From contig CANQQJ010000019.1 of the NCBI GenBank assembly GCA_947625905.1, positions 1-62,141 on the forward strand: a DNA stretch of 62,141 nucleotides. Direction: 5' to 3'. Shown piece by piece: positions 1 to 62,141 of this stretch (position 1 is its first letter; each line of letters starts with the position of its first letter). Made by a program: the position numbers and the translations under genes. The stretch comes from an uncultured Clostridia bacterium. GTDB taxonomy: Bacteria > Bacillota > Clostridia > Monoglobales > Monoglobaceae. The notes under the pieces were generated by a model that did no database searches, was not told the origin of the DNA, and was given only the letters and a program-made list of their open reading frames with translations.

Positions 1-8
1 CTTTTGCT

Positions 9-70
9 TTTAACATTATATCATATTTGGAGTTCATTTTCCTTTTTATTTGTCACCCATCAATTGTATC
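9..70. repeat. Left copy of 62-bp window-terminal inverted repeat
   Basis: These 62 bases match the reverse complement of 62072-62133 without a mismatch. Similarity continues inward for about six more bases with one difference. The copy touches the stop codon of the leftmost gene, which lies at 69-71. Read outward from the window, the sequence contains a TATAAT box, so it could be the start of a repeated gene such as a transposase. The repeat itself is directly visible; its identity is not. Confidence 0.85.
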
Positions 71-2027
71 ATAACATAGCGTCAAATTTTATTTCGGGAT
101 TTTCAATAAAAACCGCGGGCGAAGCTCCGATAAAATCATTGTATTTTGTTTCTGTCAAGAAATTCAATTTTGCTCGTTTTCTGAGCTCAAATATATCGGC
201 GCCCTCGGCGTATAAGCGTTTTATGATATTTCTCAGACTTTCCTCAAAATGCTCACGTCCGCTTTGCGAGATATTTCCCGAGGCGTCCCGAGGGAACGCG
301 ATGCGCAGACTTATATTTCCGTATACGCGGCCGTTTTCGATACGGGCACGCGCTTTCGCTTTGCATTTTCCACGGATATAATACGGCTCGCCGTTCGCCG
401 TTTCAAAAAATATCGGCTCGTCGGTTTTCCCGAGCGCGGTGTTTAAAAGACTGCATTCCTCGCCGCCGAGATATATCGGCGGAGCGCCCGCGGGAAACAG
501 CACGCCGCCGCTCAGTCCGCGCGCGGTAACCTCCGCCATGCGAGCGGAGCCGTCTGTAGCGGTCATAAACTCCAGCAGGTTTGTTTCAAAGCTGACGACC
601 GCCGATTTTTCGGAAAACAACAGCTCATAATATCTTGCGGGGCTTTCCTCCATCGCGGGCTCGACCGACGTCAAATACTCTTTCGCGTTTTCGGCGGCGC
701 ACAGCTTTGTCTCTGGTCTGACCTCGTCGGCACTCAAAAAGCTTTTGCATATCTCCTCCGCCTCTGCCGGGCCGTGGCTCAGCAGCTCATCAGAGATCAC
801 CAGAAGCTTCATGTGCGACAAAGCAGCGGACTTGCCGAGATATGATTTTGACTTTTCCAGCGCCTCATAAATATTGCGCGCGCCGACGGTTATATTGCTG
901 ACTGCTTTTTTCCCCGAACCGCCGCTTTCATCATCGGTCTCATCCGATGTTTCCGCGCTTGTGTCGGAGCCGTTTTTAAGAGGATTTGAAAACTGGAGCG
1001 TGAACTCATATCCGAGCCCGTCCGACGCGGGATCGACGCCCGCCGCTATGATATACGCGGTGTTCTCCACATCGCGCGCGTCTCCGCAGCCCGCGAGCGG
1101 AGTTATGATCAAAACGCAGAGCAGAAGCGCGGCCGCGCCTTTCACAGCTTTTTTGCCGCGGAATCCCAAGCCCGCGAGCAGTTTTCCGACAGCTGTCAAA
1201 AGCGCCGATATATAAAGTACCGCCGAGGCCGTTTTAATAATTATATAAAGCGCGTCAAGACGCATATTGAGGCGGCTCATGCCCGAGAATCCCGCCATTC
1301 CGCGGATCAGGTCAGAGCCGACAAGCGCGGCGTATTTCGAATTTATCGACAGAAACAGAACGATATAGTATAAAGCGTAAAGCGCCGCTCCGATTATTGC
1401 CGCGGATAAAACATGCTTTGAACTTCGCTCTTCCTCAAACAAAATCAAATAGGCGGCGGCCGGAATTATCCCCGAAAACGCGAAAACATTTCCGAAGGCG
1501 GATAAGGCGGCGGCTCCCGCCCCGTTTCCCAAGATCGGCGCCGCGTTAAACACGTCGCAGCGGGGAACGGCATTCAGGATAATAAAAATCAGTCCCGCGG
1601 CAATAGCGGGAACACACAGGCCGTGCAGCTTAAACAGCGCTCCCTTGCCTCCGCGCGCGACAATGAACACGGCCGCGGCGAGCACGACAAGTATAAGTAT
1701 CCACGTTGTGTTTAAATACTCGCTTCTACCGAGATCGTTTATAAGCGAGTATGAATAATAGATCGCCTCGCATATAAAATACGCCGCCAAAACAGCGAAC
1801 AGAGGTTTTTTGACCTCGCGCCGCCCGATCATTTTGAGAATCGCGCCGCGCAGCGAGTAAATCAACGCAGTTATGACCGAGAAAAGCAAAGCCGACAGAA
1901 CGAGCGCAAGCGCGGCGCCGCTGCCGTTTTCAAAGAGCAAAAATCCCGAATAATCGAGAAACAGCTTTGCCGTAACGCAGTTCAGTATCAGACAGCTCAG
2001 ATTAAAATTAAATCTTCTCATATACAT
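69..2027 (-). CDS. Fused spore germination permease-lipoprotein (GerAB-GerAC)
   Basis: The protein has about 652 residues and joins two germinant receptor subunits that are normally separate. Residues 1-290 form a hydrophobic permease with about eight membrane segments, like GerAB of the APC superfamily. Residues 296-318 form a lipoprotein-type signal with a Leu-Ala-Gly-Cys lipobox (Cys near 314), followed by a GerAC-type domain that begins with the family feature of a charged turn and 'VENTAYIIAAGVD'. An in-frame GTG codon sits just before the lipobox segment (near residue 296) and could start a separate GerAC, but no clear ribosome binding site precedes it. The ATG at 2027 overlaps the stop of the gerAA gene by one base, which indicates translational coupling. 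The receptor would sit in the inner spore membrane and sense germinants. The family call is firm; whether the product is a true fusion is open. Confidence 0.85.
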   Translation of the reverse strand: MYMRRFNFNLSCLILNCVTAKLFLDYSGFLLFENGSGAALALVLSALLFSVITALIYSLRGAILKMIGRREVKKPLFAVLAAYFICEAIYYSYSLINDLGRSEYLNTTWILILVVLAAAVFIVARGGKGALFKLHGLCVPAIAAGLIFIILNAVPRCDVFNAAPILGNGAGAAALSAFGNVFAFSGIIPAAAYLILFEEERSSKHVLSAAIIGAALYALYYIVLFLSINSKYAALVGSDLIRGMAGFSGMSRLNMRLDALYIIIKTASAVLYISALLTAVGKLLAGLGFRGKKAVKGAAALLLCVLIITPLAGCGDARDVENTAYIIAAGVDPASDGLGYEFTLQFSNPLKNGSDTSAETSDETDDESGGSGKKAVSNITVGARNIYEALEKSKSYLGKSAALSHMKLLVISDELLSHGPAEAEEICKSFLSADEVRPETKLCAAENAKEYLTSVEPAMEESPARYYELLFSEKSAVVSFETNLLEFMTATDGSARMAEVTARGLSGGVLFPAGAPPIYLGGEECSLLNTALGKTDEPIFFETANGEPYYIRGKCKAKARARIENGRVYGNISLRIAFPRDASGNISQSGREHFEESLRNIIKRLYAEGADIFELRKRAKLNFLTETKYNDFIGASPAVFIENPEIKFDAML

Positions 2028-3577
2028 CAATCCTTATTCTCGGCATTATTATTCTCATACTTCCATTTTCGGCTGATCTCGGGCTGCTTGATCTCGTCCT
2101 GCGGCATCAGCTCGGGCGGACGCTTTTCCTTTTTCCAGATCGGCTTTACAAGCACGGACTCGGAGCTGCGCCCGCCCGCCCTGTAGCGGCTTAGAAACGG
2201 CACTCCGAAGGTCGTGGTGGAGGCGAGCAGGCTGAGCGTGGCTATGACCGCGGCCGTGAGCCCCGGCAGTCCGAAAAAATACGCGGCAAAAATGTATATG
2301 AATTTAAGCACGCTGAGCGAGCGGGACAGCGACAGCGTCGGAGTTGAGAACGAACCTATTCCTCCCAGCGATACGATGATTATCAGCAGCGGGCTGACTA
2401 TGCTGGCCTCGACCGCGGCCTGACCCAAAATGAGGCCGCCGATTATGCCGAGCGTGCTGCCTATCGGGTTCGGCACCCTGACCGACGCCTCTTTGATAAG
2501 CTCAAACGACAGCTCCATCAGCAAAAGCTCAAGTATCAGCGGGAACGGGACCTTTTCGCGGGTGGCGGATATGGCGATCAGCAGATCGGTGGGCAGCACT
2601 TCCTGATGATAGAGCATAACGGCGATAAACAGCGCGGACAGCAGCACCGACACGGCCATTCCGAACAGCCGCACCAGGCGCATAAGATTTGCCTCGGGGA
2701 CCCTGACATAGTTATCCTCGGTGGCCTCGATAAGGTCCATTGTGGTCGTGGGCAGTATCAGCGCGAACGGGCTGCCCTGCACCACGACCGCCACTTTTCC
2801 GTCGGCAAGCATCGCGGCCACTCTGTCGGGACGCTCGGTCTTGAGTGTGCGCGTCATCGGGAAATACGTCGAGTCCTCGATCATCATCTCAACGTCGCTC
2901 GACGAGAAGATGTACTCGGTGTCGATTCCCTCGAGCCGCCGCTTGACCTCCGCCACAATATCGGGATTCGCTATTTCGCGGAGATACATAACGGCGCACG
3001 GCACCTTGTTGCTGTTTCCAACGGGAATGTTCACGGCGGTGGCGCTCGGCGAGCGCAGTATCTTTCGAACAAGCGCGATGTTTGTCATTATGGATTCCGA
3101 GAACGCCTCCTGCGGCCCCGCGAGGCTGACCTCCTGCGTCGGCGCGTCTACACCTCTGTTGTCCCAGCCCTTTACGTCGGCCGAAAAGCAGCAGGCGCAG
3201 CCGTCGATAAACACGGCGCAGTCGCCGAACGAAACCTTTTGCCCCACCTCGTCGTAGTCATTAACTATCGAAAGCGGCGCCGCCGAGATTATCCTCTCGC
3301 TCACGATCTCGCGGCGTCCGCGCTCGGGCGCGTCAAACTTATCGCATGTCAGAAGCGAGCGCAGTATGTCGCGGTTTAAGTAGTTCTGATTAGTCATGCC
3401 GTCGTAGTATATCAAAAACCCGTCGGCGGTCCCGTCCTTAAACCCGATCTTAAATTCGCGCAGATTGAAATCCATGTTATTATCGGGGTCAAACATCTCT
3501 TTGATTATTCTTTTGTTTTCGGTTATTGACGCGTTTATCACTTGTATCACCGAATATATTTTTGCCGTCATTCCCAT
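2027..3577 (-). CDS. gerAA: Spore germination protein GerAA family
   Basis: This is the A subunit of a GerA-type germinant receptor. The N-terminal half is a soluble domain. The C-terminal half holds about five membrane segments and the family signature region around 'REKVPFPLILELLLMEL' and 'VPNPIGSTLGIIGG'. The reading frame is open for another 56 codons upstream, but that part looks unlike the family and crosses the divergent promoter region, so the ATG at 3577 (or 3571) is preferred, giving about 516 residues. The ribosome binding site is weak for either start. The gene is followed directly by the fused permease-lipoprotein gene, so the two together cover all three classical subunits. Expression in the forespore under SigG is usual for the family, but I did not find a convincing SigG promoter. 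Confidence 0.9.
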   Translation of the reverse strand: MGMTAKIYSVIQVINASITENKRIIKEMFDPDNNMDFNLREFKIGFKDGTADGFLIYYDGMTNQNYLNRDILRSLLTCDKFDAPERGRREIVSERIISAAPLSIVNDYDEVGQKVSFGDCAVFIDGCACCFSADVKGWDNRGVDAPTQEVSLAGPQEAFSESIMTNIALVRKILRSPSATAVNIPVGNSNKVPCAVMYLREIANPDIVAEVKRRLEGIDTEYIFSSSDVEMMIEDSTYFPMTRTLKTERPDRVAAMLADGKVAVVVQGSPFALILPTTTMDLIEATEDNYVRVPEANLMRLVRLFGMAVSVLLSALFIAVMLYHQEVLPTDLLIAISATREKVPFPLILELLLMELSFELIKEASVRVPNPIGSTLGIIGGLILGQAAVEASIVSPLLIIIVSLGGIGSFSTPTLSLSRSLSVLKFIYIFAAYFFGLPGLTAAVIATLSLLASTTTFGVPFLSRYRAGGRSSESVLVKPIWKKEKRPPELMPQDEIKQPEISRKWKYENNNAENKD

Positions 3578-3592
3578 AATTATACATTTAGG

Positions 3593-3621
3593 TTGACTAA
3601 TCCGAAGATTTTGTATATAAT
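3593..3621 (+). promoter_or_regulatory. SigA-type promoter for flavodoxin gene
   Basis: TTGACT at 3593-3598 and TATAAT at 3616-3621 are separated by 17 nt. The site lies about 40 nt upstream of the ATG at 3660, in the divergent gap with gerAA. Confidence 0.75.
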
Positions 3622-3659
3622 AAATATGTCCAAAATTTGTTATTGAAAGGAAGATATAC

Positions 3660-4283
3660 ATGAAAGTTTTATTGATCAACGGAAGCCCCCACGCGAAGGG
3701 CTGCACATACACCGCCCTTTCGATCGCGGCCGAAGAACTCAACAAAAACGGCGTTGAGACCGAGATAATTCAGGTCGGCATAAAACCTATCGTCGGCTGT
3801 ATCGGCTGCGGCGCATGCGCCAAGCTCGGCAAATGCCGATTCGACAGCGACCCGGTCAACGAGACCGCCGCAAAGTGCGCCGAGGCAGACGGCATAATTA
3901 TCGGCACGCCCGTGCATTACGCCGCGTCGTCGGGCGCGATAAAATCGTTCACCGACAGACTTTTCTACTCGGCGGGAAGCAAGCTTACATACAAACCCGG
4001 CGCGGTTGCTGCCAGCTGCCGCAGAGGCGGCGCTTCGGCGGCTCTCGATCAACTGAGCAAATATTTCACGATCAACCAGATGCCCGTCGTCAGCTCAAAC
4101 TACTGGAACATGGTCCACGGCAACACGCCCGACGAGGTAATGCAGGACGCCGAGGGCGTTCAGACAATGCGTCTGCTCGGCAGAAATATGGCGTGGCTCG
4201 TTAAGGCGATCGACGCCGCCAAGCAAAGCGGCATAAACCACCCCGATCCCGAGCCGAAAGAAAAAACCAACTTTATCAGATAA
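3660..4283 (+). CDS. Flavodoxin-fold NAD(P)H-dependent FMN reductase
   Basis: The 207-residue protein starts with 'MKVLLINGSPHAKGCTYTAL', the phosphate-binding loop of the flavodoxin-like FMN reductase family. A Cys cluster (CIGCGACAKLGKC, near residues 47-59) is typical of the iron-sulfur flavoprotein subgroup, although the spacing alone does not prove a cluster. The 'GTPVHYAASSGAIKSFTDR' stretch is the usual second FMN contact. It probably moves electrons between NAD(P)H and an unknown acceptor in the cytoplasm. A GAAAGGAAG ribosome binding site precedes the ATG. The gene has its own promoter and terminator, so it is monocistronic and not part of the following cassette. Confidence 0.88.
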   Translation: MKVLLINGSPHAKGCTYTALSIAAEELNKNGVETEIIQVGIKPIVGCIGCGACAKLGKCRFDSDPVNETAAKCAEADGIIIGTPVHYAASSGAIKSFTDRLFYSAGSKLTYKPGAVAASCRRGGASAALDQLSKYFTINQMPVVSSNYWNMVHGNTPDEVMQDAEGVQTMRLLGRNMAWLVKAIDAAKQSGINHPDPEPKEKTNFIR

Positions 4284-4298
4284 TAAAATTTTCTCCAC

Positions 4299-4323
4299 AA
4301 AGACCCGATTGCGGGTCTTTTTA
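4299..4323 (+). terminator. Intrinsic terminator after flavodoxin gene
   Basis: Nine-bp perfect arms (4299-4307 and 4312-4320) with a short loop are followed by a T-rich run. Confidence 0.85.
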
Positions 4324-4331
4324 TTTTTTGC

Positions 4332-4360
4332 TTGACAAACAAATTCTTATAAAATATAAT
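4332..4360 (+). promoter_or_regulatory. Consensus SigA promoter of the amide-synthesis-like cassette
   Basis: A perfect TTGACA (4332-4337) and TATAAT (4355-4360) are separated by 17 nt. They lie 80 nt upstream of the alpha/beta hydrolase gene. A full-consensus promoter suggests that the four-gene cassette is well expressed in vegetative cells. Confidence 0.85.
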
Positions 4361-4439
4361 ATACATTAACAGATATTATAAATAGTCGGTTAATATCGAA
4401 TATTGTTTATCTGTCAAATAATTTATTTGCGGAGGCATT

Positions 4440-5378
4440 ATGTTATATATTTTTGCGGCAATTATCCTTATCGCTCTCGGTTTTATGATAGGTGCGGGAA
4501 TTTTATTCTTAAAAACCATACCGCGCAGCGGCAGCAGCGAGTCGGCGACAAAAATGTCGGGCGGCTCATGGGACAAGCACAGGATTTTGCTTAAAGAAAG
4601 CCGCGAATGGCTGGACGCGGCCAAGCGCGAGGATATGAGCATTTCGAGTTTTGACGGAATAAAACTCGCGGGATTTTACTATCCCGCGGCGGCTCCGAAC
4701 GGGTGTCTTATCGCGGCATTTAACGGCTATCGCTCGGACTCGAGGAGCCAATTCAGCCATATAACGCGATATTTAAACGGACTCGGTTTTGACGCCGCAT
4801 TGATCGATGACAGGGCCCACGGCGAAAGCGGGGGAAAATATGTCGGTTTCGGAGCGCTCGACAGATATGACTGTCAAAAATGGGCTGAATATCTCGACGA
4901 AAAATTCGGCGGCACGCGCAAGATATACTTATACGGCGTTTCGATGGGAGCGGCGGCCGTGCTGATGGCGAGCGGTCTTAAGCTCCCCGATTCGGTCAAG
5001 GGCATCATTGCCGACTGCGGCTACACGTCGGCATACGACGTGTTCAAGCATGTGCTTAACAAATGGTATCACCTGCCGTCGTTTCCGCTCTTGCAGATAT
5101 CGAATTTATATTGCCGCGTTTTCGCGAAGTACGGCTACAAGGACGCGATCGCGCTTGAGGCGGTCAAAAGCTCGGCTCTTCCTCTGCTTGTTATACACGG
5201 CGAAAACGACACGTTTGTGCCGTCTTACATGGCGCCCGAGATTTATGACGCGTCCGATTCAAAATACAAAAAGCTTTTGATAATAAAAAACGCGGCTCAC
5301 GCGGAGAGTTATTTTATCGACACCGAAAGATACAGAAAAGCCGTCGCGGAATTCATTGACAAGACGAAAAATTTATAA
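4440..5378 (+). CDS. Membrane-anchored alpha/beta hydrolase
   Basis: The 312-residue protein has an N-terminal membrane segment (about residues 2-24) and then an alpha/beta-hydrolase fold. The nucleophile elbow is GVSMG with Ser168. The acid is probably Asp257 in 'HGENDTFVP', and His287 lies in 'NAAHAES'. The layout matches the family often annotated as serine aminopeptidase-like or dienelactone hydrolase-like. It is the first gene of an apparent operon with a condensation domain, a carrier protein and an AMP ligase. It could act as a thioesterase or as an amidase on the product, but this is inference. A GGAGG site precedes the ATG. Confidence 0.85.
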   Translation: MLYIFAAIILIALGFMIGAGILFLKTIPRSGSSESATKMSGGSWDKHRILLKESREWLDAAKREDMSISSFDGIKLAGFYYPAAAPNGCLIAAFNGYRSDSRSQFSHITRYLNGLGFDAALIDDRAHGESGGKYVGFGALDRYDCQKWAEYLDEKFGGTRKIYLYGVSMGAAAVLMASGLKLPDSVKGIIADCGYTSAYDVFKHVLNKWYHLPSFPLLQISNLYCRVFAKYGYKDAIALEAVKSSALPLLVIHGENDTFVPSYMAPEIYDASDSKYKKLLIIKNAAHAESYFIDTERYRKAVAEFIDKTKNL

Positions 5379-5402
5379 TTTTAATAAGGCAAGGTGATTA
5401 TT

Positions 5403-6800
5403 TTGGCTGTGAAAACAAAAACTTATCCCTTAACTCCGGCTCAAAAAATGCACTTTTACACGCAGCTGCAATGCACGGGACATCCCGAAGTGCTCAACAT
5501 AGGAACAAGCATTTTTATGAACGGCGAAATGGATTTTGAGGCGCTGCGCGGAGCGTTTCTGAAATCATACGAGAGGTATGAGGCCGCGCGCATCAGGTTC
5601 CGCAAGGACAAAAACGGCGATATATGCCAGTACCTCTCAAACGAGCCGATGAACGAGGCCGAGTTCCTGGACTTCGCCGCATGGGGAAAAACTCAAGAGG
5701 AGGCCGAGGCGGAGCTCAAGCGCCTGACGACGATACCGATTGAGCGCTTTGACTCGCAGATGTTTCGGCTCTACTACGTGAGAATGCCCAACGGTTATAC
5801 CGGCGTGTTCTTTTTGGTCGACCATATGGCGTGGGATTCATCGTCGATCATAGTGTTTATAAGCGATGTTATCGAAATATACTGCAACGCTCTGTATGAC
5901 ACGCCCTACCCCAAGGACCTGCGCTCGTATATTCAGTCTCTCGAGAAGGACTTAAAATACGCGGGCAGCAAAGCCGAGGAACGCGACAGGCAGTTCTGGG
6001 AGGAAACAGTGCTGTCGGACGAGCCGATATTCACCGATATTCTCGGCCCGTCGAGACTTGATAACGCCCGCAAGGAAAGCGGTGATCCCGACAAACGCAG
6101 CGCGAAGGTCACATCTCAGACCGTTGTGGCGGACATATGCAGCTTCTCGCTCGAGGAGGAGCCATCAAACAGACTGATGGAATACTGCAAACAAAAGAAC
6201 ATTCCCATGGTTTGTCTGCTGATATCGGCGCTCCGCACTTATCTTTCGAAATTCAACAGGTACGCCGAGGACATAAGCATAAAGACGACCGTGTCGCGGC
6301 GCGGGACCGTGCTCGAGAAAAAGAGCGGCGGCACAAGGATACACTTCTTCCCGTTCCGAATGAAGTTCAGCAACAGCATGAAGTACATCGACTCGATCAG
6401 GAAAATACAGGAGATGCAGAACAAGATCTTCAGGCACGCCGACTATGACCCCATAAAGCTTAACGGCGAGATATGCAAGCGGTTCGGGAACATGCCCGGC
6501 GAGAGCTACGACTCGGTATCACTCACGTATCAGCCCATGTCTTTCCGCGAGAGCAACGATATGCTCAAGGACATAGATTATGAGGCCAAATGGCTTACAA
6601 ACGGAGTCGCGGCGCAGCCGTATTATCTGACGGTAATGCACAATCCCGAGACCCGCGGCCTGGACTTTTTCTGGGAATATCAAAAAGGCGCGGCGACGCC
6701 CGAGCAGCTCGAGTATATCTACTATTATCTCTGCAAGATATTATTTGAGGTTATAGAGGACGATGAGCGCACGATAAACGAAATAATTGAAACGGTATAA
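5403..6800 (+). CDS. Free-standing condensation-domain protein (NRPS-like)
   Basis: The protein is about 465 residues long, the size of a single condensation domain, with no attached adenylation or carrier domain. The catalytic HHxxxDG motif appears as D-H-M-A-W-D-S (His near residue 141, Asp near 145), so the catalytic His and the structural Asp are kept but the first His and the Gly are replaced. Such domains join an acyl or aminoacyl group on a carrier protein to an amine. The TTG at 5403 is chosen because an AAGGTG site lies 6 nt upstream; an in-frame GTG at 5394 overlaps that site. The carrier protein and ligase genes follow within 25 nt each. Confidence 0.85.
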   Translation: MAVKTKTYPLTPAQKMHFYTQLQCTGHPEVLNIGTSIFMNGEMDFEALRGAFLKSYERYEAARIRFRKDKNGDICQYLSNEPMNEAEFLDFAAWGKTQEEAEAELKRLTTIPIERFDSQMFRLYYVRMPNGYTGVFFLVDHMAWDSSSIIVFISDVIEIYCNALYDTPYPKDLRSYIQSLEKDLKYAGSKAEERDRQFWEETVLSDEPIFTDILGPSRLDNARKESGDPDKRSAKVTSQTVVADICSFSLEEEPSNRLMEYCKQKNIPMVCLLISALRTYLSKFNRYAEDISIKTTVSRRGTVLEKKSGGTRIHFFPFRMKFSNSMKYIDSIRKIQEMQNKIFRHADYDPIKLNGEICKRFGNMPGESYDSVSLTYQPMSFRESNDMLKDIDYEAKWLTNGVAAQPYYLTVMHNPETRGLDFFWEYQKGAATPEQLEYIYYYLCKILFEVIEDDERTINEIIETV

Positions 6801-6824
6801 ATTTAATAAGAAAGGTTGATAGAT

Positions 6825-7052
6825 ATGTTTGATAAAATCAAAGAGATAATTCAGGAGTACACCGAGACGGAGCCCGACGAGATAACCGAGGATTCAAGGT
6901 TCATTGAGGACCTGGGCATGAACTCCTACAACATCATGTGCGCGGTCGGCGACCTTGAGGACGCTTTTGACATCGAGGTAAACGAGAGCGACGTTGCGGA
7001 TATGCGGACCCTGGGAGACGTTGCGGAGTACGTCAAGTCAAAGCAGGGCTGA
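6825..7052 (+). CDS. Acyl/peptidyl carrier protein
   Basis: This is a 75-residue acidic carrier protein. The 4'-phosphopantetheine attachment site is Ser34 in 'LGMNSYNIM', where the usual Asp-Ser-Leu is Asn-Ser-Tyr. The surrounding helices, with 'EDSRFIEDLG' before and 'LEDAFDIEV' after, match the family. The ATG at 6825 is preferred over an in-frame upstream start because GAAAGG sits 9 nt before it. Placed between a condensation domain and an AMP ligase, it most likely serves this cassette and not general fatty acid synthesis. No phosphopantetheinyl transferase is seen in the window. Confidence 0.92.
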   Translation: MFDKIKEIIQEYTETEPDEITEDSRFIEDLGMNSYNIMCAVGDLEDAFDIEVNESDVADMRTLGDVAEYVKSKQG

Positions 7053-7066
7053 TTGGAGGGATAGCT

Positions 7067-8563
7067 TTGGACGGGATCAGTTCGATAAAAGATATCGTGT
7101 ACGACGCCGCCGAAAAATACGGCAACAACCCCTATCTCAGATACAAATCGGGAAGGGAGATCATTGACAAGTCGTTTAACCGCACCAAGAGTGACAGTGA
7201 CGCTTTCGGCGCCGCACTGCTGAAAAAGTTCGGGGACAAGCCGGTCCATGTGGCGGTGATCGGCGGAACGAGCTATGAGTGGATAATCACTTTCCTGGGA
7301 ACCGCGATAAGCGGCAATGTCATAGTGCCTCTCGACAAGGAGTCGGAGAGCATCGACGATATGATGCAGAGAGCCGACGTGAACGTTCTGGTGTATGACG
7401 GCGCGCTTAAAGAAAAGGCTCTGAGAGCCGCGGTCAAATGTCCTAAAATTGAGCTGACTCTCAACATGAGAGACGAGCTTTACGGTTTTATAAAGGCCTT
7501 TGACGGCAAAGCCCCGAACAAGGACATAGACTGCGACAAAATGTGCGCCATTCTTTACACGTCGGGAACCACCGGAAAGAGCAAGGGCGTTATGCTGACG
7601 CAGAGGAACATAGCCGACAACGCGACCTGCATCGACGCGGGCGAACAGCCCGGCGATCGGATGATGACCGTGCTGCCCATACACCACGCGTTTTGCTTCA
7701 CCTGCGACATACTTCTCGGCATGCACGGCGGAATGTGCGTGTGCGTCAACGACTCGATCATGAGGGTGGCGAGGAACCTGCTGCTGTTTAAACCGCACAT
7801 CATGCTGGCGGTGCCCATGATATTCGCGTCAATGCTCAAGGGCGTTCAATCGGCCGCGGAGCAGAAGCCGAACATACCCAAGCCCGACATTGCCAAGGCC
7901 GCGTTCGGAGGCTGCCTCAGAACGCTGTACAGCGGCGGCGCGTATCTTAATCCCAACATCGTCACGGGTTTTAAAGAATTCGGTATAAAGGTACTCCAGG
8001 GCTACGGCATGAGCGAGTGCTCGCCCAGGATCAGCTTTAACTCAAAATTTGAGTCAAAGCCCGACTCGCTTGGAAAAGTCGTTCCCAACTGCGAGGCCAG
8101 GATCAAAGACGGCGAGATACAGGTGCGCGGCTCCAGCGTGATGCTCGGATATTACAAGGACGAGGAGCGCACACGCGAGGCGTTCACCGAAGACGGCTGG
8201 CTCAGGACGGATGATCTGGGAACTCTGGACGACGATAACTTCCTGTTTATGACCGGCAGAGCCAAAAATCTGATCATTCTGTCAAACGGCGAGAACGTTT
8301 CCGCCGAGGAGCTTGAAAACAAGTTCGACGGCTTTCCCGAGGTGGCGGAAATCGTCGTTTACGGAAGCGACGACGTAATAACCGCGGAAATATATATAAA
8401 CCCCAACATGGACAAAGACGAGGCTAAGATCAGCACCGACAGAAAAATCACGGAAATAAACAGCGGTATTCCGATGTACAAAAGGATAAACGCCGTCATA
8501 TATCGAGACGAGCCGTTTCCAAAAACATCGTCGCACAAAATTATACGCCCGAATTTGAAGTAA
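7067..8563 (+). CDS. AMP-binding acyl/aminoacyl ligase
   Basis: The 498-residue protein belongs to the ANL superfamily. The P-loop motif YTSGTTGKSKG is at residues 164-174, followed by 'GYGMSECSP', then the 'GWLRTDDLG' and 'GRAKNLII' motifs. The catalytic Lys of the C-terminal subdomain is in 'SSHKIIRP' at the very end. The overall look is closer to fatty acyl-CoA or acyl-ACP ligases than to amino-acid-selecting NRPS domains, so a fatty acid is my preferred substrate. It would load the carrier protein encoded immediately upstream. TTG is used as the start, with GGAGGG upstream. The substrate cannot be settled by eye. Confidence 0.88.
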   Translation: MDGISSIKDIVYDAAEKYGNNPYLRYKSGREIIDKSFNRTKSDSDAFGAALLKKFGDKPVHVAVIGGTSYEWIITFLGTAISGNVIVPLDKESESIDDMMQRADVNVLVYDGALKEKALRAAVKCPKIELTLNMRDELYGFIKAFDGKAPNKDIDCDKMCAILYTSGTTGKSKGVMLTQRNIADNATCIDAGEQPGDRMMTVLPIHHAFCFTCDILLGMHGGMCVCVNDSIMRVARNLLLFKPHIMLAVPMIFASMLKGVQSAAEQKPNIPKPDIAKAAFGGCLRTLYSGGAYLNPNIVTGFKEFGIKVLQGYGMSECSPRISFNSKFESKPDSLGKVVPNCEARIKDGEIQVRGSSVMLGYYKDEERTREAFTEDGWLRTDDLGTLDDDNFLFMTGRAKNLIILSNGENVSAEELENKFDGFPEVAEIVVYGSDDVITAEIYINPNMDKDEAKISTDRKITEINSGIPMYKRINAVIYRDEPFPKTSSHKIIRPNLK

Positions 8564-8582
8564 AAAACAATATAATTCTGCG

Positions 8583-8610
8583 TAAGGCCCGCCAATTTAG
8601 GCGGGCCTTA
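8583..8610 (+). terminator. Terminator after AMP-ligase gene
   Basis: A perfect 11-bp stem (8583-8593 with 8600-8610) around AATTTA lies 20 nt after the stop codon of the cassette. The T-run is weak, so termination may be partial. Confidence 0.7.
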
Positions 8611-8670
8611 TTAATATGTTGCGAAACGTTAATCAGGCCCCCATCGGAGGACCGCGATAGCGGCGGAAAG

Positions 8671-8693
8671 GGCGCTTCGTGTGCCGCATTTTT
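8671..8693 (+). repeat. Partial duplicate of the 6S-like RNA terminator
   Basis: The string GGCGCTTCGTGTGCCGC followed by ATTTTT reappears at the end of the RNA gene downstream (8894-8918). Either an older copy of the RNA gene stood here or the terminator was duplicated. No promoter or rod-like fold is recognisable just before it. Confidence 0.5.
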
Positions 8694-8708
8694 GAACCAC
8701 ATTTATCC

Positions 8709-8737
8709 TTGACACAGACTCGAATTTGTGGTAATAT
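8709..8737 (+). promoter_or_regulatory. Promoter of 6S-like RNA 1
   Basis: TTGACA (8709-8714) and TAATAT (8732-8737) are separated by 17 nt. The expected transcript start near 8744 coincides with the first base of the closing stem of the RNA. Confidence 0.75.
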
Positions 8738-8743
8738 AAATTT

Positions 8744-8918
8744 GCCAAGCAAATCCGAATAATTTTAAAAACCTTGCTTTATTTTAGCTCAGTTTTATTT
8801 CGTAAAAAATGCGGAATATTTTTATGCTGGGCTTAAAATAAGTAAGGTATAAATTCGGGTTTGTTTGGCGACAACGAGGTTCCGCATTTTCCGCGGCGCT
8901 TCGTGTGCCGCGTTTTTT
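8744..8918 (+). ncRNA. 6S-like RNA candidate 1 (rod hairpin with internal bubble)
   Basis: No protein is encoded here. The transcript would be about 175 nt. Its 5' end (8744-8760) pairs over 17 bp, including G-U pairs, with the segment ending near 8872. After an asymmetric internal bubble of about 10 and 4 nt, a second long stem follows (from about 8774), then an A/T-rich apical stem. An intrinsic terminator closes the unit. A promoter at exactly the right distance, a rod-like fold with a central bubble and a size near 180 nt are the hallmarks of Firmicutes 6S RNA, which binds SigA-RNA polymerase. Fold and boundaries are read by eye; primary sequence conservation was not checked. Confidence 0.6.
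8892..8918 (+). terminator. Terminator of 6S-like RNA 1
   Basis: Stem CGCGGC/GCCGCG (8892-8897 and 8907-8912) is followed by six T residues. Confidence 0.85.
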
Positions 8919-9014
8919 ATTTACGTGCTCTGAGAGCCTAATCAATTAAACAACGGGCGGCATATTGCCGCCCGTACGTATTTGGCGCATTACAGCCGTA
9001 TCTATTAACAAAGA

Positions 9015-9057
9015 ACGCGGAGATAACCGAGCATTTTTCGCTTAGGTTTCTCCGCGT
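9015..9057 (-). terminator. Long hairpin, probable groEL terminator
   Basis: Arms of 9 bp (9015-9023 and 9049-9057) extend inward as an imperfect stem around ATTTTTC. On the minus strand the stem is followed by TTCTTTGTT. It lies about 130 nt beyond the groEL stop, with a repeat module in between. Confidence 0.6.
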
Positions 9058-9083
9058 ATTCTCTATTCTCTAATTACTATTCA
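9056..9083 (-). repeat. TAG-heptad array 1
   Basis: Read on the minus strand, four 7-bp units follow each other: TGAATAG, TAATTAG, AGAATAG, AGAATAC. It belongs to the family described in the findings and lies beside a palindromic module. Confidence 0.7.
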
Positions 9084-9180
9084 GGGCTCCCGCAAAGCTC
9101 ACAGAGCTTTGCGGGAAAAGGAGCATCCGCCGGCAAGGCGCAGCTTCTGCCGCTTGCGGCAGAACAAGCCAAGAGGCGCG
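9084..9180. repeat. Palindromic intergenic module
   Basis: A hairpin GCTCCCGCAAAG...CTTTGCGGGA is followed by AAAGGAGC and a further GCCGCTTGCGGC palindrome. The outer parts recur, in inverted orientation and with a different inner palindrome, at about 42611-42657. The module lies directly between groEL and its probable terminator. Confidence 0.6.
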
Positions 9181-9190
9181 ATGCGACGTG

Positions 9191-10828
<1,638 letters not shown>

Positions 10829-10857
10829 TTACCTCCTGAAATTAAATTTTGCCAAAG

Positions 10858-11166
<309 letters not shown>

Positions 11167-11174
11167 TCATTTTG

Positions 11175-11206
11175 TTAGCACTCTCTCTTCGAGAGTGCTA
11201 ATTATA
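11175..11206 (-). promoter_or_regulatory. CIRCE operator (HrcA site) with overlapping -10 box
   Basis: The inverted repeat TTAGCACTC (11175-11183) and GAGTGCTAA (11193-11201) with a 9-nt spacer matches the CIRCE consensus exactly. A minus-strand TATAAT (11201-11206) overlaps its edge, so HrcA binding would block the groESL promoter until heat stress. HrcA itself is not in the window. Confidence 0.95.
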
Positions 11207-11346
11207 TTCTACTCTTATTTTATTTTTTATCAAATTCGTTTAATTGGGATTATATGCCAATATCACCGATTATATTCAATAAGCCGATGTATTTTTTTGC
11301 AAATCACAATTTTTTTCAAATTATTTTGATTTATTTTGCTTTATTA

Positions 11347-12795
11347 TTATTTTGTTTTCTTTCCCTTGACGTTGATGCCCTCTTTAATGTCGGTGTTTTC
11401 AATGTCCTCGGGCGAGGGCTCCAAGCGCTCGTCTATCGGGATGTACTCGAGGCGCTTTACCGCGCTCTTGTAGGCGGGGCGTATTATGCGCTTGCCGGTG
11501 GTTATCTCCTCTATCCTGTGGGCGCACCAGCCGACTATCCTCGCCATGGCGAATATCGGGGTAAACAGCTCCTGCGGGATGTGCAGCATTTGATACACGA
11601 ATCCCGAATAAAAATCCACGTTGGCGCACATAGGCTTTTCGAAGCCCTTAACGTCGTTAAACACGATCGGAGCCAGCTCCTCGACCGAGGAATAGAGATT
11701 GAACTCGTCGGTGTATCCCATGGTCTCGGCCAGCTTTTGGGCGCGCTTCTTAAGTATGACCGCTCTGGGGTCGGACATCGTGTAGACCGCGTGGCCCATG
11801 CCGTAGATAAGGCCCTTGCCGTCTCCGGCCTCTTTGAGCATTATCTTTTTGAGGTACTCGTAGATCTCGTCCTTATCGTTCCAGTTTTTGACATTGTTTT
11901 TGATCTCATCCATCTGAGAGCGCATTTTGTCGTTGGCGCCGCCGTGCTTGGGGCCCTTGAGCGAGCCGACCGCCGCGGCTATCGCCGAGTATGTGTCGGT
12001 GCCGGTGGACGACAGCACATGGACCGCGAACGCGGAGTTGTTTCCTCCGCCGTGCTCCGCCTGCAGCATCAGCGTCAGGTCCAGCATCTCGGCCTCAAGC
12101 GGCGTGAAACGGTTGTCGGGACGTATCAGATGCAGGAAGTTCTGCGCGGTGTTGTACTCCCTGACGGGATTGTGCAGGATAAGGCTCTGGTTATCATAAT
12201 AATGGCGCTTGCACGCGTACGAGTGGGCGATAAGCATCGGCAGTCTCGCGATAAGCATAAGGCTTTGGCGCAGCAGATTCGGCAGCGATATATCGTCGGG
12301 GTTGTCGTCGTAGGAATAGAGCGCGAGCACGCTTCGCGCCAGCTTGTTCATTATATTTTTACTGGGCGCTTTTAAGATCATATCCTCGGTGAACTCGGCC
12401 GGCAGCGTTCTGAAATCCGCAAGATTATTTTCAAAATGCTCAAGCAGCGTGCGGCTCGGCAAAAAGCCGAACAACAGCAAAAAAGCGACCTCCTCAAAAC
12501 CGCAGCGTTTTTCGGCCAGACAATGGGAGACTATATCGTCTATATTGATTCCGCGGTACCTGAGCTTGCCTTCGACCGGCATTTTGTTTCCCTCGTCCAA
12601 AACATAGCCGTGGACCTCTCCGATCGAGGTCAGTCCCGCGAGCACTCCGGTGCCGTCGGAATTTCTCAATCCGCGCTTTACGTTGTACATGTCATAATAT
12701 CGCTCGGGTATCTTGTTCCAGCGCGAGTTCTGGCTCTTCATAAACTCGATAAAGCTCTCCATTCCCGCGTTAAAATCACTTGATTTTGAATTCAA
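11347..12795 (-). CDS. Citrate synthase (citrate/2-methylcitrate synthase family)
   Basis: The 482-residue protein carries the catalytic segments of Si-type citrate synthase: His in 'GPKHGGAND', His in 'GMGHAVY' and Asp in 'CANVDFYSG'. It condenses acetyl-CoA with oxaloacetate. The N-terminal extension of about 50 residues and the length are typical of the Clostridia form. The C-terminus is Lys-rich. No aconitase or isocitrate dehydrogenase gene is nearby, so it is transcribed alone from the promoter just upstream. A methylcitrate role cannot be excluded from sequence alone. Confidence 0.93.
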   Translation of the reverse strand: MNSKSSDFNAGMESFIEFMKSQNSRWNKIPERYYDMYNVKRGLRNSDGTGVLAGLTSIGEVHGYVLDEGNKMPVEGKLRYRGINIDDIVSHCLAEKRCGFEEVAFLLLFGFLPSRTLLEHFENNLADFRTLPAEFTEDMILKAPSKNIMNKLARSVLALYSYDDNPDDISLPNLLRQSLMLIARLPMLIAHSYACKRHYYDNQSLILHNPVREYNTAQNFLHLIRPDNRFTPLEAEMLDLTLMLQAEHGGGNNSAFAVHVLSSTGTDTYSAIAAAVGSLKGPKHGGANDKMRSQMDEIKNNVKNWNDKDEIYEYLKKIMLKEAGDGKGLIYGMGHAVYTMSDPRAVILKKRAQKLAETMGYTDEFNLYSSVEELAPIVFNDVKGFEKPMCANVDFYSGFVYQMLHIPQELFTPIFAMARIVGWCAHRIEEITTGKRIIRPAYKSAVKRLEYIPIDERLEPSPEDIENTDIKEGINVKGKKTK

Positions 12796-12830
12796 ATTCT
12801 CTCCCGCCTTTCGTCTTGTTAATTAAAGTA

Positions 12831-12860
12831 ATTATACAACAAAATCAAATGAAGTGTCAA
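12831..12860 (-). promoter_or_regulatory. Promoter of citrate synthase gene
   Basis: On the minus strand TTGACA (12860-12855) and TATAAT (12836-12831) are separated by 18 nt. Confidence 0.75.
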
Positions 12861-12917
12861 TGTTATTATACCTAATAATTTCCAAATATAAGCGTGATTT
12901 TTTGGAAGAAAAATTAT

Positions 12918-13676
12918 TTACAGATCTCGAACCATTTTTAAATACTCAAGCGTTTTGAGCTGTTTTTCAAGCTGCGCCGTCATGTAGCTTTCGGCGACCT
13001 CCGCCAGGTACCGCGTGCTGTTTTCGCCCAGGGAAAACGAAAACGCCGCCGCGTCGCCCGAGGTCACGATGTAAGATATCGCCTTGTATATGGTGTCATT
13101 CACCTCAATACAGAATTTCCCCTCTTTCTTGGCGGCGCACTCCTCGCAGCAGAACACGCCGTCGGCCGGGCAGAGCAGCTTGATCCTTCCTCCACCGCCG
13201 CAAACGCAGCCTCCGCAGTCGGGCGCGAAGCCCGCCTCTCGGAGCGCGCGCAGCAAAAAGACCGCCTCGAGCTTAAGCGCGCCGTCTCCGCCGTCCTTAT
13301 TGAGCTTGCTCAGCGTGTTTAAAAGCAGCCTCAGTATCCCGTTCTGCTCGGTCCCCTCATAACACAGGTGGTTGGCGACGTCGCAAAAATACGAGGCGTA
13401 GGCCATTTTGTCAAGAGAAGATCGAAGGTCTGCGAACGGCTCAATGACCTCGGCCTCGTTGAGGCGCAGCATGCCGCCGTCGCGGTTTTTGAACACCTCA
13501 AAGTCGGAATAGCAAAAAAGCTGTGTGGCGATAAGCGCGCCCGAACGGCTCAGCCTCGAGCGTCCCGCCAGGATCGACACCTTGCCCATATCCTTTGACA
13601 GCACCGTGAGTATGCGGCTGTTCTCGCTGTATTTGACCTCGCGCGTAACCACGCCGCGCAAATCAATGTTCGCCAT
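12918..13676 (-). CDS. recO: DNA repair protein RecO
   Basis: The protein has about 252 residues. The N-terminal OB-fold starts 'ANIDLRGVVTREVKYSENSRILTV'. The C-terminal helical domain holds a four-Cys zinc site (CxxCxC..., then CPADGVFCCEEC, about residues 155-185). RecO loads RecA on SSB-coated DNA with RecR. The ATG at 13676 is preferred over an in-frame TTG at 13682 because GGGAG lies 7 nt before it. The start overlaps the end of the pseudouridine synthase gene by 14 bp, so the two are cotranscribed. Confidence 0.93.
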   Translation of the reverse strand: MANIDLRGVVTREVKYSENSRILTVLSKDMGKVSILAGRSRLSRSGALIATQLFCYSDFEVFKNRDGGMLRLNEAEVIEPFADLRSSLDKMAYASYFCDVANHLCYEGTEQNGILRLLLNTLSKLNKDGGDGALKLEAVFLLRALREAGFAPDCGGCVCGGGGRIKLLCPADGVFCCEECAAKKEGKFCIEVNDTIYKAISYIVTSGDAAAFSFSLGENSTRYLAEVAESYMTAQLEKQLKTLEYLKMVRDL

Positions 13677-14571
13677 GCTCAAACTCCCTTCCGTTTAAGT
13701 ACTCCAAAATGCCGCCGTCAGACTTAAACTCAAATTTTATCTTATACGCCCGAAGCTCCTGGTAGCCGCCTTCGCGCCGCCCAGCGCCGTATTTTATATC
13801 GCCGGCTATCGGGCAGCCGAGGTATGACATGACAGCGCGTATCTGGTGCGTCCTGCCCGAATACAGCTCGACCTCGACGAGGCTCGCGCCTTTTTCACTG
13901 CCGATAACGCGGTACTTAAGCGACGCCGCCTTTCCTCCGCCTTTGTCGGACTTTGAGAACGCGAACTTGTTTTGACCGACTTTGCTGATATACCCGCGGA
14001 TCTCCGCGGCTTTCGGCCGGGGCTCTCCCTCGACGCGGCAGATATAAAACTTGCGTATCTCTTTTGATTTTATCTTTTGCGCGATGATCTCGTGCGCCCC
14101 ACGGTTTTTGGCGGCGAGCACCAAGCCCGAGGTGTTTCGGTCTATCCTGTGGCACAGCGACGGGATGTAAGCGCCTCCCGGCTCAAGCTCTCCGCGCTCG
14201 AGCAAAGCTTTTCTGAATCCGCTCTCGAGGGAATAGCCGGGCCTGTCGGGCATATCCTGCGACGGCAGCCCGGACGGCTTGATCAGCACGGCTATGTTTT
14301 CGTCCTCGTAAAGGAACCGCGGCTTGACTGCGCTGCTTTCCCACGCCGGCACGCCCGCCTCCGCGAAAAACTCGTCGTTTATATATATTTCCAACAGGTC
14401 GCCCGCGCACAGGCGGACAGAGCCGTCGGCCGCGCGCTTTCCGTTTACCTTGACCCGTTTTTTGCGCAGCGACTTATAGACCACGCTCGACGGCGCGCCG
14501 GGCATGATCTTAAACAGGAGCTTGTCAAGCCGTATTCCGTTGTCCGATTTGGCTATCGTGTATTCTTTCAT
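13663..14571 (-). CDS. RluA-family 23S rRNA pseudouridine synthase
   Basis: The 302-residue protein has an N-terminal S4 RNA-binding domain (about residues 10-70) and a catalytic domain. The active-site motif is 'HRIDRNTSGLVL', where the first Asp attacks the uridine. 'GRTHQIRAVMSYLGCPIAGD' is the second family motif. It is of the RluC/RluD type, which modifies large-subunit rRNA, but the exact target uridine cannot be told. ATG at 14571 is chosen; an upstream in-frame TTG is less likely. The gene precedes recO in a two-gene operon. Confidence 0.9.
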   Translation of the reverse strand: MKEYTIAKSDNGIRLDKLLFKIMPGAPSSVVYKSLRKKRVKVNGKRAADGSVRLCAGDLLEIYINDEFFAEAGVPAWESSAVKPRFLYEDENIAVLIKPSGLPSQDMPDRPGYSLESGFRKALLERGELEPGGAYIPSLCHRIDRNTSGLVLAAKNRGAHEIIAQKIKSKEIRKFYICRVEGEPRPKAAEIRGYISKVGQNKFAFSKSDKGGGKAASLKYRVIGSEKGASLVEVELYSGRTHQIRAVMSYLGCPIAGDIKYGAGRREGGYQELRAYKIKFEFKSDGGILEYLNGREFEHGEH

Positions 14572-14623
14572 GGCATTATCATAACACAATTTGTCCGCCT
14601 ATGCAAGCGCATCGTGTAATTAT

Positions 14624-14657
14624 AAAAAACGAGGCGGAATCGCTCCGCCCCGTTTTT
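14624..14657 (-). terminator. Intrinsic terminator of the stalk-domain protein gene
   Basis: A 9-bp stem with one mismatch (14630-14638 with 14644-14652) is followed on the minus strand by a run of T residues. Confidence 0.8.
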
Positions 14658-14670
14658 CTCAAATTCTAAG

Positions 14671-15555
14671 CTAATCACTGAAAGGCGAGTATACAATGGC
14701 ATCCTCAAGGCCGTCCGCCTCTTTTTGATAATCGTTTCTTGAAACGTCATCGCCGTCGATGCTGTAATCACTCTCTGTTTCGGTCTCGGAGTATCTGATC
14801 CGATGCAGCGATACAAACTCGCCGTCTCTGTAATCCAGCACCTTTATATCGCCGTTTTTGTACTCGCTGTTGCTGTCCGCCACGGCCTCGACCAGATAGT
14901 CTCTGCCTTTATATTCAACGACGAAGTACCTGTACGAGGTGCGGGAAGCGAGGCCGACTTTCGCGAGCATCTTAACTATGGAGCCGCTTTCGTTCACATC
15001 CCATATCGAGATGCACTTGGTTGACTGCATTTCCTGATCGCCGGTGGGCGTCACGTCGGAGAACACGATGAGCTCGTCCTGTCCGTCGCCGTCGATGTCC
15101 GCGTAATAGTCCGATATGCGCTTGTTTTTGCAGGCAGTGCTCGTTCCGTCGTCCTGTATCGACTTAAACTGATCGGTTTTGGTCATAACGGTGGCTGTCT
15201 CAAAATCATTCGCCAAAAAATCCGAGAAAACCTTGGCGCGGTCAACGCTCGCGCTTTGCTCGGGCTGTGCCGCGGGCGCCTCTGTGGCGGCGGGAGCAGC
15301 CGTCGGAGCCGCGGGAGCTGCGGAGTCAATAAGGATAGTATCGTCCTTAAAGTCAACCGTGAAGCCGCCGACCGCGTCGGCGATGTCGCGCAGCTTAAAA
15401 TACGTCCGATCGTCGATATTATAGCCCTCGATCTTCTTCTCAACGCCGTTCACCTTGACGGGGAACCTGTTGTCAACCACGGTGCCGACCGCGAATCCTC
15501 CTATCGCCGTGCCGAGAACCGCTCCGATCACAATTCCGCTTATCAATTTTTTCAT
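14671..15555 (-). CDS. Exported stalk-domain protein of unknown function
   Basis: The 294-residue protein has an N-terminal membrane segment (residues 1-24, Gly-rich), then a copper-amine-oxidase-N-like stalk domain ('FPVKVNGVEKKIEGYNIDDR', 'YFKLRDIADAVG'). An Ala/Pro linker (about 78-100) leads to a C-terminal domain with a Ca-loop-like 'DIDGDGQDEL'. Such stalk domains are common in Clostridia surface proteins. The C-terminal part resembles FG-GAP/VCBS-like single blades, and I cannot name its function. A good AGGAG site and its own promoter and terminator show that it is monocistronic. Confidence 0.75.
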   Translation of the reverse strand: MKKLISGIVIGAVLGTAIGGFAVGTVVDNRFPVKVNGVEKKIEGYNIDDRTYFKLRDIADAVGGFTVDFKDDTILIDSAAPAAPTAAPAATEAPAAQPEQSASVDRAKVFSDFLANDFETATVMTKTDQFKSIQDDGTSTACKNKRISDYYADIDGDGQDELIVFSDVTPTGDQEMQSTKCISIWDVNESGSIVKMLAKVGLASRTSYRYFVVEYKGRDYLVEAVADSNSEYKNGDIKVLDYRDGEFVSLHRIRYSETETESDYSIDGDDVSRNDYQKEADGLEDAIVYSPFSD

Positions 15556-15605
15556 GTTTTATCACTCCTATCGGAAATGTTTGTTAATTTATCTTATTTA
15601 TAATA

Positions 15606-15634
15606 AATATATCATAAAAAATTAGTTAATGCAA
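15606..15634 (-). promoter_or_regulatory. Promoter of stalk-domain protein gene
   Basis: On the minus strand TTGCAT and TATATT are separated by 17 nt, about 50 nt before the start codon. Confidence 0.6.
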
Positions 15635-15685
15635 GGATTATTTTTAATGTCAAAAAACAATCATATAGAAAAATAAAAATTTTTG

Positions 15686-15714
15686 TTTACTTTTTAGGCA
15701 GAATGTGATAGAAT
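15686..15714 (+). promoter_or_regulatory. Promoter of 6S-like RNA 2 and possibly abrB-like gene
   Basis: TTTACT (15686-15691) and TAGAAT (15709-15714) are separated by 17 nt. The expected start near 15721 falls at the base of the closing stem of the RNA. Confidence 0.65.
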
Positions 15715-15719
15715 ATAAG

Positions 15720-15905
15720 ACGCTACATATTATGAATTTCAAAAGGACAAATATTTCGCCAATTCTCTGAATATGTATTTTTTGAAAAAATGCATGCTTT
15801 GAGTTTGGGGAATTGGCTATTGTCCTTAATAGATCTGATTTTCATAATGTGTAGCAGCATTAAAACCAAAGCTGCGTTTTTATGCGCGGCTTTGCCGCGC
15901 ATTTT
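15720..15905 (+). ncRNA. 6S-like RNA candidate 2 (rod hairpin, terminator)
   Basis: The segment has no gene of its own. Its 5' end (15722-15736) pairs perfectly, with one G-U, with 15841-15855 over 15 bp. Inside this lies an asymmetric bubble of about 6 and 14 nt. A second stem follows, in which AAGGACAA (15743-15750) pairs with TTGTCCTT (15819-15826) and GCCAATTC (15758-15765) with GAATTGGC (15810-15817), and then an A/T-rich apical loop. Two terminator-like hairpins end the unit. The layout (promoter, closing stem at +1, central bubble, about 185 nt, terminator) is the same as in the RNA at 8744. Many Firmicutes carry two 6S RNAs. An alternative is a long structured leader of the abrB-like gene that begins 28 nt beyond the last hairpin. 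Confidence 0.55.
15884..15905 (+). terminator. Terminator between 6S-like RNA 2 and abrB-like gene
   Basis: GCGCGGC and GCCGCGC (15884-15890, 15894-15900) form a 7-bp stem with a TTT loop, followed by ATTTTT. A weaker GCAGC/GCTGC hairpin with TTTT precedes it at 15854-15880. Confidence 0.8.
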
Positions 15906-15933
15906 TGTTGCGGATGTTTCTTGGAGGGCCGCC

Positions 15934-16176
15934 ATGCATTGTGTTAAATTGATTGATAAAAACGGACGAATCGTTATTCCTAAATATATGCGGGAGAAAA
16001 TTGGCATAAACAGTGAAGAGGAAATGGATGTGCTGCTTATGGATGATATTGAGCAGATCGTTCTTAAACGAAGAAAGGCGCGCTGCGCGATATGTTCTTC
16101 GCCAAAAAATCTGAAAAAACTGGATAACGGTTATATTTGCGCTTCCTGCGCAAAACGGGTATCCGAACTTATATAA
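15934..16176 (+). CDS. AbrB/SpoVT-like regulator with zinc ribbon
   Basis: The 80-residue protein starts with a swapped-hairpin AbrB/MazE/SpoVT DNA-binding domain ('LIDKNGRIVIPKYMREKIGI', residues 5-24). It ends with a small CxxC...CxxC unit (CAIC and CASC, about residues 50-75) that probably binds zinc. The ATG at 15934 is chosen because TTGGAGGG lies 8 nt before it; longer upstream frames lack the domain. It should be a small dimeric transcription factor. The structured RNA and terminator upstream may limit its transcription to read-through. Confidence 0.85.
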   Translation: MHCVKLIDKNGRIVIPKYMREKIGINSEEEMDVLLMDDIEQIVLKRRKARCAICSSPKNLKKLDNGYICASCAKRVSELI

Positions 16177-16182
16177 CATCTA

Positions 16183-16211
16183 TTGACTTTATCAAAGCGT
16201 TGTGCTAAAAT
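16183..16211 (+). promoter_or_regulatory. Promoter of htpG
   Basis: TTGACT (16183-16188) and TAAAAT (16206-16211) are separated by 17 nt. A GGGGCGG/CCGCCC hairpin with trailing TTTT lies in the leader at about 16234-16258 and could act as an attenuator. No CIRCE is present here. Confidence 0.7.
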
Positions 16212-16300
16212 CTTATTTATGAATAAACGCGCAGGGGCGGTTTTTTGCCGCCCGTTTTGATTGGGAAAGCGCCTAAATTATAAGACAAGGAGACAGAAAA

Positions 16301-18196
16301 ATGCCAAAAAAACAATTCAAAACCGAAAGCAAAAAACTGATGGACCTGATGATCAACTCGATCTACACCAACAAGGAGATCTTTTTAAGAGAGCTTGTCA
16401 GCAACGCCAGCGACGCGATAGACAAGCTGTATTTTAGGAGCCTGACCGACAGCTCGGTCGGTCTTTCAAAGGACGACTTTGAGATCCTGGTCACGCTCGA
16501 CAAGGACGCGCGCACGATAAAGGTCAGCGACAACGGTATCGGAATGACGCGCGACGAGCTTGAAAACAACCTCGGCACTATCGCCAGAAGCGGCAGCCTC
16601 GACTTTAAGACCGACAACGACCTTGAGGATAAGGTCGATATAATAGGCCAGTTCGGCGTGGGTTTCTACTCCGCGTTCATGGTTTCCTCGACCGTCACGG
16701 TAGTGAGCCGCGCTTTCGGCTCCGACGAAGCGTGGATATGGGAGAGCTCGGGCGCCGACGGCTACACGATAAACGAAACTAAAAAAGACACGGTCGGAAC
16801 CGAGATAACAATGACACTCAAGTCCGACACCGACGAGGAAAGCTACGGCGAATTTCTGGACGAATACAGGATCTCCGGAATAATCAAAAAATACAGCGAC
16901 TATGTGCGCTACCCCATAAAGATGTACCGCGAAAAGACCCGCGAAAAAGAGCGCCCCGCGGACGCGGGCGAGGACTACAAGCCCGAGTATGAGACGTACA
17001 CCGAGCTTGAGACGATAAACAGCATGATCCCCCTCTGGAAGCGCCCGAAAAAGGACGTTACCGACGAGGAGTACAACAACTTCTACAAGGACAAGTTCAT
17101 GGACTTCTCGGACCCGGCGCGGGTTATATACACCAACACCGAGGGCGCCATCTCTTACAGCGCGCTGATGTTTATCCCCTCAAGAACGCCCTATGACTAC
17201 TACACAAGGGAATATGAAAAAGGACTTCAGCTTTACACCTCGGGCGTTATGATCATGGACAAGTGCGCCGACCTGCTGCCCGACCACTTCAGCTTTGTTA
17301 AGGGCGTGGTCGACAGCCAGGACCTGTCACTCAACATCTCCCGCGAGATGCTGCAGCAGGACAGACAGCTGGGAATAATTCGAAAAAACCTCGAAAAGAA
17401 GATCAAAAACGAGCTCAAGTCAATGCTTACATCCGAGCGCGACAAGTACGAGGAATTCTGGAAGAACTTCGGCAGACAGATCAAATTCGGCTGCTACAAC
17501 GCCTTCGGCCAGAACGCCGAGCAGCTTAAAGACCTGCTTATGTTCTACTCGGCGAGAGACAAAAAGATGATCACTCTCGACGAGTACGTCACCGCCATGG
17601 GAAGCGAGCAGAAATACATCTACTACGCGGCAGGCGACTCGGCCGACCGTCTGGCAAAGCTGCCCGCGGCGCAGACCGTTCTCTCGAAGGACTGCGATCT
17701 GCTGCTTCTGACCGAGGACGTTGACGAGTTCTGTCTGCAAGTCCTGCGCAAGTATAACGAAAAGGAATTCAAGAACATAAACAGCGGCGACCTGGAGCTT
17801 GAGACCGAGGAAGAAAAGCAGGCCGCCGACAAAGCCGGAGAGGAGAGCCGCGAGCTTTTGGACGCCATCAAAAACGCGCTTGACGGCAAGGTAAAGGACG
17901 TCAAGATATCCACCCGCCTCACCGATCACCCGGTGTGCATCACCGCCGACGGACCGATCTCTATCGAGATGGAAAAGGTTCTCGCGTCGATGCCCGGAAA
18001 CGAGGGCGAAAAGCCGGTCAGCGACAAGGTGCTGGAGCTCAACGCCGGCCATCCGGTTTTTGAAAAACTGAAAGCCGCGGACGGCGATACCCTCAAAAAA
18101 TACGCCGAGATACTCTACAGCCAGGCGCGCCTCATCGAAGGCCTCCCCGTGGAGGACCCGATTGAATACACCAAACTGGTGTGCGAATTGTTTTAG
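16301..18196 (+). CDS. htpG: Molecular chaperone HtpG (Hsp90)
   Basis: The 631-residue protein has the GHKL ATPase domain at the N-terminus ('ELVSNASDAIDKL', 'DNGIGMTRDEL', 'GQFGVGFYSAFMV'), then the middle domain with 'SLNISREMLQQD', and the C-terminal dimerisation domain. Length and order match bacterial Hsp90. A GGAGAC site precedes the ATG. It is a cytosolic ATP-dependent chaperone. The gene is followed by a perfect 21-bp palindrome and then the polyamine gene, so cotranscription is uncertain. Confidence 0.97.
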   Translation: MPKKQFKTESKKLMDLMINSIYTNKEIFLRELVSNASDAIDKLYFRSLTDSSVGLSKDDFEILVTLDKDARTIKVSDNGIGMTRDELENNLGTIARSGSLDFKTDNDLEDKVDIIGQFGVGFYSAFMVSSTVTVVSRAFGSDEAWIWESSGADGYTINETKKDTVGTEITMTLKSDTDEESYGEFLDEYRISGIIKKYSDYVRYPIKMYREKTREKERPADAGEDYKPEYETYTELETINSMIPLWKRPKKDVTDEEYNNFYKDKFMDFSDPARVIYTNTEGAISYSALMFIPSRTPYDYYTREYEKGLQLYTSGVMIMDKCADLLPDHFSFVKGVVDSQDLSLNISREMLQQDRQLGIIRKNLEKKIKNELKSMLTSERDKYEEFWKNFGRQIKFGCYNAFGQNAEQLKDLLMFYSARDKKMITLDEYVTAMGSEQKYIYYAAGDSADRLAKLPAAQTVLSKDCDLLLLTEDVDEFCLQVLRKYNEKEFKNINSGDLELETEEEKQAADKAGEESRELLDAIKNALDGKVKDVKISTRLTDHPVCITADGPISIEMEKVLASMPGNEGEKPVSDKVLELNAGHPVFEKLKAADGDTLKKYAEILYSQARLIEGLPVEDPIEYTKLVCELF

Positions 18197-18225
18197 AAAG
18201 CGGAAGTAACATACGGCACGAATAA

Positions 18226-18270
18226 ACCCCTCTCCGTCTTTCCGCCTTCGGCGGAAAGACGGAGAGGGGT
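18226..18270. repeat. Perfect palindrome with 21-bp arms
   Basis: Arms 18226-18246 and 18250-18270 pair perfectly around TTC. The outer 15 bases (ACCCCTCTCCGTCTT) recur at 20168-20182 in inverted orientation, so this is a member of a repeat family. There is no T-run, so it is not a classical terminator, although it would form a very stable RNA hairpin after htpG. Confidence 0.8.
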
Positions 18271-18294
18271 AGAATCACCGATAACAAAAAACCT

Positions 18295-19419
18295 ATGAAC
18301 ATAACAAACCTCAAAACCCCGTGCTATATATTTGACGAGGGAAAACTTATACGAAATCTTGAAATACTCAACAGTGTTGAGCGCGAAACAGGCGCGAAAA
18401 TACTGCTGGCGCAAAAGGCGTTCTCGATGTACGCCTTTTATCCGCTTATCGGAAAATATCTGTCGGGCACCACGGCAAGCTCCCTCAACGAGGCGCGGCT
18501 GGGACGCGGGGAAATGCCGAATACCGAGACGCATATCTACGCCCCGGCCTACAGCGACGCAGACTTTGACGAGATAGTTAAGCTCTGCGGCCACGTTGTG
18601 TTTAACTCGTTCTCCCAATGGGAGCGGCACAAAGGCAAATGCGCGGATATCGAGTGCGGCATAAGGATCAATCCCGAGTACTCCGAGATAGAGACCGATA
18701 TGTATAACCCGTGCTTCCCGGGTTCAAGAATGGGCGTGAAGATCTCCGATTTCCCCGAAAAGCTCCCCGAAGGCATAAGCGGTCTGCACTTTCACACAAT
18801 GTGCGAGCAGAACTCTGATGTTCTGTGGCGCACGGTGCTTGAAGTTGACAGGAAGTTCGGGCATATCCTGAGCCTGCCGCAGATCAAGTGGCTCAACTTC
18901 GGAGGCGGGCACCATATCACACGCGTCGATTACGATATCGAGACGCTTATCAAGTCGATTGAGTATATGCGAGACAAATACGGTCTGACGATATATCTGG
19001 AGCCGGGCGAGGCCGCGGCGCTTAACGCGGGTTACCTCGTCACCGAGGTCATGGACATCATAAACAACGGCATCGACATCGCTATAGTCGACGCGTCGGC
19101 GGCGTGCCATATGCCCGACGTGCTGGAAATGCCGTACCGCCCGCCCCTTTTCGGCAGCGGCGGACCGAACGAGAAAAAACACACCTACCGCTTCGGCGGG
19201 CCGACCTGCCTTGCCGGAGACGTTATCGGCGACTACTCGTTCGACAGGCCGCTCAAGATAGGCGACAAACTGGTGTTCGGCGATATGGCCATATACACGA
19301 CCGTGAAAAACAACACCTTCAACGGAATAAACCTGCCGACGATCTATATCAGGCGCCAAAACGGAGTGCTTGAGCTGCACAAAGAATTCGGCTACGAGGA
19401 TTTTAAAGTAAAATTATGA
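18295..19419 (+). CDS. nspC: Carboxynorspermidine decarboxylase
   Basis: The 374-residue protein is a fold-type III PLP decarboxylase. The PLP Lys is Lys41 in 'ILLAQKAFSMYAF'. The catalytic Cys region is 'GPTCLAGDVIGDY', and 'NFGGGHHITR' binds phosphate. The lack of long extensions and the 'SGTTASSLNEARLG' motif set it apart from lysine and diaminopimelate decarboxylases. It converts carboxyspermidine or carboxynorspermidine to the polyamine. Its partner, the synthase, is encoded 15 kb away at 34926-36143. It overlaps the next gene by 4 bp (ATGA). The ribosome binding site is poor. Confidence 0.92.
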   Translation: MNITNLKTPCYIFDEGKLIRNLEILNSVERETGAKILLAQKAFSMYAFYPLIGKYLSGTTASSLNEARLGRGEMPNTETHIYAPAYSDADFDEIVKLCGHVVFNSFSQWERHKGKCADIECGIRINPEYSEIETDMYNPCFPGSRMGVKISDFPEKLPEGISGLHFHTMCEQNSDVLWRTVLEVDRKFGHILSLPQIKWLNFGGGHHITRVDYDIETLIKSIEYMRDKYGLTIYLEPGEAAALNAGYLVTEVMDIINNGIDIAIVDASAACHMPDVLEMPYRPPLFGSGGPNEKKHTYRFGGPTCLAGDVIGDYSFDRPLKIGDKLVFGDMAIYTTVKNNTFNGINLPTIYIRRQNGVLELHKEFGYEDFKVKL

Positions 19420-20084
19420 CAAATATCCAAAACCAAATCAAAAATTTCTTAATCGAAAACGGCGCGGGGCAAGTGGGTTTCTGCGAGTTCGGCGATGATG
19501 AGTTCGGCAAAAACGAATTCGGAATGACCCGCGCGGTATCATACACCGTTCCGCTGTCAGACGCGATAGTGGACGGCATCAAGGACGCGCCCACGCACAC
19601 CTACTTCCACCACTACCGAACCGTTAACGCGCTGATCGACCGAAACTCGCTTATGGTCGGATCAATTTTAAGGCGAGCGGGATATAAGTACGTTCCGATC
19701 CCCGCGTCGCAGTCGGTGAACGGGCTTAAGGGAGCGTTTTCGCACAAATACGCCGCGGTTCGCTCGGGGCTCGGATATGTGGGCAAGAGCGGACTTTTTA
19801 TCTCAAGCGAAAACGGGCCGCGCATCAGGCTCGGCACAATACTGACCGACTGCGCCGAGTTTGAAGTAAATCAAAATATACTTGAGTGCGGATGCGGAGA
19901 GTGCAATCTGTGCATGAAGGCCTGCCCGGCCATGGCAATATCGGGCAATATTTGGAAACCCGGCGAGCCGAGAGAAAACATCGTGGACGCCCTGGCGTGC
20001 AGCAGGTATATGAAAGCCGCGTACCAAAAGATCGGACGCGGCGCCGTGTGCGGAATTTGTATGCGGGTATGCCCCAAAAAATAA
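19416..20084 (+). CDS. QueG-like iron-sulfur protein
   Basis: The 222-residue protein resembles epoxyqueuosine reductase QueG and its short relatives. It has an N-terminal region with 'AVSYTVPLSDAIVDGI', a central 'GYVGKSGLFIS', and two 4Fe-4S motifs (CGCGECNLCMKACP and CGICMRVCP, about residues 150-222). It lacks the C-terminal HEAT-repeat part and is much shorter than typical QueG (about 370), so a role in queuosine synthesis is doubtful. Its 4-bp overlap with nspC suggests cotranslation with a polyamine enzyme. Confidence 0.75.
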   Translation: MTNIQNQIKNFLIENGAGQVGFCEFGDDEFGKNEFGMTRAVSYTVPLSDAIVDGIKDAPTHTYFHHYRTVNALIDRNSLMVGSILRRAGYKYVPIPASQSVNGLKGAFSHKYAAVRSGLGYVGKSGLFISSENGPRIRLGTILTDCAEFEVNQNILECGCGECNLCMKACPAMAISGNIWKPGEPRENIVDALACSRYMKAAYQKIGRGAVCGICMRVCPKK

Positions 20085-20091
20085 GGCAAAC

Positions 20092-20110
20092 GGGCGGATA
20101 ATATCCGCCC
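20092..20110. repeat. GGGCGG palindrome
   Basis: GGGCGGAT and ATCCGCCC pair around AAT. Nearly the same palindrome occurs at 8956-8974 and 36280-36297. Confidence 0.7.
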
Positions 20111-20116
20111 TGCGGG

Positions 20117-20182
20117 ACGCCCATCTGCCTCGCCCCTTGGGGAGAGGTGGATTTCCGCCTTGCGGAAAGACGGAGAGGGGTC
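20117..20182. repeat. Repeat module, ACCCCTCTC family (reverse copy)
   Basis: Read on the minus strand it starts ACCCCTCTCCGTC and ends with CTCTCCCCAAGGGGCGAGGC. A second copy at 20227-20274 has the same ends in opposite orientation and a different middle. The two flank a heptad array. Confidence 0.7.
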
Positions 20183-20224
20183 AACATAGGTACTAGAGAT
20201 TAGGTACTAGGAAATAGGAACTAG
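20183..20224 (+). repeat. TAG-heptad array 2
   Basis: Six contiguous 7-bp units: AACATAG, GTACTAG, AGATTAG, GTACTAG, GAAATAG, GAACTAG. Every unit ends in TAG. It is bracketed by two inverted ACCCCTCTC modules. Confidence 0.85.
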
Positions 20225-20226
20225 GA

Positions 20227-20274
20227 ACCCCTCTCAGTCACCTTCGGCGCCAGCTCTCCCCAAGGGGCGAGCCT
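20227..20274. repeat. Repeat module, ACCCCTCTC family (forward copy)
   Basis: It starts ACCCCTCTCAGTC and ends CTCTCCCCAAGGGGCGAGCC, with an inner GGCGCC palindrome. See the partner at 20117-20182. Confidence 0.7.
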
Positions 20275-20323
20275 AATTCCTGCGTCCGCGGGGATATGCG
20301 AATGATTTTTGTCAAATCATCAT

Positions 20324-20351
20324 GTAATCGCTATTCCCTAGTCCCTACGTT
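20324..20351 (-). repeat. TAG-heptad array 3, supplies stop codon of response regulator
   Basis: On the minus strand the units are AACGTAG, GGACTAG, GGAATAG, CGATTAC. The TAG of the first unit is the stop codon of the response regulator gene (20345-20347). Confidence 0.8.
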
Positions 20352-21028
20352 GCGAACCTATAGCCCGCGCCCCAGACGGTTTCTATAAACTTCTCGTCGG
20401 TGTATTTCTCAAGCTTGTCTCGGACGCGCTGGACATGCACCGTCACGGTGGACGAGTCGCCTATGGCGTCCATGCCCCAGACGCGGTCGAACAGCCGGTC
20501 CTTGCTGAACACGATGTTAGGGTTCTCAAGCAGGAACAACAGCAGATCATACTCCTTGACCGTGAGTATGATCTCATTTTTTCCCGCAAAGACTCTGCGC
20601 GAATCCTTGTCGATTGTGAGACCTTTGATACTGAGCTCTTGCGACCTTTTCTCGCCGCCCGACTTAAGCGCCTTATATCTGGCGGTGTGCGCCTTGACCC
20701 GCGCCACCATTTCGGATGGCGAGAACGGCTTTGCTATGTAGTCGTCGGCGCCAAGGCCGAGGCCCTTTATTTTGTCGACGTCCTCCGACCTCGCCGAGAG
20801 AAATATAACGGGCACGTCTTTCGCCTTTCTCAGCTCCTCGCAGACCGAGAACCCGTCCAGCCTCGGCAGCATTATGTCGATTATGATTAGATCGTAGTCG
20901 CCCTTCAGCGCCTTTTCAAGGCCGCTCTCGCCGTCGAAGGCCAGCTCGCAGCGGAATCCCGCGGCGATAAGATAATCCCGCTCAAGCTCGGCAATGCTCC
21001 TGTCGTCTTCTATGATCAAAATTTTCAT
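20345..21028 (-). CDS. OmpR-family response regulator
   Basis: The 227-residue protein has a receiver domain with phosphoacceptor Asp51 ('LIIIDIMLPRLDG'), acidic pair 'IEDD' and Lys near 100 ('DYIAKPF'). A winged-helix DNA-binding domain follows ('TVKEYDLLLFLLENPN', 'VTVHVQRVRDKLEK'). ATG at 21028 is chosen because GGAAG lies before it. It follows the histidine kinase gene with almost no gap. The last codon and stop fall inside a heptad repeat array. With the kinase and ABC transporter upstream it forms a four-gene unit, so it probably controls that transporter. Confidence 0.93.
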   Translation of the reverse strand: MKILIIEDDRSIAELERDYLIAAGFRCELAFDGESGLEKALKGDYDLIIIDIMLPRLDGFSVCEELRKAKDVPVIFLSARSEDVDKIKGLGLGADDYIAKPFSPSEMVARVKAHTARYKALKSGGEKRSQELSIKGLTIDKDSRRVFAGKNEIILTVKEYDLLLFLLENPNIVFSKDRLFDRVWGMDAIGDSSTVTVHVQRVRDKLEKYTDEKFIETVWGAGYRFAT

Positions 21029-21029
21029 A

Positions 21030-22166
21030 TTATTTCTTCCTTTCACCTATAGAGCTTTTATCCGAAATTTTCAGTCTGATATACACGGTGACGCCCGCCT
21101 TCTCGCCGTTGCTCCTGAGCCACATGCGTCCGCCGTGCTCGCGCACGATCCTGTCGCATATCGAGAGCCCGAGCCCGTTGCCCGAGACATTCATGTTCCT
21201 CGCCTTGTCCGCGCGGTAGAATGTCTCAAACACCCGCTTTTCCTCATCCTCGCTTATGCCGATCCCGCTGTCGGAAAAGGCGATAACCGCGAAGCCGCCG
21301 TCGCGGCTCACCGTTATGCCGAGGCTGCCGCGCTCGTTCGGAATTTTATATTTTATCGCGTTTTCTATCACGTTTGAAAACACTCTTTTCATCTTGGCCC
21401 GATCAAAGGCGGCCGTAAGATGCTCGCCTCCGAGCGACGGTGAGATCTCCGCATTCTTCAAGTCGATCTCATATTCTTTGAGCATCTCGGCCGCGAAATC
21501 CAAAATATCACGGTCCTCTATGTCGTATTCCGCGGCGGCGCTCAGCTTTGAGTAGAGCGACAGATTGTTCACCATGTTTTCAAGCGTGTCGGTCTTGGCA
21601 AGGATAGTGTCGAGGTACCGCCTTGTCATGGCCGGATTCGCCGCAACGCCGTCGCGCAGTCCCTCGACGTAGCCCTTGATCGAGGTTATGGGCGTCTTTA
21701 AGTCGTGGGAGATGTTGGCGATAAGCATTCGATGCTCCTCTTCTCTCGTTATCTCGTCGCTGACCGAAAGCTTGAGCCTGAGGCGCAGCCTTTCGATAGC
21801 GTCAAAAACCTCTCTGATCTCGCCGTCGCCCGAGCTTAGCACCTCGTAGTCAAGGTCGCCGCTCGTCAGGTGCTCCATAGCCTCCGACATGCCTTTGAGC
21901 GGGCGGAGTATCGTTTTGGTCAAATAGGCCGTGACACCCGCGCAGCAGCCCGCGACAACGATGATCAGCACGATTATCCAAAGCATGGCGTAGCGCCTCA
22001 GTATGGGATTATAAAGAGTCGGCGCGAGGCCCTTTATCTCAATGGCGACGCCCGGGAAATACCCCGCCAGCAGCACCAAAATAAACGCCGATATCAGCGC
22101 CATAAGAAAAACCGGCAGCACCAGCATTATTATTGACGAGATAAAGAACTTAGTTTTGACCGACAA
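21030..22166 (-). CDS. Sensor histidine kinase
   Basis: The 378-residue protein has two membrane segments (about residues 9-35 and 60-85) with a short extracytoplasmic loop of about 25 residues. A HAMP-like region, the H-box 'NISHDLKTPITSIKGY', the N-box 'VIENAIKYK' and the G-boxes 'DSGIGIS' and 'GNGLGLSICDRIV' follow. The small outer loop suggests sensing within the membrane or through the ABC transporter, as in antibiotic-peptide sensing modules. TTG at 22166 is the start, with AAAGGAG 6 nt before it. Confidence 0.92.
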   Translation of the reverse strand: MSVKTKFFISSIIMLVLPVFLMALISAFILVLLAGYFPGVAIEIKGLAPTLYNPILRRYAMLWIIVLIIVVAGCCAGVTAYLTKTILRPLKGMSEAMEHLTSGDLDYEVLSSGDGEIREVFDAIERLRLRLKLSVSDEITREEEHRMLIANISHDLKTPITSIKGYVEGLRDGVAANPAMTRRYLDTILAKTDTLENMVNNLSLYSKLSAAAEYDIEDRDILDFAAEMLKEYEIDLKNAEISPSLGGEHLTAAFDRAKMKRVFSNVIENAIKYKIPNERGSLGITVSRDGGFAVIAFSDSGIGISEDEEKRVFETFYRADKARNMNVSGNGLGLSICDRIVREHGGRMWLRSNGEKAGVTVYIRLKISDKSSIGERKK

Positions 22167-22212
22167 TTTTTGCTCCTTTACATTCGCTTTAACACCGTGT
22201 GTACGGCAGGCG

Positions 22213-22330
22213 ACACCTCATCCGACTTTTTGCCCGTTTGGGCAAAAACCCACCTTCCCCTCAAGGGGAAGGCAAGAGAGGCTTCCCCTTGAGGGGAAGC
22301 TGTCAGACGCAGTCTGACTGATGAGGTGTT
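22213..22330. repeat. 118-bp MITE-like element, copy 1
   Basis: Ends GACACCTCATC and GATGAGGTGTT form an inverted repeat. The inside holds a large palindrome of CTTCCCCTCAAGGGGAAG type and a TTGCCCGTTTGGGCAA hairpin. A second copy of the same length is at 40673-40790. It encodes nothing. It is directly followed by CACCCTACGTT, the reverse complement of a heptad-like AACGTAG start. Confidence 0.8.
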
Positions 22331-22351
22331 CACCCTACGTTAAAATTTCAC

Positions 22352-23098
22352 TTACGCCTCTTTAAATCTGAACGCGTAGTACCCGATCGCGGTGAACGTC
22401 AGGGCGTAGGCTATCATCAAAAGCGCCTTGAACGACGCCGCCAAAAACGGCATGCCTCCGCCCAAGAATATCTTGTGCCACTGCATATACCCCGTGAACA
22501 TCAAACCTCCGAGGCTGCTGAAGCGTATTCCCGCGATCTTCAAGCCCGCGTATACTATTATACACAAAAACATTGCCATTGTCGAGCTTTTTGTGAACTG
22601 ATTTATCATCACAGCCATCAGAATAACGACCAGCATCGGGAACGCGTCCAGGATATAGGCGCCAAGCGCGTAGCCGAGACTTACGATCTTGTGCGACACT
22701 ATAAGGTCCGCGGCGCAGGACACAATAAACACCGCGAGCATATTTATCAGCGCCAAAGCGAACACCGACACGACCTTGCCGACAAATATCTTGTATCTGT
22801 GGCACGGGCGCGCCAGGACCGCTCTGATCGTTCGGTCGCGGAACTCGGCCGAAAACAGCTCGCACGCCGCCATGATCGAAATAAAAGGGATCACCGCCTC
22901 AAAAAACAGGCTCATAAGGCTCATTGAGGTGTTTATGCCGTTCAATGTGAACACGCCGTCCGACACGCGCGAGGTCAGCAGCTTGACGCAGACGGCGCCG
23001 CCGCAGATTATCAGCTCGATAATAAGAAACACGATATATTTTTTTCGGCTCAGCAGCTTGTCCGTCTCGTTTTTAATATTAGCTATTATTCCGTTCAT
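22352..23098 (-). CDS. ABC-2 type transporter permease
   Basis: The 248-residue protein has six hydrophobic segments. A cytoplasmic 'ELFSAEFRDRTIRAVLARPCHR' segment is typical of ABC-2 permeases of the bacitracin/lantibiotic immunity type. It pairs with the ATPase encoded just upstream, with a 20-bp overlap. The substrate is unknown; a linked two-component system suggests a role in envelope stress or peptide resistance. Confidence 0.85.
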   Translation of the reverse strand: MNGIIANIKNETDKLLSRKKYIVFLIIELIICGGAVCVKLLTSRVSDGVFTLNGINTSMSLMSLFFEAVIPFISIMAACELFSAEFRDRTIRAVLARPCHRYKIFVGKVVSVFALALINMLAVFIVSCAADLIVSHKIVSLGYALGAYILDAFPMLVVILMAVMINQFTKSSTMAMFLCIIVYAGLKIAGIRFSSLGGLMFTGYMQWHKIFLGGGMPFLAASFKALLMIAYALTFTAIGYYAFRFKEA

Positions 23099-23840
23099 GA
23101 TATCCTCCTTCGCCGTGCCCGGTCACCGACAGAAAATAATCCTCAAGCGACGGGTGGTTTTCAAGTATGTCTTTCATATCCGCGCGGGCCGGGATCTGTC
23201 CGCCGTGGATAACCGCGGCTTTGTCGCACACCTTCTCAAGCTCGGCCGCGATGTGCCCCGCGATCAGAAAGGCGGCTCCCTCGCGCTCGGCCATATCGCG
23301 GATAACTCCGCGCAGGTGCACGACGCCCTCAATATCAAGCCCGTTGGTGGGCTCGTCAAGTATAACGAGCTTCGGTCTTGACAAAAACGCCAGCGCCAGA
23401 CCCAGCCTCTGCTTCATGCCCAGCGAGAACCGCCCCGCCTTGTCGCCCGCGTACTCGCTCAGATTCACAAGCTCGAGCACCTCGTCGATCCTCCGCTCGC
23501 CGGCTCTGCCTCTCAGCTCGGGATAAAATCTCGCCGCAAGACGCAGATTTTTTCGGGCGCTCATGTTCTCATACACGGCGGGCGCCTCGATCAGCGCGCC
23601 CACGCCCCGCATCGCCGCCTCGAAGTCGGTGTCTATGTCTGCGCCGAACACGCGTATCTCGCCCGCGTCAATACCGCACATGCCGCATATCGCCTTCATG
23701 GTGGTGGTCTTGCCGGAGCCGTTCGGCCCCAGCAGTCCCATTATCTCGCCTTCCTTGAGTTCCAGTGAGATGTCACGCACGCCCCTGCCGTTTCGGTAGA
23801 GCTTACGCATGTTCCTGATTGATAAAACTGTCTTTGGCAT
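23079..23840 (-). CDS. ABC transporter ATP-binding protein
   Basis: The 253-residue protein carries Walker A 'GPNGSGKTTT', the signature 'FSLGMKQRLGLA', Walker B 'LVILDEPTNGLD' and a late His in 'AGHIAAELE'. It is close to the BcrA/lantibiotic-protection subgroup. It is the first gene of the ATPase-permease-kinase-regulator series on this strand. The permease starts inside its 3' end. Confidence 0.93.
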   Translation of the reverse strand: MPKTVLSIRNMRKLYRNGRGVRDISLELKEGEIMGLLGPNGSGKTTTMKAICGMCGIDAGEIRVFGADIDTDFEAAMRGVGALIEAPAVYENMSARKNLRLAARFYPELRGRAGERRIDEVLELVNLSEYAGDKAGRFSLGMKQRLGLALAFLSRPKLVILDEPTNGLDIEGVVHLRGVIRDMAEREGAAFLIAGHIAAELEKVCDKAAVIHGGQIPARADMKDILENHPSLEDYFLSVTGHGEGGYHERNNS

Positions 23841-23875
23841 TGTTTTTTCCCTTTCTTTTATTTCATTCCTATTTG

Positions 23876-24090
23876 CCTCGCCCCAAACAGTGAACGGGAC
23901 GCCGAGGTCTCATAGAGCAAAATCGTTAATAATTTGTGGCCTTGTTTGTGTCTGCAAACGAAATACTTTTGCTAAACGAACCCGCTGCGCGGCTCCGGCC
24001 ATAGTCGTCCCCTACGACCGTAGTTTGCAAAATGCCGTAGGGGCGGACGACTCGGCCGCCCGTTTGCCTCGCCCCAAGGGGCGAGCCTGA
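23876..24090. repeat. Intergenic region with palindromic repeat modules
   Basis: The gap holds a CCCCTACG...CGTAGGGG inverted repeat (24010-24045) and a CTCGCCCCAAGGGGCGAG palindrome (24067-24084). The same parts occur near 20117, 20255 and 36220. I see no gene in it. Confidence 0.6.
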
Positions 24091-24092
24091 TT

Positions 24093-24551
24093 TTACGGGC
24101 CGTAGGATAAATTGATCTCCGAAACCGCGCCGTCTTCGGTCTTAAACCTCACCCATGTTCCTCTGTCGATAAATCCGAACTCGTTTTCGGGCAAATCAGC
24201 GATTTGCTTTCGGCCGCGATACGCCTTTTTGACTTTATCCGCACTGTCACCGACGCCGACTTTGCCGCGGCAGAACCGATACTTCGGGTCGGTAACCGAG
24301 ACCGACAGAGCGCGGCAGCCTCCGCCGTCCGTCTTTTCGGCGCGTATCTCGTAGCCGTCCATTGGTATTAAAACAATGCCGTCCGATATTTCGGTCGCGG
24401 AACCCATATTTTCCTCCGCGAGTTCAGCCGATACGCCGCCGGGTTCAAGTGCGGCAAAATAATCGTCGCTATCCGTTAGCGCAAAATATCCTCCGACCGC
24501 CGCAAACGCCATCGCGATTATCAATACCGCACAGAATATGAATTTTTTCAT
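24093..24551 (-). CDS. Small exported protein of unknown function
   Basis: The 152-residue protein has an N-terminal signal or anchor segment (residues 4-25). The rest is a compact domain with 'VGVGDSADKVKKAY' and a closing 'VRFKTEDGAVSEINL', a pattern seen in small extracytoplasmic lipid- or cofactor-binding-like folds. I do not recognise a named family. It starts 3 nt after the stop of the preceding exported protein gene, so the two are coupled. Confidence 0.65.
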   Translation of the reverse strand: MKKFIFCAVLIIAMAFAAVGGYFALTDSDDYFAALEPGGVSAELAEENMGSATEISDGIVLIPMDGYEIRAEKTDGGGCRALSVSVTDPKYRFCRGKVGVGDSADKVKKAYRGRKQIADLPENEFGFIDRGTWVRFKTEDGAVSEINLSYGP

Positions 24552-24554
24552 TCA

Positions 24555-25505
24555 CTAATCCTCAATATCATCGCCGCTTACTTCAACGCTTTCGGTCTTG
24601 ACGTAGTTCGGCAGGTCGCGCACATTTTGGTACTCCTCGGGATTCACGGGGTCGATCTTGGTGGTGCCGTAGCCGCCCGCGGTGAGACTCAGAGTAAAGC
24701 ACAGATCGTGGGCGCCATTGTTCTCGTCATAACCCGTGACCGTTACCTTGCCGTCAAAAGCCGTGATCCTGTCGCGGTCGTCAAGCGTCACATTGCCGCA
24801 CACGTTGTTGATATACGGCTCGTTTTGATTGATCATCATGTTGTTCATTACGGCGCCCATATCGCCGCCCGCGTCAAACATTCCGTCCCGGCGGGAGCCC
24901 GCGCATATAAACGAGAACGCGGCCGTCATATACTTGGGCAGCTGCTCGCCCGACATATTGAGGCTGTAGGTGCGGCTTGCGCCGTCGGTCTGCGCCAGCA
25001 CGATATTGTTCTTGATATCGCCCACAAGCACGTCGCTCAATGTCTCGACAAAATTCACTCCTTTGTCAAACATCTCATCGTCGATGTCGAAAAAAGTTCC
25101 GTCGCCGCTGTCAGGATACATGAGTTTATCCACTTGTTTTTCGCCGTTATCATACGCGACGTATTTGCTGTAAACATATCTGTCGCCGTTCTGCTCAGTC
25201 ACCTCATACACATCTTGAACGCCATCCAAGTTAGCGTAGCTTTCTCTCATGTAGGTTTGAGCCTCGCCGTTTTTGTCAAGCTTGTATGTCATCTCGCTCG
25301 CGCAGCCGATACTCGCTCCGTCGAGCGACACGTCCGCATTCACGTTCATTGTAAAGTTGTCCTGATAGAGCAGGCTCTTTACTCCGTTTTTGATCGCCGC
25401 GTAACCGCCCGCGTTGTCGTAGTTGGCGAAGACCGCCATGCTGAGTATCAGCAGCGCGGCGCAGACGCACAGCGCCGCCCGAAGCTTTCTGTTTTTCCTT
25501 TTCAT
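24555..25505 (-). CDS. Exported protein of unknown function
   Basis: The 316-residue protein starts with a signal peptide or anchor (residues 8-27). The rest is rich in Asp, Asn and Tyr with a predicted beta-rich fold ('FTMNVNADVSLDGASIG', 'YVYSKYVAYDNGEKQV'). It resembles LolA/LppX-like shells by general look only. A GTGAGG site precedes the ATG. It is encoded upstream of, and coupled to, the small exported protein, and close to the ABC transporter and two-component genes on the same strand. Confidence 0.65.
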   Translation of the reverse strand: MKRKNRKLRAALCVCAALLILSMAVFANYDNAGGYAAIKNGVKSLLYQDNFTMNVNADVSLDGASIGCASEMTYKLDKNGEAQTYMRESYANLDGVQDVYEVTEQNGDRYVYSKYVAYDNGEKQVDKLMYPDSGDGTFFDIDDEMFDKGVNFVETLSDVLVGDIKNNIVLAQTDGASRTYSLNMSGEQLPKYMTAAFSFICAGSRRDGMFDAGGDMGAVMNNMMINQNEPYINNVCGNVTLDDRDRITAFDGKVTVTGYDENNGAHDLCFTLSLTAGGYGTTKIDPVNPEEYQNVRDLPNYVKTESVEVSGDDIED

Positions 25506-25685
25506 AGTAATTCCTCACTTTCAGAATATATTTTGCCGTTATCTAAGCGCTTATCTTCAGCTTATGACTGTATTATAAAACCCAATTATAAACTTTTTAT
25601 AAACAAATAATAAAATATTTCTAAAATTTTTGAAAGTCCCGAAAACACGTTGGTTTGAGTGATAAATTTTATGAAGCAAATTAGT

Positions 25686-25730
25686 TTGACACCATTTTGA
25701 CACCATTTTGATTGACACCATTTTGATTGA
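25686..25730. repeat. Three tandem TTGACACCATTTT units
   Basis: The unit TTGACACCAT occurs at 25686, 25697 and 25713, with spacers of 1 and 6 nt. It lies about 50-90 nt before the toxin-antitoxin promoter. It may be regulator-binding DNA or a simple tandem expansion. Confidence 0.75.
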
Positions 25731-25777
25731 AAGATAGTTTTGAGATATTTTCTTTCATTAAAATGACGTCTAAAGTA

Positions 25778-25807
25778 TTGACAAAGTGTGCATAATAGGT
25801 GTATAAT
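25778..25807 (+). promoter_or_regulatory. Promoter of relB-yafQ pair
   Basis: TTGACA (25778-25783) and TATAAT (25802-25807) are separated by 18 nt. The start codon is only 23 nt downstream. Confidence 0.8.
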
Positions 25808-25829
25808 AGACGTTGAAGGAGATGATATT

Positions 25830-26111
25830 ATGGCAACTGTTAGCACAAATATTAAAATTGATTCAGGTTTAAAGCAGGAATCGCAAAAGTTATTTGAGAG
25901 TTTTGGGTTAAGTCTCAGCGCGGCGGTAAATATCTTTCTTCGTCAAGCAGTTCGCGAGCAGGCTATTCCGTTTAGAGTAGGCGCACCTATGCCAAACGAT
26001 GAAACTCTTGAAGCCATTAATGAGGTAAAAAGAATGAAAGAGAATCCAAGTTTTGGCAAAACATATTCAAGTGTTGAACAAATGATGGAGGAACTGCTTG
26101 CTGATGTATAA
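25830..26111 (+). CDS. RelB/DinJ-family antitoxin
   Basis: The 93-residue protein begins with a ribbon-helix-helix domain ('VSTNIKIDSGLKQESQKLFESFGLSLSAAVNIFLRQAV' region, residues 3-42) and has a linker plus C-terminal toxin-binding part. The ATG at 25830 follows GAAGGAG. It would repress its own operon and neutralise the toxin. The 3' end overlaps the toxin gene by 8 bp. Base composition is more A/T-rich than the neighbours, which fits horizontal gain. Confidence 0.9.
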   Translation: MATVSTNIKIDSGLKQESQKLFESFGLSLSAAVNIFLRQAVREQAIPFRVGAPMPNDETLEAINEVKRMKENPSFGKTYSSVEQMMEELLADV

Positions 26112-26376
26112 GATAAAGCCAACCACAAGATTCCAAAAGGATTTAAAGCGCGTAAAGAAACGCGGATTTGATATTTCCTTGTTGACCAATGTGATCCAAA
26201 AGCTTGCCAATGGCGAGCAGTTACCCGAAAAAAACAAAGATCATCCGCTTTCCGGTGTCTATTATGGTATGAGAGAATGTCATATTACGCCGGATTGGTT
26301 GTTGGTTTATGAAATAGACAATGACAATCTTATTTTATATCTTACAAGAACAGGCTCTCACAGTGATCTGTTTTAA
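26104..26376 (+). CDS. YafQ-family mRNA interferase toxin
   Basis: The 90-residue protein has the RelE/YafQ pattern: 'TTRFQKDLKRVKKRGFDISLL' at the start, 'HPLSGVYYGMRECHITPDWLLVYEI' in the middle and 'RTGSHSDLF' at the end. The conserved His, Asp and C-terminal His-Ser-Asp-Leu-Phe of YafQ are present, so it should be active. Toxins of this family cut mRNA on the ribosome. ATG at 26104 lies within the end of the antitoxin gene. Confidence 0.92.
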   Translation: MYKIKPTTRFQKDLKRVKKRGFDISLLTNVIQKLANGEQLPEKNKDHPLSGVYYGMRECHITPDWLLVYEIDNDNLILYLTRTGSHSDLF

Positions 26377-26384
26377 TAGTTAAG

Positions 26385-26408
26385 CCGCCCGTTATGGGCG
26401 GTGTTTTT
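26385..26408 (+). terminator. Terminator of toxin-antitoxin operon
   Basis: CCGCCC/GGGCGG stem with a GTTAT loop, followed by TGTTTTT. Confidence 0.85.
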
Positions 26409-26439
26409 ATTTTTCCTACTTAAATAAAATTTTATTGTC

Positions 26440-26467
26440 ACTTTTTGTAAAATCTCGGCATAGGATA
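26440..26467 (+). promoter_or_regulatory. SigK-like promoter of DUF11 protein gene
   Basis: AC at 26440-26441, a 17-nt spacer and CATAGGATA at 26459-26467 match the SigK pattern (AC, 17 nt, CATANNNTA). SigK acts in the mother cell late in sporulation. The pattern is short, so chance is possible. Confidence 0.5.
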
Positions 26468-26520
26468 TTATCGGGCGCGCCAAATGATACAAAATGAGAA
26501 ATTAAAAGGAGAGATAAAAA

Positions 26521-27378
26521 ATGGCAACCAATCTTCCAAACAGAGCGCAGATATCCTACAGCGACAACGGCATGCAGGCGACGGCGCTCTCCAATCAGAC
26601 AAACACCTCGCTTATTGACCAATATACCATGGAAGCGACAAAGACGGCGGTCACGCCCGCGATCGTACCCGGCTCCGCCGCATCGTATATCGTGCGCATT
26701 GACAACACCGGCTCGGGAGCGCTTTACAATCCGTCGGTGGTCGACGACCTGGGCGACGCCGCAAGCGGCTCACAGCCCCTTATATACGTGGGCGGCTCGG
26801 CGAAGTTCTATTTAAACGGCGACCCGATAAACGGAACGGCGGCTCCCGCCGGAACAAACGTTACCTTCTCGGCGACAACCGTTTTGCAGCCCGGCGACAA
26901 TCTTATCATTGTATACGCCGCCACGCTTGATCCTTCTCAGAGCGAGTCCGTGACAAACACGATCACCGCCACGGCAAACGGCGGAGCGGCGGGCGGAACT
27001 GCCGTCACCGCGACAGCCGAAGCGACGATAAATCCTCAGCCCTACGCAAACGTGGCCATCCTCAAAGCCGCGGATCAGGACAGCGTGGTATCCGGCGACA
27101 CCCTGACCTACACTTTCACGCTGATAAACAGTGGCACGGGCCCCGCAAACAACGTGGTGCTGACCGATATACTCCCGAGCGAGTTCAGCGTGACGTCGAT
27201 CTCCTACGACATCGGCAGCGGTCCTGTTGCCGCCACGCCGGATGATTACGAGGTTGCGGCTCCGACCAACACGCTCACGTTCCCCAAAGGCGGAAGTCAG
27301 ATCACACTCAACGTACCCGCGGCATCGAACAACGGCCCCGGAACCATCACTATCGAAGTTACCGGAACTATCTCCTAA
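26521..27378 (+). CDS. DUF11 repeat protein without signal peptide
   Basis: The 285-residue protein has two DUF11-type beta-sandwich repeats (about residues 35-165 and 170-285), marked by 'PGSAASYIVRIDNTGSGALYNPSVVDDL' and 'SGDTLTYTFTLINSGTGPANNVVLTDILP' (cited by position, about 50-77 and 192-220). The N-terminus 'MATNLPNRAQISYSDN' is not a signal peptide, and there is no sorting motif or membrane segment. Secreted DUF11 adhesins always have these. Cytoplasmic assembly onto a spore surface from the mother cell would explain the absence, and the SigK-like promoter agrees. A GGAGAG site precedes the ATG. The spore role is inference. Confidence 0.8.
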   Translation: MATNLPNRAQISYSDNGMQATALSNQTNTSLIDQYTMEATKTAVTPAIVPGSAASYIVRIDNTGSGALYNPSVVDDLGDAASGSQPLIYVGGSAKFYLNGDPINGTAAPAGTNVTFSATTVLQPGDNLIIVYAATLDPSQSESVTNTITATANGGAAGGTAVTATAEATINPQPYANVAILKAADQDSVVSGDTLTYTFTLINSGTGPANNVVLTDILPSEFSVTSISYDIGSGPVAATPDDYEVAAPTNTLTFPKGGSQITLNVPAASNNGPGTITIEVTGTIS

Positions 27379-27386
27379 ACCGCGTA

Positions 27387-27418
27387 AAAATCGGCTCCCT
27401 TTTTCGGGAGCCGATTTT
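27387..27418. terminator. Bidirectional terminator
   Basis: A perfect 13-bp stem (27387-27399 with 27406-27418), A-rich on one side and T-rich on the other, separates the convergent DUF11 and lyase genes. Confidence 0.9.
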
Positions 27419-27427
27419 CTTAACTCA

Positions 27428-30400
27428 TTATTTGATTTTATACGGGTCTGTGAGAGGCTCGATCTCGCTGAGACCGTTCCATACATAGGCGAACACAACA
27501 TCGCCATCGCCGTACGCGATCGGGATGTTTACATCGACCGTTCCGCCTTCCTCGGCGTTAATATCGCCGATGCCTACCGCGGTCATCACGCCGTCCGCGT
27601 TGTAAGCCGCGACAAGCAGCTTGTTGTCCGCGCCCGCGTCAAAGTTCTTTGTGATATTGACATTGACGCTTCTCGTCTCACCCTCGACCGACGGCGTTAC
27701 GCTGTTGATCGTGTAAGCGTACTCGGGAGACGGATTTTCCGTCGGCGTCTCGGTCGCGGCAGGCTCGGGTTCGCTTGACGCATAGCCTACATAAACATTG
27801 TCGATTCCCAACACATTTGCAGAGCTTCCGCGAGTCGAACATCCAAATCCGGTCGGAGCCAACGCGGGAACATCACCCTTCTTTGTTCCCGAGCCGAGAA
27901 TGAACGTGTTTCTCTTTGTATATGCGCCGCCTGCGGGCTTGGTGTAGATCGTCACGCTGTTATCAGCTTTGACGTATTCCGCTTTAATGCCGTACCACTT
28001 ATCCTTTTCAAAGGTAAAGCCCGCAACATCCTGATCAAGGCCCTTGGTATCGCTGCTTCCCTTTGAGAAGTAGTCGCTGAATTTCAGATTGCCCGTACCG
28101 GTCTTTACCTCAAAGGCCCTGCCGTCTGATTTATCGGTATACGTATTGTTCATGCTCACGTTATTTGCGTCAAAGAATCTCAGAAGCACCGTGTCTTTGT
28201 CGGCGTCGCCCATTTTAAACTCTTCCTCCACAACGATAAGCTCGGAGTCGATCGGGCTTTCGGGCGTGTATGTCCAGCCGTCCTGACCGCTGCCCTTGTC
28301 GTCGATCGCGAAATAGTTATCTCCGTCGCTCCTAATCGCAATCGAAGGAGCTGTATTTTTTGTGCCGTAATTCACGGTCAGCGCCTTGCCGTTTTCGTTT
28401 GTGATCTTCGCGTCGTTTTCATATGTTGTTCCCGCGTTTACATTATTGAAGTTCCATGTCTCTCCCTTCATGGGGATCGGAGTTGGCGTGGGCGTCGGCG
28501 CAAGTGTTGGCGGCGGAGGCGCGGGCGTCGAGTTGTTTACGCAGTCGGATCTGTAGAGAACCTTGCCGACTCTCGGCGACCATGTGACATTCCCCGAGGC
28601 TGTCGAGCCGATCTCGACTCTTGAGAACGTGGTAACGTCTATCGGGATATCGCTGATTATGTATCCGTTTTCGCCCGTCTCATCCATCAGGCGCAGTTCG
28701 GCTTTTTTGTTTTTAAGGTCGGCGCTGAGCGTTATCGTCCAGGTCGAAGCGCTGCGGGCCGTAATGTTCGGGCCTCCGACCACCTTTCCGGTTTTAACGG
28801 CGGTTTTCGACTTGGCTCCGGTATAATACTGGACCTCCTGCGCTCCTTTTTCCGTGTATTCCTGACTGATTCCCAGCAGCACCTTGCCGTAGTAGTCAAG
28901 GAACTCGATGTGGTGGGTATACGCTCTGCCGGTCCAGCTCCAATTATTCGACGCATCCTTAACGCCGCCCGTGTTGTATGTCATCTCAAATGTCATATTG
29001 CCGCCGTCCGACATATCAAAGCCGCCGCCGAATTTTCTGCCGCCGTCGGCGCTGTCCTGTGTGAAGGTCCACTGTCCGCCGCTGAACGAAAGCGCAGCTC
29101 CCTCGCCGCCGCTGTATACGAATTTTTCGCCGTTTGCATCCTTATCGCTGTCGTATACATAGTCTATGGCTTCCAATTCGATCTTAAGATCGGGTGAGCC
29201 GTTCTCGGCGACAGTCAGCTTGCCTGTCTTTGTGTTATATTTTCTGCATACGGCGGTGTAGTCATACTCGCCGGTGCGGAGCTTTATGGTTATTTTGCCG
29301 TCCGCTCCGCTCTTGACGGTCTTTTTGTTTATCGTGACCGCCGCGCCCGACACGGGGCTGCCGCTGCTTGTTACCGTGATAACGCTGTCGGGGATCTCAA
29401 CGAGCCGGATAGATTGAGTGTTTGTCTGTCCGGCAACGACAGTTATCTCGCCGGAGGCAAGGTTATAGCTTTCGGAATCCGCCGTGTATGTATATGTTCC
29501 CGCCGGGATTCTGAGCGAGACAACGCCGTTTTTGTCCGTGACCTTGCTTGCTCCGCCGACGCTCACGCTGACACCCTCCGCGGGATTGCCCTCCATATCC
29601 GTCACAGTGAACACAACCTCGGGATCAGGCTCCTTGACATAGATATTCGGCTGAACATATTCCGAAAGCTCTTTGTCATAGCCTATATAATAGCTTTGGT
29701 GAGGCGGCTGGTTATACGCGGTGTTCTGCCACGCTATAGCGCAGCGGTACTGGCTGTCGTGCATAAACGTTGTGAATTTATAATCGCTCGGCGTAAGTGA
29801 TGTGAATACTCTGAGCGCCGTGTTGTCGCTGTGCCTCAGCACAAGCTCCTCGCGCCAGTCGCCGAACAGATCCGCCTGAAGGCAGGGAACAGCCTTGGTG
29901 CTGTTGTTTGTGGAAACTGGATTTGAAGTCCATGTCGACCAGATACGGCTGAGACCGCCCTTGTTTATCAACGGATTGCCGTTTTTATCAGAAGCGGGCT
30001 GTTTATTGTAGTCATTTACCCTATATTCGCCGTCGTTCCATTTGCTCAGTCTGCCTTCGCTGAAATGCTCTCTGCACAGATCGCCGTCCCAATAGATCGC
30101 GAAGTTGGGATACTGTCCGTCCTGCACGCTGACCAGCTCATTTCTCGCGTTGTATGAACCGAAATTAACTATCTCGCCGCTCAGCGTTCTGGCGTTAAGG
30201 CCGGAGTCCCATGCCAGCACGCCGTACTGCTTGCTGAAATAGTCCATGATGCCTCGGCCGTCGTCGTCGGTGGTGGTCTCGTGCCAGATGATCTTGCCGT
30301 CGGGGCCGTTTATGAACACTCTGCCCCAAGTCGGACTGTCCTCCAGGACTTTGAAGACCTCCTGCTCGCCGTCATTGTCAAAGTCGGACACGTGCAGCGC

Positions 30401-31678
30401 GTCGCCGTGGCCCAGCTTTCTGCCGCTTGAGTTCTTTGCCGACCACAAAACTTTGCCGTTGTCGTCAAGCGCCGCCGAGCCGTAAATTATCTCGTCCTTG
30501 CCGTCGTTATCGAGATCGGCGACCGAAAGATTATGGTTGCCCTGACCGTAGAAATCATTGCTCGAGCTGCTCGTGCTGTCGATTATCCAGCTCTGCTTCA
30601 GGTCTTTTCCGTCCCACGTGTAGGCGGCGACAACAGATTTTCCGTAATATCCGCGGCACTCGATCAAGCTGGGATGCACGCCGTCAAGATACGCGGTTCC
30701 GGCCAAATATCTGTCCGAACGGTTATAATCGCTGTCTCCCCAGTCGCGCACGTTTCCGACCGGCGCGTGATAGTTTATCGTTTGCATTGCCGCGCCGCTC
30801 TCTCCGTTAAATATGGTGAGATACTCGGGACCGCCCGTTATATGGCCGTTTGAGCCTATATAGCTTGCCTCGTTGTCGGTGTTCCTGATCTCGTCGGTAT
30901 TTCCGGCATCGGACACGTAATTGCCCCTGCCGTCGATCGAGCCGGGAGCGGTCTTGACCGCCATCTCGGCCTTGCCGTCTCCGTCGTAGTCAAAAACCTG
31001 AAACTGAGTGTAGTGCTGGCCGGCTCTGATGTTTCTGCCAAGATCGATCCGCCAAAGCATTGTGCCGTCCATCTCATAACAATCAAGATACACGCGGTCG
31101 GTAACGCCGCCGGAGGCGCTGTCTTTGGCGTCATCGGGTTCCCATTTGAGTATTATCTCGTATTCGCCGTCGCCGTCCACATCGCCCACCGAGGCGTCGT
31201 TCGCCTCATAGCTTCCGGCGGTGTTAAGCGGCGGTATCTGCACGGGAATGTCAAAATAGGCGTAGGGCGAATCTTTCCAACTACTGTCTCGATTTCCGTT
31301 CAGCATCGGGAACTCTTCGCTTTTCGCGCCCTCGACGCCGTTTATTACAGGAGCCACCGCGTATTTGTCGTTCGCGGTTCCCGCGGGGTCGGTGTAATTT
31401 GTAAGCTCACAGCTCTCAACCAAAACCGCGCCGTTTTTGTATATCTTAAATGTCGTGTCCATCGGCTCGGTGCCCAAAAGGCGCCAGCTTAAATAAACTC
31501 CGCCGCCATAGGTCAGGTTCGCCGCGAACCCTCCGCGGTTCAGGTACTCCATTTGTCTTGCCCCGGGGCCGGCCGCGGCCTGCGCCGTGCCGTCATCCGT
31601 CTCGCCTGCCGCGAAAACCGGAAGCGCGGCGATCACCATGCACAGCGCCAATACGATACTCAATAACCTTTTCTTCAT
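27428..31678 (-). CDS. Secreted multidomain rhamnogalacturonan lyase (PL11)
   Basis: The 1416-residue protein has a signal peptide (residues 1-23) and a PL11 catalytic beta-propeller (about 40-640). The propeller shows repeated 'DVDGDGEYEIILKW'-type and 'DNDGKDEIIYG'-type calcium loops and 'GRNIRAGQHYTQFQVFDYDG'. Two carboxypeptidase-regulatory-like beta domains (about 660-830) follow, then a jelly-roll-like module, a Pro/Thr linker (about 1065-1090), a second jelly-roll-like module and a C-terminal beta domain that is also found in the neighbouring lyase. PL11 enzymes cut the rhamnose-galacturonate backbone of rhamnogalacturonan I by beta-elimination. The extra modules probably bind carbohydrate. 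No cell-wall anchor is seen, so the enzyme is released or held by unknown contacts. Confidence 0.92.
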   Translation of the reverse strand: MKKRLLSIVLALCMVIAALPVFAAGETDDGTAQAAAGPGARQMEYLNRGGFAANLTYGGGVYLSWRLLGTEPMDTTFKIYKNGAVLVESCELTNYTDPAGTANDKYAVAPVINGVEGAKSEEFPMLNGNRDSSWKDSPYAYFDIPVQIPPLNTAGSYEANDASVGDVDGDGEYEIILKWEPDDAKDSASGGVTDRVYLDCYEMDGTMLWRIDLGRNIRAGQHYTQFQVFDYDGDGKAEMAVKTAPGSIDGRGNYVSDAGNTDEIRNTDNEASYIGSNGHITGGPEYLTIFNGESGAAMQTINYHAPVGNVRDWGDSDYNRSDRYLAGTAYLDGVHPSLIECRGYYGKSVVAAYTWDGKDLKQSWIIDSTSSSSNDFYGQGNHNLSVADLDNDGKDEIIYGSAALDDNGKVLWSAKNSSGRKLGHGDALHVSDFDNDGEQEVFKVLEDSPTWGRVFINGPDGKIIWHETTTDDDGRGIMDYFSKQYGVLAWDSGLNARTLSGEIVNFGSYNARNELVSVQDGQYPNFAIYWDGDLCREHFSEGRLSKWNDGEYRVNDYNKQPASDKNGNPLINKGGLSRIWSTWTSNPVSTNNSTKAVPCLQADLFGDWREELVLRHSDNTALRVFTSLTPSDYKFTTFMHDSQYRCAIAWQNTAYNQPPHQSYYIGYDKELSEYVQPNIYVKEPDPEVVFTVTDMEGNPAEGVSVSVGGASKVTDKNGVVSLRIPAGTYTYTADSESYNLASGEITVVAGQTNTQSIRLVEIPDSVITVTSSGSPVSGAAVTINKKTVKSGADGKITIKLRTGEYDYTAVCRKYNTKTGKLTVAENGSPDLKIELEAIDYVYDSDKDANGEKFVYSGGEGAALSFSGGQWTFTQDSADGGRKFGGGFDMSDGGNMTFEMTYNTGGVKDASNNWSWTGRAYTHHIEFLDYYGKVLLGISQEYTEKGAQEVQYYTGAKSKTAVKTGKVVGGPNITARSASTWTITLSADLKNKKAELRLMDETGENGYIISDIPIDVTTFSRVEIGSTASGNVTWSPRVGKVLYRSDCVNNSTPAPPPPTLAPTPTPTPIPMKGETWNFNNVNAGTTYENDAKITNENGKALTVNYGTKNTAPSIAIRSDGDNYFAIDDKGSGQDGWTYTPESPIDSELIVVEEEFKMGDADKDTVLLRFFDANNVSMNNTYTDKSDGRAFEVKTGTGNLKFSDYFSKGSSDTKGLDQDVAGFTFEKDKWYGIKAEYVKADNSVTIYTKPAGGAYTKRNTFILGSGTKKGDVPALAPTGFGCSTRGSSANVLGIDNVYVGYASSEPEPAATETPTENPSPEYAYTINSVTPSVEGETRSVNVNITKNFDAGADNKLLVAAYNADGVMTAVGIGDINAEEGGTVDVNIPIAYGDGDVVFAYVWNGLSEIEPLTDPYKIK

Positions 31679-31692
31679 AAATTTTACCTCCT

Positions 31693-31727
31693 AACGTAGT
31701 GATTAGTAATTAGTGAATAGCGATTAG
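31693..31727 (+). repeat. TAG-heptad array 4
   Basis: Five contiguous units: AACGTAG, TGATTAG, TAATTAG, TGAATAG, CGATTAG. It fills the short gap between the two lyase genes and touches the ribosome binding site (AGGAGG on the minus strand) of the downstream lyase gene. Confidence 0.9.
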
Positions 31728-31734
31728 AGTTATA

Positions 31735-34700
31735 TTATTTTTTATTCACAAGCGGCTTTATTTCGTCTAAGCCGTTCCAGATATATGCCGATATCTCGTC
31801 GGTATCAGACGGAGTCAGATCGACTGCTATATCCTTTGTCTCGCCGTCATTCATATCGAGCTGCGCATAGTTCCAATTTGTGAGCGCTCCGCTCTCTTTG
31901 TCGTATGCCGCGGCGATAAGCATGTCTTTCTCGTTTCCCGAAGCATAATTCTTTGTGACGCTGACGGTCACGCCGCCCGCCGCCGAAATATTATTTATCG
32001 TATAAGGATGATCGGCCTTGGGCGGAACATCCGTCACGGTTCCGATAAATATGTTGTCGATGCTCAAGTTCGTTTTGTCGCCGCCTCTGGTGTTTGTTAA
32101 AACGCTTGTGGGCGAAAGCTTGGGGACCGCGCCCTTTGGCGATGACGAGCCCAATGTGAATGTGTTATTAAGGGTGAATGACGGGTCTGCCTCGGCCTTT
32201 GTGTACACCTTTACCTTATTGTCGTTTCTGTTGTAATCAAGGCGCAGAGTGTACCATTTGTTTGCCGACAGCTTGAATCCCGAAACCGAGCTCGACTTTG
32301 CCGCGGTGCTGCTCGAGCCCTTTGACAGATAATCCGTGAAAGTAAGTCCGCCATCGCTTGACAGCACATCAAACACTCTGCCGTCGCTTCCGCTGTAAGC
32401 CAGCGAGGCGGGCACATTATTCGCGTCAAGAACTCTCAAAAGCTGCGCCCCTTTTGCGGTTTCACCCAGCTTAAAATCGATCTCAAAGATCTGGCGGTCA
32501 TAGTCGATGGGCGTTTCGGGAGAATAGCTCCATCCGTCCTGCATATTGTTTTGGTCGGTCAGCTTCAAACAGTTGTTGCCGTCAGCCCGGACCTCGATCG
32601 AAGGAGCCGTTCCTCCCGGACTCGCGGACGTGCCGAATTTTACTGAAACGAACCTTCCGTTTCGGTTTTCGACCGTTTCCCCGTCTGTAAACGTCTTTCC
32701 TGCGGCTAAATCATCAAAGTCCCAAGCTTCTCCGGTATCGTATTCGGGGATCAGCGTATATTCCGCCGCCGCTCCGACGTTTTCATCCTCCACGGTCACG
32801 TTGCCGACCGCGGCGAAGAAACCGCTTTTTTCGACTGTCACGTCATAGCTGCCCGCGGCGAGTTTGAATTTTGCCGCGCCTTCCTCATCGGTCACCTCTT
32901 TTTTGGCTCCGACCGTCACCGCCGCTCCCTCAACGGGCGCGCCGTTTTTGTCCTTTACCGTTATAACCGTCTCGGCGATATTCATGTCGTAGCCTATATA
33001 ATAGCTCTGGTGAGGCGGCTGATTGTAGGCCGTGTTCTGCCACGCAACCGCCATTCGGTACTGGTGATCCTGAAGGAAGGTCGTGAACATATAATCTGAG
33101 GGAGCGAGCGACATAAACACTCTGAGCGCCGCGTTGTCCGCGCGCCTCAGGATCAGCTCCTCGCGCCAGTCTCCGAAAAGATCGGCCTGCAGGCACGGAT
33201 TTCTCTTGGTGGTGTTGTTAAACGCGACATCGTTAAACGTGAGCAGCCGCTCAAAGGCGATCTTATCATCGTTGAATTTTTGAATACGGTCGCCGTCAAA
33301 ATGCTCGGCGCACAGGTCGCCGTCCCAATAAATATTGAAGTTGGCGGATGTGAGGCTGTTAGGGTCGTCCTGCTTGGGAACGTTTGATATCAGATTTCCG
33401 TCTATCGTGCGTATGCCCAAAATACCGTCCCACGCAAGCACGCCGTACTTTTTGCTGAAGTACGCCATAACTCCGCGGCCGTCGTCCTTGCCCGAGTTGT
33501 AGTGCCATATCTCGGTGCCGTCCGCCTCGCGGAAGCCTATTCCCCAGTTGGGAGTTTCCTCAAGAGGCGCGAAGATCTCCTGCTTTCCGTCGTTGTCGAA
33601 ATCCGAGACATGCAGCGCGTCGCCGTGGCCCCAACCCATCGAGTGCGCCACAGTGCCGTCGTCGTCCACCGCGCAGGAGCCGTAAACTATCTCGTCCTTT
33701 CCGTCGTTGTCTATATCGGCCACCGACAGGTTGTGGTTGCCCTGGCCGTAGAACGGATGGCTCGTGCTCATTCCGCTGTCGAGCAGCCAGCGCCTTTTAA
33801 GATTTTGGCCGTCCCAGTCGTACGCAACAATTGACGAACGCTGATAGTAGCCTCTGGCGAAGATCATGCTCGGGTGCACGCCGTCGAGATACGCGGTTCC
33901 CGCCAGGAAACGCTCCGAGCGGCCGCCGTAGCTGTCCTTGCCCCACGCGCTCGCCGAGCCGCGCTTCGGCTCGTATTCAATAGTCTGCATCGCCTTTCCG
34001 GTCTCGCCGCTGAATATCGTCAAATATTCGGGATTGGTTATGACCTGTCCGTCCGAATTTACGTAAACCTTTGTGTTATCGGCGTTTTTTATCGTGTCGT
34101 TCACGCCGGCCTCGGTCACATACGCTCCGCTGCCGTCCTTAGAGCCGGGAGCGGTGCGCATCACGACCTCCGCCTTGCCGTCTCCGTCGTAGTCGTATAC
34201 CTGAAACTGGGTATAGTGAGCGCCGGCGCGTATATTCCTGCCCAGGTCAATGCGCCAGAGCTGTGTTCCGTCGTACTCGTAGCAGTCGATATACACGTTT
34301 CCGGTCACGCCGCTCTGAGAATTATCCTTTGAGTTTGAAGGGTCCCACTTTAAGATTATTTCATAAATCCCGTCGCCGTCCACATCACCGACCGAAACGT
34401 CATTCGGGCCGCCGCTCTGACCGCCGCTTGTGTCGGGCGCGTTGTAGGTCGCTCCGTTGCCGTCGGGCGGAATGTTTACGGGAATGTCAAAATACGCATA
34501 TGGCGCGTTCTCCCGGCCCGGGTTCGCGTATCCGTCAAGTATCGCGATATCGGGCGACTTTTCGCCCTCCGCTCCGCCGACCACGGCCGAAACGTTATAC
34601 ACATCGGTCTTGGTTCCGTCCGCGTCGGTATAATTTGTGTTCTTCACATTTGTGAGCAGCGCTCCGTTTTTGTAGACGTTGAAGCTCACGCTGTCTGCGG

Positions 34701-34890
34701 GCTCGTTTTCAAGCAGGCGCCACGAAAGATACACGCCGCCGCCCGGGCTCACCGCGCCTATCGCGCCGCGGCCGATAATTTCTTTTTGCGGCTCTGCCGC
34801 GGATGTCTCGCCGTCCGACGCGAAAACCGCGGGCGCCGCAGAAAAAATCACAAATATGGCGACAACAAAACACAGTAATTTTTTTCTCAT
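31735..34890 (-). CDS. Secreted rhamnogalacturonan lyase (PL11)
   Basis: The protein has about 1051 residues: a signal peptide (1-25), a PL11 propeller (about 38-640) with the same calcium-loop repeats as its neighbour, one regulatory-like beta domain (about 650-710), a jelly-roll-like module (about 720-960) and the shared C-terminal domain ending 'ISAYIWNGLDEIKPLVN'. ATG at 34890 is preferred over the one at 34896 because a GGGGGG site then has proper spacing. The two lyases are clearly paralogous but differ in accessory modules, so they may act on different side-chain patterns or lengths. It lies only about 35 nt after the carboxynorspermidine synthase gene, so read-through is possible. Confidence 0.92.
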   Translation of the reverse strand: MRKKLLCFVVAIFVIFSAAPAVFASDGETSAAEPQKEIIGRGAIGAVSPGGGVYLSWRLLENEPADSVSFNVYKNGALLTNVKNTNYTDADGTKTDVYNVSAVVGGAEGEKSPDIAILDGYANPGRENAPYAYFDIPVNIPPDGNGATYNAPDTSGGQSGGPNDVSVGDVDGDGIYEIILKWDPSNSKDNSQSGVTGNVYIDCYEYDGTQLWRIDLGRNIRAGAHYTQFQVYDYDGDGKAEVVMRTAPGSKDGSGAYVTEAGVNDTIKNADNTKVYVNSDGQVITNPEYLTIFSGETGKAMQTIEYEPKRGSASAWGKDSYGGRSERFLAGTAYLDGVHPSMIFARGYYQRSSIVAYDWDGQNLKRRWLLDSGMSTSHPFYGQGNHNLSVADIDNDGKDEIVYGSCAVDDDGTVAHSMGWGHGDALHVSDFDNDGKQEIFAPLEETPNWGIGFREADGTEIWHYNSGKDDGRGVMAYFSKKYGVLAWDGILGIRTIDGNLISNVPKQDDPNSLTSANFNIYWDGDLCAEHFDGDRIQKFNDDKIAFERLLTFNDVAFNNTTKRNPCLQADLFGDWREELILRRADNAALRVFMSLAPSDYMFTTFLQDHQYRMAVAWQNTAYNQPPHQSYYIGYDMNIAETVITVKDKNGAPVEGAAVTVGAKKEVTDEEGAAKFKLAAGSYDVTVEKSGFFAAVGNVTVEDENVGAAAEYTLIPEYDTGEAWDFDDLAAGKTFTDGETVENRNGRFVSVKFGTSASPGGTAPSIEVRADGNNCLKLTDQNNMQDGWSYSPETPIDYDRQIFEIDFKLGETAKGAQLLRVLDANNVPASLAYSGSDGRVFDVLSSDGGLTFTDYLSKGSSSTAAKSSSVSGFKLSANKWYTLRLDYNRNDNKVKVYTKAEADPSFTLNNTFTLGSSSPKGAVPKLSPTSVLTNTRGGDKTNLSIDNIFIGTVTDVPPKADHPYTINNISAAGGVTVSVTKNYASGNEKDMLIAAAYDKESGALTNWNYAQLDMNDGETKDIAVDLTPSDTDEISAYIWNGLDEIKPLVNKK

Positions 34891-34925
34891 AAACATCCCC
34901 CCTTAATTAAAAACATGTCGAAAAT

Positions 34926-36143
34926 TTAATCCACTAAAACCGGGTCATGATCTTCCTTCCACGGTAGGCCGAACCTGTTGAGGCCTTCCATAAACGGGTC
35001 GGGGTCCATTTCCTCAACGTTATGGACGCCGGGCTCCTTCCATTTTCCGGTCAGCACCATTGCCGCTCCTATCATGGCGGGCACCCCTGTGGTGTATGAG
35101 ACCGCCTGCGAGCCGACTTCTCTGTAACACTCTTGGTGGTCGCAAATGTTATACAAATAATAGTTCTTGTCTTTGCCGTCCTTTTTGCCGCGGAAGATGC
35201 AGCCGATGTTGGTCTTGCCCACCGTCCTCGGGCCCAGCGACGCGGGGTCGGGCAGCACGGCCTTTAAAAACTGCAGCGGCACTATCTCTCTGCCCTCGTA
35301 CATGATCGGCTCGATCGAGGTCATGCCGACGTTTTCGAGGCACTTTAAATGCGTCAGATAGCTTTGGCCGAAAGTCATAAAGAAACGTATGCGCTTTATG
35401 CCTTTGATGTTGAGTCCCAGCGACTCAAGCTCCTCGTGGTGGAGCAGATACATATCTTTTTTGCCGACGCCCTCGAAGTCATACTCGCGCTTTATCTCCA
35501 TCGGCTTTGTCTCGATCCACGTTCCGTTTTCCCAATAGCTGCCGTTTGCCGACACCTCGCGGATGTTTATCTCGGGATTGAAGTTGGTGGCGAACGGATA
35601 GCCGTGGTCGCCGCCGTTGCAGTCTAAGATATCTATATAATTGATCTCATCAAACTCGTGCTTCATGGCGTACGCCGAAAAAACTCCGGTCACGCCCGGG
35701 TCAAAGCCGCTGCCCAATATGGCTGTCAGCCCCGCTTTCTCGAACTTTTCGCGGTAGGCCCACTGCCATTTGTACTCAAATTTCGCCGTGTCCGGAGGCT
35801 CGTAGTTGGCGGTGTCAAGATAGTGGACGCCCGACCTTAAGCACGCTTCCATGATCGACAAGTCCTGATAAGGCAGAGCCAGATTTATAACGATCTCGGG
35901 GCGGTACATACCGATGAGCTCGGTCAGCTCGTCAACGTTGTCGGCGTCGACCCGCGCGGTCTCGATATTTGTCTTGCCGCCGAATTTTTTCATGTATTCC
36001 TCACAGCTCTGTTTGAGCCTGTCGCACTTTGATTTGGTGCGGCTTGCTATCATGATGTCGGTAAACACCTCGTGATTTTGGCAGCACTTGTGCGCCGCCA
36101 CGCCGGCAACTCCGCCGGCTCCGATAATTAAAGCTCTGCTCAT
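34926..36143 (-). CDS. Carboxynorspermidine synthase (saccharopine dehydrogenase-like)
   Basis: The 405-residue protein starts with a Rossmann motif 'ALIIGAGGVAGVAAHKC' and carries 'INLALPYQDLSIMEACLRSG', 'YLDTANYEPPDTAKFEY' and 'GSGFDPGVTGVFSAYA', all typical of carboxy(nor)spermidine dehydrogenase. It condenses a diamine with aspartate semialdehyde using NADPH. The decarboxylase partner NspC is at 18295-19419. It stands downstream of speE and speB with a repeat-filled gap between. An AGGAGG site precedes the ATG, directly next to a heptad array. Confidence 0.92.
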   Translation of the reverse strand: MSRALIIGAGGVAGVAAHKCCQNHEVFTDIMIASRTKSKCDRLKQSCEEYMKKFGGKTNIETARVDADNVDELTELIGMYRPEIVINLALPYQDLSIMEACLRSGVHYLDTANYEPPDTAKFEYKWQWAYREKFEKAGLTAILGSGFDPGVTGVFSAYAMKHEFDEINYIDILDCNGGDHGYPFATNFNPEINIREVSANGSYWENGTWIETKPMEIKREYDFEGVGKKDMYLLHHEELESLGLNIKGIKRIRFFMTFGQSYLTHLKCLENVGMTSIEPIMYEGREIVPLQFLKAVLPDPASLGPRTVGKTNIGCIFRGKKDGKDKNYYLYNICDHQECYREVGSQAVSYTTGVPAMIGAAMVLTGKWKEPGVHNVEEMDPDPFMEGLNRFGLPWKEDHDPVLVD

Positions 36144-36156
36144 TTAAGTTCCTCCT

Positions 36157-36184
36157 AACGTAGTGATTAGTGATTAGTGAATAG
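36157..36184 (+). repeat. TAG-heptad array 5
   Basis: Units AACGTAG, TGATTAG, TGATTAG, TGAATAG. The flank CCTCCT before AACGTAG is the minus-strand ribosome binding site of the carboxynorspermidine synthase gene and is the same as at array 4. Confidence 0.9.
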
Positions 36185-36299
36185 TTTTCCCCCCTCAGTC
36201 GGGCAAAGCCCGACAGCTCCCCCGAGGGGACGTCGAGGGCGCCGTCCCCTACGAATTTGGTGCCATACTTGTTGTAGGGGCGGATATTATCCGCCCGTA
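36185..36299. repeat. Palindromic modules between speB and carboxynorspermidine synthase
   Basis: The gap contains GTCGGGC/GCCCGAC, TCCCCTACG...TGTAGGGGC and GGGCGGAT/ATCCGCCC palindromes, members of the same families as at 20092, 24010 and 8956. No gene or promoter is evident. Confidence 0.7.
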
Positions 36300-37175
36300 T
36301 CACATGGCTATCAGCATTTCTCTTAATATTTTGCAGGCGGCTGCGGTGCTGGCGCCGCTCGGGTCGAGGTCCGGGGCAAGCTCCACGATGTCGCAGCCCG
36401 CTATGTTGAGCCCGCCGCAGATCTTTATGACCGCCTCCTGAAGCTCCGAATAGCTAACGCCGCCCGGCTCGGGTGTCCCCGTCCCCGGGAATACCGACGG
36501 GTCAAGCACATCAAGGTCCAGCGTGAAATACACCGGATATCCGCGCAGCTTTTCGATCAGCTCGTCAAGGCCGCCTAGGTCAAACTTATGAAGATTCGTA
36601 TGATCCTCCGCCCATTCAAACTCCTGTTTTTCGCCGCTGCGTATGCCGAACTGATAAATCTTTTTGTCGCCCAAAAGCTCGGCGCACCGTCTGATGACCG
36701 TGGCGTGGCTCAGCTTGACGCCGAACAGCTCGTCTCGAAGGTCGGTGTGCGCGTCGATATGTATCATTCTGAGATTTAAGCCGAATTTTTCGCGGCACGC
36801 CTCGACGGCGCCCAGAGTGACCAGATGTTCTCCGCCTATCATAAGCGGGACCTTGCCCGCCCCGCATATGGCGGAAGTCTGACCCTTTATCATTTCAATA
36901 GCCGCCTCGGTGTCGCCGAGGGGCAGCTCAAGATCTCCGCAGTCGCAGACTTTTTTATCCTCCAGATCGCCGTCCTGATACGGACTGTAGGTCTCAAGCG
37001 CCCACGAGTCGGCGCGCATGGACTGAGGCGCGAATCTCGAACCCGGACGGAACGACGCGGTCGAGTCAAAGGGCGCGCCAAACAGACAGATGTCAGCCTT
37101 GTCGGGCGTCTTGTCGCAGCCGATAAACTTTGTCACGCTCTGCGCGATATTATTCTCGCCGTTATTTTCAAGCAT
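36300..37175 (-). CDS. speB: Agmatinase
   Basis: The 291-residue protein is a ureohydrolase. Mn-binding motifs are 'GGEHLV', 'HIDAHTDLRD' with 'SHATVIRR', and 'DLDVLDPSVFPGTGTPEPGG'. It splits agmatine to putrescine and urea. It overlaps speE by 8 bp. No arginine decarboxylase gene is in the window, so agmatine must come from a gene elsewhere. Confidence 0.94.
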   Translation of the reverse strand: MLENNGENNIAQSVTKFIGCDKTPDKADICLFGAPFDSTASFRPGSRFAPQSMRADSWALETYSPYQDGDLEDKKVCDCGDLELPLGDTEAAIEMIKGQTSAICGAGKVPLMIGGEHLVTLGAVEACREKFGLNLRMIHIDAHTDLRDELFGVKLSHATVIRRCAELLGDKKIYQFGIRSGEKQEFEWAEDHTNLHKFDLGGLDELIEKLRGYPVYFTLDLDVLDPSVFPGTGTPEPGGVSYSELQEAVIKICGGLNIAGCDIVELAPDLDPSGASTAAACKILREMLIAM

Positions 37176-38016
37176 TGTTAAGCAGCTCCTTCACATAATT
37201 GGGCAGGGCGAAACAGCCCTTGTGCAGTTCGGTGTTGTAGTATTTTGTCTTAAGCCCCAGCGCGTCCCATCTCTCCGCGTCGAAATCCGCGACAGGGTCA
37301 AAATGGTCGGACGCGAAGCCGAAAAGCCAATGCCCCGACGGATACGTGGGGATATGCGCCTGATACAGTCTGTGCACATTGAACACGCCTTTTATGCGGT
37401 GGTGGGTGCGCATAAGCGATTCGGCGTAATCGTCATAATACGGACTTTCGTGCTGGTTAACCAAAATGCCGCCGTCTCTCAGCGCTCGGGAGCAGTTTCC
37501 GTAAAATTCCCGCGTGAACAGTCCCTCGCCGGGGCCGAATGGGTCGGTGGAATCGACTATTATCAGGTCGTACTTGTTCCTGCACGAGCGTATGAACCGG
37601 AGCCCGTCCTCAAAATGTATATTCACGCGCGGATCGTCAAGCCCCGCGGTCAGTTTCGGGAAAAACCGACGGCAGACCTCGGTGACCTCTCGGTCTATCT
37701 CGACGAGGTCAACGCTTTCGATCGACTTGTACATAACGAGACGGTTCACGGTGCCTCCGTCGCCGCCGCCGATAACCAGAACCTTTTTTATCTCGGGGTT
37801 TACCGCCATCGGCACATGCACTATCATCTCATGATATATGAACTCGTCTTTTTCCGCCACCATCATCAATCCGTCAAGCGTCAGAAACGTGCCGAATTCC
37901 TCGGATGTCATGACGTCAATGCGCTGAAACTCGGTCTCCGCGCTGTATAACTGCTTGTCAACCCTGACCGAGAAGCGCACGTCGCGGCTGTGGTTTTCCG
38001 AATACCATAATTCCAT
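37168..38016 (-). CDS. speE: Spermidine synthase (aminopropyltransferase)
   Basis: The 282-residue protein has the SpeE fold with 'VLVIGGGDGGTVNRLV' (dcAdoMet pocket) and 'DSTDPFGPGEGLF'. It moves an aminopropyl group to putrescine, which needs decarboxylated AdoMet from SpeD; no speD is seen here. ATG at 38016 is chosen over a TTG at 38022 because AAAGGA is better spaced. A strong promoter (TTGATT, 17 nt, TATAAT) stands at 38119-38091. The presence of the carboxynorspermidine route next door makes its real product uncertain. Confidence 0.92.
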   Translation of the reverse strand: MELWYSENHSRDVRFSVRVDKQLYSAETEFQRIDVMTSEEFGTFLTLDGLMMVAEKDEFIYHEMIVHVPMAVNPEIKKVLVIGGGDGGTVNRLVMYKSIESVDLVEIDREVTEVCRRFFPKLTAGLDDPRVNIHFEDGLRFIRSCRNKYDLIIVDSTDPFGPGEGLFTREFYGNCSRALRDGGILVNQHESPYYDDYAESLMRTHHRIKGVFNVHRLYQAHIPTYPSGHWLFGFASDHFDPVADFDAERWDALGLKTKYYNTELHKGCFALPNYVKELLNNA

Positions 38017-38090
38017 TTTCAATATCCTTTCGCCGCCCGTTCGCGGCGCGAACGAAACGTCCGATTAATTTTGCTGTTATTATTCAATTT

Positions 38091-38119
38091 ATTATATCAT
38101 AAAATTTTCCGCAAATCAA
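38091..38119 (-). promoter_or_regulatory. Promoter of the speE-speB operon
   Basis: On the minus strand TTGATT (38119-38114) and TATAAT (38096-38091) have a 17-nt spacer. The leader carries a CGTTCGCG/CGCGAACG-type palindrome just before the ribosome binding site. Confidence 0.75.
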
Positions 38120-38258
38120 GTAAAATAAATCCCGATTTGCCGTATATCGGATCGTTTACAAAAAATTAAAATTTCGCGAAAACAACGTTTTGACGGGATA
38201 TCAAAGCCGTTAATAAAACGAGGGGCGCTCAAGGCTCAAATTTTATTTATTATAACTA

Positions 38259-38286
38259 TTGAAATTATTTTAAATTATGGTAAAAT
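38259..38286 (+). promoter_or_regulatory. Promoter of ddl-murI operon
   Basis: TTGAAA (38259-38264) and TAAAAT (38281-38286) are separated by 16 nt. The rest of the gap to speE (38120-38258) shows nothing else recognisable. Confidence 0.6.
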
Positions 38287-38335
38287 AGTATGAGTATCTA
38301 AGACTTGATCAGACGCTCTATGAAAGGATGATTGT

Positions 38336-39394
38336 ATGGCAAAGAAAAATGTGTGCGTGGTGTTCGGAGGGGTTTCGAGCGAGCACGACATAAGCAAAAT
38401 ATCGGCGGCGACTGTTATCGATTTGCTTGACAAAAGCAAATATGAAATACATAAGATTTTTATAGACAAGGCGGGCAACTGGGTATATTTTGACAGCGGC
38501 GACATATGGGCCGACGCGAACGATTCGGCGGTCGAAAAATTCGACAGAGCCGTGATATCGCCCTCAAGAAACGACGGTGGCATCCTGCGCTTTAAAAAGG
38601 ACGGCGCGGTCGAGACGATAAAGATCGACGCCGCCGTTCCGGTCCTCCACGGAAAGAACGGCGAGGACGGCACGATCCAGGGTCTGTTTGAGATAGCGGG
38701 CATACCTTATGTTGGTTCGGGAGTTCTGGGCAGCGCGGTCTGCATGGACAAATGCGTGGCGAAGATCCTTTTCAAAGAGGCGGGGATCCCCCAGGCCGAT
38801 TGGATAACCGTCAAGTACGGCGAGGAGCTCGATGTCCGCGAAATCGAGGAAAAGCTGGGCTATCCCTGCTTCATCAAGCCGTCGAACGCGGGCTCGTCCG
38901 TCGGGATCAGCAAGGCCCACAGCCGCGAGGAATTGATCGAGGGCGTCAAACTTGCGTTTGAGCATGACTACAAGGTCCTCATCGAGGAATATATAAACGC
39001 GTCGGAGACCGAGAGCGCCGTGCTGGGCAACTTTGATCCGGTCATTGCCGACAAAATCGGCGAGATCGCGCCAGCCAATGATTTCTACGACTTTGACGCG
39101 AAGTACAACAGCAGCGACTCGGTCCTGACAATACCCGCCGAGGTCGACAAAGACGTTGAGAAAAAACTCAAAGACTACGCGCTCTCGGCTTATAAGATCT
39201 GCGAGTGCAGAGGACTGTCGCGCGTTGACTTTTTTGTTGACAAACAAAACGGCCGCGTGATACTCAACGAGATCAACACGCTGCCCGGCTTCACATCCAT
39301 AAGCATGTATCCCAAACTTTGGGAGGCGAGCGGCCTCAGCGGCACAGAGCTTCTTGACAAACTGATCGAGCTCGCCGAGACCCGCCGCGGATAA
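38336..39394 (+). CDS. ddl: D-alanine--D-alanine ligase
   Basis: The 352-residue ATP-grasp enzyme begins 'VCVVFGGVSSEHDISKISA'. It has 'VPVLHGKNGEDGTIQGL', 'FIKPSNAGSSVGISK' and 'NEINTLPGFTSISMYPKLW'. In the omega loop the sequence is Phe-Tyr-Asp-Phe-Asp-Ala-Lys-Tyr; the final Tyr marks D-Ala-D-Ala and not D-Ala-D-lactate specificity. It makes the peptidoglycan dipeptide in the cytoplasm. An AAAGGA site precedes the ATG. murI follows within 16 nt, so both serve cell-wall precursor supply. Confidence 0.95.
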   Translation: MAKKNVCVVFGGVSSEHDISKISAATVIDLLDKSKYEIHKIFIDKAGNWVYFDSGDIWADANDSAVEKFDRAVISPSRNDGGILRFKKDGAVETIKIDAAVPVLHGKNGEDGTIQGLFEIAGIPYVGSGVLGSAVCMDKCVAKILFKEAGIPQADWITVKYGEELDVREIEEKLGYPCFIKPSNAGSSVGISKAHSREELIEGVKLAFEHDYKVLIEEYINASETESAVLGNFDPVIADKIGEIAPANDFYDFDAKYNSSDSVLTIPAEVDKDVEKKLKDYALSAYKICECRGLSRVDFFVDKQNGRVILNEINTLPGFTSISMYPKLWEASGLSGTELLDKLIELAETRRG

Positions 39395-39409
39395 GAAAAG
39401 GATATGAGC

Positions 39410-40219
39410 ATGGACAACAGACCAATAGGAATATTCGACTCGGGGTTGGGCGGACTGACCTGCGTGCGCGAAGTTATGAACATAATGCCGAGCGAGGACA
39501 TCATTTATTTCGGCGACACCGGACGGGTGCCCTACGGCACGCGAAGCTCCTCGACAATAGTCAAGTATGTCAGGCAGGACATAAACTTCCTCAGGAGCTT
39601 TGACATAAAATTTATAATAATTGCCTGCGGGACCGCCAGCAGCGCGGCTCTGCCCCATATAACCACCGAGTATGACACCGACATAATCGGCGTTGTGGAC
39701 GCGGCCTCAAAACGCGCCGCAAAAGCGACAAAAAACGGCGTCATCGGGGTGCTGGGCACCCGCGGCACCATAAACAGCGGCAAGTACGCCGAGAAGCTAA
39801 TGAAGCTGAACCCCGGATTTAAAGTGATATCCACGGCCTGCCCCATGTTTGTGCCGGTGGTCGAAAACGGATATGCCGACACAAAGATCGCAGAAATGCT
39901 GGCTGAGGAATATCTCGAGGACATAGTGAAAGACGGCGCGGACACGATCATCCTGGGCTGCACCCACTACCCTCTGCTGAGAAAAACGATACAGAAAATC
40001 GCGGGAAGCTCCGTCAGTCTGATCGACTCGGGCGCGGCTGCGGCCGACGACGCGAAAGCCATTATGGAGTCACGGGGACTTCTGACAGGCAGGAGCGAAA
40101 AAGGCCGCGCCAAATACTACGTGAGCGACACGGTCCACGGCTTTGAGGAACTGGGCAGCTTGTTCCTGTCGAAAAAAATCGACGGAGAGGTCGCCAAGAT
40201 CGACATCGAAAAATACTAA
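39410..40219 (+). CDS. murI: Glutamate racemase
   Basis: The 269-residue protein starts 'IGIFDSGLGGLTCVREV' and has the two catalytic Cys regions 'IIACGTASSAAL' and 'ILGCTHYPLL'. It supplies D-glutamate for peptidoglycan. In the first motif the usual Cys-Asn-Thr is Cys-Gly-Thr. The second of two ATG codons (39410) is better spaced from AAAAGG than the first (39404). Confidence 0.94.
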   Translation: MDNRPIGIFDSGLGGLTCVREVMNIMPSEDIIYFGDTGRVPYGTRSSSTIVKYVRQDINFLRSFDIKFIIIACGTASSAALPHITTEYDTDIIGVVDAASKRAAKATKNGVIGVLGTRGTINSGKYAEKLMKLNPGFKVISTACPMFVPVVENGYADTKIAEMLAEEYLEDIVKDGADTIILGCTHYPLLRKTIQKIAGSSVSLIDSGAAAADDAKAIMESRGLLTGRSEKGRAKYYVSDTVHGFEELGSLFLSKKIDGEVAKIDIEKY

Positions 40220-40235
40220 AAGGAGACTGCTTTTT

Positions 40236-40658
40236 ATGAAAGACAACGCGTTTATTTCCATCCGCACCGCTCAGGAGATCGACGGCGATGAGGAAACCAT
40301 CGCTCTCGACACCAGAGGCAGGTACGCCATACGCAACAACAAAATATACATAATATACGACGAGAGCGCCATGACCGGCTTTGAGGACACGACCACCACC
40401 ATAAAGGTCAGCGACGCCGGAGTCAGCGTTTCGCGCAAGGGCAGGTTCTCGTCCAAGATGGATTACAGAAGCGGCGAAAAAAGCCTGTGCCTGGTGAATA
40501 CCCCGTACGGACAGATAGGCGCCGCGGTGACGACCGAGAATATCGACTACAAATTCGGCAAGGACGGCGGCACCCTTAAGATGAACTACCTACTGGACGC
40601 CGACAACCAAAACTTCATCAAAAACAACATGACGGTCAACGTAGAGATTAGTGATTAG
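40236..40658 (+). CDS. DUF1934 protein (YwiB-like)
   Basis: The 140-residue protein has a lipocalin-like beta-barrel pattern ('ALDTRGRYAIRNNKIYIIYDE', 'GQIGAAVTTENIDYKF', 'LKMNYLLDADNQ') that matches the DUF1934/YwiB family. The gene commonly lies before argS, as here. Its last residues 'EISD' and the TAG stop are encoded by a heptad repeat array, so the original C-terminus may have been replaced. An AGGAG site precedes the ATG at 40236. The function is unknown. Confidence 0.85.
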   Translation: MKDNAFISIRTAQEIDGDEETIALDTRGRYAIRNNKIYIIYDESAMTGFEDTTTTIKVSDAGVSVSRKGRFSSKMDYRSGEKSLCLVNTPYGQIGAAVTTENIDYKFGKDGGTLKMNYLLDADNQNFIKNNMTVNVEISD

Positions 40659-40672
40659 AGAATAGCGATTAG
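40638..40672 (+). repeat. TAG-heptad array 6, supplies stop codon of DUF1934 gene
   Basis: Five contiguous units: AACGTAG, AGATTAG, TGATTAG, AGAATAG, CGATTAG. The TAG of the third unit (40656-40658) is the stop codon. A 118-bp MITE-like element starts on the next base. Confidence 0.9.
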
Positions 40673-40790
40673 AACACCTCATCCGACTTTTTGCCCATTC
40701 GGGCAAAAACCCACCTTCCCCTCAAGGGGAAGGCATAAAAAGGCTTCCCCTTGAGGGGAAGCTGGCGCCGAAGGCGACTGATGAGGTGTT
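40673..40790. repeat. 118-bp MITE-like element, copy 2
   Basis: Terminal inverted repeats AACACCTCATC and GATGAGGTGTT (11 bp, perfect) enclose a CCTTCCCCTCAAGGGGAAGG palindrome and a TTGCCCATTCGGGCAA hairpin. It matches copy 1 (22213-22330) almost throughout, with differences concentrated near the right end (GGCGCCGAAGGCG against GTCAGACGCAGTC). Confidence 0.85.
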
Positions 40791-40842
40791 ACCGCAGAGA
40801 TTAGCAAGCAGCAAACAGAAATCAGAAAGGAAAAAATTCAGC

Positions 40843-42543
40843 ATGAGCATTACCGACAAGATAAAACAGGAGATCACGGATAAAATAAAACAGGCGCTCA
40901 AGGACGCGATAGCCGACGGCGCGCTCAGCGCCGCGGATATCGAGGAACTGAGCGGCCGCATAAAGCTCGAGGTCCCCAAGGACAAGAGCCACGGCGACTT
41001 TGCGTGCAGCGCGGCAATGGCGCTCGCCAAAGTGTTCCGCTGCGCCCCCGCCAAGATCGCGGCCGAGATCACATCGAGGATCGACAAGGGCGCGAATATC
41101 GAAAAAATCGAGGTTGCGGGCGCGGGCTTTATCAATTTCTACTTAACGCCCGGTTGGCTGTATGAGACAATGCGCGCCATTGAGGAACAGGACGAGGATT
41201 ACGGTAAAATAGACATCGGCAAGGGCAAAAAGGCCATGGTCGAGTTCGTCAGCGCCAATCCCACCGGGCCCATGCACATGGGCAACGCGAGAGGCGGCGC
41301 GCTGGGCGACTGCCTGGCGTCGGTGCTGGAATACGCGGGATACGACGTGACCCGCGAATTTTATATCAATGACGCCGGAAACCAGATCGACAAATTCGGC
41401 CGCTCTCTAAGCGCCAGATATATCCAACAGCTCCGCGGCGAGGACGCGGTCGAGTTCCCCGAGGACGGATATCAAGGCTCGGACATCATTGACCGCGCCA
41501 AAGAGTTTATCGAAATAAACGGGGACAAGTACCTCGACGCTCCCGAGGAAGAGCGGGCGCAGGCGCTGATCGACTACGCCCTTGAGAAAAACATAGCGGC
41601 GCTCAAAACCGATCTCGAGAAATACAGAATACACTATGACGTGTGGTTCCGCGAAAGCGAGCTCCACAAAAGCGGGGCCGTGAAGGCGGCGATTGACCGC
41701 CTGAGCGAGCGCGGCTACACATACGAGCAGGACGGCGCGCTGTGGCTCGACTGCGAAAAAATGGGGCTTGAGAAAAACGAGGTGCTGATCCGCCAAAACG
41801 GGATACCCACCTACTTCGCGGCGGACATCGCCTACCACATAAATAAGCTGGAAACACGCGGCTTTGACCGAGCGATAAACGTTTGGGGCGCGGATCACCA
41901 CGGCCATGTGGCGCGCATGAAGGAAGCGCTCAGCGCCGTCGGCATCGACTCAAAACGTCTCGACATCGTGCTTATGCAGCTTGTGCGCCTGACGCGCGAC
42001 GGCGAAGTGGTGCGTATGTCAAAGCGCACCGGCAAGGCGATAAGCCTGACCGACCTTCTTGACGAAGTCAGCATCGACGCGGCGCGCTTCTTCTTTAATA
42101 TGCGCGGCGCGGGCAGCCATCTGGACTTTGATCTGGAGCTCGCCAAAGAGCAGAGCAACGACAATCCCGTGTTCTATGTGCAGTACGCGCATGCCAGGAT
42201 CTGCGGAATTTTAAGGATATTGAAACAGGACGGCGTCGTTCCCAAAGCGTACGCCGATATAAACCCGTCGCTGCTCACTCACGAGAGCGAGCTTTCACTG
42301 CTCAAAAAGCTTGCGGACATGCCCGAGGAAATAAGAATCTCGGCCGAAACGCTGGAGCCCGCGCGCATGACGCGCTACGTCACGGAACTCGCCACCGAGT
42401 TTCACGGATTTTACAACAACTGCCGCGTCAACGTTGAGGACGAGGAGCTGCGTGACGCCAGAGTGAAGCTGGTCGACTGCGCGCGCAGGGTCATAGCGGG
42501 CGTGCTTAATATGCTCAAGATAGACGCTCCAAACCACATGTGA
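40843..42543 (+). CDS. argS: Arginine--tRNA ligase
   Basis: The 566-residue class I synthetase has an N-terminal Arg-tRNA synthetase domain, the HIGH-type motif 'GPMHMGNARGGALGD' and the late 'VRMSKRTGKAISLTDLL' in place of KMSKS. A DALR anticodon-binding domain ends the protein. It charges tRNA-Arg. The ATG at 40843 follows AGAAAGGA; an open frame continues upstream into the repeat element but is not coding. The two copies of 'TDKIKQ' near the start reflect a short internal repeat. Confidence 0.96.
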   Translation: MSITDKIKQEITDKIKQALKDAIADGALSAADIEELSGRIKLEVPKDKSHGDFACSAAMALAKVFRCAPAKIAAEITSRIDKGANIEKIEVAGAGFINFYLTPGWLYETMRAIEEQDEDYGKIDIGKGKKAMVEFVSANPTGPMHMGNARGGALGDCLASVLEYAGYDVTREFYINDAGNQIDKFGRSLSARYIQQLRGEDAVEFPEDGYQGSDIIDRAKEFIEINGDKYLDAPEEERAQALIDYALEKNIAALKTDLEKYRIHYDVWFRESELHKSGAVKAAIDRLSERGYTYEQDGALWLDCEKMGLEKNEVLIRQNGIPTYFAADIAYHINKLETRGFDRAINVWGADHHGHVARMKEALSAVGIDSKRLDIVLMQLVRLTRDGEVVRMSKRTGKAISLTDLLDEVSIDAARFFFNMRGAGSHLDFDLELAKEQSNDNPVFYVQYAHARICGILRILKQDGVVPKAYADINPSLLTHESELSLLKKLADMPEEIRISAETLEPARMTRYVTELATEFHGFYNNCRVNVEDEELRDARVKLVDCARRVIAGVLNMLKIDAPNHM

Positions 42544-42550
42544 CGTCGTC

Positions 42551-42623
42551 GCAAATCCCTGCGCTTGTTCGCTTTCACGCAAGCGTGAAAGTCTCACCTG
42601 CTTCGGGTTTGCTCCTCTTTCCC
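42551..42623 (+). repeat. 73-bp direct repeat, copy A
   Basis: This block is identical to 42680-42752. It contains the palindrome CTTTCACGC-AA-GCGTGAAAG. The whole gap 42544-42929 is a mosaic of such modules and holds no gene. Confidence 0.9.
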
Positions 42624-42679
42624 GCAAAACGCACTTCGTTGGCGTTTTGCGGGAGCCTTATAGCGCCTCCCGGCGCTTT

Positions 42680-42752
42680 GCAAATCCCTGCGCTTGTTCG
42701 CTTTCACGCAAGCGTGAAAGTCTCACCTGCTTCGGGTTTGCTCCTCTTTCCC
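42680..42752 (+). repeat. 73-bp direct repeat, copy B
   Basis: It is identical to copy A, 129 bp downstream. A third, divergent module with the same edges (GTCGCAAAT... to TTGCTCCTTCTTCCC) but a different core palindrome (AAAAGCC/GGCTTTT) follows at about 42755-42830. Confidence 0.9.
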
Positions 42753-42929
42753 TCGTCGCAAATTTCTCCGCTTATCACAAAAGCCTCATGCGGCTTTTGC
42801 TCATCGCTGCGAATTTGCTCCTTCTTCCCAAAAACGCAAGCGTTTTCGGGAGCCCTGCACTTCGTTGGCGTTTTGCGGGAGCCCTTATAACTTGGTGAAT
42901 GAATCGGCTTTACACAAAGGAGATAATAT

Positions 42930-43328
42930 ATGAAAAAAACAATTTCAAAAATAATAGTATGCGTTTTATTGATGTCGGCGGTTTTCGCGCCACGGTGCGC
43001 GCACGCCATCGAACCCGGCAAGCTCATCACGGATATATCCGTCCTAAACGCCAAGCTTTATCTTTCGGACTGGAACGACAACGAGATAATACTGACCAAA
43101 GTCAGACCGATAAGGGCGGCAGACACCGTGGGCACCGAGGCTTCAAAGGCCCTTGAATACACTGCGGTCCCCGCTTTTGACAAAAATGTTTGGGACGGCC
43201 GAGGAGACGGCGCGGAGCTTGATCTGAAATCTCTCGCGTGGTTCCTGGACATGGATGTGCAGATCATCGCGGTCAAGCTCGCCGACGGAACATACCGCGT
43301 TGAGCATATAAAAGTCATTGATAAATAA
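42930..43328 (+). CDS. Small exported protein of unknown function
   Basis: The 132-residue protein has a clear signal peptide (residues 1-26, ending Ala-His-Ala). The mature part of about 105 residues is beta-rich, with 'LYLSDWNDNEIILTKVRP' and 'WFLDMDVQIIAVKLADGTYRVEHI'. I do not recognise the family. An AAAGGAG site precedes the ATG. It lies 28 nt before the S41 protease gene and is probably cotranscribed. Confidence 0.75.
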   Translation: MKKTISKIIVCVLLMSAVFAPRCAHAIEPGKLITDISVLNAKLYLSDWNDNEIILTKVRPIRAADTVGTEASKALEYTAVPAFDKNVWDGRGDGAELDLKSLAWFLDMDVQIIAVKLADGTYRVEHIKVIDK

Positions 43329-43356
43329 CAGCTAACAAATTTTGGAGATGATAATT

Positions 43357-44865
43357 ATGAATTGTTTTAAAAAGTTTCTCGCCTCCGCACTTGCGGCAAG
43401 CTGCGTATTTATGAGCTTCGGCGGAGCGGTATTCGCAGATGAGGCGGCTGCCGCGCCGCAGGAATACAGCGGCGAATTCATTTCGGGATATGTGGATGAG
43501 ATCGTGGAATATCTGTCCGTGTTCGCGAAGGACGGCGTCACCTCCGCCTCTCTCTATAAGGCGGGTCTGCTCGAGGCGCTTAGAAACGATCCCGAACTGT
43601 ACGACAAAGTAATGACGGCGATACTTTCTTCAATAGATGATTACTCGGTATTCTATCCCGGCTCCGAGGAGACCAACGAGTTTCTATCCGAGCTTGAGGG
43701 CACGATCGGCGGCATCGGCATAACGATGAACGAGGTCGGCGGCAAGCTGGTCGTGGGCTCCATATATAACGATTCCCCGGCGGAAAAGGCCGGAATACTG
43801 CCCGGAGATATTCTGTACAGCGCGGACGAAAAAAATCTTTTCGGCGCCACGATAGAGGACGCGCAGGCCGTTATACGCGGCGAGATCGGAACTCCCGTGG
43901 TTATCGGGGTCATCCGCGGCGGCAGCGACTCGCCTCTTTACTTTACCATAACGCGCGAGGAGATCGCGGAAAAGCTCTCGGTCGCCCACACCGTTCTCGA
44001 GGGCGTCGACAGCCTTGACAGCTCGCCCCGCAAAGCCATGTACATAAGAATATACAGCTTTATGGACAACGCGAGCGCTCAATTCGCCGAGGCTATGACC
44101 GACGCCGAGAAAGAGGGGATTACCGACATAATCGTTGACGTGCGCGACAACGGCGGAGGATATCTGTCCGAGGCTGTGGCGATAGCCAATAATTTCTTAA
44201 AGGACGGCGACATAATCGTGTCCGAGGACCACAAATCCGATATGTTTGACATAGTTTTCAAGTCTGACAACAAGTCCGAGAAAAAATATGATCTTGTTGT
44301 ATTGGTAAACGAGAACAGCGCCAGCGCGTCCGAGGTCCTCGCGGCAGCCATACAGGACAACGAGGCCGGCATCCTTATCGGAAAGCGCACCTACGGCAAG
44401 GGCACGGTCCAGTCGATCATGCCGCTCAAGGACGGAGAAGCTATGAAATTCACCGCCGCTTATTACCTGACGCCGCTAGGCACCAACATCGATCAAGTCG
44501 GTCTCGAGCCCGACTCGACCGTTGAAAACACCTACATCCCGTTTGACCACAGCGGATTCAGCGATTTTGACTACGCAGCGGTTTACGAGCAGGGCATGAG
44601 CGACCCGAATATAGCAAAGGCCAAAAAGATCCTGGCGGTTTGGAACAGATTTTTGGGCAGCACCGACGATCCGAGCTTCGGCCCCGACCTGGCGGACGCG
44701 ATACAGCGGTTCCAGGCCATGCACGGCCTGTTCCCTTACGGAGTGCTTGACCTCACCACCCAGCGCGAGCTTTACAAAGCCCTGGTTGAGACGCAGGAAC
44801 TGGTCGACGAGCAGCTTAACGCGGCAATGCGCCACTACGGCATCACCACAAGCGAAAGCAAATAA
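43357..44865 (+). CDS. S41 family carboxy-terminal processing protease with PG-binding domain
   Basis: The protein has about 502 residues: signal peptide (1-26), PDZ domain (about 110-200, 'GGIGITMNEVGGKLVVGSI'), peptidase S41 domain with catalytic Ser in 'NSASASEVLAAAIQDNE' and Lys in 'GKRTYGKGTVQS', and a C-terminal peptidoglycan-binding-like helical domain ('FGPDLADAIQRFQAMHGLFPYG'). Such proteases act outside the membrane and process exported proteins, including sporulation signalling proteins. GGAGA precedes the ATG at 43357. A second S41 protease (52714-53886) lacks the extra domain. Confidence 0.92.
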   Translation: MNCFKKFLASALAASCVFMSFGGAVFADEAAAAPQEYSGEFISGYVDEIVEYLSVFAKDGVTSASLYKAGLLEALRNDPELYDKVMTAILSSIDDYSVFYPGSEETNEFLSELEGTIGGIGITMNEVGGKLVVGSIYNDSPAEKAGILPGDILYSADEKNLFGATIEDAQAVIRGEIGTPVVIGVIRGGSDSPLYFTITREEIAEKLSVAHTVLEGVDSLDSSPRKAMYIRIYSFMDNASAQFAEAMTDAEKEGITDIIVDVRDNGGGYLSEAVAIANNFLKDGDIIVSEDHKSDMFDIVFKSDNKSEKKYDLVVLVNENSASASEVLAAAIQDNEAGILIGKRTYGKGTVQSIMPLKDGEAMKFTAAYYLTPLGTNIDQVGLEPDSTVENTYIPFDHSGFSDFDYAAVYEQGMSDPNIAKAKKILAVWNRFLGSTDDPSFGPDLADAIQRFQAMHGLFPYGVLDLTTQRELYKALVETQELVDEQLNAAMRHYGITTSESK

Positions 44866-44876
44866 TTTATAGTATT

Positions 44877-44918
44877 CAAAAAGCGGTTCTCCCGATCGGG
44901 AGAGCCGCTGATTTTTTA
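44877..44918. terminator. Bidirectional terminator between S41 protease and ileS
   Basis: A 13-bp stem (44882-44894 with 44897-44909, one G-T type mismatch) has T-rich flanks on both sides. Confidence 0.88.
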
Positions 44919-44927
44919 TGAGCCGTT

Positions 44928-47900
44928 TTATATTTTCTTGACTTCTATCGTGACTTTTTCGCCGTTGATGTTCCACTCTTTGCCGTTGTTTTCGGCCGAA
45001 TCTATGGTGTCGGCCAGGGCCTGAGACTTGATCTCGGAGTCGAACTTGTCGAAGATCGCGGCGATCTTTTCGCTGCCGCTGTAGGCCACGCTTATCCGAT
45101 CCTGGACCTCAAAGCCAGAATCCTTGCGCATAGTCTGTATCTTGCTGAGTATCTCTCTGAGGAAACCCTCGTCGATCAGCTCGTCGTTTAAGTTGGTGTC
45201 TAGTATCACGGTGAAGCCGCCGTCGCTGTCGCTGACAAGGCCGTTCATCTGCTCGGTCTCTATCAGCACGTCGTCCTTATAAACCTCAACGTCGGTGTCC
45301 TGAACCTTAAGGCGCAGGGGCTCGCCCGAATTGAGCACCGCCATGACCTCGGCGCCGTCCATCTTGGCGATCTCGTCGAATATGGGGCGCATAAGCCGTC
45401 CGTACTTGGGACCCATTGTCCTCATCTGGGGCTTGAACTTGTACGCGATAAACGCGCTCGCGTCCTCCACAAACTCGACATCTTTGATATTGAGCTCATC
45501 CAAGATTATATAGATATAATCGGGATTTATCTTGGTCTTTGACTGGATATAGAGCTTTGGCAGGGGCTGTCTGTTTTTGATGTTCGCCTCGTTGCGGCAG
45601 GCGCGGCCCAGGATAACCACCTTGCGCACCGCGTCCATATCGGTCTCGATCTCGGGGAAGCTGAGCTCCCCGCGAACCATCGGATAGTCGCACAGGTGCA
45701 CGCTCTCGGGCGCGTCCTTATCGACCGACATCACCAAATTTTGATATATCTGCTCGGTCATAAACGGGATAAACGGCGCGCAAACCTTCGAGAACTCGAC
45801 CAGAACGGTGTAGAGCGTCATGTAGGCACTGATCTTGTCGTCGTTGAGCTCGCTCGCCCAGAAGCGCTCGCGGCTCCTGCGCACGTACCAGTTGGACAGC
45901 TCGTCGGTAAACTCGGATATCGCGCGGGTGGCCTCGACTATCTTGTAGTTAAACAAATTGTCGTCCACCTCTTTGATAACGCCGTTTAACTTTGACAATA
46001 TCCACTTGTCCATAACCGACAGCTTTTTCGGGTCAAGCTCGTGCTTTGTGGGGTCGAACTTGTCGATCTCGGCATACAGCACATAGAACGCGTAGGTGTT
46101 CCACAGAGTTCCCAGGAACTTGCGCTGGGATTCCGAAACGTTTCTCGCCGAAAATCTGTTGGGCAGCCACGGCGCCGAGTTTGAGTAGAAGTACCAGCGA
46201 ACCGCGTCGGCGCCCTGGTCGTTGAGTATATCCATGGGCGCGATAACGTTGCCCAGGTGCTTGCTCATCTTTTTGCCGTGCTCGTCCTGCACGTGGCCCA
46301 TAACTATAACATTCTTATAGGGCGACTCGTCAAACAGCAGGGTAGATATCGCCATCAGAGTGTAGAACCAGCCTCTGGTCTGGTCGATAGCCTCGCTTAT
46401 GAAGTCGGCGGGGAAGTGCTTTTCGAACAGCTCCTTGTTCTCAAAGGGATAGTGGAGCTGCGCGAAAGGCATCGAGCCCGAATCGAACCAGCAGTCAATA
46501 ACCTCGGGAACGCGCTTCATCTCGCCGCCGCACTCGGGGCAGCGGAGCTTGACCTCGTCGACATACGGCTTGTGCAGCTCGATGTCGTCGGGGCAGTTTA
46601 TTCCCATCTCCTTGAGCTCGGCTATCGAGCCGATAACGTGTCTGTATCCGCAGGAGCACTCCCAGATAGGCAGGGGCGTTCCCCAGTATCTTGAGCGGGA
46701 GAGGCCCCAGTCGATTATGTTCTCGAGGAAGTTTCCGAATCTGCCGTGCTTGATGTTGTCCGGCAGCCAGTTGACCTTCTCGTTGTTTTTAAGCAGATTG
46801 TCGCGCACCGCGGTCATCTTGATGAACCACGTGTCGCAGGCGTAGTAAAGCAGCGGCGTGTCGCATCTCCAGCAGAAGGGATAGCTGTGCTCGAACGGAA
46901 TGACCGCGAACGCCTGACCTCTGTCCTTGAGGTCGCGGATGATCAGCTTGTCGGCGTCTTTTACGAACATACCCGACCAGTCTCCGCAGCCGTCAACAAA
47001 CTTGCCCTGCGTGTTGACAAGATTTATAAAGGGCAGGTCGTAATCCTTGCCGACGCGGTTGTCGTCCTCACCGAATGCGGGCGCGATGTGCACGATTCCG
47101 GTGCCGTCCTCCATGGTGACATAGTTGTCGGCGACGATCCTGTAGGCGTCGCCCTCGGGCTTTTCAAAATCATAAAGCGGGTCGTAGTGCATACCGACAA
47201 GATCGGTTCCGACATGCTTTTCAAGCACGGTGTACTCGCCGTCTATAACCTTCTCAAGCAGAGCTTCGGCCAGAATATATTTCTCGCTGCCCGTGTCGAT
47301 CTTGACATAGGTCTCATAGGGGTTGACGCAGAGCGCCACATTGGACGGCAGCGTCCAGGGCGTCGTGGTCCACGCGAGAATAAACTCGTTCTCGGGCGCG
47401 TCCTTTATGTGGAACTTGGCAATGATCGAGTTTTCCTTGACGTCCTTGTAGCCCTGCGCCACCTCGTGGCTCGAAAGCGCGGTGCCGCAGCGCGGGCAAT
47501 ATGGCATGATCTTGTGGCCCTTGTAGAGCAGGCCCTTGTCCCATATCTGTCTGAGCGCCCACCATACCGACTCGATATAGTCGTTGTGGTAAGTCACGTA
47601 CGGGTTGTCCATATCGGCCCAGAATCCGACGCGGTCGCTCATTTCCTCCCAGTCGCTCTGGTACACGAAAACGCTGTCCTTGCACTTTTTGATAAAGTCT
47701 TCAACGCCGTATTTTTCGATCTCGGGCTTGCCGCTTATGCCGAGGCTCTTCTCGACCTCAAGCTCAACGGGCAGACCGTGGGTGTCCCAACCCGCCTTGC
47801 GCTCAACCAGATAGCCCTTCATTGTGCGGTACCTGGGGATCAGGTCCTTGATGGCGCGGGTCAGCACGTGGCCTATATGGGGCTTGCCGTTGGCCGTGGG

Positions 47901-48041
47901 CGGTCCGTCAAAAAACGTATATATCTCCGCTCCTTCGCGGTTTTTCACACTCTTTTTAAATATATCGTTCTTTTTCCAAAAATCAACTACTTCCTTTTCT
48001 CTGTCAACAAAGGAAAGCTCGGTTGACACCTTACGATACAT
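44928..48041 (-). CDS. ileS: Isoleucine--tRNA ligase, long (IleS2) type
   Basis: The 1037-residue class I synthetase has 'DGPPTANGKPHIGHVLTRAI' with the HIGH motif, an editing domain, 'HGKKMSKHLGNV' as the KMSKS motif and a long C-terminal part. Length and the N-terminal 'ELSFVDREKEVVDFWKKNDIF' match the eukaryote-like IleS2 class and not the about 920-residue IleS1. IleS2 enzymes are known for natural resistance to mupirocin. No T-box leader fits in the 48-nt gap to the upstream ArsR-type gene. GGAGGG precedes the ATG. Confidence 0.95.
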   Translation of the reverse strand: MYRKVSTELSFVDREKEVVDFWKKNDIFKKSVKNREGAEIYTFFDGPPTANGKPHIGHVLTRAIKDLIPRYRTMKGYLVERKAGWDTHGLPVELEVEKSLGISGKPEIEKYGVEDFIKKCKDSVFVYQSDWEEMSDRVGFWADMDNPYVTYHNDYIESVWWALRQIWDKGLLYKGHKIMPYCPRCGTALSSHEVAQGYKDVKENSIIAKFHIKDAPENEFILAWTTTPWTLPSNVALCVNPYETYVKIDTGSEKYILAEALLEKVIDGEYTVLEKHVGTDLVGMHYDPLYDFEKPEGDAYRIVADNYVTMEDGTGIVHIAPAFGEDDNRVGKDYDLPFINLVNTQGKFVDGCGDWSGMFVKDADKLIIRDLKDRGQAFAVIPFEHSYPFCWRCDTPLLYYACDTWFIKMTAVRDNLLKNNEKVNWLPDNIKHGRFGNFLENIIDWGLSRSRYWGTPLPIWECSCGYRHVIGSIAELKEMGINCPDDIELHKPYVDEVKLRCPECGGEMKRVPEVIDCWFDSGSMPFAQLHYPFENKELFEKHFPADFISEAIDQTRGWFYTLMAISTLLFDESPYKNVIVMGHVQDEHGKKMSKHLGNVIAPMDILNDQGADAVRWYFYSNSAPWLPNRFSARNVSESQRKFLGTLWNTYAFYVLYAEIDKFDPTKHELDPKKLSVMDKWILSKLNGVIKEVDDNLFNYKIVEATRAISEFTDELSNWYVRRSRERFWASELNDDKISAYMTLYTVLVEFSKVCAPFIPFMTEQIYQNLVMSVDKDAPESVHLCDYPMVRGELSFPEIETDMDAVRKVVILGRACRNEANIKNRQPLPKLYIQSKTKINPDYIYIILDELNIKDVEFVEDASAFIAYKFKPQMRTMGPKYGRLMRPIFDEIAKMDGAEVMAVLNSGEPLRLKVQDTDVEVYKDDVLIETEQMNGLVSDSDGGFTVILDTNLNDELIDEGFLREILSKIQTMRKDSGFEVQDRISVAYSGSEKIAAIFDKFDSEIKSQALADTIDSAENNGKEWNINGEKVTIEVKKI

Positions 48042-48089
48042 TTATATCCCTCCAATTCTTAATGTTAGTCTTTGATCTATTGCTGTTGT

Positions 48090-48416
48090 TTATTTTTCGT
48101 TTGATTTATGCTCGACATGGGTCAGCGCCTGATGTATTATATCGACAACGTGCTCGTCGTCAAGCGAGTAAAATATGTTTTTGCCCTCGCGGCGGGACTT
48201 CACGTGGCCCTCAAGCTTGAGCTGCTTGAGCTGGTGCGAAACCGCCGAGCCCGAGGCGTCCAAGGACTCCGCTATGTCGGTCACGCACATCTCCCGTCCG
48301 TACAGAGCGTACAGGATCTTGACGCGGGTCTCGTCGCCCAGAACTTTAAAGAACGATGTGACGCGCCGAATCAGATCGGGGTCCATGATCTCGCATTTTC
48401 GAATATTCTCATTCAT
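48090..48416 (-). CDS. ArsR/SmtB-family metal-sensing repressor
   Basis: The 108-residue winged-helix protein has 'FKVLGDETRVKILYALYGREMCVTDIAESL' (helices 2-3; given by position 23-52) and recognition helix 'SAVSHQLKQLKLEGHV'. The last helix has Asp-x-His and a later His-Val-Glu-His ('DDEHVVDIIHQALTHVEH'), the SmtB-type zinc site. ATG at 48416 follows AAAGGTG. It lies directly upstream of ileS on the same strand, and no metal transporter is in sight, so its target is unclear. Confidence 0.88.
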   Translation of the reverse strand: MNENIRKCEIMDPDLIRRVTSFFKVLGDETRVKILYALYGREMCVTDIAESLDASGSAVSHQLKQLKLEGHVKSRREGKNIFYSLDDEHVVDIIHQALTHVEHKSNEK

Positions 48417-48428
48417 CAAAAATCACCT

Positions 48429-49067
48429 TTATTCCGCGACGGGATCGTCATGCGCGATCCCGGCAAGATGCTCGTAGATCGCGACCGCGTTGTTGTGGGC
48501 CGCGCGCTTGTCCGCCTTTCCGTCGTCGGCAGGATACAGATCGCGGACCAGAAGATAATATTCGCCCGAAAGCCCCATCTTCTCCATAAGCGCGCCGTTT
48601 TCGTTCAGCGGGTACACGTTCGAGAAGCAATCGCCATAGTCGTTGTCCATCAAAAAATCGTAATATTCCTTGTCAACAATATAGATATCGTTGGTTCCGG
48701 CATTCAGCTCGCCCATCAAACGGGTCTCGACCGCCACAGCCTCCTCGCTGAGCCTGCTATGGCTGCCGGACATCGGCGTCACCGAGACCGAAATGTCTCC
48801 GTCCTGGTTGACGTCGTTGCAGTATTCGGAAAGCTCGGCCTGTATCTTGCCCGCTGTGTCCTCGGGCACCGCGTCTCCGGTATAAACCGCCACAACCGAA
48901 TCATAGGACTGAACATTGGTGATCTCATAAATCGTCATCGCGATCGTGAGGATAACAAAGATCACTCCGACAACTACCCATTTATTGTAAAACCAGAAGT
49001 TTACAAGCCGCTTTTTAAAAGGCAGCTGTTTTGTCATTTCTCTGGCCTCTCTGGCCTGACTGTCCAT
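48429..49067 (-). CDS. Membrane-anchored protein of unknown function
   Basis: The 212-residue protein has a basic N-terminus, one membrane segment (about residues 29-50) and an extracytoplasmic domain with 'YDSVVAVYTGDAVPEDT' and many acidic residues. I do not recognise the family; similar proteins accompany various regulators in Clostridia. ATG at 49067 is chosen for its AAAGAGA site. It is 12 nt upstream of the ArsR-type gene on the same strand. Confidence 0.7.
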   Translation of the reverse strand: MDSQAREAREMTKQLPFKKRLVNFWFYNKWVVVGVIFVILTIAMTIYEITNVQSYDSVVAVYTGDAVPEDTAGKIQAELSEYCNDVNQDGDISVSVTPMSGSHSRLSEEAVAVETRLMGELNAGTNDIYIVDKEYYDFLMDNDYGDCFSNVYPLNENGALMEKMGLSGEYYLLVRDLYPADDGKADKRAAHNNAVAIYEHLAGIAHDDPVAE

Positions 49068-49163
49068 AAAAATCATCTCTTTCCTATGATCACATTTAAA
49101 TCGAATTTTCAAAGCCGCTCCGCGGCCGCAATAATTCCGATCATATATTATACATACTTTGCT

Positions 49164-49192
49164 ATTATACCATACCGAATTTTATTTTGCAA
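49164..49192 (-). promoter_or_regulatory. Promoter upstream of membrane protein-arsR-ileS group
   Basis: On the minus strand TTGCAA and TATAAT are separated by 17 nt. Nothing else is recognised in the 49193-49349 part of this divergent gap. Confidence 0.65.
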
Positions 49193-49349
49193 TACGAATT
49201 TACCAAATTGTTCACAAAAATATATCCCCTCGGCGCCTGCGCTGTAAGGAATTTTACTTAAATCATTAAAACAGACTCTGTAAGCGCCGACGGGAATGAC
49301 TAATAATCGAAAATTACATGTTGACTTTTCTCATCAAAAATGATATATA

Positions 49350-49378
49350 TTGACATATTTCGACTTTTATGGTATGCT
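49350..49378 (+). promoter_or_regulatory. Promoter of DUF4230 gene
   Basis: TTGACA (49350-49355) and TATGCT (49373-49378) are separated by 17 nt. Confidence 0.7.
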
Positions 49379-49418
49379 TAATTTCGTGAAGTATAATACA
49401 TTTTAGGGAGGTTAAAAA

Positions 49419-50048
49419 ATGATGTCATTTAGTAAGGATCCTGACAAACGCCCATCAGAAAAGCTGTTGAAAAAGTTTTCAAAACTTCTGTTTATAGCGG
49501 TTCTCATATTTGCCGTGGTATTTTGTTGCACATTGTTCTCCAAAGGCAGCGTTAAAAACAATTCCATCGTTGTAAAAAGCGCTATCAACAATATCGGTGA
49601 ATTGGCAACTTCCGAGTATAGCTATACAATGGTTCAAACATCCGAAAAGCCTAAAAAGGAAGTGTTTGGTTTTGCCATACCTTTGACTGCCAGTAAAGTT
49701 ATCTACAGCTATGACGGTCTGATCAAAGCGGGATTTGATTTCACACAAATTGATGTAGACTTAAATAAAGTAACGAAAACCATCACTTGCACTCTGCCGG
49801 AAACAAAGATTTTATCTTCCGAGGTAAAATATGACAGTCTTAACGTATACGACGAGAATAATAACCCGTTCAACGCTTTCACATTCGAAGACATGAATCT
49901 CAGTATTGCCGATTTACAGCAAAAAGCGGAGCAGTCGGCTATTGACAGCGGCCTTCTGACAAATGCTTATGAAAACGCTAAAACCGTAATTAAGTCATCA
50001 ATAAGCGGTCTGTATGATTCGGACAAATATACTCTGGAATTTAAGTAA
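49419..50048 (+). CDS. DUF4230 domain membrane protein
   Basis: The 209-residue protein has one N-terminal membrane segment (about residues 22-42) and an outer domain with the DUF4230 pattern: 'SAINNIGELATSEYSYT', 'ASKVIYSYDGLIKAGFDFTQ' and 'TCTLPETKILSSEV'. The function is unknown. The gene is more A/T-rich than its neighbours and uses different codons, which may mean transfer. It has its own promoter, an AGGGAGG site and a terminator, so it is monocistronic. Confidence 0.8.
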   Translation: MMSFSKDPDKRPSEKLLKKFSKLLFIAVLIFAVVFCCTLFSKGSVKNNSIVVKSAINNIGELATSEYSYTMVQTSEKPKKEVFGFAIPLTASKVIYSYDGLIKAGFDFTQIDVDLNKVTKTITCTLPETKILSSEVKYDSLNVYDENNNPFNAFTFEDMNLSIADLQQKAEQSAIDSGLLTNAYENAKTVIKSSISGLYDSDKYTLEFK

Positions 50049-50051
50049 ACC

Positions 50052-50082
50052 AAAAGAGCCCGTATTTTCGGGCTCTTATTCT
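50052..50082 (+). terminator. Terminator of DUF4230 gene
   Basis: A 9-bp stem (AAGAGCCCG with CGGGCTCTT) is followed by ATTCTTAT. It may also serve lysS from the other side. Confidence 0.75.
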
Positions 50083-50119
50083 TATCCAAATTTCACTTTA
50101 TCAAGCATTAAAACGCCGT

Positions 50120-51619
50120 TTACTCCTCTATCGGTTTCATTGTGGGGAAGAGCAAAACGTCGCGGATGGAGCTGCTGTCGGTGAGGAGCATTACCAGGCG
50201 GTCGACGCCTATGCCGAGGCCGCCGGTGGGGGGCAGACCGTACTCGAGGGCGTTGACGTAGTCCTCGTCCATCATGTTGGCCTCGTCGTCGCCCGCCTCG
50301 CGCTTTTCAACCTGCTTTATGAACCTTTCCTTCTGGTCTATCGGGTCATTGAGCTCCGAGAACGCGTTGCCGAACTCGCGGCGGGTAATGAACACCTCAA
50401 ACCTCTCGGTGAAGTCGGGATTGTCGGCGTAGCGTTTCGCCAGCGGAGATATCTCCACCGGGTACTCATATATGAAGGTGGGCTGAACCAGACTCTCCTC
50501 CACTTTTTCCTCAAACACATAACTGATCACTTCACCCTTTGACATTTTGGGCGCGTCGTCGTCAAACTCGACTCCGGCGGCTTTCGCCATATCTATAGCT
50601 TCCTCCGCTGTCGCTGCCTCTCGCAGGTCGATGCCGGCGTACTTCTTTATCGCGTCAAGCATGGTGAGCCGCTCCCACTTTCCGCCCAGGTCGATCTCCT
50701 CGCCCTGATAGGTGAGTTTGGTGGTTCCCAGCGCCTTTTCAGCCACATACTTGAACAGGTCCTCGGTGAGGTCCATCATGTCCTCATAGTCGGCGTAGGC
50801 CTCGTATACCTCCACCGATGTGAACTCCGGATTGTGCTTAACATCCATGCCCTCGTTCCTGAACAGGCGTCCCATCTCGTAGACCTTTTCAAATCCGCCG
50901 ACAATAAGGCGCTTTAAGTAAAGCTCGGGCGCGATGCGCATATACATGTCTATGTCGAGCGTGTTGTGGTGAGTGATAAACGGTCTTGCCGCCGCTCCGC
51001 CCGGTATCGTGTTGAGTATGGGGGTTTCGACCTCCATAAAGCCGCGCTCGTCTAAAAAGCTTCTAATAGCGCGGATAATGACCGAGCGCAGCTCAAAAGT
51101 CCTGCGCACCTCGTCGTTCATAATAAGATCGACATAGCGCTGTCTGTATCTCAGGTCGGTGTTGGTCATGCCGTGGAACTTCTCGGGCAGGGGACGCAGG
51201 GATTTGGACAACAGCTTGATACTTGACGCGCGGACGGTTATCTCGCCCATTTTGGTCTTGAAAACCTCTCCGGTCACGCCGACTATATCGCCGATGTCGT
51301 ATTTCTTATAAATCTTATACTCGTCGTCGCCAAGCTCGTCCCTCTTTACGCAGAGCTGTATCCTGCCGCTTCTGTCCGACAGATCGGCGAATGACATTTT
51401 GCCCATAACGCGCTTTGCCATCAGCCTGCCCGCTATCGTGACGATCTTGCCCTCGTATGCCTCATAATCGGCTTTTATGTCGGCCGCCATATCCTTACGG
51501 TCAAAGGACGTCACCTCGAACGGGTCGCGTCCGCTCTCTCTGAGAACGCCCAGCTTGTCCCGCCGTATTCTCAGGACCTCGTTAAGTTCCTTTTCTGTCT
51601 GCCTGTTATTTTCGCTCAT
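50120..51619 (-). CDS. lysS: Lysine--tRNA ligase (class II)
   Basis: The 499-residue class II synthetase has an OB-fold anticodon domain (about residues 58-165), motif 2 '[20 protein letters not shown]' and motif 3 '[14 protein letters not shown]'. It lies 21 nt after greA, a pairing common in Firmicutes. It charges tRNA-Lys. Confidence 0.97.
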
Positions 51620-51640
51620 TTTTTCCTCCGTATATTAAAT

Positions 51641-52114
51641 TTAGGAAATTCCCAGAATCTTGTACTGAATGATCCCCGCGGGCGCCTCGACGTCTATCGT
51701 CTCGCCCGTGCTCCTGCCAAGCAGGGCCGCGCCCAAAGGCGACTCGTCAGACAGCTTGCCCTTGTCGGGATCGGCCTCGGTGGAGCCCACTATCTTGTAG
51801 GTCACTTCCTCATCAAACTCAACGTCGAGAATCTTTACCTTCGCACCGATCTCCACGATCGAGGTGTCGCGGTCCTCCTCGCTGATAACGACCGCGTTTT
51901 TGAGCATGTTCTCAAGAGACACGATGCGCGCCTCGACCTGAGCCTGCTCGTTCTTGGCCTCGTCGTATTCCGAGTTCTCGGAAAGATCACCGAAGCCCAG
52001 AGCCACCTTTATCTTCTCCGAGACCTCTTTGCGTTTTTTGGTTTTTAAATATTCGAGTTCTTCCTCAAGCTGCTTTAAACCATCTTCAGTTAACTTAACC
52101 TGTTTCTTTTCCAT
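51641..52114 (-). CDS. greA: Transcription elongation factor GreA
   Basis: The 157-residue protein has the N-terminal coiled coil with the acidic tip ('[21 protein letters not shown]' region, residues 41-61) and the C-terminal FKBP-like domain ('[23 protein letters not shown]', 123-145). It rescues backtracked RNA polymerase. GGAGG precedes the ATG. The promoter at 52204-52176 is a full consensus. Confidence 0.97.
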
Positions 52115-52175
52115 TTTTAGTTACCTCCGATATTTTAAAAATTATTACAAACCTTGACTTATAGTTAACTTATAA

Positions 52176-52204
52176 ATTATACTCTAATATCAAGCAATTG
52201 TCAA
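52176..52204 (-). promoter_or_regulatory. Consensus promoter of greA-lysS operon
   Basis: On the minus strand TTGACA (52204-52199) and TATAAT (52181-52176) have a 17-nt spacer. It is followed by a 60-nt leader. Confidence 0.85.
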
Positions 52205-52212
52205 CACCAATT

Positions 52213-52692
52213 TCAGCCGCGGACCAATTTGCCGCTTTCGTCTGTGCCTACTATGCAAAGGTCGCGGCCGAGGCGCAGCACGCCGCCGCCGATATCCGCC
52301 GTCAGGGTCTGGCGGCACCGCGCGAAATCACCGAAGCTATACAGCATGATCGGCAAGCCGAATTTTGTATAAACTCCGTCGGCGATATCCTCGGCAGACG
52401 GATCGTCGGTATAGACGGCGAGCCGTCTGAATCTCGGACAAATATAATCTATGAGCCCCTCCGCGCCCGCGAGGCCGCTCGGCAGCGCGACCCCGATTCC
52501 CGCGCTGTCCGCGGAGATACCCGCGGCGCCCAGCGCGAATTCTATCGCGGCGGGAAAGCTGCCCGGATCAAGAGGCTTTATCGGCGGTGTTTTTATTTCT
52601 TCGGAAATCGGCTCGGGCGCGCGTTCGGCTCCCGCTTTAAATACGCGCCGAACAGCGGCTTTTATCTTTTGCGGAATTTTTGAAAATAGCAT
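52213..52692 (-). CDS. Conserved-looking hypothetical protein
   Basis: The 159-residue protein starts with a basic amphipathic stretch and has no clear signal peptide. Its core 'GLIDYICPRFRRLAVYTDD' and 'IADGVYTKFGLPIMLY' looks structured. A second half with 'LTADIGGGVLRLGRDLCIVG' resembles nothing I can name. It follows the CtpA-type protease gene after 21 nt and is probably cotranscribed. An AAAGGACG site lies before the ATG. Confidence 0.65.
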   Translation of the reverse strand: MLFSKIPQKIKAAVRRVFKAGAERAPEPISEEIKTPPIKPLDPGSFPAAIEFALGAAGISADSAGIGVALPSGLAGAEGLIDYICPRFRRLAVYTDDPSAEDIADGVYTKFGLPIMLYSFGDFARCRQTLTADIGGGVLRLGRDLCIVGTDESGKLVRG

Positions 52693-52713
52693 AAAAATCC
52701 GCGTCCTTTTCGC

Positions 52714-53886
52714 TTATTTGTTACTTAAATAATTCACCGCGGCGGACAGCTGCTCATCCTCGGCGAGCGACAGCTCGCTCAAGCGGGCGTACTTGCTGAG
52801 CTCCATCGGTATATTCTCGTCGGGCTCGATGCCGATCTCGTGGATGCAGGTGCCGCTCGGGGTGTAATATCTGGCGATCGTTACCGACACTATTCCGTCT
52901 ATGCCCTCGAATACTTCCTGCACTATGCCCTTGCCGTAGGACTTTTCGCCTATAACATGCGCGAGGCCGTGGTCCTTGAGCGCGCCGGTCAGTATCTCGC
53001 TTGACGACGCGGAGCCTTGATTGATCAGCACGACCAGCGGCAGATAATACTGGCTGCCCTTGGATGTGTAGCTCTCTTTTTTGTCGTGCTTGTCGAGGGT
53101 GTACACTATCTCCTCTCCGGACTTGACGAAGTTTGACGCCACGTCCACCGCCGCGTCGATATAGCCGCCCGGGTTGTTGCGCAGATCTATTACCAGATTC
53201 TTGGCCCCGCTGTCTATCAGTGAAACCAGCCGGTCGCGGAACTCTGTGCCCGTGTTCTCGGTGAACTGTGATATCGCGATGTATCCGGTGCGTGTTCCGT
53301 CTATCATTTTCGACTCAACGGTCGTCACGTCTATGTGTCTGCGCTCGAGCGTCAATGTCACGGTTTCGCCCGTGTCGGCCTTGAGCACGGTCACGTCGAC
53401 CGTGGTTCCCGACTGTCCCTTCATGTTTTTGACAGCCTCGTTCATCTGCTCTCCGGTGTAGCTGACGCCCGCCACCGCCAGGATCTTGTCTCCGCTGACG
53501 ATACCCGCTTCCTCGGCGGGCGTGTTGGCGATCGCGGAAACGACCGTTATCGTGTTGTCCTCGGTATTGTTTTCGATATAAACGCCTATACCGTCAAAGC
53601 TGCCGCTGATATCCTCCATGTAGGCGTCGGCTTCCTCACCATATATAAAGTCTGTATACGGGTCGCCCGTGCCCTCCGCGAAGCCCGATATGGCGCTGTT
53701 CACATAATCCTCGACCGGCACATCGGCGTAGTATTTGTCCTCGATGGCGTCGGTCAGAACATTGAATTTCAGGAAACTTAAAAAATGCGTGAACCCGAAC
53801 GGATTCACAATTCCTATTGTGGTGACCGCCGTTGCGGCGATCAGCAAAACAGCCAGAAGTATAAGCGTTTTCTTTTTAATATACAT
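52714..53886 (-). CDS. S41 family carboxy-terminal processing protease (CtpA-like)
   Basis: The 390-residue protein has one N-terminal membrane anchor (residues 6-27), a PDZ domain (about 95-175, 'GSFDGIGVYIENNTEDNTI') and the S41 domain with Ser in 'NQGSASSSEILTGALKDHG' and Lys in 'GEKSYGKGIVQE'. It processes proteins outside the membrane; CtpA/CtpB relatives act in envelope control or in SigK activation during sporulation. GGAGG precedes the ATG. A 31-residue membrane peptide gene lies just upstream. Confidence 0.94.
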   Translation of the reverse strand: MYIKKKTLILLAVLLIAATAVTTIGIVNPFGFTHFLSFLKFNVLTDAIEDKYYADVPVEDYVNSAISGFAEGTGDPYTDFIYGEEADAYMEDISGSFDGIGVYIENNTEDNTITVVSAIANTPAEEAGIVSGDKILAVAGVSYTGEQMNEAVKNMKGQSGTTVDVTVLKADTGETVTLTLERRHIDVTTVESKMIDGTRTGYIAISQFTENTGTEFRDRLVSLIDSGAKNLVIDLRNNPGGYIDAAVDVASNFVKSGEEIVYTLDKHDKKESYTSKGSQYYLPLVVLINQGSASSSEILTGALKDHGLAHVIGEKSYGKGIVQEVFEGIDGIVSVTIARYYTPSGTCIHEIGIEPDENIPMELSKYARLSELSLAEDEQLSAAVNYLSNK

Positions 53887-53933
53887 ATTCGCATCCTCCG
53901 AGAATTATACTTTTTAAATCGGCAGGCCCCGCC

Positions 53934-54029
53934 TCACATAAAAAACATGGCCGAAAGACCCGCGCATATTCCCAAAAAGAATACGGCCGCGATGACTATC
54001 GCTGTGATTTTAACCGCTTTTCTGTTCAT
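53934..54029 (-). CDS. 31-residue single-pass membrane peptide
   Basis: A short reading frame encodes a basic start (Met-Asn-Arg-Lys-Ala-Val-Lys) and one hydrophobic helix through to the end (residues 8-31). GAGGGG lies 5 nt before the ATG. It sits 47 nt before the CtpA-type protease gene on the same strand. Its size and charge pattern resemble the small DUF4044-type membrane peptides of Firmicutes, but this is only by general look. Confidence 0.6.
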   Translation of the reverse strand: MNRKAVKITAIVIAAVFFLGICAGLSAMFFM

Positions 54030-54055
54030 TCAGATCCCCTCACTGCACAAAATCA

Positions 54056-54095
54056 CGGGGCGGACAGGCAAAACACAGCCGCCTCAGCCGCCCCG
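54056..54095 (-). terminator. Hairpin after the PucR/CdaR-type gene
   Basis: CGGGGCGG (54056-54063) pairs with CCGCCCCG (54088-54095), with an inner stem. On the minus strand it is followed by TGATTTTGT. Termination is likely but the T-run is poor. Confidence 0.45.
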
Positions 54096-54147
54096 AATAA
54101 TCATATTTGAGTTAAAACAAATTTATACCCTTATTTTTCTTAATAAT

Positions 54148-55233
54148 TTACAGTCTCGTGGGCTGCGACGAGAGATACTTGTTGACCATCATCGCTACCT
54201 TAAAGATTATCGCGTCGTCGAACTCTCTGAGGTCGAGGCCCGTGAGCTTCTTGATTTTGTCGAGCCTGTAGACCAGCGTGTTCCTGTGAACAAACAGCTT
54301 TCTCGATGTCTCGGAAACATTCAGGTTGTTCTCAAAGAACTTCTGTATCGTATATATCGTCTCGCTGTCAAGCACGTTGATCGACTCTTTTTTGAAAACC
54401 TCGTTGAGGAACAGCTCGCAAAGCGTGGTGGGCAGCTGATATATCAAACGGCCGATACCGAGATTGTCGTAGCTTATTATATCCTTCTCGGTGTCAAACA
54501 CCTTGCCGACCTCCAGCGCGATCCTTGACTCTCTGTAGCACTGGGACAGATCCTGGATCTTCTCGGCCAAAGTGGAAACTCCGATAAGCGGCGTGATCAT
54601 GGCCTCGGCTCCCAGCGTGTCAAATATGCTCTGAGCAACATTCAGCACCTCGGCCTTAGCGGGCTCGGCGCGGAACTCCTTAACAACGACCGCGTCTTTT
54701 TCGTCAATGCGGATAACATAGTCGTTGGCCTTGTCGGGGAACATATTGTTGAGTATGTCGAGATACCCCTGATCGGTCTCCTCGGAAACGCGTATCAGAT
54801 ACACGGCTCTGAAGCCGTCGACGCTGATGTGCAGGTCCTTTGTGCGGTAAAGTATGTCGCCCGGCAGCACGTTGTCAACGATGATATTCTTGATAAAGCT
54901 CGACTTGTCATACTTCTCGTCATAATACTGCTTGATCGTGAGAAAGTTCACAGCGAGGAACGAGCAGGCGTTTCTGGCCACATCGTCGTCTCCCTCGCAG
55001 AACACGATATACTCGCATTTGCTGAAGGTCTCGATCTTTTTGTAGCACGCGCCAGCTACTGTCTTAACCTCTCCGGTGGCCGAAAACACGGTAAAAATAT
55101 TGTCAACCGTGTTGCCTATTTTATCCTCATCGCTGCACGCGATGATCGTGTCGCTGTCGTCAATAACTCCCAAGGTCCTCTGGACTTCTCTTTTTAGCTG
55201 CACAAGCGTGTTCTGAAATACTCTTCCTTGCAC
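54148..55233 (-). CDS. PucR/CdaR-family transcription regulator
   Basis: The protein has about 361 residues. A C-terminal PucR-type helix-turn-helix is clear: 'TIYTIQKFFENNLNVSETSRKLFVHRNTLVYRL' (given by position, about 297-329). The middle has a GGDEF-like degenerate domain as in CdaR. The N-terminal part may be a sensor domain. The ligand is unknown. GTG at 55233 is chosen because AGGGGG is 8 nt before it; GTG at 55242 is too close. In-frame alternatives change only three residues. Confidence 0.85.
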   Translation of the reverse strand: MQGRVFQNTLVQLKREVQRTLGVIDDSDTIIACSDEDKIGNTVDNIFTVFSATGEVKTVAGACYKKIETFSKCEYIVFCEGDDDVARNACSFLAVNFLTIKQYYDEKYDKSSFIKNIIVDNVLPGDILYRTKDLHISVDGFRAVYLIRVSEETDQGYLDILNNMFPDKANDYVIRIDEKDAVVVKEFRAEPAKAEVLNVAQSIFDTLGAEAMITPLIGVSTLAEKIQDLSQCYRESRIALEVGKVFDTEKDIISYDNLGIGRLIYQLPTTLCELFLNEVFKKESINVLDSETIYTIQKFFENNLNVSETSRKLFVHRNTLVYRLDKIKKLTGLDLREFDDAIIFKVAMMVNKYLSSQPTRL

Positions 55234-55371
55234 AAGCAACACCCCCTAAACATAAATTTTTTGCATTATCCTAACTGTATTATATCTTAAACAAAATAAA
55301 AAATCAACAATTTTTGTAAAAATTTAATAAAATTGTCACATTAAATTTTATTATTCTTACGATTAATCTTA

Positions 55372-57291
55372 TTATTCCTCCGAAAGCGCCTCCCATTCGG
55401 CGTAGTATTCTTCCAAATTTTCATTCATCTCTCGAAGTTCGTCAGTCAAAGCGTTCATTTGCTCGTAATCCGAAAATATCTCGGGTTTTGTCATATCTGC
55501 CTCGATCCGGGACACGCGATCTTCCGCCTCCGCTATCAGGTTTTCAAGCTCCGAAACGCGCCTCTTGCGCTGTGCCTCGGCTCTGCGCTGTTCCTTTGAA
55601 CGGTGCCCGCTTTGGGGTTTGTGCGCGGGCTTTACGATCTCGCGGGGCTTTTCCTCCGCGGCCCTTTTTTCAAGGTATGCGCGGCGCTGTTTGTAATATT
55701 CAAAATTGCCGTCGTACACGGCGAAGCCGTCCTTGGTCATCTCGACGATCTTATCGGGAACGCGGTTCAGCAAATACCTGTCGTGGGACACGAAAAGCAG
55801 CGTGCCCCGATAGTCGCGCAGAGCCTGCTCCAGCACTTCTTTTGAGGGCAGGTCAAGATGGTTGGTGGGCTCGTCGAGCAATATCACGTTGGATTTTTCG
55901 AGCATGATAATGCAGAACGCGAGCTTGGCGCGCTCGCCGCCGCTTATTACCCGAACCGGCTTGTACACGTCGTCCTTGGTCAGTCTGACGCTGCCCAGCA
56001 CGCCGCGTATCCTCGCTTCGGGTATGCGCGGAAATCTGTCCCACAGCTCGTCGATGGCAAGCTTATCGGGGTCGAGATTCAGATTTTCCTGCTCGTAGTA
56101 GCTGACCGTGGTGTTGCGTCCCCAAACGACCTCGCCCTTTTTGTGGGGGATTATCCCCAGTGCGGTCTTTAGAAACGAGGATTTGCCTATCCCGTTGTCG
56201 CCGATTACAGCGATCTTCTCGCCGCGCTTTAACGAAAAATCTATGTTTTCGCACAGCGTTTCGGGCGGGTCGCCCACCGACACGTCAAGGTCCAAAACGG
56301 TCAGCACGTCCTTAAACGGCTCCTTGGTTATCTCGAATTTGAGCTTTATAGGCTTTATCTCGGCGTCAGGCTTTTCGATTATTTCCATGTTCTCGAGAGC
56401 TTTGACGCGTGACTTCGCCGAGGCCGAGGTGGACGCGCGTGTTATGTTTTTTTCAACGTAGGTGCGCATCTTTTCTATCTCAAGCTGCTGCGCCTCGTAT
56501 TCCTTCTGCCACAGCGCTATCCTCTGTGCCCGAAGCTCGGTGTACTTGGTGTAGTTGCCCTTGTATGAATACAGCCTGCGCCGCTCCAGCTCGAACATAC
56601 CCTCAACGGTCACATCCAGAAAATATCTGTCATGGCTGACGATCAGCAGCGCGCCCTTGTAGTCGTTTGCCAAATAGTTCTCGAGCCATTCAAGGGTCCT
56701 GAAATCCAGATGGTTGGTCGGCTCGTCAAGGATAAGCAGCTTCGGCTCCCGAAGGAGCAGCGCCGCTATTGCGAGCCTTGTTTTTTCACCGCCCGAAAGA
56801 GTGGCGATCTCGGTGTCGGAATCCTTGTCCGAAAAGCCCATTCCGTTCAGCACGGTCTTGATCTTGACGTCGATATTATATCCGTCTCGGCTCTCAAAAT
56901 ACGCCTGCTTTTGGGAATACTCGCTCATCAGGCCGCGATACTCGCTTGTCTCGTGCTCGGTTATCCCCTGCATCTTTTCCTCAAGGCGGCGCATGTCGTC
57001 CTCGAGCTTAAGAATGTCCGAGAACACGTTCCGCATTTCACGGATTATGGTGGAGCCGCGGTCGAGGCCGCTGTTTTGCTTGAGATAGCCGACCGTCAGC
57101 CCGGGCGCTTTGTAAAGCTCTCCCGAGTCGTAGTCGAGCTCACCCATGATTATCGAGAGCAGGGTGGATTTGCCCGCTCCGTTAACGCCAATAAGACCAT
57201 AGCGGCCTCCGTCCTCTATGGTCAAATTGATATCTTTCAGTATTTCGTTTTCGCCAAAGCTTTTGTTAAGATTCGAGATCGAGATCAGCAT
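55372..57291 (-). CDS. ABC-F family ATPase
   Basis: The 639-residue soluble protein holds two ABC domains (Walker A 'GVNGAGKSTLLS' and 'GDNGIGKSSFLK'; signatures 'LSGGEKTRLA' and 'ISGGERAKLA'; Walker B 'LLILDEPTNHLD' and 'VILLDEPTNHLD'). A linker with Ser/Ala-rich 'RASTSASAKSRVKAL' and a C-terminal coiled coil follow. There are no membrane segments. ABC-F proteins act on the ribosome, either in general translation control or in antibiotic resistance; the subgroup cannot be told by eye. It overlaps the last oxidoreductase gene by 7 bp, so it is part of that operon. Confidence 0.92.
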   Translation of the reverse strand: MLISISNLNKSFGENEILKDINLTIEDGGRYGLIGVNGAGKSTLLSIIMGELDYDSGELYKAPGLTVGYLKQNSGLDRGSTIIREMRNVFSDILKLEDDMRRLEEKMQGITEHETSEYRGLMSEYSQKQAYFESRDGYNIDVKIKTVLNGMGFSDKDSDTEIATLSGGEKTRLAIAALLLREPKLLILDEPTNHLDFRTLEWLENYLANDYKGALLIVSHDRYFLDVTVEGMFELERRRLYSYKGNYTKYTELRAQRIALWQKEYEAQQLEIEKMRTYVEKNITRASTSASAKSRVKALENMEIIEKPDAEIKPIKLKFEITKEPFKDVLTVLDLDVSVGDPPETLCENIDFSLKRGEKIAVIGDNGIGKSSFLKTALGIIPHKKGEVVWGRNTTVSYYEQENLNLDPDKLAIDELWDRFPRIPEARIRGVLGSVRLTKDDVYKPVRVISGGERAKLAFCIIMLEKSNVILLDEPTNHLDLPSKEVLEQALRDYRGTLLFVSHDRYLLNRVPDKIVEMTKDGFAVYDGNFEYYKQRRAYLEKRAAEEKPREIVKPAHKPQSGHRSKEQRRAEAQRKRRVSELENLIAEAEDRVSRIEADMTKPEIFSDYEQMNALTDELREMNENLEEYYAEWEALSEE

Positions 57292-57827
57292 TGCTTATAC
57301 TCGTATCCCGCCTTTAAAAGCTCGATATTCTTTTCGGCGAGGCCGGCTCTCTTGGCCGGAGTGTGCTCGCGCACGCTTTGGTAGAGGTCCTCGATGTTGT
57401 ACATATCCTCTCTCGCCTTCATGTAAGCGCCCGCCATTACCATATTGCCGAGCGTTCCCGCGCCCGCGCTCTCGGCGATCTGCATCGCCGGGATGTAAAC
57501 GACGGTCACATCATCTCTCTCGACCTTTGTGTCTATCAGCGAGCTGTCTAAAACAATCACGCCGCCGGGCTTCACCGCGTCGACAAATTTTTCAAGCGAG
57601 GGCTTGTTCATAACTATCAGCGCGTCGGGGCGCTGGATGACCGGCGAGCCGATCTGCGTGTCGGCGATTATGACGCTGCAGTTGCAGGTGCCGCCGCGCA
57701 TCTCGGGGCCGTAGGACGGGAGCCACGACAGCTCCTTGCCCGTGTCCATGCCCATATACGCCAATATCTTGCCGGCGAACAGCACTCCCTGGCCGCCGAA
57801 TCCCGCGATAACTATCTGCTCATACAT
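57285..57827 (-). CDS. 2-oxoacid:ferredoxin oxidoreductase, gamma subunit
   Basis: The 180-residue protein starts 'QIVIAGFGGQGVLFAGKILAY' and continues 'ELSWLPSYGPEMRGGTCNCS', typical of the gamma subunit. With the next three genes it forms a four-subunit enzyme that oxidises a 2-oxoacid to an acyl-CoA and reduces ferredoxin. It starts next to the stop of the beta-subunit gene. Confidence 0.93.
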   Translation of the reverse strand: MYEQIVIAGFGGQGVLFAGKILAYMGMDTGKELSWLPSYGPEMRGGTCNCSVIIADTQIGSPVIQRPDALIVMNKPSLEKFVDAVKPGGVIVLDSSLIDTKVERDDVTVVYIPAMQIAESAGAGTLGNMVMAGAYMKAREDMYNIEDLYQSVREHTPAKRAGLAEKNIELLKAGYEYKQC

Positions 57828-58583
57828 TTATCTGACACCTCCGGTTTCGGTACAGTCTTTATAAACGCCCAAAGGGAACTCGGGCATCATTTCGGTGCGG
57901 ATGCGCTCCAGCGCCTCGACCGGAGACATTCCCCAGTTTGTGGGACAGCTCGAGAGCACCTCCACAAGCGAGAAGCCCTTGCCCGCCATCTGGCACTCGA
58001 AGGCCTTGCGGATGGCCGCCTTGGTCTTTCTGATGTTGGGCACGCTGTCGACCGACACGCGCTCCACATAGCACGCGCCCTTTAATGTTGACACCATCTC
58101 GGACACGTGTATCGGATAGCCCTGGTTCTCAACCTTTCTGCCGAAGGGCGTGGTCTGGGTCACCTGGTCTATCAGCGAGGTGGGCGCCATCTGGCCGCCC
58201 GTCATGCCGTAGATCGTGTTGTTGACAAAAATTATGCTTATGTTTTCGGCTCTGGCCGCCGAGTGTATCGTCTCGGCCGTGCCGATGGCCGCCAGATCGC
58301 CGTCGCCCTGATAGGTGAACACCAGCTTGTCGGGGTGCACCCGCTTGATTCCCGTGGCGACAGCCGGGGCTCTGCCGTGAGCCGCCTCCTGCATATCGAA
58401 TTCAAAGAAATTATACGCCGTGACGCTGCATCCCACGGGACACACGCCTATCGTGCTGCCCTCAAGACCCATCTCGTCCACGACCTCGGCCACCAGGCGG
58501 TTTATTACGCCGTGGGTGCAGCCGGGGCAGTATGACAGAACAAAGTCGCTGAGGGAATGAGGTCTTTCAAATATTTTTTCCAT
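57828..58583 (-). CDS. 2-oxoacid:ferredoxin oxidoreductase, beta (TPP-binding) subunit
   Basis: The 251-residue protein has 'YCPGCTHGVINRLVAEV', 'GVCPVGCSVTAYNF', the TPP motif 'VFTYQGDGDLAAIGTAE' through 'NISIIFVNNTIYGMTGGQMAPTS' (given by position, about 90-132). It binds thiamine diphosphate and acts with the alpha subunit. Confidence 0.94.
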   Translation of the reverse strand: MEKIFERPHSLSDFVLSYCPGCTHGVINRLVAEVVDEMGLEGSTIGVCPVGCSVTAYNFFEFDMQEAAHGRAPAVATGIKRVHPDKLVFTYQGDGDLAAIGTAETIHSAARAENISIIFVNNTIYGMTGGQMAPTSLIDQVTQTTPFGRKVENQGYPIHVSEMVSTLKGACYVERVSVDSVPNIRKTKAAIRKAFECQMAGKGFSLVEVLSSCPTNWGMSPVEALERIRTEMMPEFPLGVYKDCTETGGVR

Positions 58584-58599
58584 TTATTTATTCATCTCC

Positions 58600-59679
58600 T
58601 TAATTATTCATCCCCGACTGCGAGTTTTTAAGACATTTTTCGATTTCCGCGACGATGGCGTCCTGCTCGGGCACCATGCCGCCGGTCCTGCCGTAGAAGT
58701 AAACGGGCTTTTTGCCGTTTACAGACAGGCGCACGTCCTCCACCATCTGGCCCATGCTCATCTCAACGCTGAGGAAGCACTTGGCCGTCTCGGCGCGCTT
58801 CGCGAACACCTTTTCGGGGAACGGCCACAGGGTTATGGGGCGTATCAGTCCCGCCTTTATGCCCTTGGCTCTCGCCGCCTCGACAGCCGACATCGCCACT
58901 CTGGCGATCGTGCCGTAAGCCGCGATTATAACGTCCGCGTCCTCGGTTTGGATCTCCTCATAAAGCGCCTCTGTCGCCCTTATCTTGTCGTATCTCTTCT
59001 CGCGCTCTATGCACAAATTCTCAAGCTCCTCGGGCGTGAGGTAGAGGGAGTTGATTATGTTCTTTTTGCGCTTCATGCCCGTGCCGGTGGTCGCCCAGGG
59101 CTTTTCGGGAAGGGTAGCGGGGTCGATCGGGTCTTTGAACTCGACGGGCTCCATCATCTGGCCCAGCATGCCGTCGCCCATTATCATCGCGGGCATCCTG
59201 TACTCGTCCGCCTTGTCAAACGCGCGTGACGTCATGTCCGCCAGCTCCTGCACCGACGAGGGCGCGAACACCAGCAGGTGATAATCGCCGTGGCCGCCGC
59301 CCTTGGTGGCCTGGAAGTAATCGGACTGCGCCGGCTGTATGCCGCCGAGACCGGGTCCTCCGCGCACAATGTTTACCACGAGACAGGGCAGGTCGGCGCC
59401 CGCTATGTATGAGATACCCTCCTGCTTGAGGCTGATTCCGGGACTTGAGGACGAGGTCATAACTCTCGCTCCCGCGCCTGCCGCGCCGTATACCATGTTT
59501 ATCGCGGCGACCTCGCTCTCGGCCTGGAGGAATGTCCCGCCGTTTTTCTGCATCTTTTTTGCCATATAGGCGGCAAGCTCGGTCTGGGGAGTTATCGGAT
59601 AGCCGAAGAAAAATCTGCATCCGCAGCGCATTGCCGCCTCCGCCAAGGCCTCGTTGCCTTTCATCAATACTTTTGCCAT
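58600..59679 (-). CDS. vorB: 2-oxoacid:ferredoxin oxidoreductase, alpha subunit (VorB-like)
   Basis: The 359-residue protein begins 'KVLMKGNEALAEAAMRCGC' and has 'FFGYPITPQTELAAYMAKKM' and 'MTSSSSPGISLKQEGISY'. The pattern matches VorB of 2-oxoisovalerate oxidoreductase. Branched-chain amino acid breakdown or reductive synthesis is the likely role. A 2-oxoglutarate-specific KorA is the main alternative. Confidence 0.9.
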   Translation of the reverse strand: MAKVLMKGNEALAEAAMRCGCRFFFGYPITPQTELAAYMAKKMQKNGGTFLQAESEVAAINMVYGAAGAGARVMTSSSSPGISLKQEGISYIAGADLPCLVVNIVRGGPGLGGIQPAQSDYFQATKGGGHGDYHLLVFAPSSVQELADMTSRAFDKADEYRMPAMIMGDGMLGQMMEPVEFKDPIDPATLPEKPWATTGTGMKRKKNIINSLYLTPEELENLCIEREKRYDKIRATEALYEEIQTEDADVIIAAYGTIARVAMSAVEAARAKGIKAGLIRPITLWPFPEKVFAKRAETAKCFLSVEMSMGQMVEDVRLSVNGKKPVYFYGRTGGMVPEQDAIVAEIEKCLKNSQSGMNN

Positions 59680-59712
59680 TTTTTGCTTGCTCCTTTCAAA
59701 GCCTTATATACT

Positions 59713-59919
59713 CTACTTCTCTATCGTTATAACGCAGTCCGGGCATATGGTGGCGCAGAACGCGCAGCCAATACACTTGTCCGGCTCGGTTATTTTGGCG
59801 GGGCGGTAGCCCTTGTCGTTAAGGGCCTCGGTGTCCGTCACAATTATTTTCCTGGGACAGACAGACGTGCACAGACCGCAGCCCTTGCACCGCTCTTTGT
59901 TTATCGTAACTTTTGCCAT
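59713..59919 (-). CDS. 4Fe-4S ferredoxin-type delta subunit
   Basis: The 68-residue protein has two full cluster motifs, CKGCGLCTSVCP and CIGCAFCATICP. It is the delta subunit of the oxidoreductase and passes electrons to free ferredoxin. It is the first of the four structural genes. Confidence 0.94.
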   Translation of the reverse strand: MAKVTINKERCKGCGLCTSVCPRKIIVTDTEALNDKGYRPAKITEPDKCIGCAFCATICPDCVITIEK

Positions 59920-59951
59920 TTATTCTCCTTCTTTCCGTTTAGATTTGGTTT

Positions 59952-60641
59952 TTATTTGCTGAATCCCGGGCCCACAAACAGGTCTATCGGGAACAATTCA
60001 CTGTTTAACTTCGGCGCCCCTCCGATTTTTTCGAGGGTGCCGCGGCTCACGCAGGTGCATACAAGCGGCAGCCCGACTTTTTTTGAAAATTCCTCGGCCA
60101 GCTTCTCGCCGCGCAGGATAACGCCCTCGTCGGTATATCCCATAAGATGCGTGTTGTTGACTACGCCCGTAAACTCAAGGCGCGACGCGCCGAGGATATC
60201 CGAAAATATCTCAAAGGCTCCGTCGATGTCCTGCGTCAGCATGCGGCGCTCGTTGAGCACAAAAAACATGTTACAGTCCTCGCGCTCAAAATGCTCGCGG
60301 TATACTCCCAGCGGCACAGCGCCGTCGTCGTCTCCGCCCGCGTCGAAAATGATATGCTTTGACTTATCGTCAAAAGCGCGCATTATCTCGGGCGGCAGCG
60401 TGGGCGTCTCGATATTCGAGTTGGCAAAGCCGGGCGCGATGACCTCTATGCCGCGGCTTTTCAGATACTCCTCCGCGTCCTTTGTGCGGTAGTAGGGGTT
60501 CACGATGTCAAAGTCTATCATCAGCACGTCTTTGCCCGCCTCGCGGAGCTTTAGCGCGTAATTCAGCGCGAACTCGGTCTTGCCGCTGCCGAAATGCCCC
60601 GTTACTATCGTTATTCTTTTAAGTCCGTCAAGCATGCTCAT
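59952..60641 (-). CDS. P-loop ATPase linked to oxidoreductase operon
   Basis: The 229-residue protein has Walker A 'VTGHFGSGKTEFALNYA' and a Mrp/ParA-like order with 'LMIDFDIVNPYYRTKDAEEYL' and 'HIIFDAGGDDDGAVPLGVY'. Proteins of this kind (CobQ/CobB/MinD-like) are often next to Vor/Kor operons, perhaps for cofactor or metal loading, but the role is unknown. Its ATG at 60641 overlaps the RseC stop by 4 bp. Confidence 0.82.
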   Translation of the reverse strand: MSMLDGLKRITIVTGHFGSGKTEFALNYALKLREAGKDVLMIDFDIVNPYYRTKDAEEYLKSRGIEVIAPGFANSNIETPTLPPEIMRAFDDKSKHIIFDAGGDDDGAVPLGVYREHFEREDCNMFFVLNERRMLTQDIDGAFEIFSDILGASRLEFTGVVNNTHLMGYTDEGVILRGEKLAEEFSKKVGLPLVCTCVSRGTLEKIGGAPKLNSELFPIDLFVGPGFSK

Positions 60642-61081
60642 ATCGGTTCTCCCGTGTCGTTTTGATCTTTCGGGTCATCCGCGCGGCTCTTTATCTCTGT
60701 CACCGTGAAGGCCGACTGCACGTTTCTGAAAAACAGCTTCACTATCAAAAAGCCTATCAGAAGCGCCGCCGCCGCGCCGATAAGCGCCATAAAGTCGCGC
60801 CGCGTCAGCATGAAGCCGAGCACCGCGCCCACGACCAGCAGCACCGCCATAAGGCCGTAGCCTATCGCGGCGTACCGAAGCACTTTTTTGGTGTCCTCGT
60901 AAAGAGTCACCACGTCGCCCTTTCTGAGGCCCAAGCCCTCGTCGTCCACAGCGTCGACTATGACCGCGCTCGAGGGGCAGCCTTTGCAGCTGACGCAGTT
61001 GCCGCCGCAGGCCGACTCGCGGTCAACTCTGACCTTTACGCCGTCCGCTCCCGCCGAAACCACATAACCCGTTTGCTCCAT
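60638..61081 (-). CDS. RseC-family membrane protein
   Basis: The 147-residue protein has an N-terminal Cys cluster (ACGGNCVSCKGCPSSA, about residues 24-39) and two membrane segments (about 68-90 and 97-117), as in RseC/SoxR-reducing proteins that accompany Rnf complexes. It may bind iron-sulfur or handle electrons at the membrane. It is the first gene of the operon behind a full consensus promoter. Confidence 0.88.
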   Translation of the reverse strand: MEQTGYVVSAGADGVKVRVDRESACGGNCVSCKGCPSSAVIVDAVDDEGLGLRKGDVVTLYEDTKKVLRYAAIGYGLMAVLLVVGAVLGFMLTRRDFMALIGAAAALLIGFLIVKLFFRNVQSAFTVTEIKSRADDPKDQNDTGEPI

Positions 61082-61125
61082 AGGTATATTTCACCTCGTA
61101 AATTCGGATTTATTCACAATTGATT

Positions 61126-61154
61126 ATTATAATATATTTTTCGACCTATGTCAA
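61126..61154 (-). promoter_or_regulatory. Consensus promoter of rseC-vor operon
   Basis: On the minus strand TTGACA (61154-61149) and TATAAT (61131-61126) have a 17-nt spacer. It should drive the ATPase, the oxidoreductase genes and the ABC-F gene. Confidence 0.85.
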
Positions 61155-61195
61155 TAGAAAGTAAAGCGCGGCGCCCAATTTTATTTTGGAAAAAT

Positions 61196-61903
61196 TTAAT
61201 CGCCGAACAGCGCGGCCGGGGTCTCGCCCGAGATCACGGTCTCGGCTATCGGGATCTCGGTCACTATGTCGTCGCCGCTTTTGCGCACGGGCAGATTTAC
61301 GCCCATTTCGGCGGTGATCTTCACGCAGATAAAGTGGCGCGTCTGGTTTATGCCCGCCGACTCGAATTTATCCACAAAATCGATCTGTATGTTCTCGTCG
61401 GTCATGACCTTGATCTTTACCGGGAACCCGAGGGCGGAATAAAACGAATCCGAGAACATCGACATCACGGGCACATACACGTCCACGCTGTTGATCTTGT
61501 CTATTCTGCTCTGGATGTCTTTGGCCAGGCTTGATTTGAATCGATTAAGTCCGGCGTAGTTGACTGATATGCTTTTTATGTTTCCTCCACTGTCAGCGGT
61601 TTTGTTTATGAGATCGTCGTAATCGACGCCGCACTTCGCGGCGGCCTCAGCTGCCGCGTCGCTGCACTCGCGGAGCACAATACTGTTTAAATTCGACAGC
61701 GCCATGTCGGTCAGCAGCGGATAAAGCCGTTTTTCTATGTTCGCCCACAAAAAACAAAGCGCGCCCAGCATGGCCAAAACAAGGGCGAATATTTTAAAGC
61801 GCCGCCCGATTTTTTTAAGGTCTCGGGGAGGGCGGCTTTTATGTATTGTTCTTCTTTTCTTTCCACCAAACCTCCACTTAAACCGCCTCAGCCGTTTTTT
61901 CAT
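61196..61903 (-). CDS. yunB: Sporulation protein YunB
   Basis: The protein has about 235 residues: a very basic N-terminus (residues 1-35), one membrane segment (about 37-55) and an outer domain with 'LNSIVLRECSDAAAEAAAK' and 'SMFSDSFYSALGFPVKIKVMTD', matching YunB. In B. subtilis yunB belongs to the SigE regulon. ATG at 61903 is chosen; the longer frame to 61978 lacks family likeness. GGGTGA lies before it. Confidence 0.88.
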   Translation of the reverse strand: MKKRLRRFKWRFGGKKRRTIHKSRPPRDLKKIGRRFKIFALVLAMLGALCFLWANIEKRLYPLLTDMALSNLNSIVLRECSDAAAEAAAKCGVDYDDLINKTADSGGNIKSISVNYAGLNRFKSSLAKDIQSRIDKINSVDVYVPVMSMFSDSFYSALGFPVKIKVMTDENIQIDFVDKFESAGINQTRHFICVKITAEMGVNLPVRKSGDDIVTEIPIAETVISGETPAALFGD

Positions 61904-62071
61904 AATGATCACCCGATATATAATACGCGGCTGCGGCGGTTTTGTTAAAATGTCGCCCGCCGCGCGACCAAATTTCATATAAACGGACTAAAATATATAT
62001 CGTAAAAGCTTTTGGTGAGTTTTTACATAAAAGGACGGAACCGCCGCTGTTTTGACGGTCCGTCCTGTTAC

Positions 62072-62133
62072 GATACAATTGATGGGTGACAAATAAAAAG
62101 GAAAATGAACTCCAAATATGATATAATGTTAAA
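62072..62133. repeat. Right copy of 62-bp window-terminal inverted repeat
   Basis: This is the reverse complement of 9-70. Together with the left copy it frames the window. In both places the inner border reads GTTA(T/C)GATACAATT. The region between yunB and this copy (61904-62071) shows no gene. Confidence 0.85.
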
Positions 62134-62141
62134 GAACAAAG

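Follow-up and report, generated by a model that had tools for sequence, protein, structure and literature searches.

We have identified heptad arrays in Monoglobus and some of its relatives that appear to be the termini of a family of very small mobile DNA elements carried by gut bacteria. Each array forms a defined module, as a rule of five 7-bp units (35 bp), in which an edge AACRTAG is followed by NNANTAG units, and its behavior is that of a terminal inverted repeat bounding short MITE-like elements. We consider it probable that a short, geneless, MITE-like mobile family has these arrays as its terminal inverted repeats, which often persist singly. This reading draws on convergent pairing, three lineages whose elements have only their ends in common, arrays that some species have and others lack, a location at the borders of genes, and constraint on the third base (A3) and the TAG of each heptad. 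If it is correct, an element with ends that also act as stops in every frame has rewritten many of these bacteria's gene borders, a natural case of mobile DNA supplying protein ends.

Methods

The window, a stretch of 62,141 nucleotides from an uncultured Clostridia bacterium, was analyzed together with 20 further stretches of its source genome (G000), giving a density sample of 462,141 bases. A final TAC unit was included when the units of an array were counted. Gene starts and ends were taken from our own open reading frame caller instead of annotation. Loci L035-L132, retrieved by the TAG pattern, are biased to intact arrays; they enter the counts of units, neighbor orientation, the 124-bp element, orthologous positions, gene-border edges and in-array stops.

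Structure and abundance of the arrays

All six heptad arrays reported in the window by the first-pass annotation are real and were read at the coordinates and with the start units that it gave (Table 1). Runs of at least three TAG heptads numbered six, against a mean of 0.01 and a largest count of 1 in 100 order-2 Markov sequences of the window, and runs of at least four numbered four, against none. Copies extend beyond the window, with 326 overlapping matches to TAGNNNNTAGNNNNTAGNNNNTAG in the whole genome and 9 to the same pattern read backwards. Neither of the two outcomes that the first-pass annotation had named as refuting it was therefore seen. The density sample held 52 arrays, which scales to approximately 333 per genome, a rough figure because the 20 stretches were picked after the match list had been seen. 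The fixed left edge proposed earlier was recovered as AACRTAG on 42 of these 52 arrays. The number of units does vary as claimed, although less than was thought: among the 42 edged arrays, 30 have five units, 10 have four and two have six.

Table 1. Arrays and associated modules in the window
Position	Strand	Feature	Edge unit	Basis or context
9016..9055	-	GCGG...CCGC hairpin after the 9056 array; Monoglobus interior module		Fold -19.2 kcal/mol
9056..9083	-	Array, four heptads, last unit TAC	None	Read in sequence
20183..20224	+	Six-unit array; left end of 169-bp convergent pair	AACATAG	Read in sequence
20286..20323	.	Degenerate copy of GCGG hairpin module between paired arrays		Judged by eye
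20324..20351	-	Array, last unit TAC; right end of 169-bp pair	AACGTAG	Read in sequence
31693..31727	+	Five-unit array, most of a 56-bp gap	AACGTAG	Edge adjoins reverse Shine-Dalgarno CCTCCT of gene 27428-31678(-)
36157..36184	+	Four-unit array	AACGTAG	Edge adjoins reverse Shine-Dalgarno CCTCCT of gene 34926-36143(-)
40638..40672	+	Five-unit array	AACGTAG	Encodes last residues of DUF1934 gene and its stop (third TAG, 40656-40658)

The arrays are direct repeats and not palindromes, and GTAG occurs in AACGTAG merely as part of the first heptad. The heptad profile is alike in Monoglobus, Roslinia and g161; the stretches from Roslinia and g161 were chosen because they surround array matches, including those in the profile set labelled 'unselected'. 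Tandem 7-bp units, and a single long array of 12 units in G000 (L213 19894), are what a simple repeat generated by slippage would give, as for other heptanucleotide repeats. Such an origin is extremely improbable here, given the fixed edge, the modal five units, the position-specific units along the array and the confinement of variation to fixed heptad positions. The cyanobacterial STRR heptanucleotide repeats resemble the arrays in their degenerate heptads and differ in being of the slippage type, with neither a fixed edge nor inverted pairing known for them. The varying unit number would fit in-register recombination, which is seen among orthologous arrays, or decay of a five-unit array.

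Arrays as probable element ends

Closely neighboring arrays tend to point their edges outward. In the mostly Monoglobus loci, 39 neighbors were convergent (edges outward), three divergent and 51 in the same direction, and the corresponding counts in Roslinia were 22, zero and six; the excess of convergent over divergent pairs is significant in both sets (p = 6e-9 for 39:3 and 5e-7 for 22:0). That same-direction neighbors (51) exceed convergent ones (39) in the Monoglobus-rich loci counts against our reading. Elements delimited by convergent arrays measure approximately 110, 124 and 184 bp in the three lineages, with common ends and different interiors: 124 bp in Monoglobus, ~184 bp in Roslinia (13 aligned) and 105-113 bp in g161 (four pairs). 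Complete pairs of all three lineages span 105-190 bp and are short, non-coding and multicopy. The two array copies of one element match each other imperfectly. A further point against our reading is that paired arrays make up only 12 of the 52 in G000, and most Monoglobus arrays are solo. The convergent pairs support the earlier suggestion that the arrays could be a dispersed, mobile repeat, in that they behave as the inverted ends of small elements.

RNAalifold applied to the 13 Roslinia elements gave a covariation term of -0.18, with double changes in 4 of 25 pairs; the outer pairs are those between the two ends of the element. No known RNA family was found in the window at gathering score, nor on one Roslinia element up to an E value of 1.

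In the reading that we propose, a standard 35-bp end consists of the terminal heptad AACRTAG and four inner NNANTAG heptads, and two such ends are directed toward one another across an interior specific to each lineage. Each heptad may be one site of a putative protein that recognizes A-N-T-A-G every 7 bp and would move the element by acting at AACRTAG. Elements would land, or would persist, within the final codons of a gene and immediately ahead of a Shine-Dalgarno site because translation entering from either end would run into TAG in all three frames within 21 nt, at a cost of only a few residues. In-register recombination between direct arrays, together with insertion of other palindromes, could then produce mosaic gaps and solo arrays. 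We tentatively raise the further possibility of a new class of mobile-element end, in which a putative protein reads A-N-T-A-G per 7 bp along a 35-bp array that is also an outward-facing, all-frame stop at both ends, so that the element could settle in last codons and between operon genes, and in which the host would then keep solo ends as operon spacers. ANTAG once per 7 bp would be a clear motif for fishing such a protein.

Contiguous, unspaced 7-bp repeats also make up parS of pSM19035, where each repeat is bound by one protein dimer and four or more repeats are reported to be needed (PMC9499535). The arrays might by analogy be operator- or centromere-like sites at which each heptad takes up one dimer of a ribbon-helix-helix protein, as WATCACW does for ParB of pSM19035, and a match to that site, AATCACT, occurs on the reverse strand of TGATTAG units. 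We regard this as very improbable, since the conserved letters differ (CTANT here). As described, parS also serves plasmid promoters and partition and has six sites, against hundreds here. A search for omega-like ParB (PF07764) gave no match in 19 genomes, and its control was silent too.

Placement at gene borders

Array edges often adjoin Shine-Dalgarno sites or the 3' ends of genes. Among start-facing edges in G000, 9 of 18 lie 11-22 nt from the start codon (null 0.067); the same holds for 33/88 in the larger set (null 0.051) and for 6/17 in Roslinia (null 0.041). In g161, against our reading, tight edges were only 1/11 start-facing and 0/5 stop-facing. Some arrays lie at the ends of genes or a long way from any gene. 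Both strands are used, with the CTA sense before starts and the TAG sense after stops, and at L202 3331 and L205 8468 an array forms the whole spacer between two genes.

A rival reading is a host regulatory site, dispersed and kept at operon joints, that would act in translation, mRNA processing or transcription and whose placement would compare with that of the TAACTGA heptamers before starts in Beggiatoaceae. Edges that touch Shine-Dalgarno sites, arrays that serve as entire spacers, and solo arrays whose position and A3/TAG are kept in eight species all favor such a site. We nevertheless consider it unlikely, in view of the use of both strands, the convergent pairs around lineage-specific interiors and the single copy held by a genus member that is nearly free of arrays.

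The first-pass annotation had viewed the arrays as all-frame stop cassettes, and neighboring genes do use them as such: of 129 edges facing the 3' end of a gene, the frame ends at the first TAG in 11, at the second in 6 and at the third in 15. The response regulator gene 20345-21028(-) takes its stop codon from the first TAG of the 20324 array (20345-20347). Both ends of a pair, moreover, offer TAG to ribosomes arriving from outside. That ending translation between genes is the selected function is nonetheless quite improbable. TAG was lost in 24 of 378 internal units examined, and in this small sample replacement by TAA (3) was in no excess over TGG (5) or CAG (4); A3 is conserved though useless for a stop; and a ribosome arriving at an array before a start meets CTA and not TAG. 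Stop codons in all frames are, in addition, reported for other MITEs, namely RUP, the 155-bp Correia element and MITEAba12 (PMC2229807, PMC6382973). TAA replacements are not favored, so the heptads are more likely constrained by recognition of ANTAG, judging from their sequence variation.

Variation between species

At orthologous arrays, heptad positions 1, 2 and 4 differ in 21% of comparisons and A3 and TAG in 0.8%, in a set where two labels may be one species. Solo arrays are intact at orthologous sites in eight species, and this speaks against our reading, as a dead end-repeat should not be so preserved. The 31693, 36157 and 40638 arrays were each found in 8/8 species compared, the last being absent from genus members G001, G008 and G009. 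Of two relatives that can be compared at the 20324 site, G003 has no array and G007 has a heptad array whose first unit differs; the flanks of the 9056 array were not found in the fetched stretches of seven relatives. If our reading is right, old orthologous copies next to apparently younger complete ones would offer a place to watch an element decay or be co-opted.

Presence and absence between species were observed at the 40638, dnaA and carA sites, with joins that are not exact. Roslinia carries an array at the 3' end of carA, and no array was present on the gene strand within 900 bp in 22/22 other genomes of the family with a CarA match. The comparison of L123 with L065, with and without an array, shows AT-rich sequence replaced and no simple insertion, a point against our reading. 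The overall range is patchy, with arrays in 11 of 391 genomes and 3 of 222 genera (control 0). G009 has one array beside dnaA; a link to the replication origin was rejected, as none of the 11 other genus members has such an array (1/12 overall).

Search for a transposase

None of 32 complete pairs shares four or more flanking bases, and one pair shares three (0.84 expected). Some transposons make no target duplication, so this result lowers the case for a MITE without ending it; hence the term 'MITE-like'. Species comparisons yielded no exact empty site with clean joins, and neither an autonomous copy nor an array pair around a transposase was seen. Among the families searched in 13 genomes (Y1 and IS110), no transposase matched the arrays in distribution: the Y1 (REP/IS200) type is absent from G000 and matched in 3/13, and IS110 occurs in 2/13 (three copies in G009, one in G017). 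The G017 copy, read by eye, looks like a later visitor because it sits within an array. Viral contigs gave no match to the strict array pattern, nor did plasmids to the Roslinia element or phages to the Monoglobus element.

Relation to known repeats

The proposed elements resemble bacterial MITEs such as RUP, Correia/NEMIS and MITEAba12, which are described as ~100-200 bp long, geneless, mostly intergenic and bounded by inverted ends. They differ in that their ends are tandem heptad arrays in imperfect copies, with no target duplication and no partner transposase found (Y1, IS110). The BrickBuilt MITE of Porphyromonas gingivalis also contains a tandem repeat, there described as a 23-nt unit between leader and tail, whereas here 7-bp units form the ends (PMC4596501). 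The TAACTGA repeats of Beggiatoaceae are likewise intergenic heptad arrays with stops in the unit, just upstream of start codons; they are described as having identical units in two to six copies and one sense, with Shine-Dalgarno sites rare, no inverted pairing and one inverted repeat in 170 sets (PMC4679880). Our arrays, in contrast, vary at positions 1, 2 and 4 within and between arrays. GTAG-tagged REP palindromes are reported as dispersed in gaps, with neighbors often in opposite orientation (PMC3733652), but the array is not palindromic and G000 lacks the Y1 transposase. No published description of these heptad arrays was found among the matches listed in a literature search that covered few subscription journals.

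Modules adjoining the arrays

The closeness of arrays to palindromic modules noted earlier was confirmed. That the modules belong to the array is not supported, as at orthologous sites some species have only the array and others have modules as well. In G007 and G011, a GTAGGGG palindromic module splits the 31693 array. A GTAG-tagged, REP-type palindrome is also present in the gap that holds the 36157 array, and in G002, G003, G005 and G011 a second array is nested inside the first. The array-then-hairpin order at 9056 is the same in L071, and the GCGG...CCGC hairpin module also follows many TAC-ended arrays.

Heptad arrays in the window and the genome

The six arrays of contiguous 7-bp units ending in TAG that the first-pass annotation had placed in the window were all confirmed (table). 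Runs of at least three such heptads numbered 6, against 0.01 expected from 100 order-2 Markov sequences, and runs of at least four numbered 4, against 0 in those 100 sequences. The further copies anticipated elsewhere in the genome also exist: a four-heptad pattern gave 326 overlapping matches in G000, the 2.96-Mb, 68-contig genome to which the window belongs, versus 9 for the same pattern read backwards. A stricter pattern matched in at least 98 stretches, with Monoglobus, 'Candidatus Roslinia caecavium' and one Oscillospiraceae MAG as record titles among the matches listed.

The heptads form a defined module rather than a free tandem repeat. It opens with an edge unit, AACGTAG or AACATAG, after which NNATTAG predominates in units 2 and 3 and NNAATAG in unit 4; unit 5 is mostly NNA(A/T)TAG or TAC-ended. 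Five units were counted in 30 of 42 edged arrays (462 kb of G000). TAC-ended arrays made up 56 of 244 in a mixed, partly pattern-selected set, and most are directly continued by a GCGG...CCGC hairpin. A subtype with GGACTAG-like units also occurs.

Heptad arrays and associated palindromes in the window, with their state in related genomes (G numbers)
Feature	Positions	Strand	Observation
Array	9056-9083	minus	Flanks found in 0 of 7 relatives
Array	20183-20224	plus	Forms a 169-bp pair with the next array, enclosing another palindrome; of two comparable relatives, G007 has one array and G003 lacks any
Array	20324-20351	minus	See previous line
Array	31693-31727	plus	Kept in 8 of 8 species of the syntenic region, edge at identical base; split by a GTAGGGG palindromic module in G007 and G011
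Array	36157-36184	plus	Kept in 8 of 8 species, edge at identical base
CCTCAGTC...AGCTCCCCC palindromic module and GTAG-tagged REP-like palindrome	36193-36223, 36274-36296		Same gap as the 36157 array
Array	40638-40672	plus	Kept in 8 of 8 species, edge at identical base; no array in three more distant genus members (G001, G008, G009)

Arrays as paired inverted ends

Of the array neighbours separated by under 300 bp in pattern-fetched loci L035-L132 and fetched stretches (mostly Monoglobus), 39 pairs were convergent, their edges pointing outward, against 3 divergent and 51 same-direction pairs; close neighbours in Roslinia stretches were convergent in 22, divergent in 0 and same-direction in 6. 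Two arrays facing each other around an interior are here called an element. The Roslinia element of about 184 bp comprises an array, a 114-bp interior and an inverted array (13 aligned). Monoglobus elements measure 119-124 bp and have a hairpin interior, and longer array pairs enclosing other modules occur there too; four array pairs of g161, an array-bearing genus of another family, measure 105-113 bp. With one interior compared per lineage, Monoglobus and Roslinia shared one 17-bp match (E 0.008) and two 8-bp matches, and the g161 interior matched neither. Judged from these sequences, the part common to elements of the three lineages is the end.

Pairing involved 12 of 52 arrays in G000, 44 of 79 in the stretches from Roslinia and 8 of 23 in those from g161, counts that miss decayed partners, as the finder requires three intact heptads. 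Since only 12 of the 52 G000 arrays are paired, most Monoglobus arrays are solo. No target duplication was found in 32 array pairs. Four Roslinia interiors (L252 7502, L253 6701, L261 6203 and L247 15833) break at the same point and continue into a common promoter-like stretch (TTGTAAATTGAC ... TATATAAT), which may be a further, inserted repeat.

Distribution and presence/absence

Across 391 genomes of the class, from 222 genera, a strict array pattern was found in 11 genomes and 3 genera; the control gave 0. A looser pattern matched at least once in each of the 12 genus members searched (326 to 1 matches) and, among 49 relatives outside the genus, in G017 (Roslinia; 101), G030 (7), G046 (7) and G058 (2). 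The matches in G046, from another family of the same order, are other sequence, namely heptad arrays of unit TAGTTGC/TAGCAAC (G046:C3:181516, G046:C8:62137). Palindromic modules near the syntenic arrays were gained or lost between the eight species. The complete 2.76-Mb genome G009 has a single array (L197 8412-8440), in the dnaA-rpmH gap (gene names assigned by eye), where 0 of 11 other genus members carry one.

The carA-carB gap of Roslinia holds one element plus partial tandem copies, and none of 22 other genomes of the family in which CarA was matched has an array after carA on the gene strand. CarA has the C-terminus FDDFLA, FDYFLSD or FDEFLK in eight of these 22, which places the start of the Roslinia array within a few bases of the CarA stop in those eight. 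In this gap (L249 1309-1790) the element is followed by tandem extra copies of interior and right array, as if from head-to-tail amplification.

Placement at gene borders

In G000, no edged array (0 of 42) falls within a predicted gene. Among start-facing edges, those 11-22 nt from the start codon made up 9 of 18 in G000, 33 of 88 at pattern-selected Monoglobus loci, 6 of 17 in Roslinia and 1 of 11 in g161, against fractions of 0.067, 0.051, 0.041 and 0.056, respectively, for random intergenic positions; the bases preceding edges at this distance are mostly a reverse Shine-Dalgarno site. For 129 edges facing a 3' end (33 Roslinia, 66 + 25 Monoglobus, 5 g161), the reading frame enters the array and ends at the first TAG in 11 cases, the second in 6 and the third in 15, with an in-array stop in 0 of the 5 from g161. 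In 11 further Monoglobus cases a TAA stop is completed by the AA of the edge. Where a gene T and the edge AA form TAA (e.g. L199, L082, L077, L200), the preceding codon was TAY, TGG or TGC at 12 of 12 Monoglobus edges, several of them orthologous to one another. Each of these codons is one base off a stop and is perhaps a decayed old stop.

In a domain-profile scan of ten array-ended proteins, the match extended to the end of the last profile, or nearly so, for CarA, RecQ, RuvC, Cpn60, a sigma factor, two response regulators and a DUF1934 protein; it stopped earlier for a deaminase (95/102) and for a LysR-type regulator (191/209).

Constraint on heptad letters

In units 2-4 of orthologous arrays (28 clusters, 119 pairs), positions 1, 2 and 4 differed in 21% of comparisons and positions 3, 5, 6 and 7 in 0.8%, a contrast inflated by array detection, which itself requires TAG. 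Among syntenic arrays, which were not pattern-fetched, A3 was invariant (25 of 25) in unit 2, unit 3 and unit 4 alike, and every unit had TAG except one, which had TAA. If stopping translation were the kept property, ready replacement of TAG by TAA would be expected. TAG was missing from 24 of 378 internal units, among them TAA in 3, TGG in 5 and CAG in 4, a small sample; of 603 units in the pattern-selected set, 8 lacked TAG and 0 had TAA. Because A3 is conserved and TAA is not in excess, the constraint points, in this small sample, to recognition of sequence.

Mechanism and known relatives

The inverted ends, copies, presence/absence, placement and constraint of the arrays are observed; behind them, a putative protein would read ANTAG every 7 bp along the array, and the same protein may act at AACRTAG. 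There is precedent for one protein dimer per contiguous 7-bp repeat: ParB of pSM19035 is reported to bind one dimer per contiguous WATCACW repeat, four or more repeats being required (PMC9499535). A search for the pSM19035 ParB family gave no match, its control being silent too. The presence of Y1 and IS110 transposases did not track the arrays in 13 genomes searched.

We regard the heptad-ended elements as MITE-like. RUP, Correia and MITEAba12 share with them size, inverted ends and all-frame stops; BrickBuilt, also a MITE, contains tandem repeats, and the TAACTGA heptamers of Beggiatoaceae are placed before start codons. Ends built of a tandem heptad array appear in none of the texts consulted. 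The weakest point of reading the arrays as mobile ends is the good preservation of solo arrays, which continued overwriting by other copies, or host use, would explain.

Recombination and nesting

Comparison of fetched loci (L numbers) indicates that arrays recombine in register. L080 is a chimera of two L062 arrays, the modules between them being lost. Between L055 and L121, and likewise between L208 and L100, the difference is a block with array edges at both ends. Arrays nested within arrays occur in species of the syntenic region.

In Roslinia (L254 18289-19868; G017:C26), an IS110-family gene with its flanks splits the right-hand array of an element, the heptads ending just before the insert and resuming just after; this one case suggests that heptad arrays can be IS110 targets. 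The orthologous left joins of L063 (CCAAC|AACGTAG) and L097 (CCAAC|GTAG) differ by 3 bp at the edge. At L054 4064 an array starts within an apparent tRNA-gene copy (judged by eye), and a second copy of the tRNA-like sequence at that locus runs on without an array.
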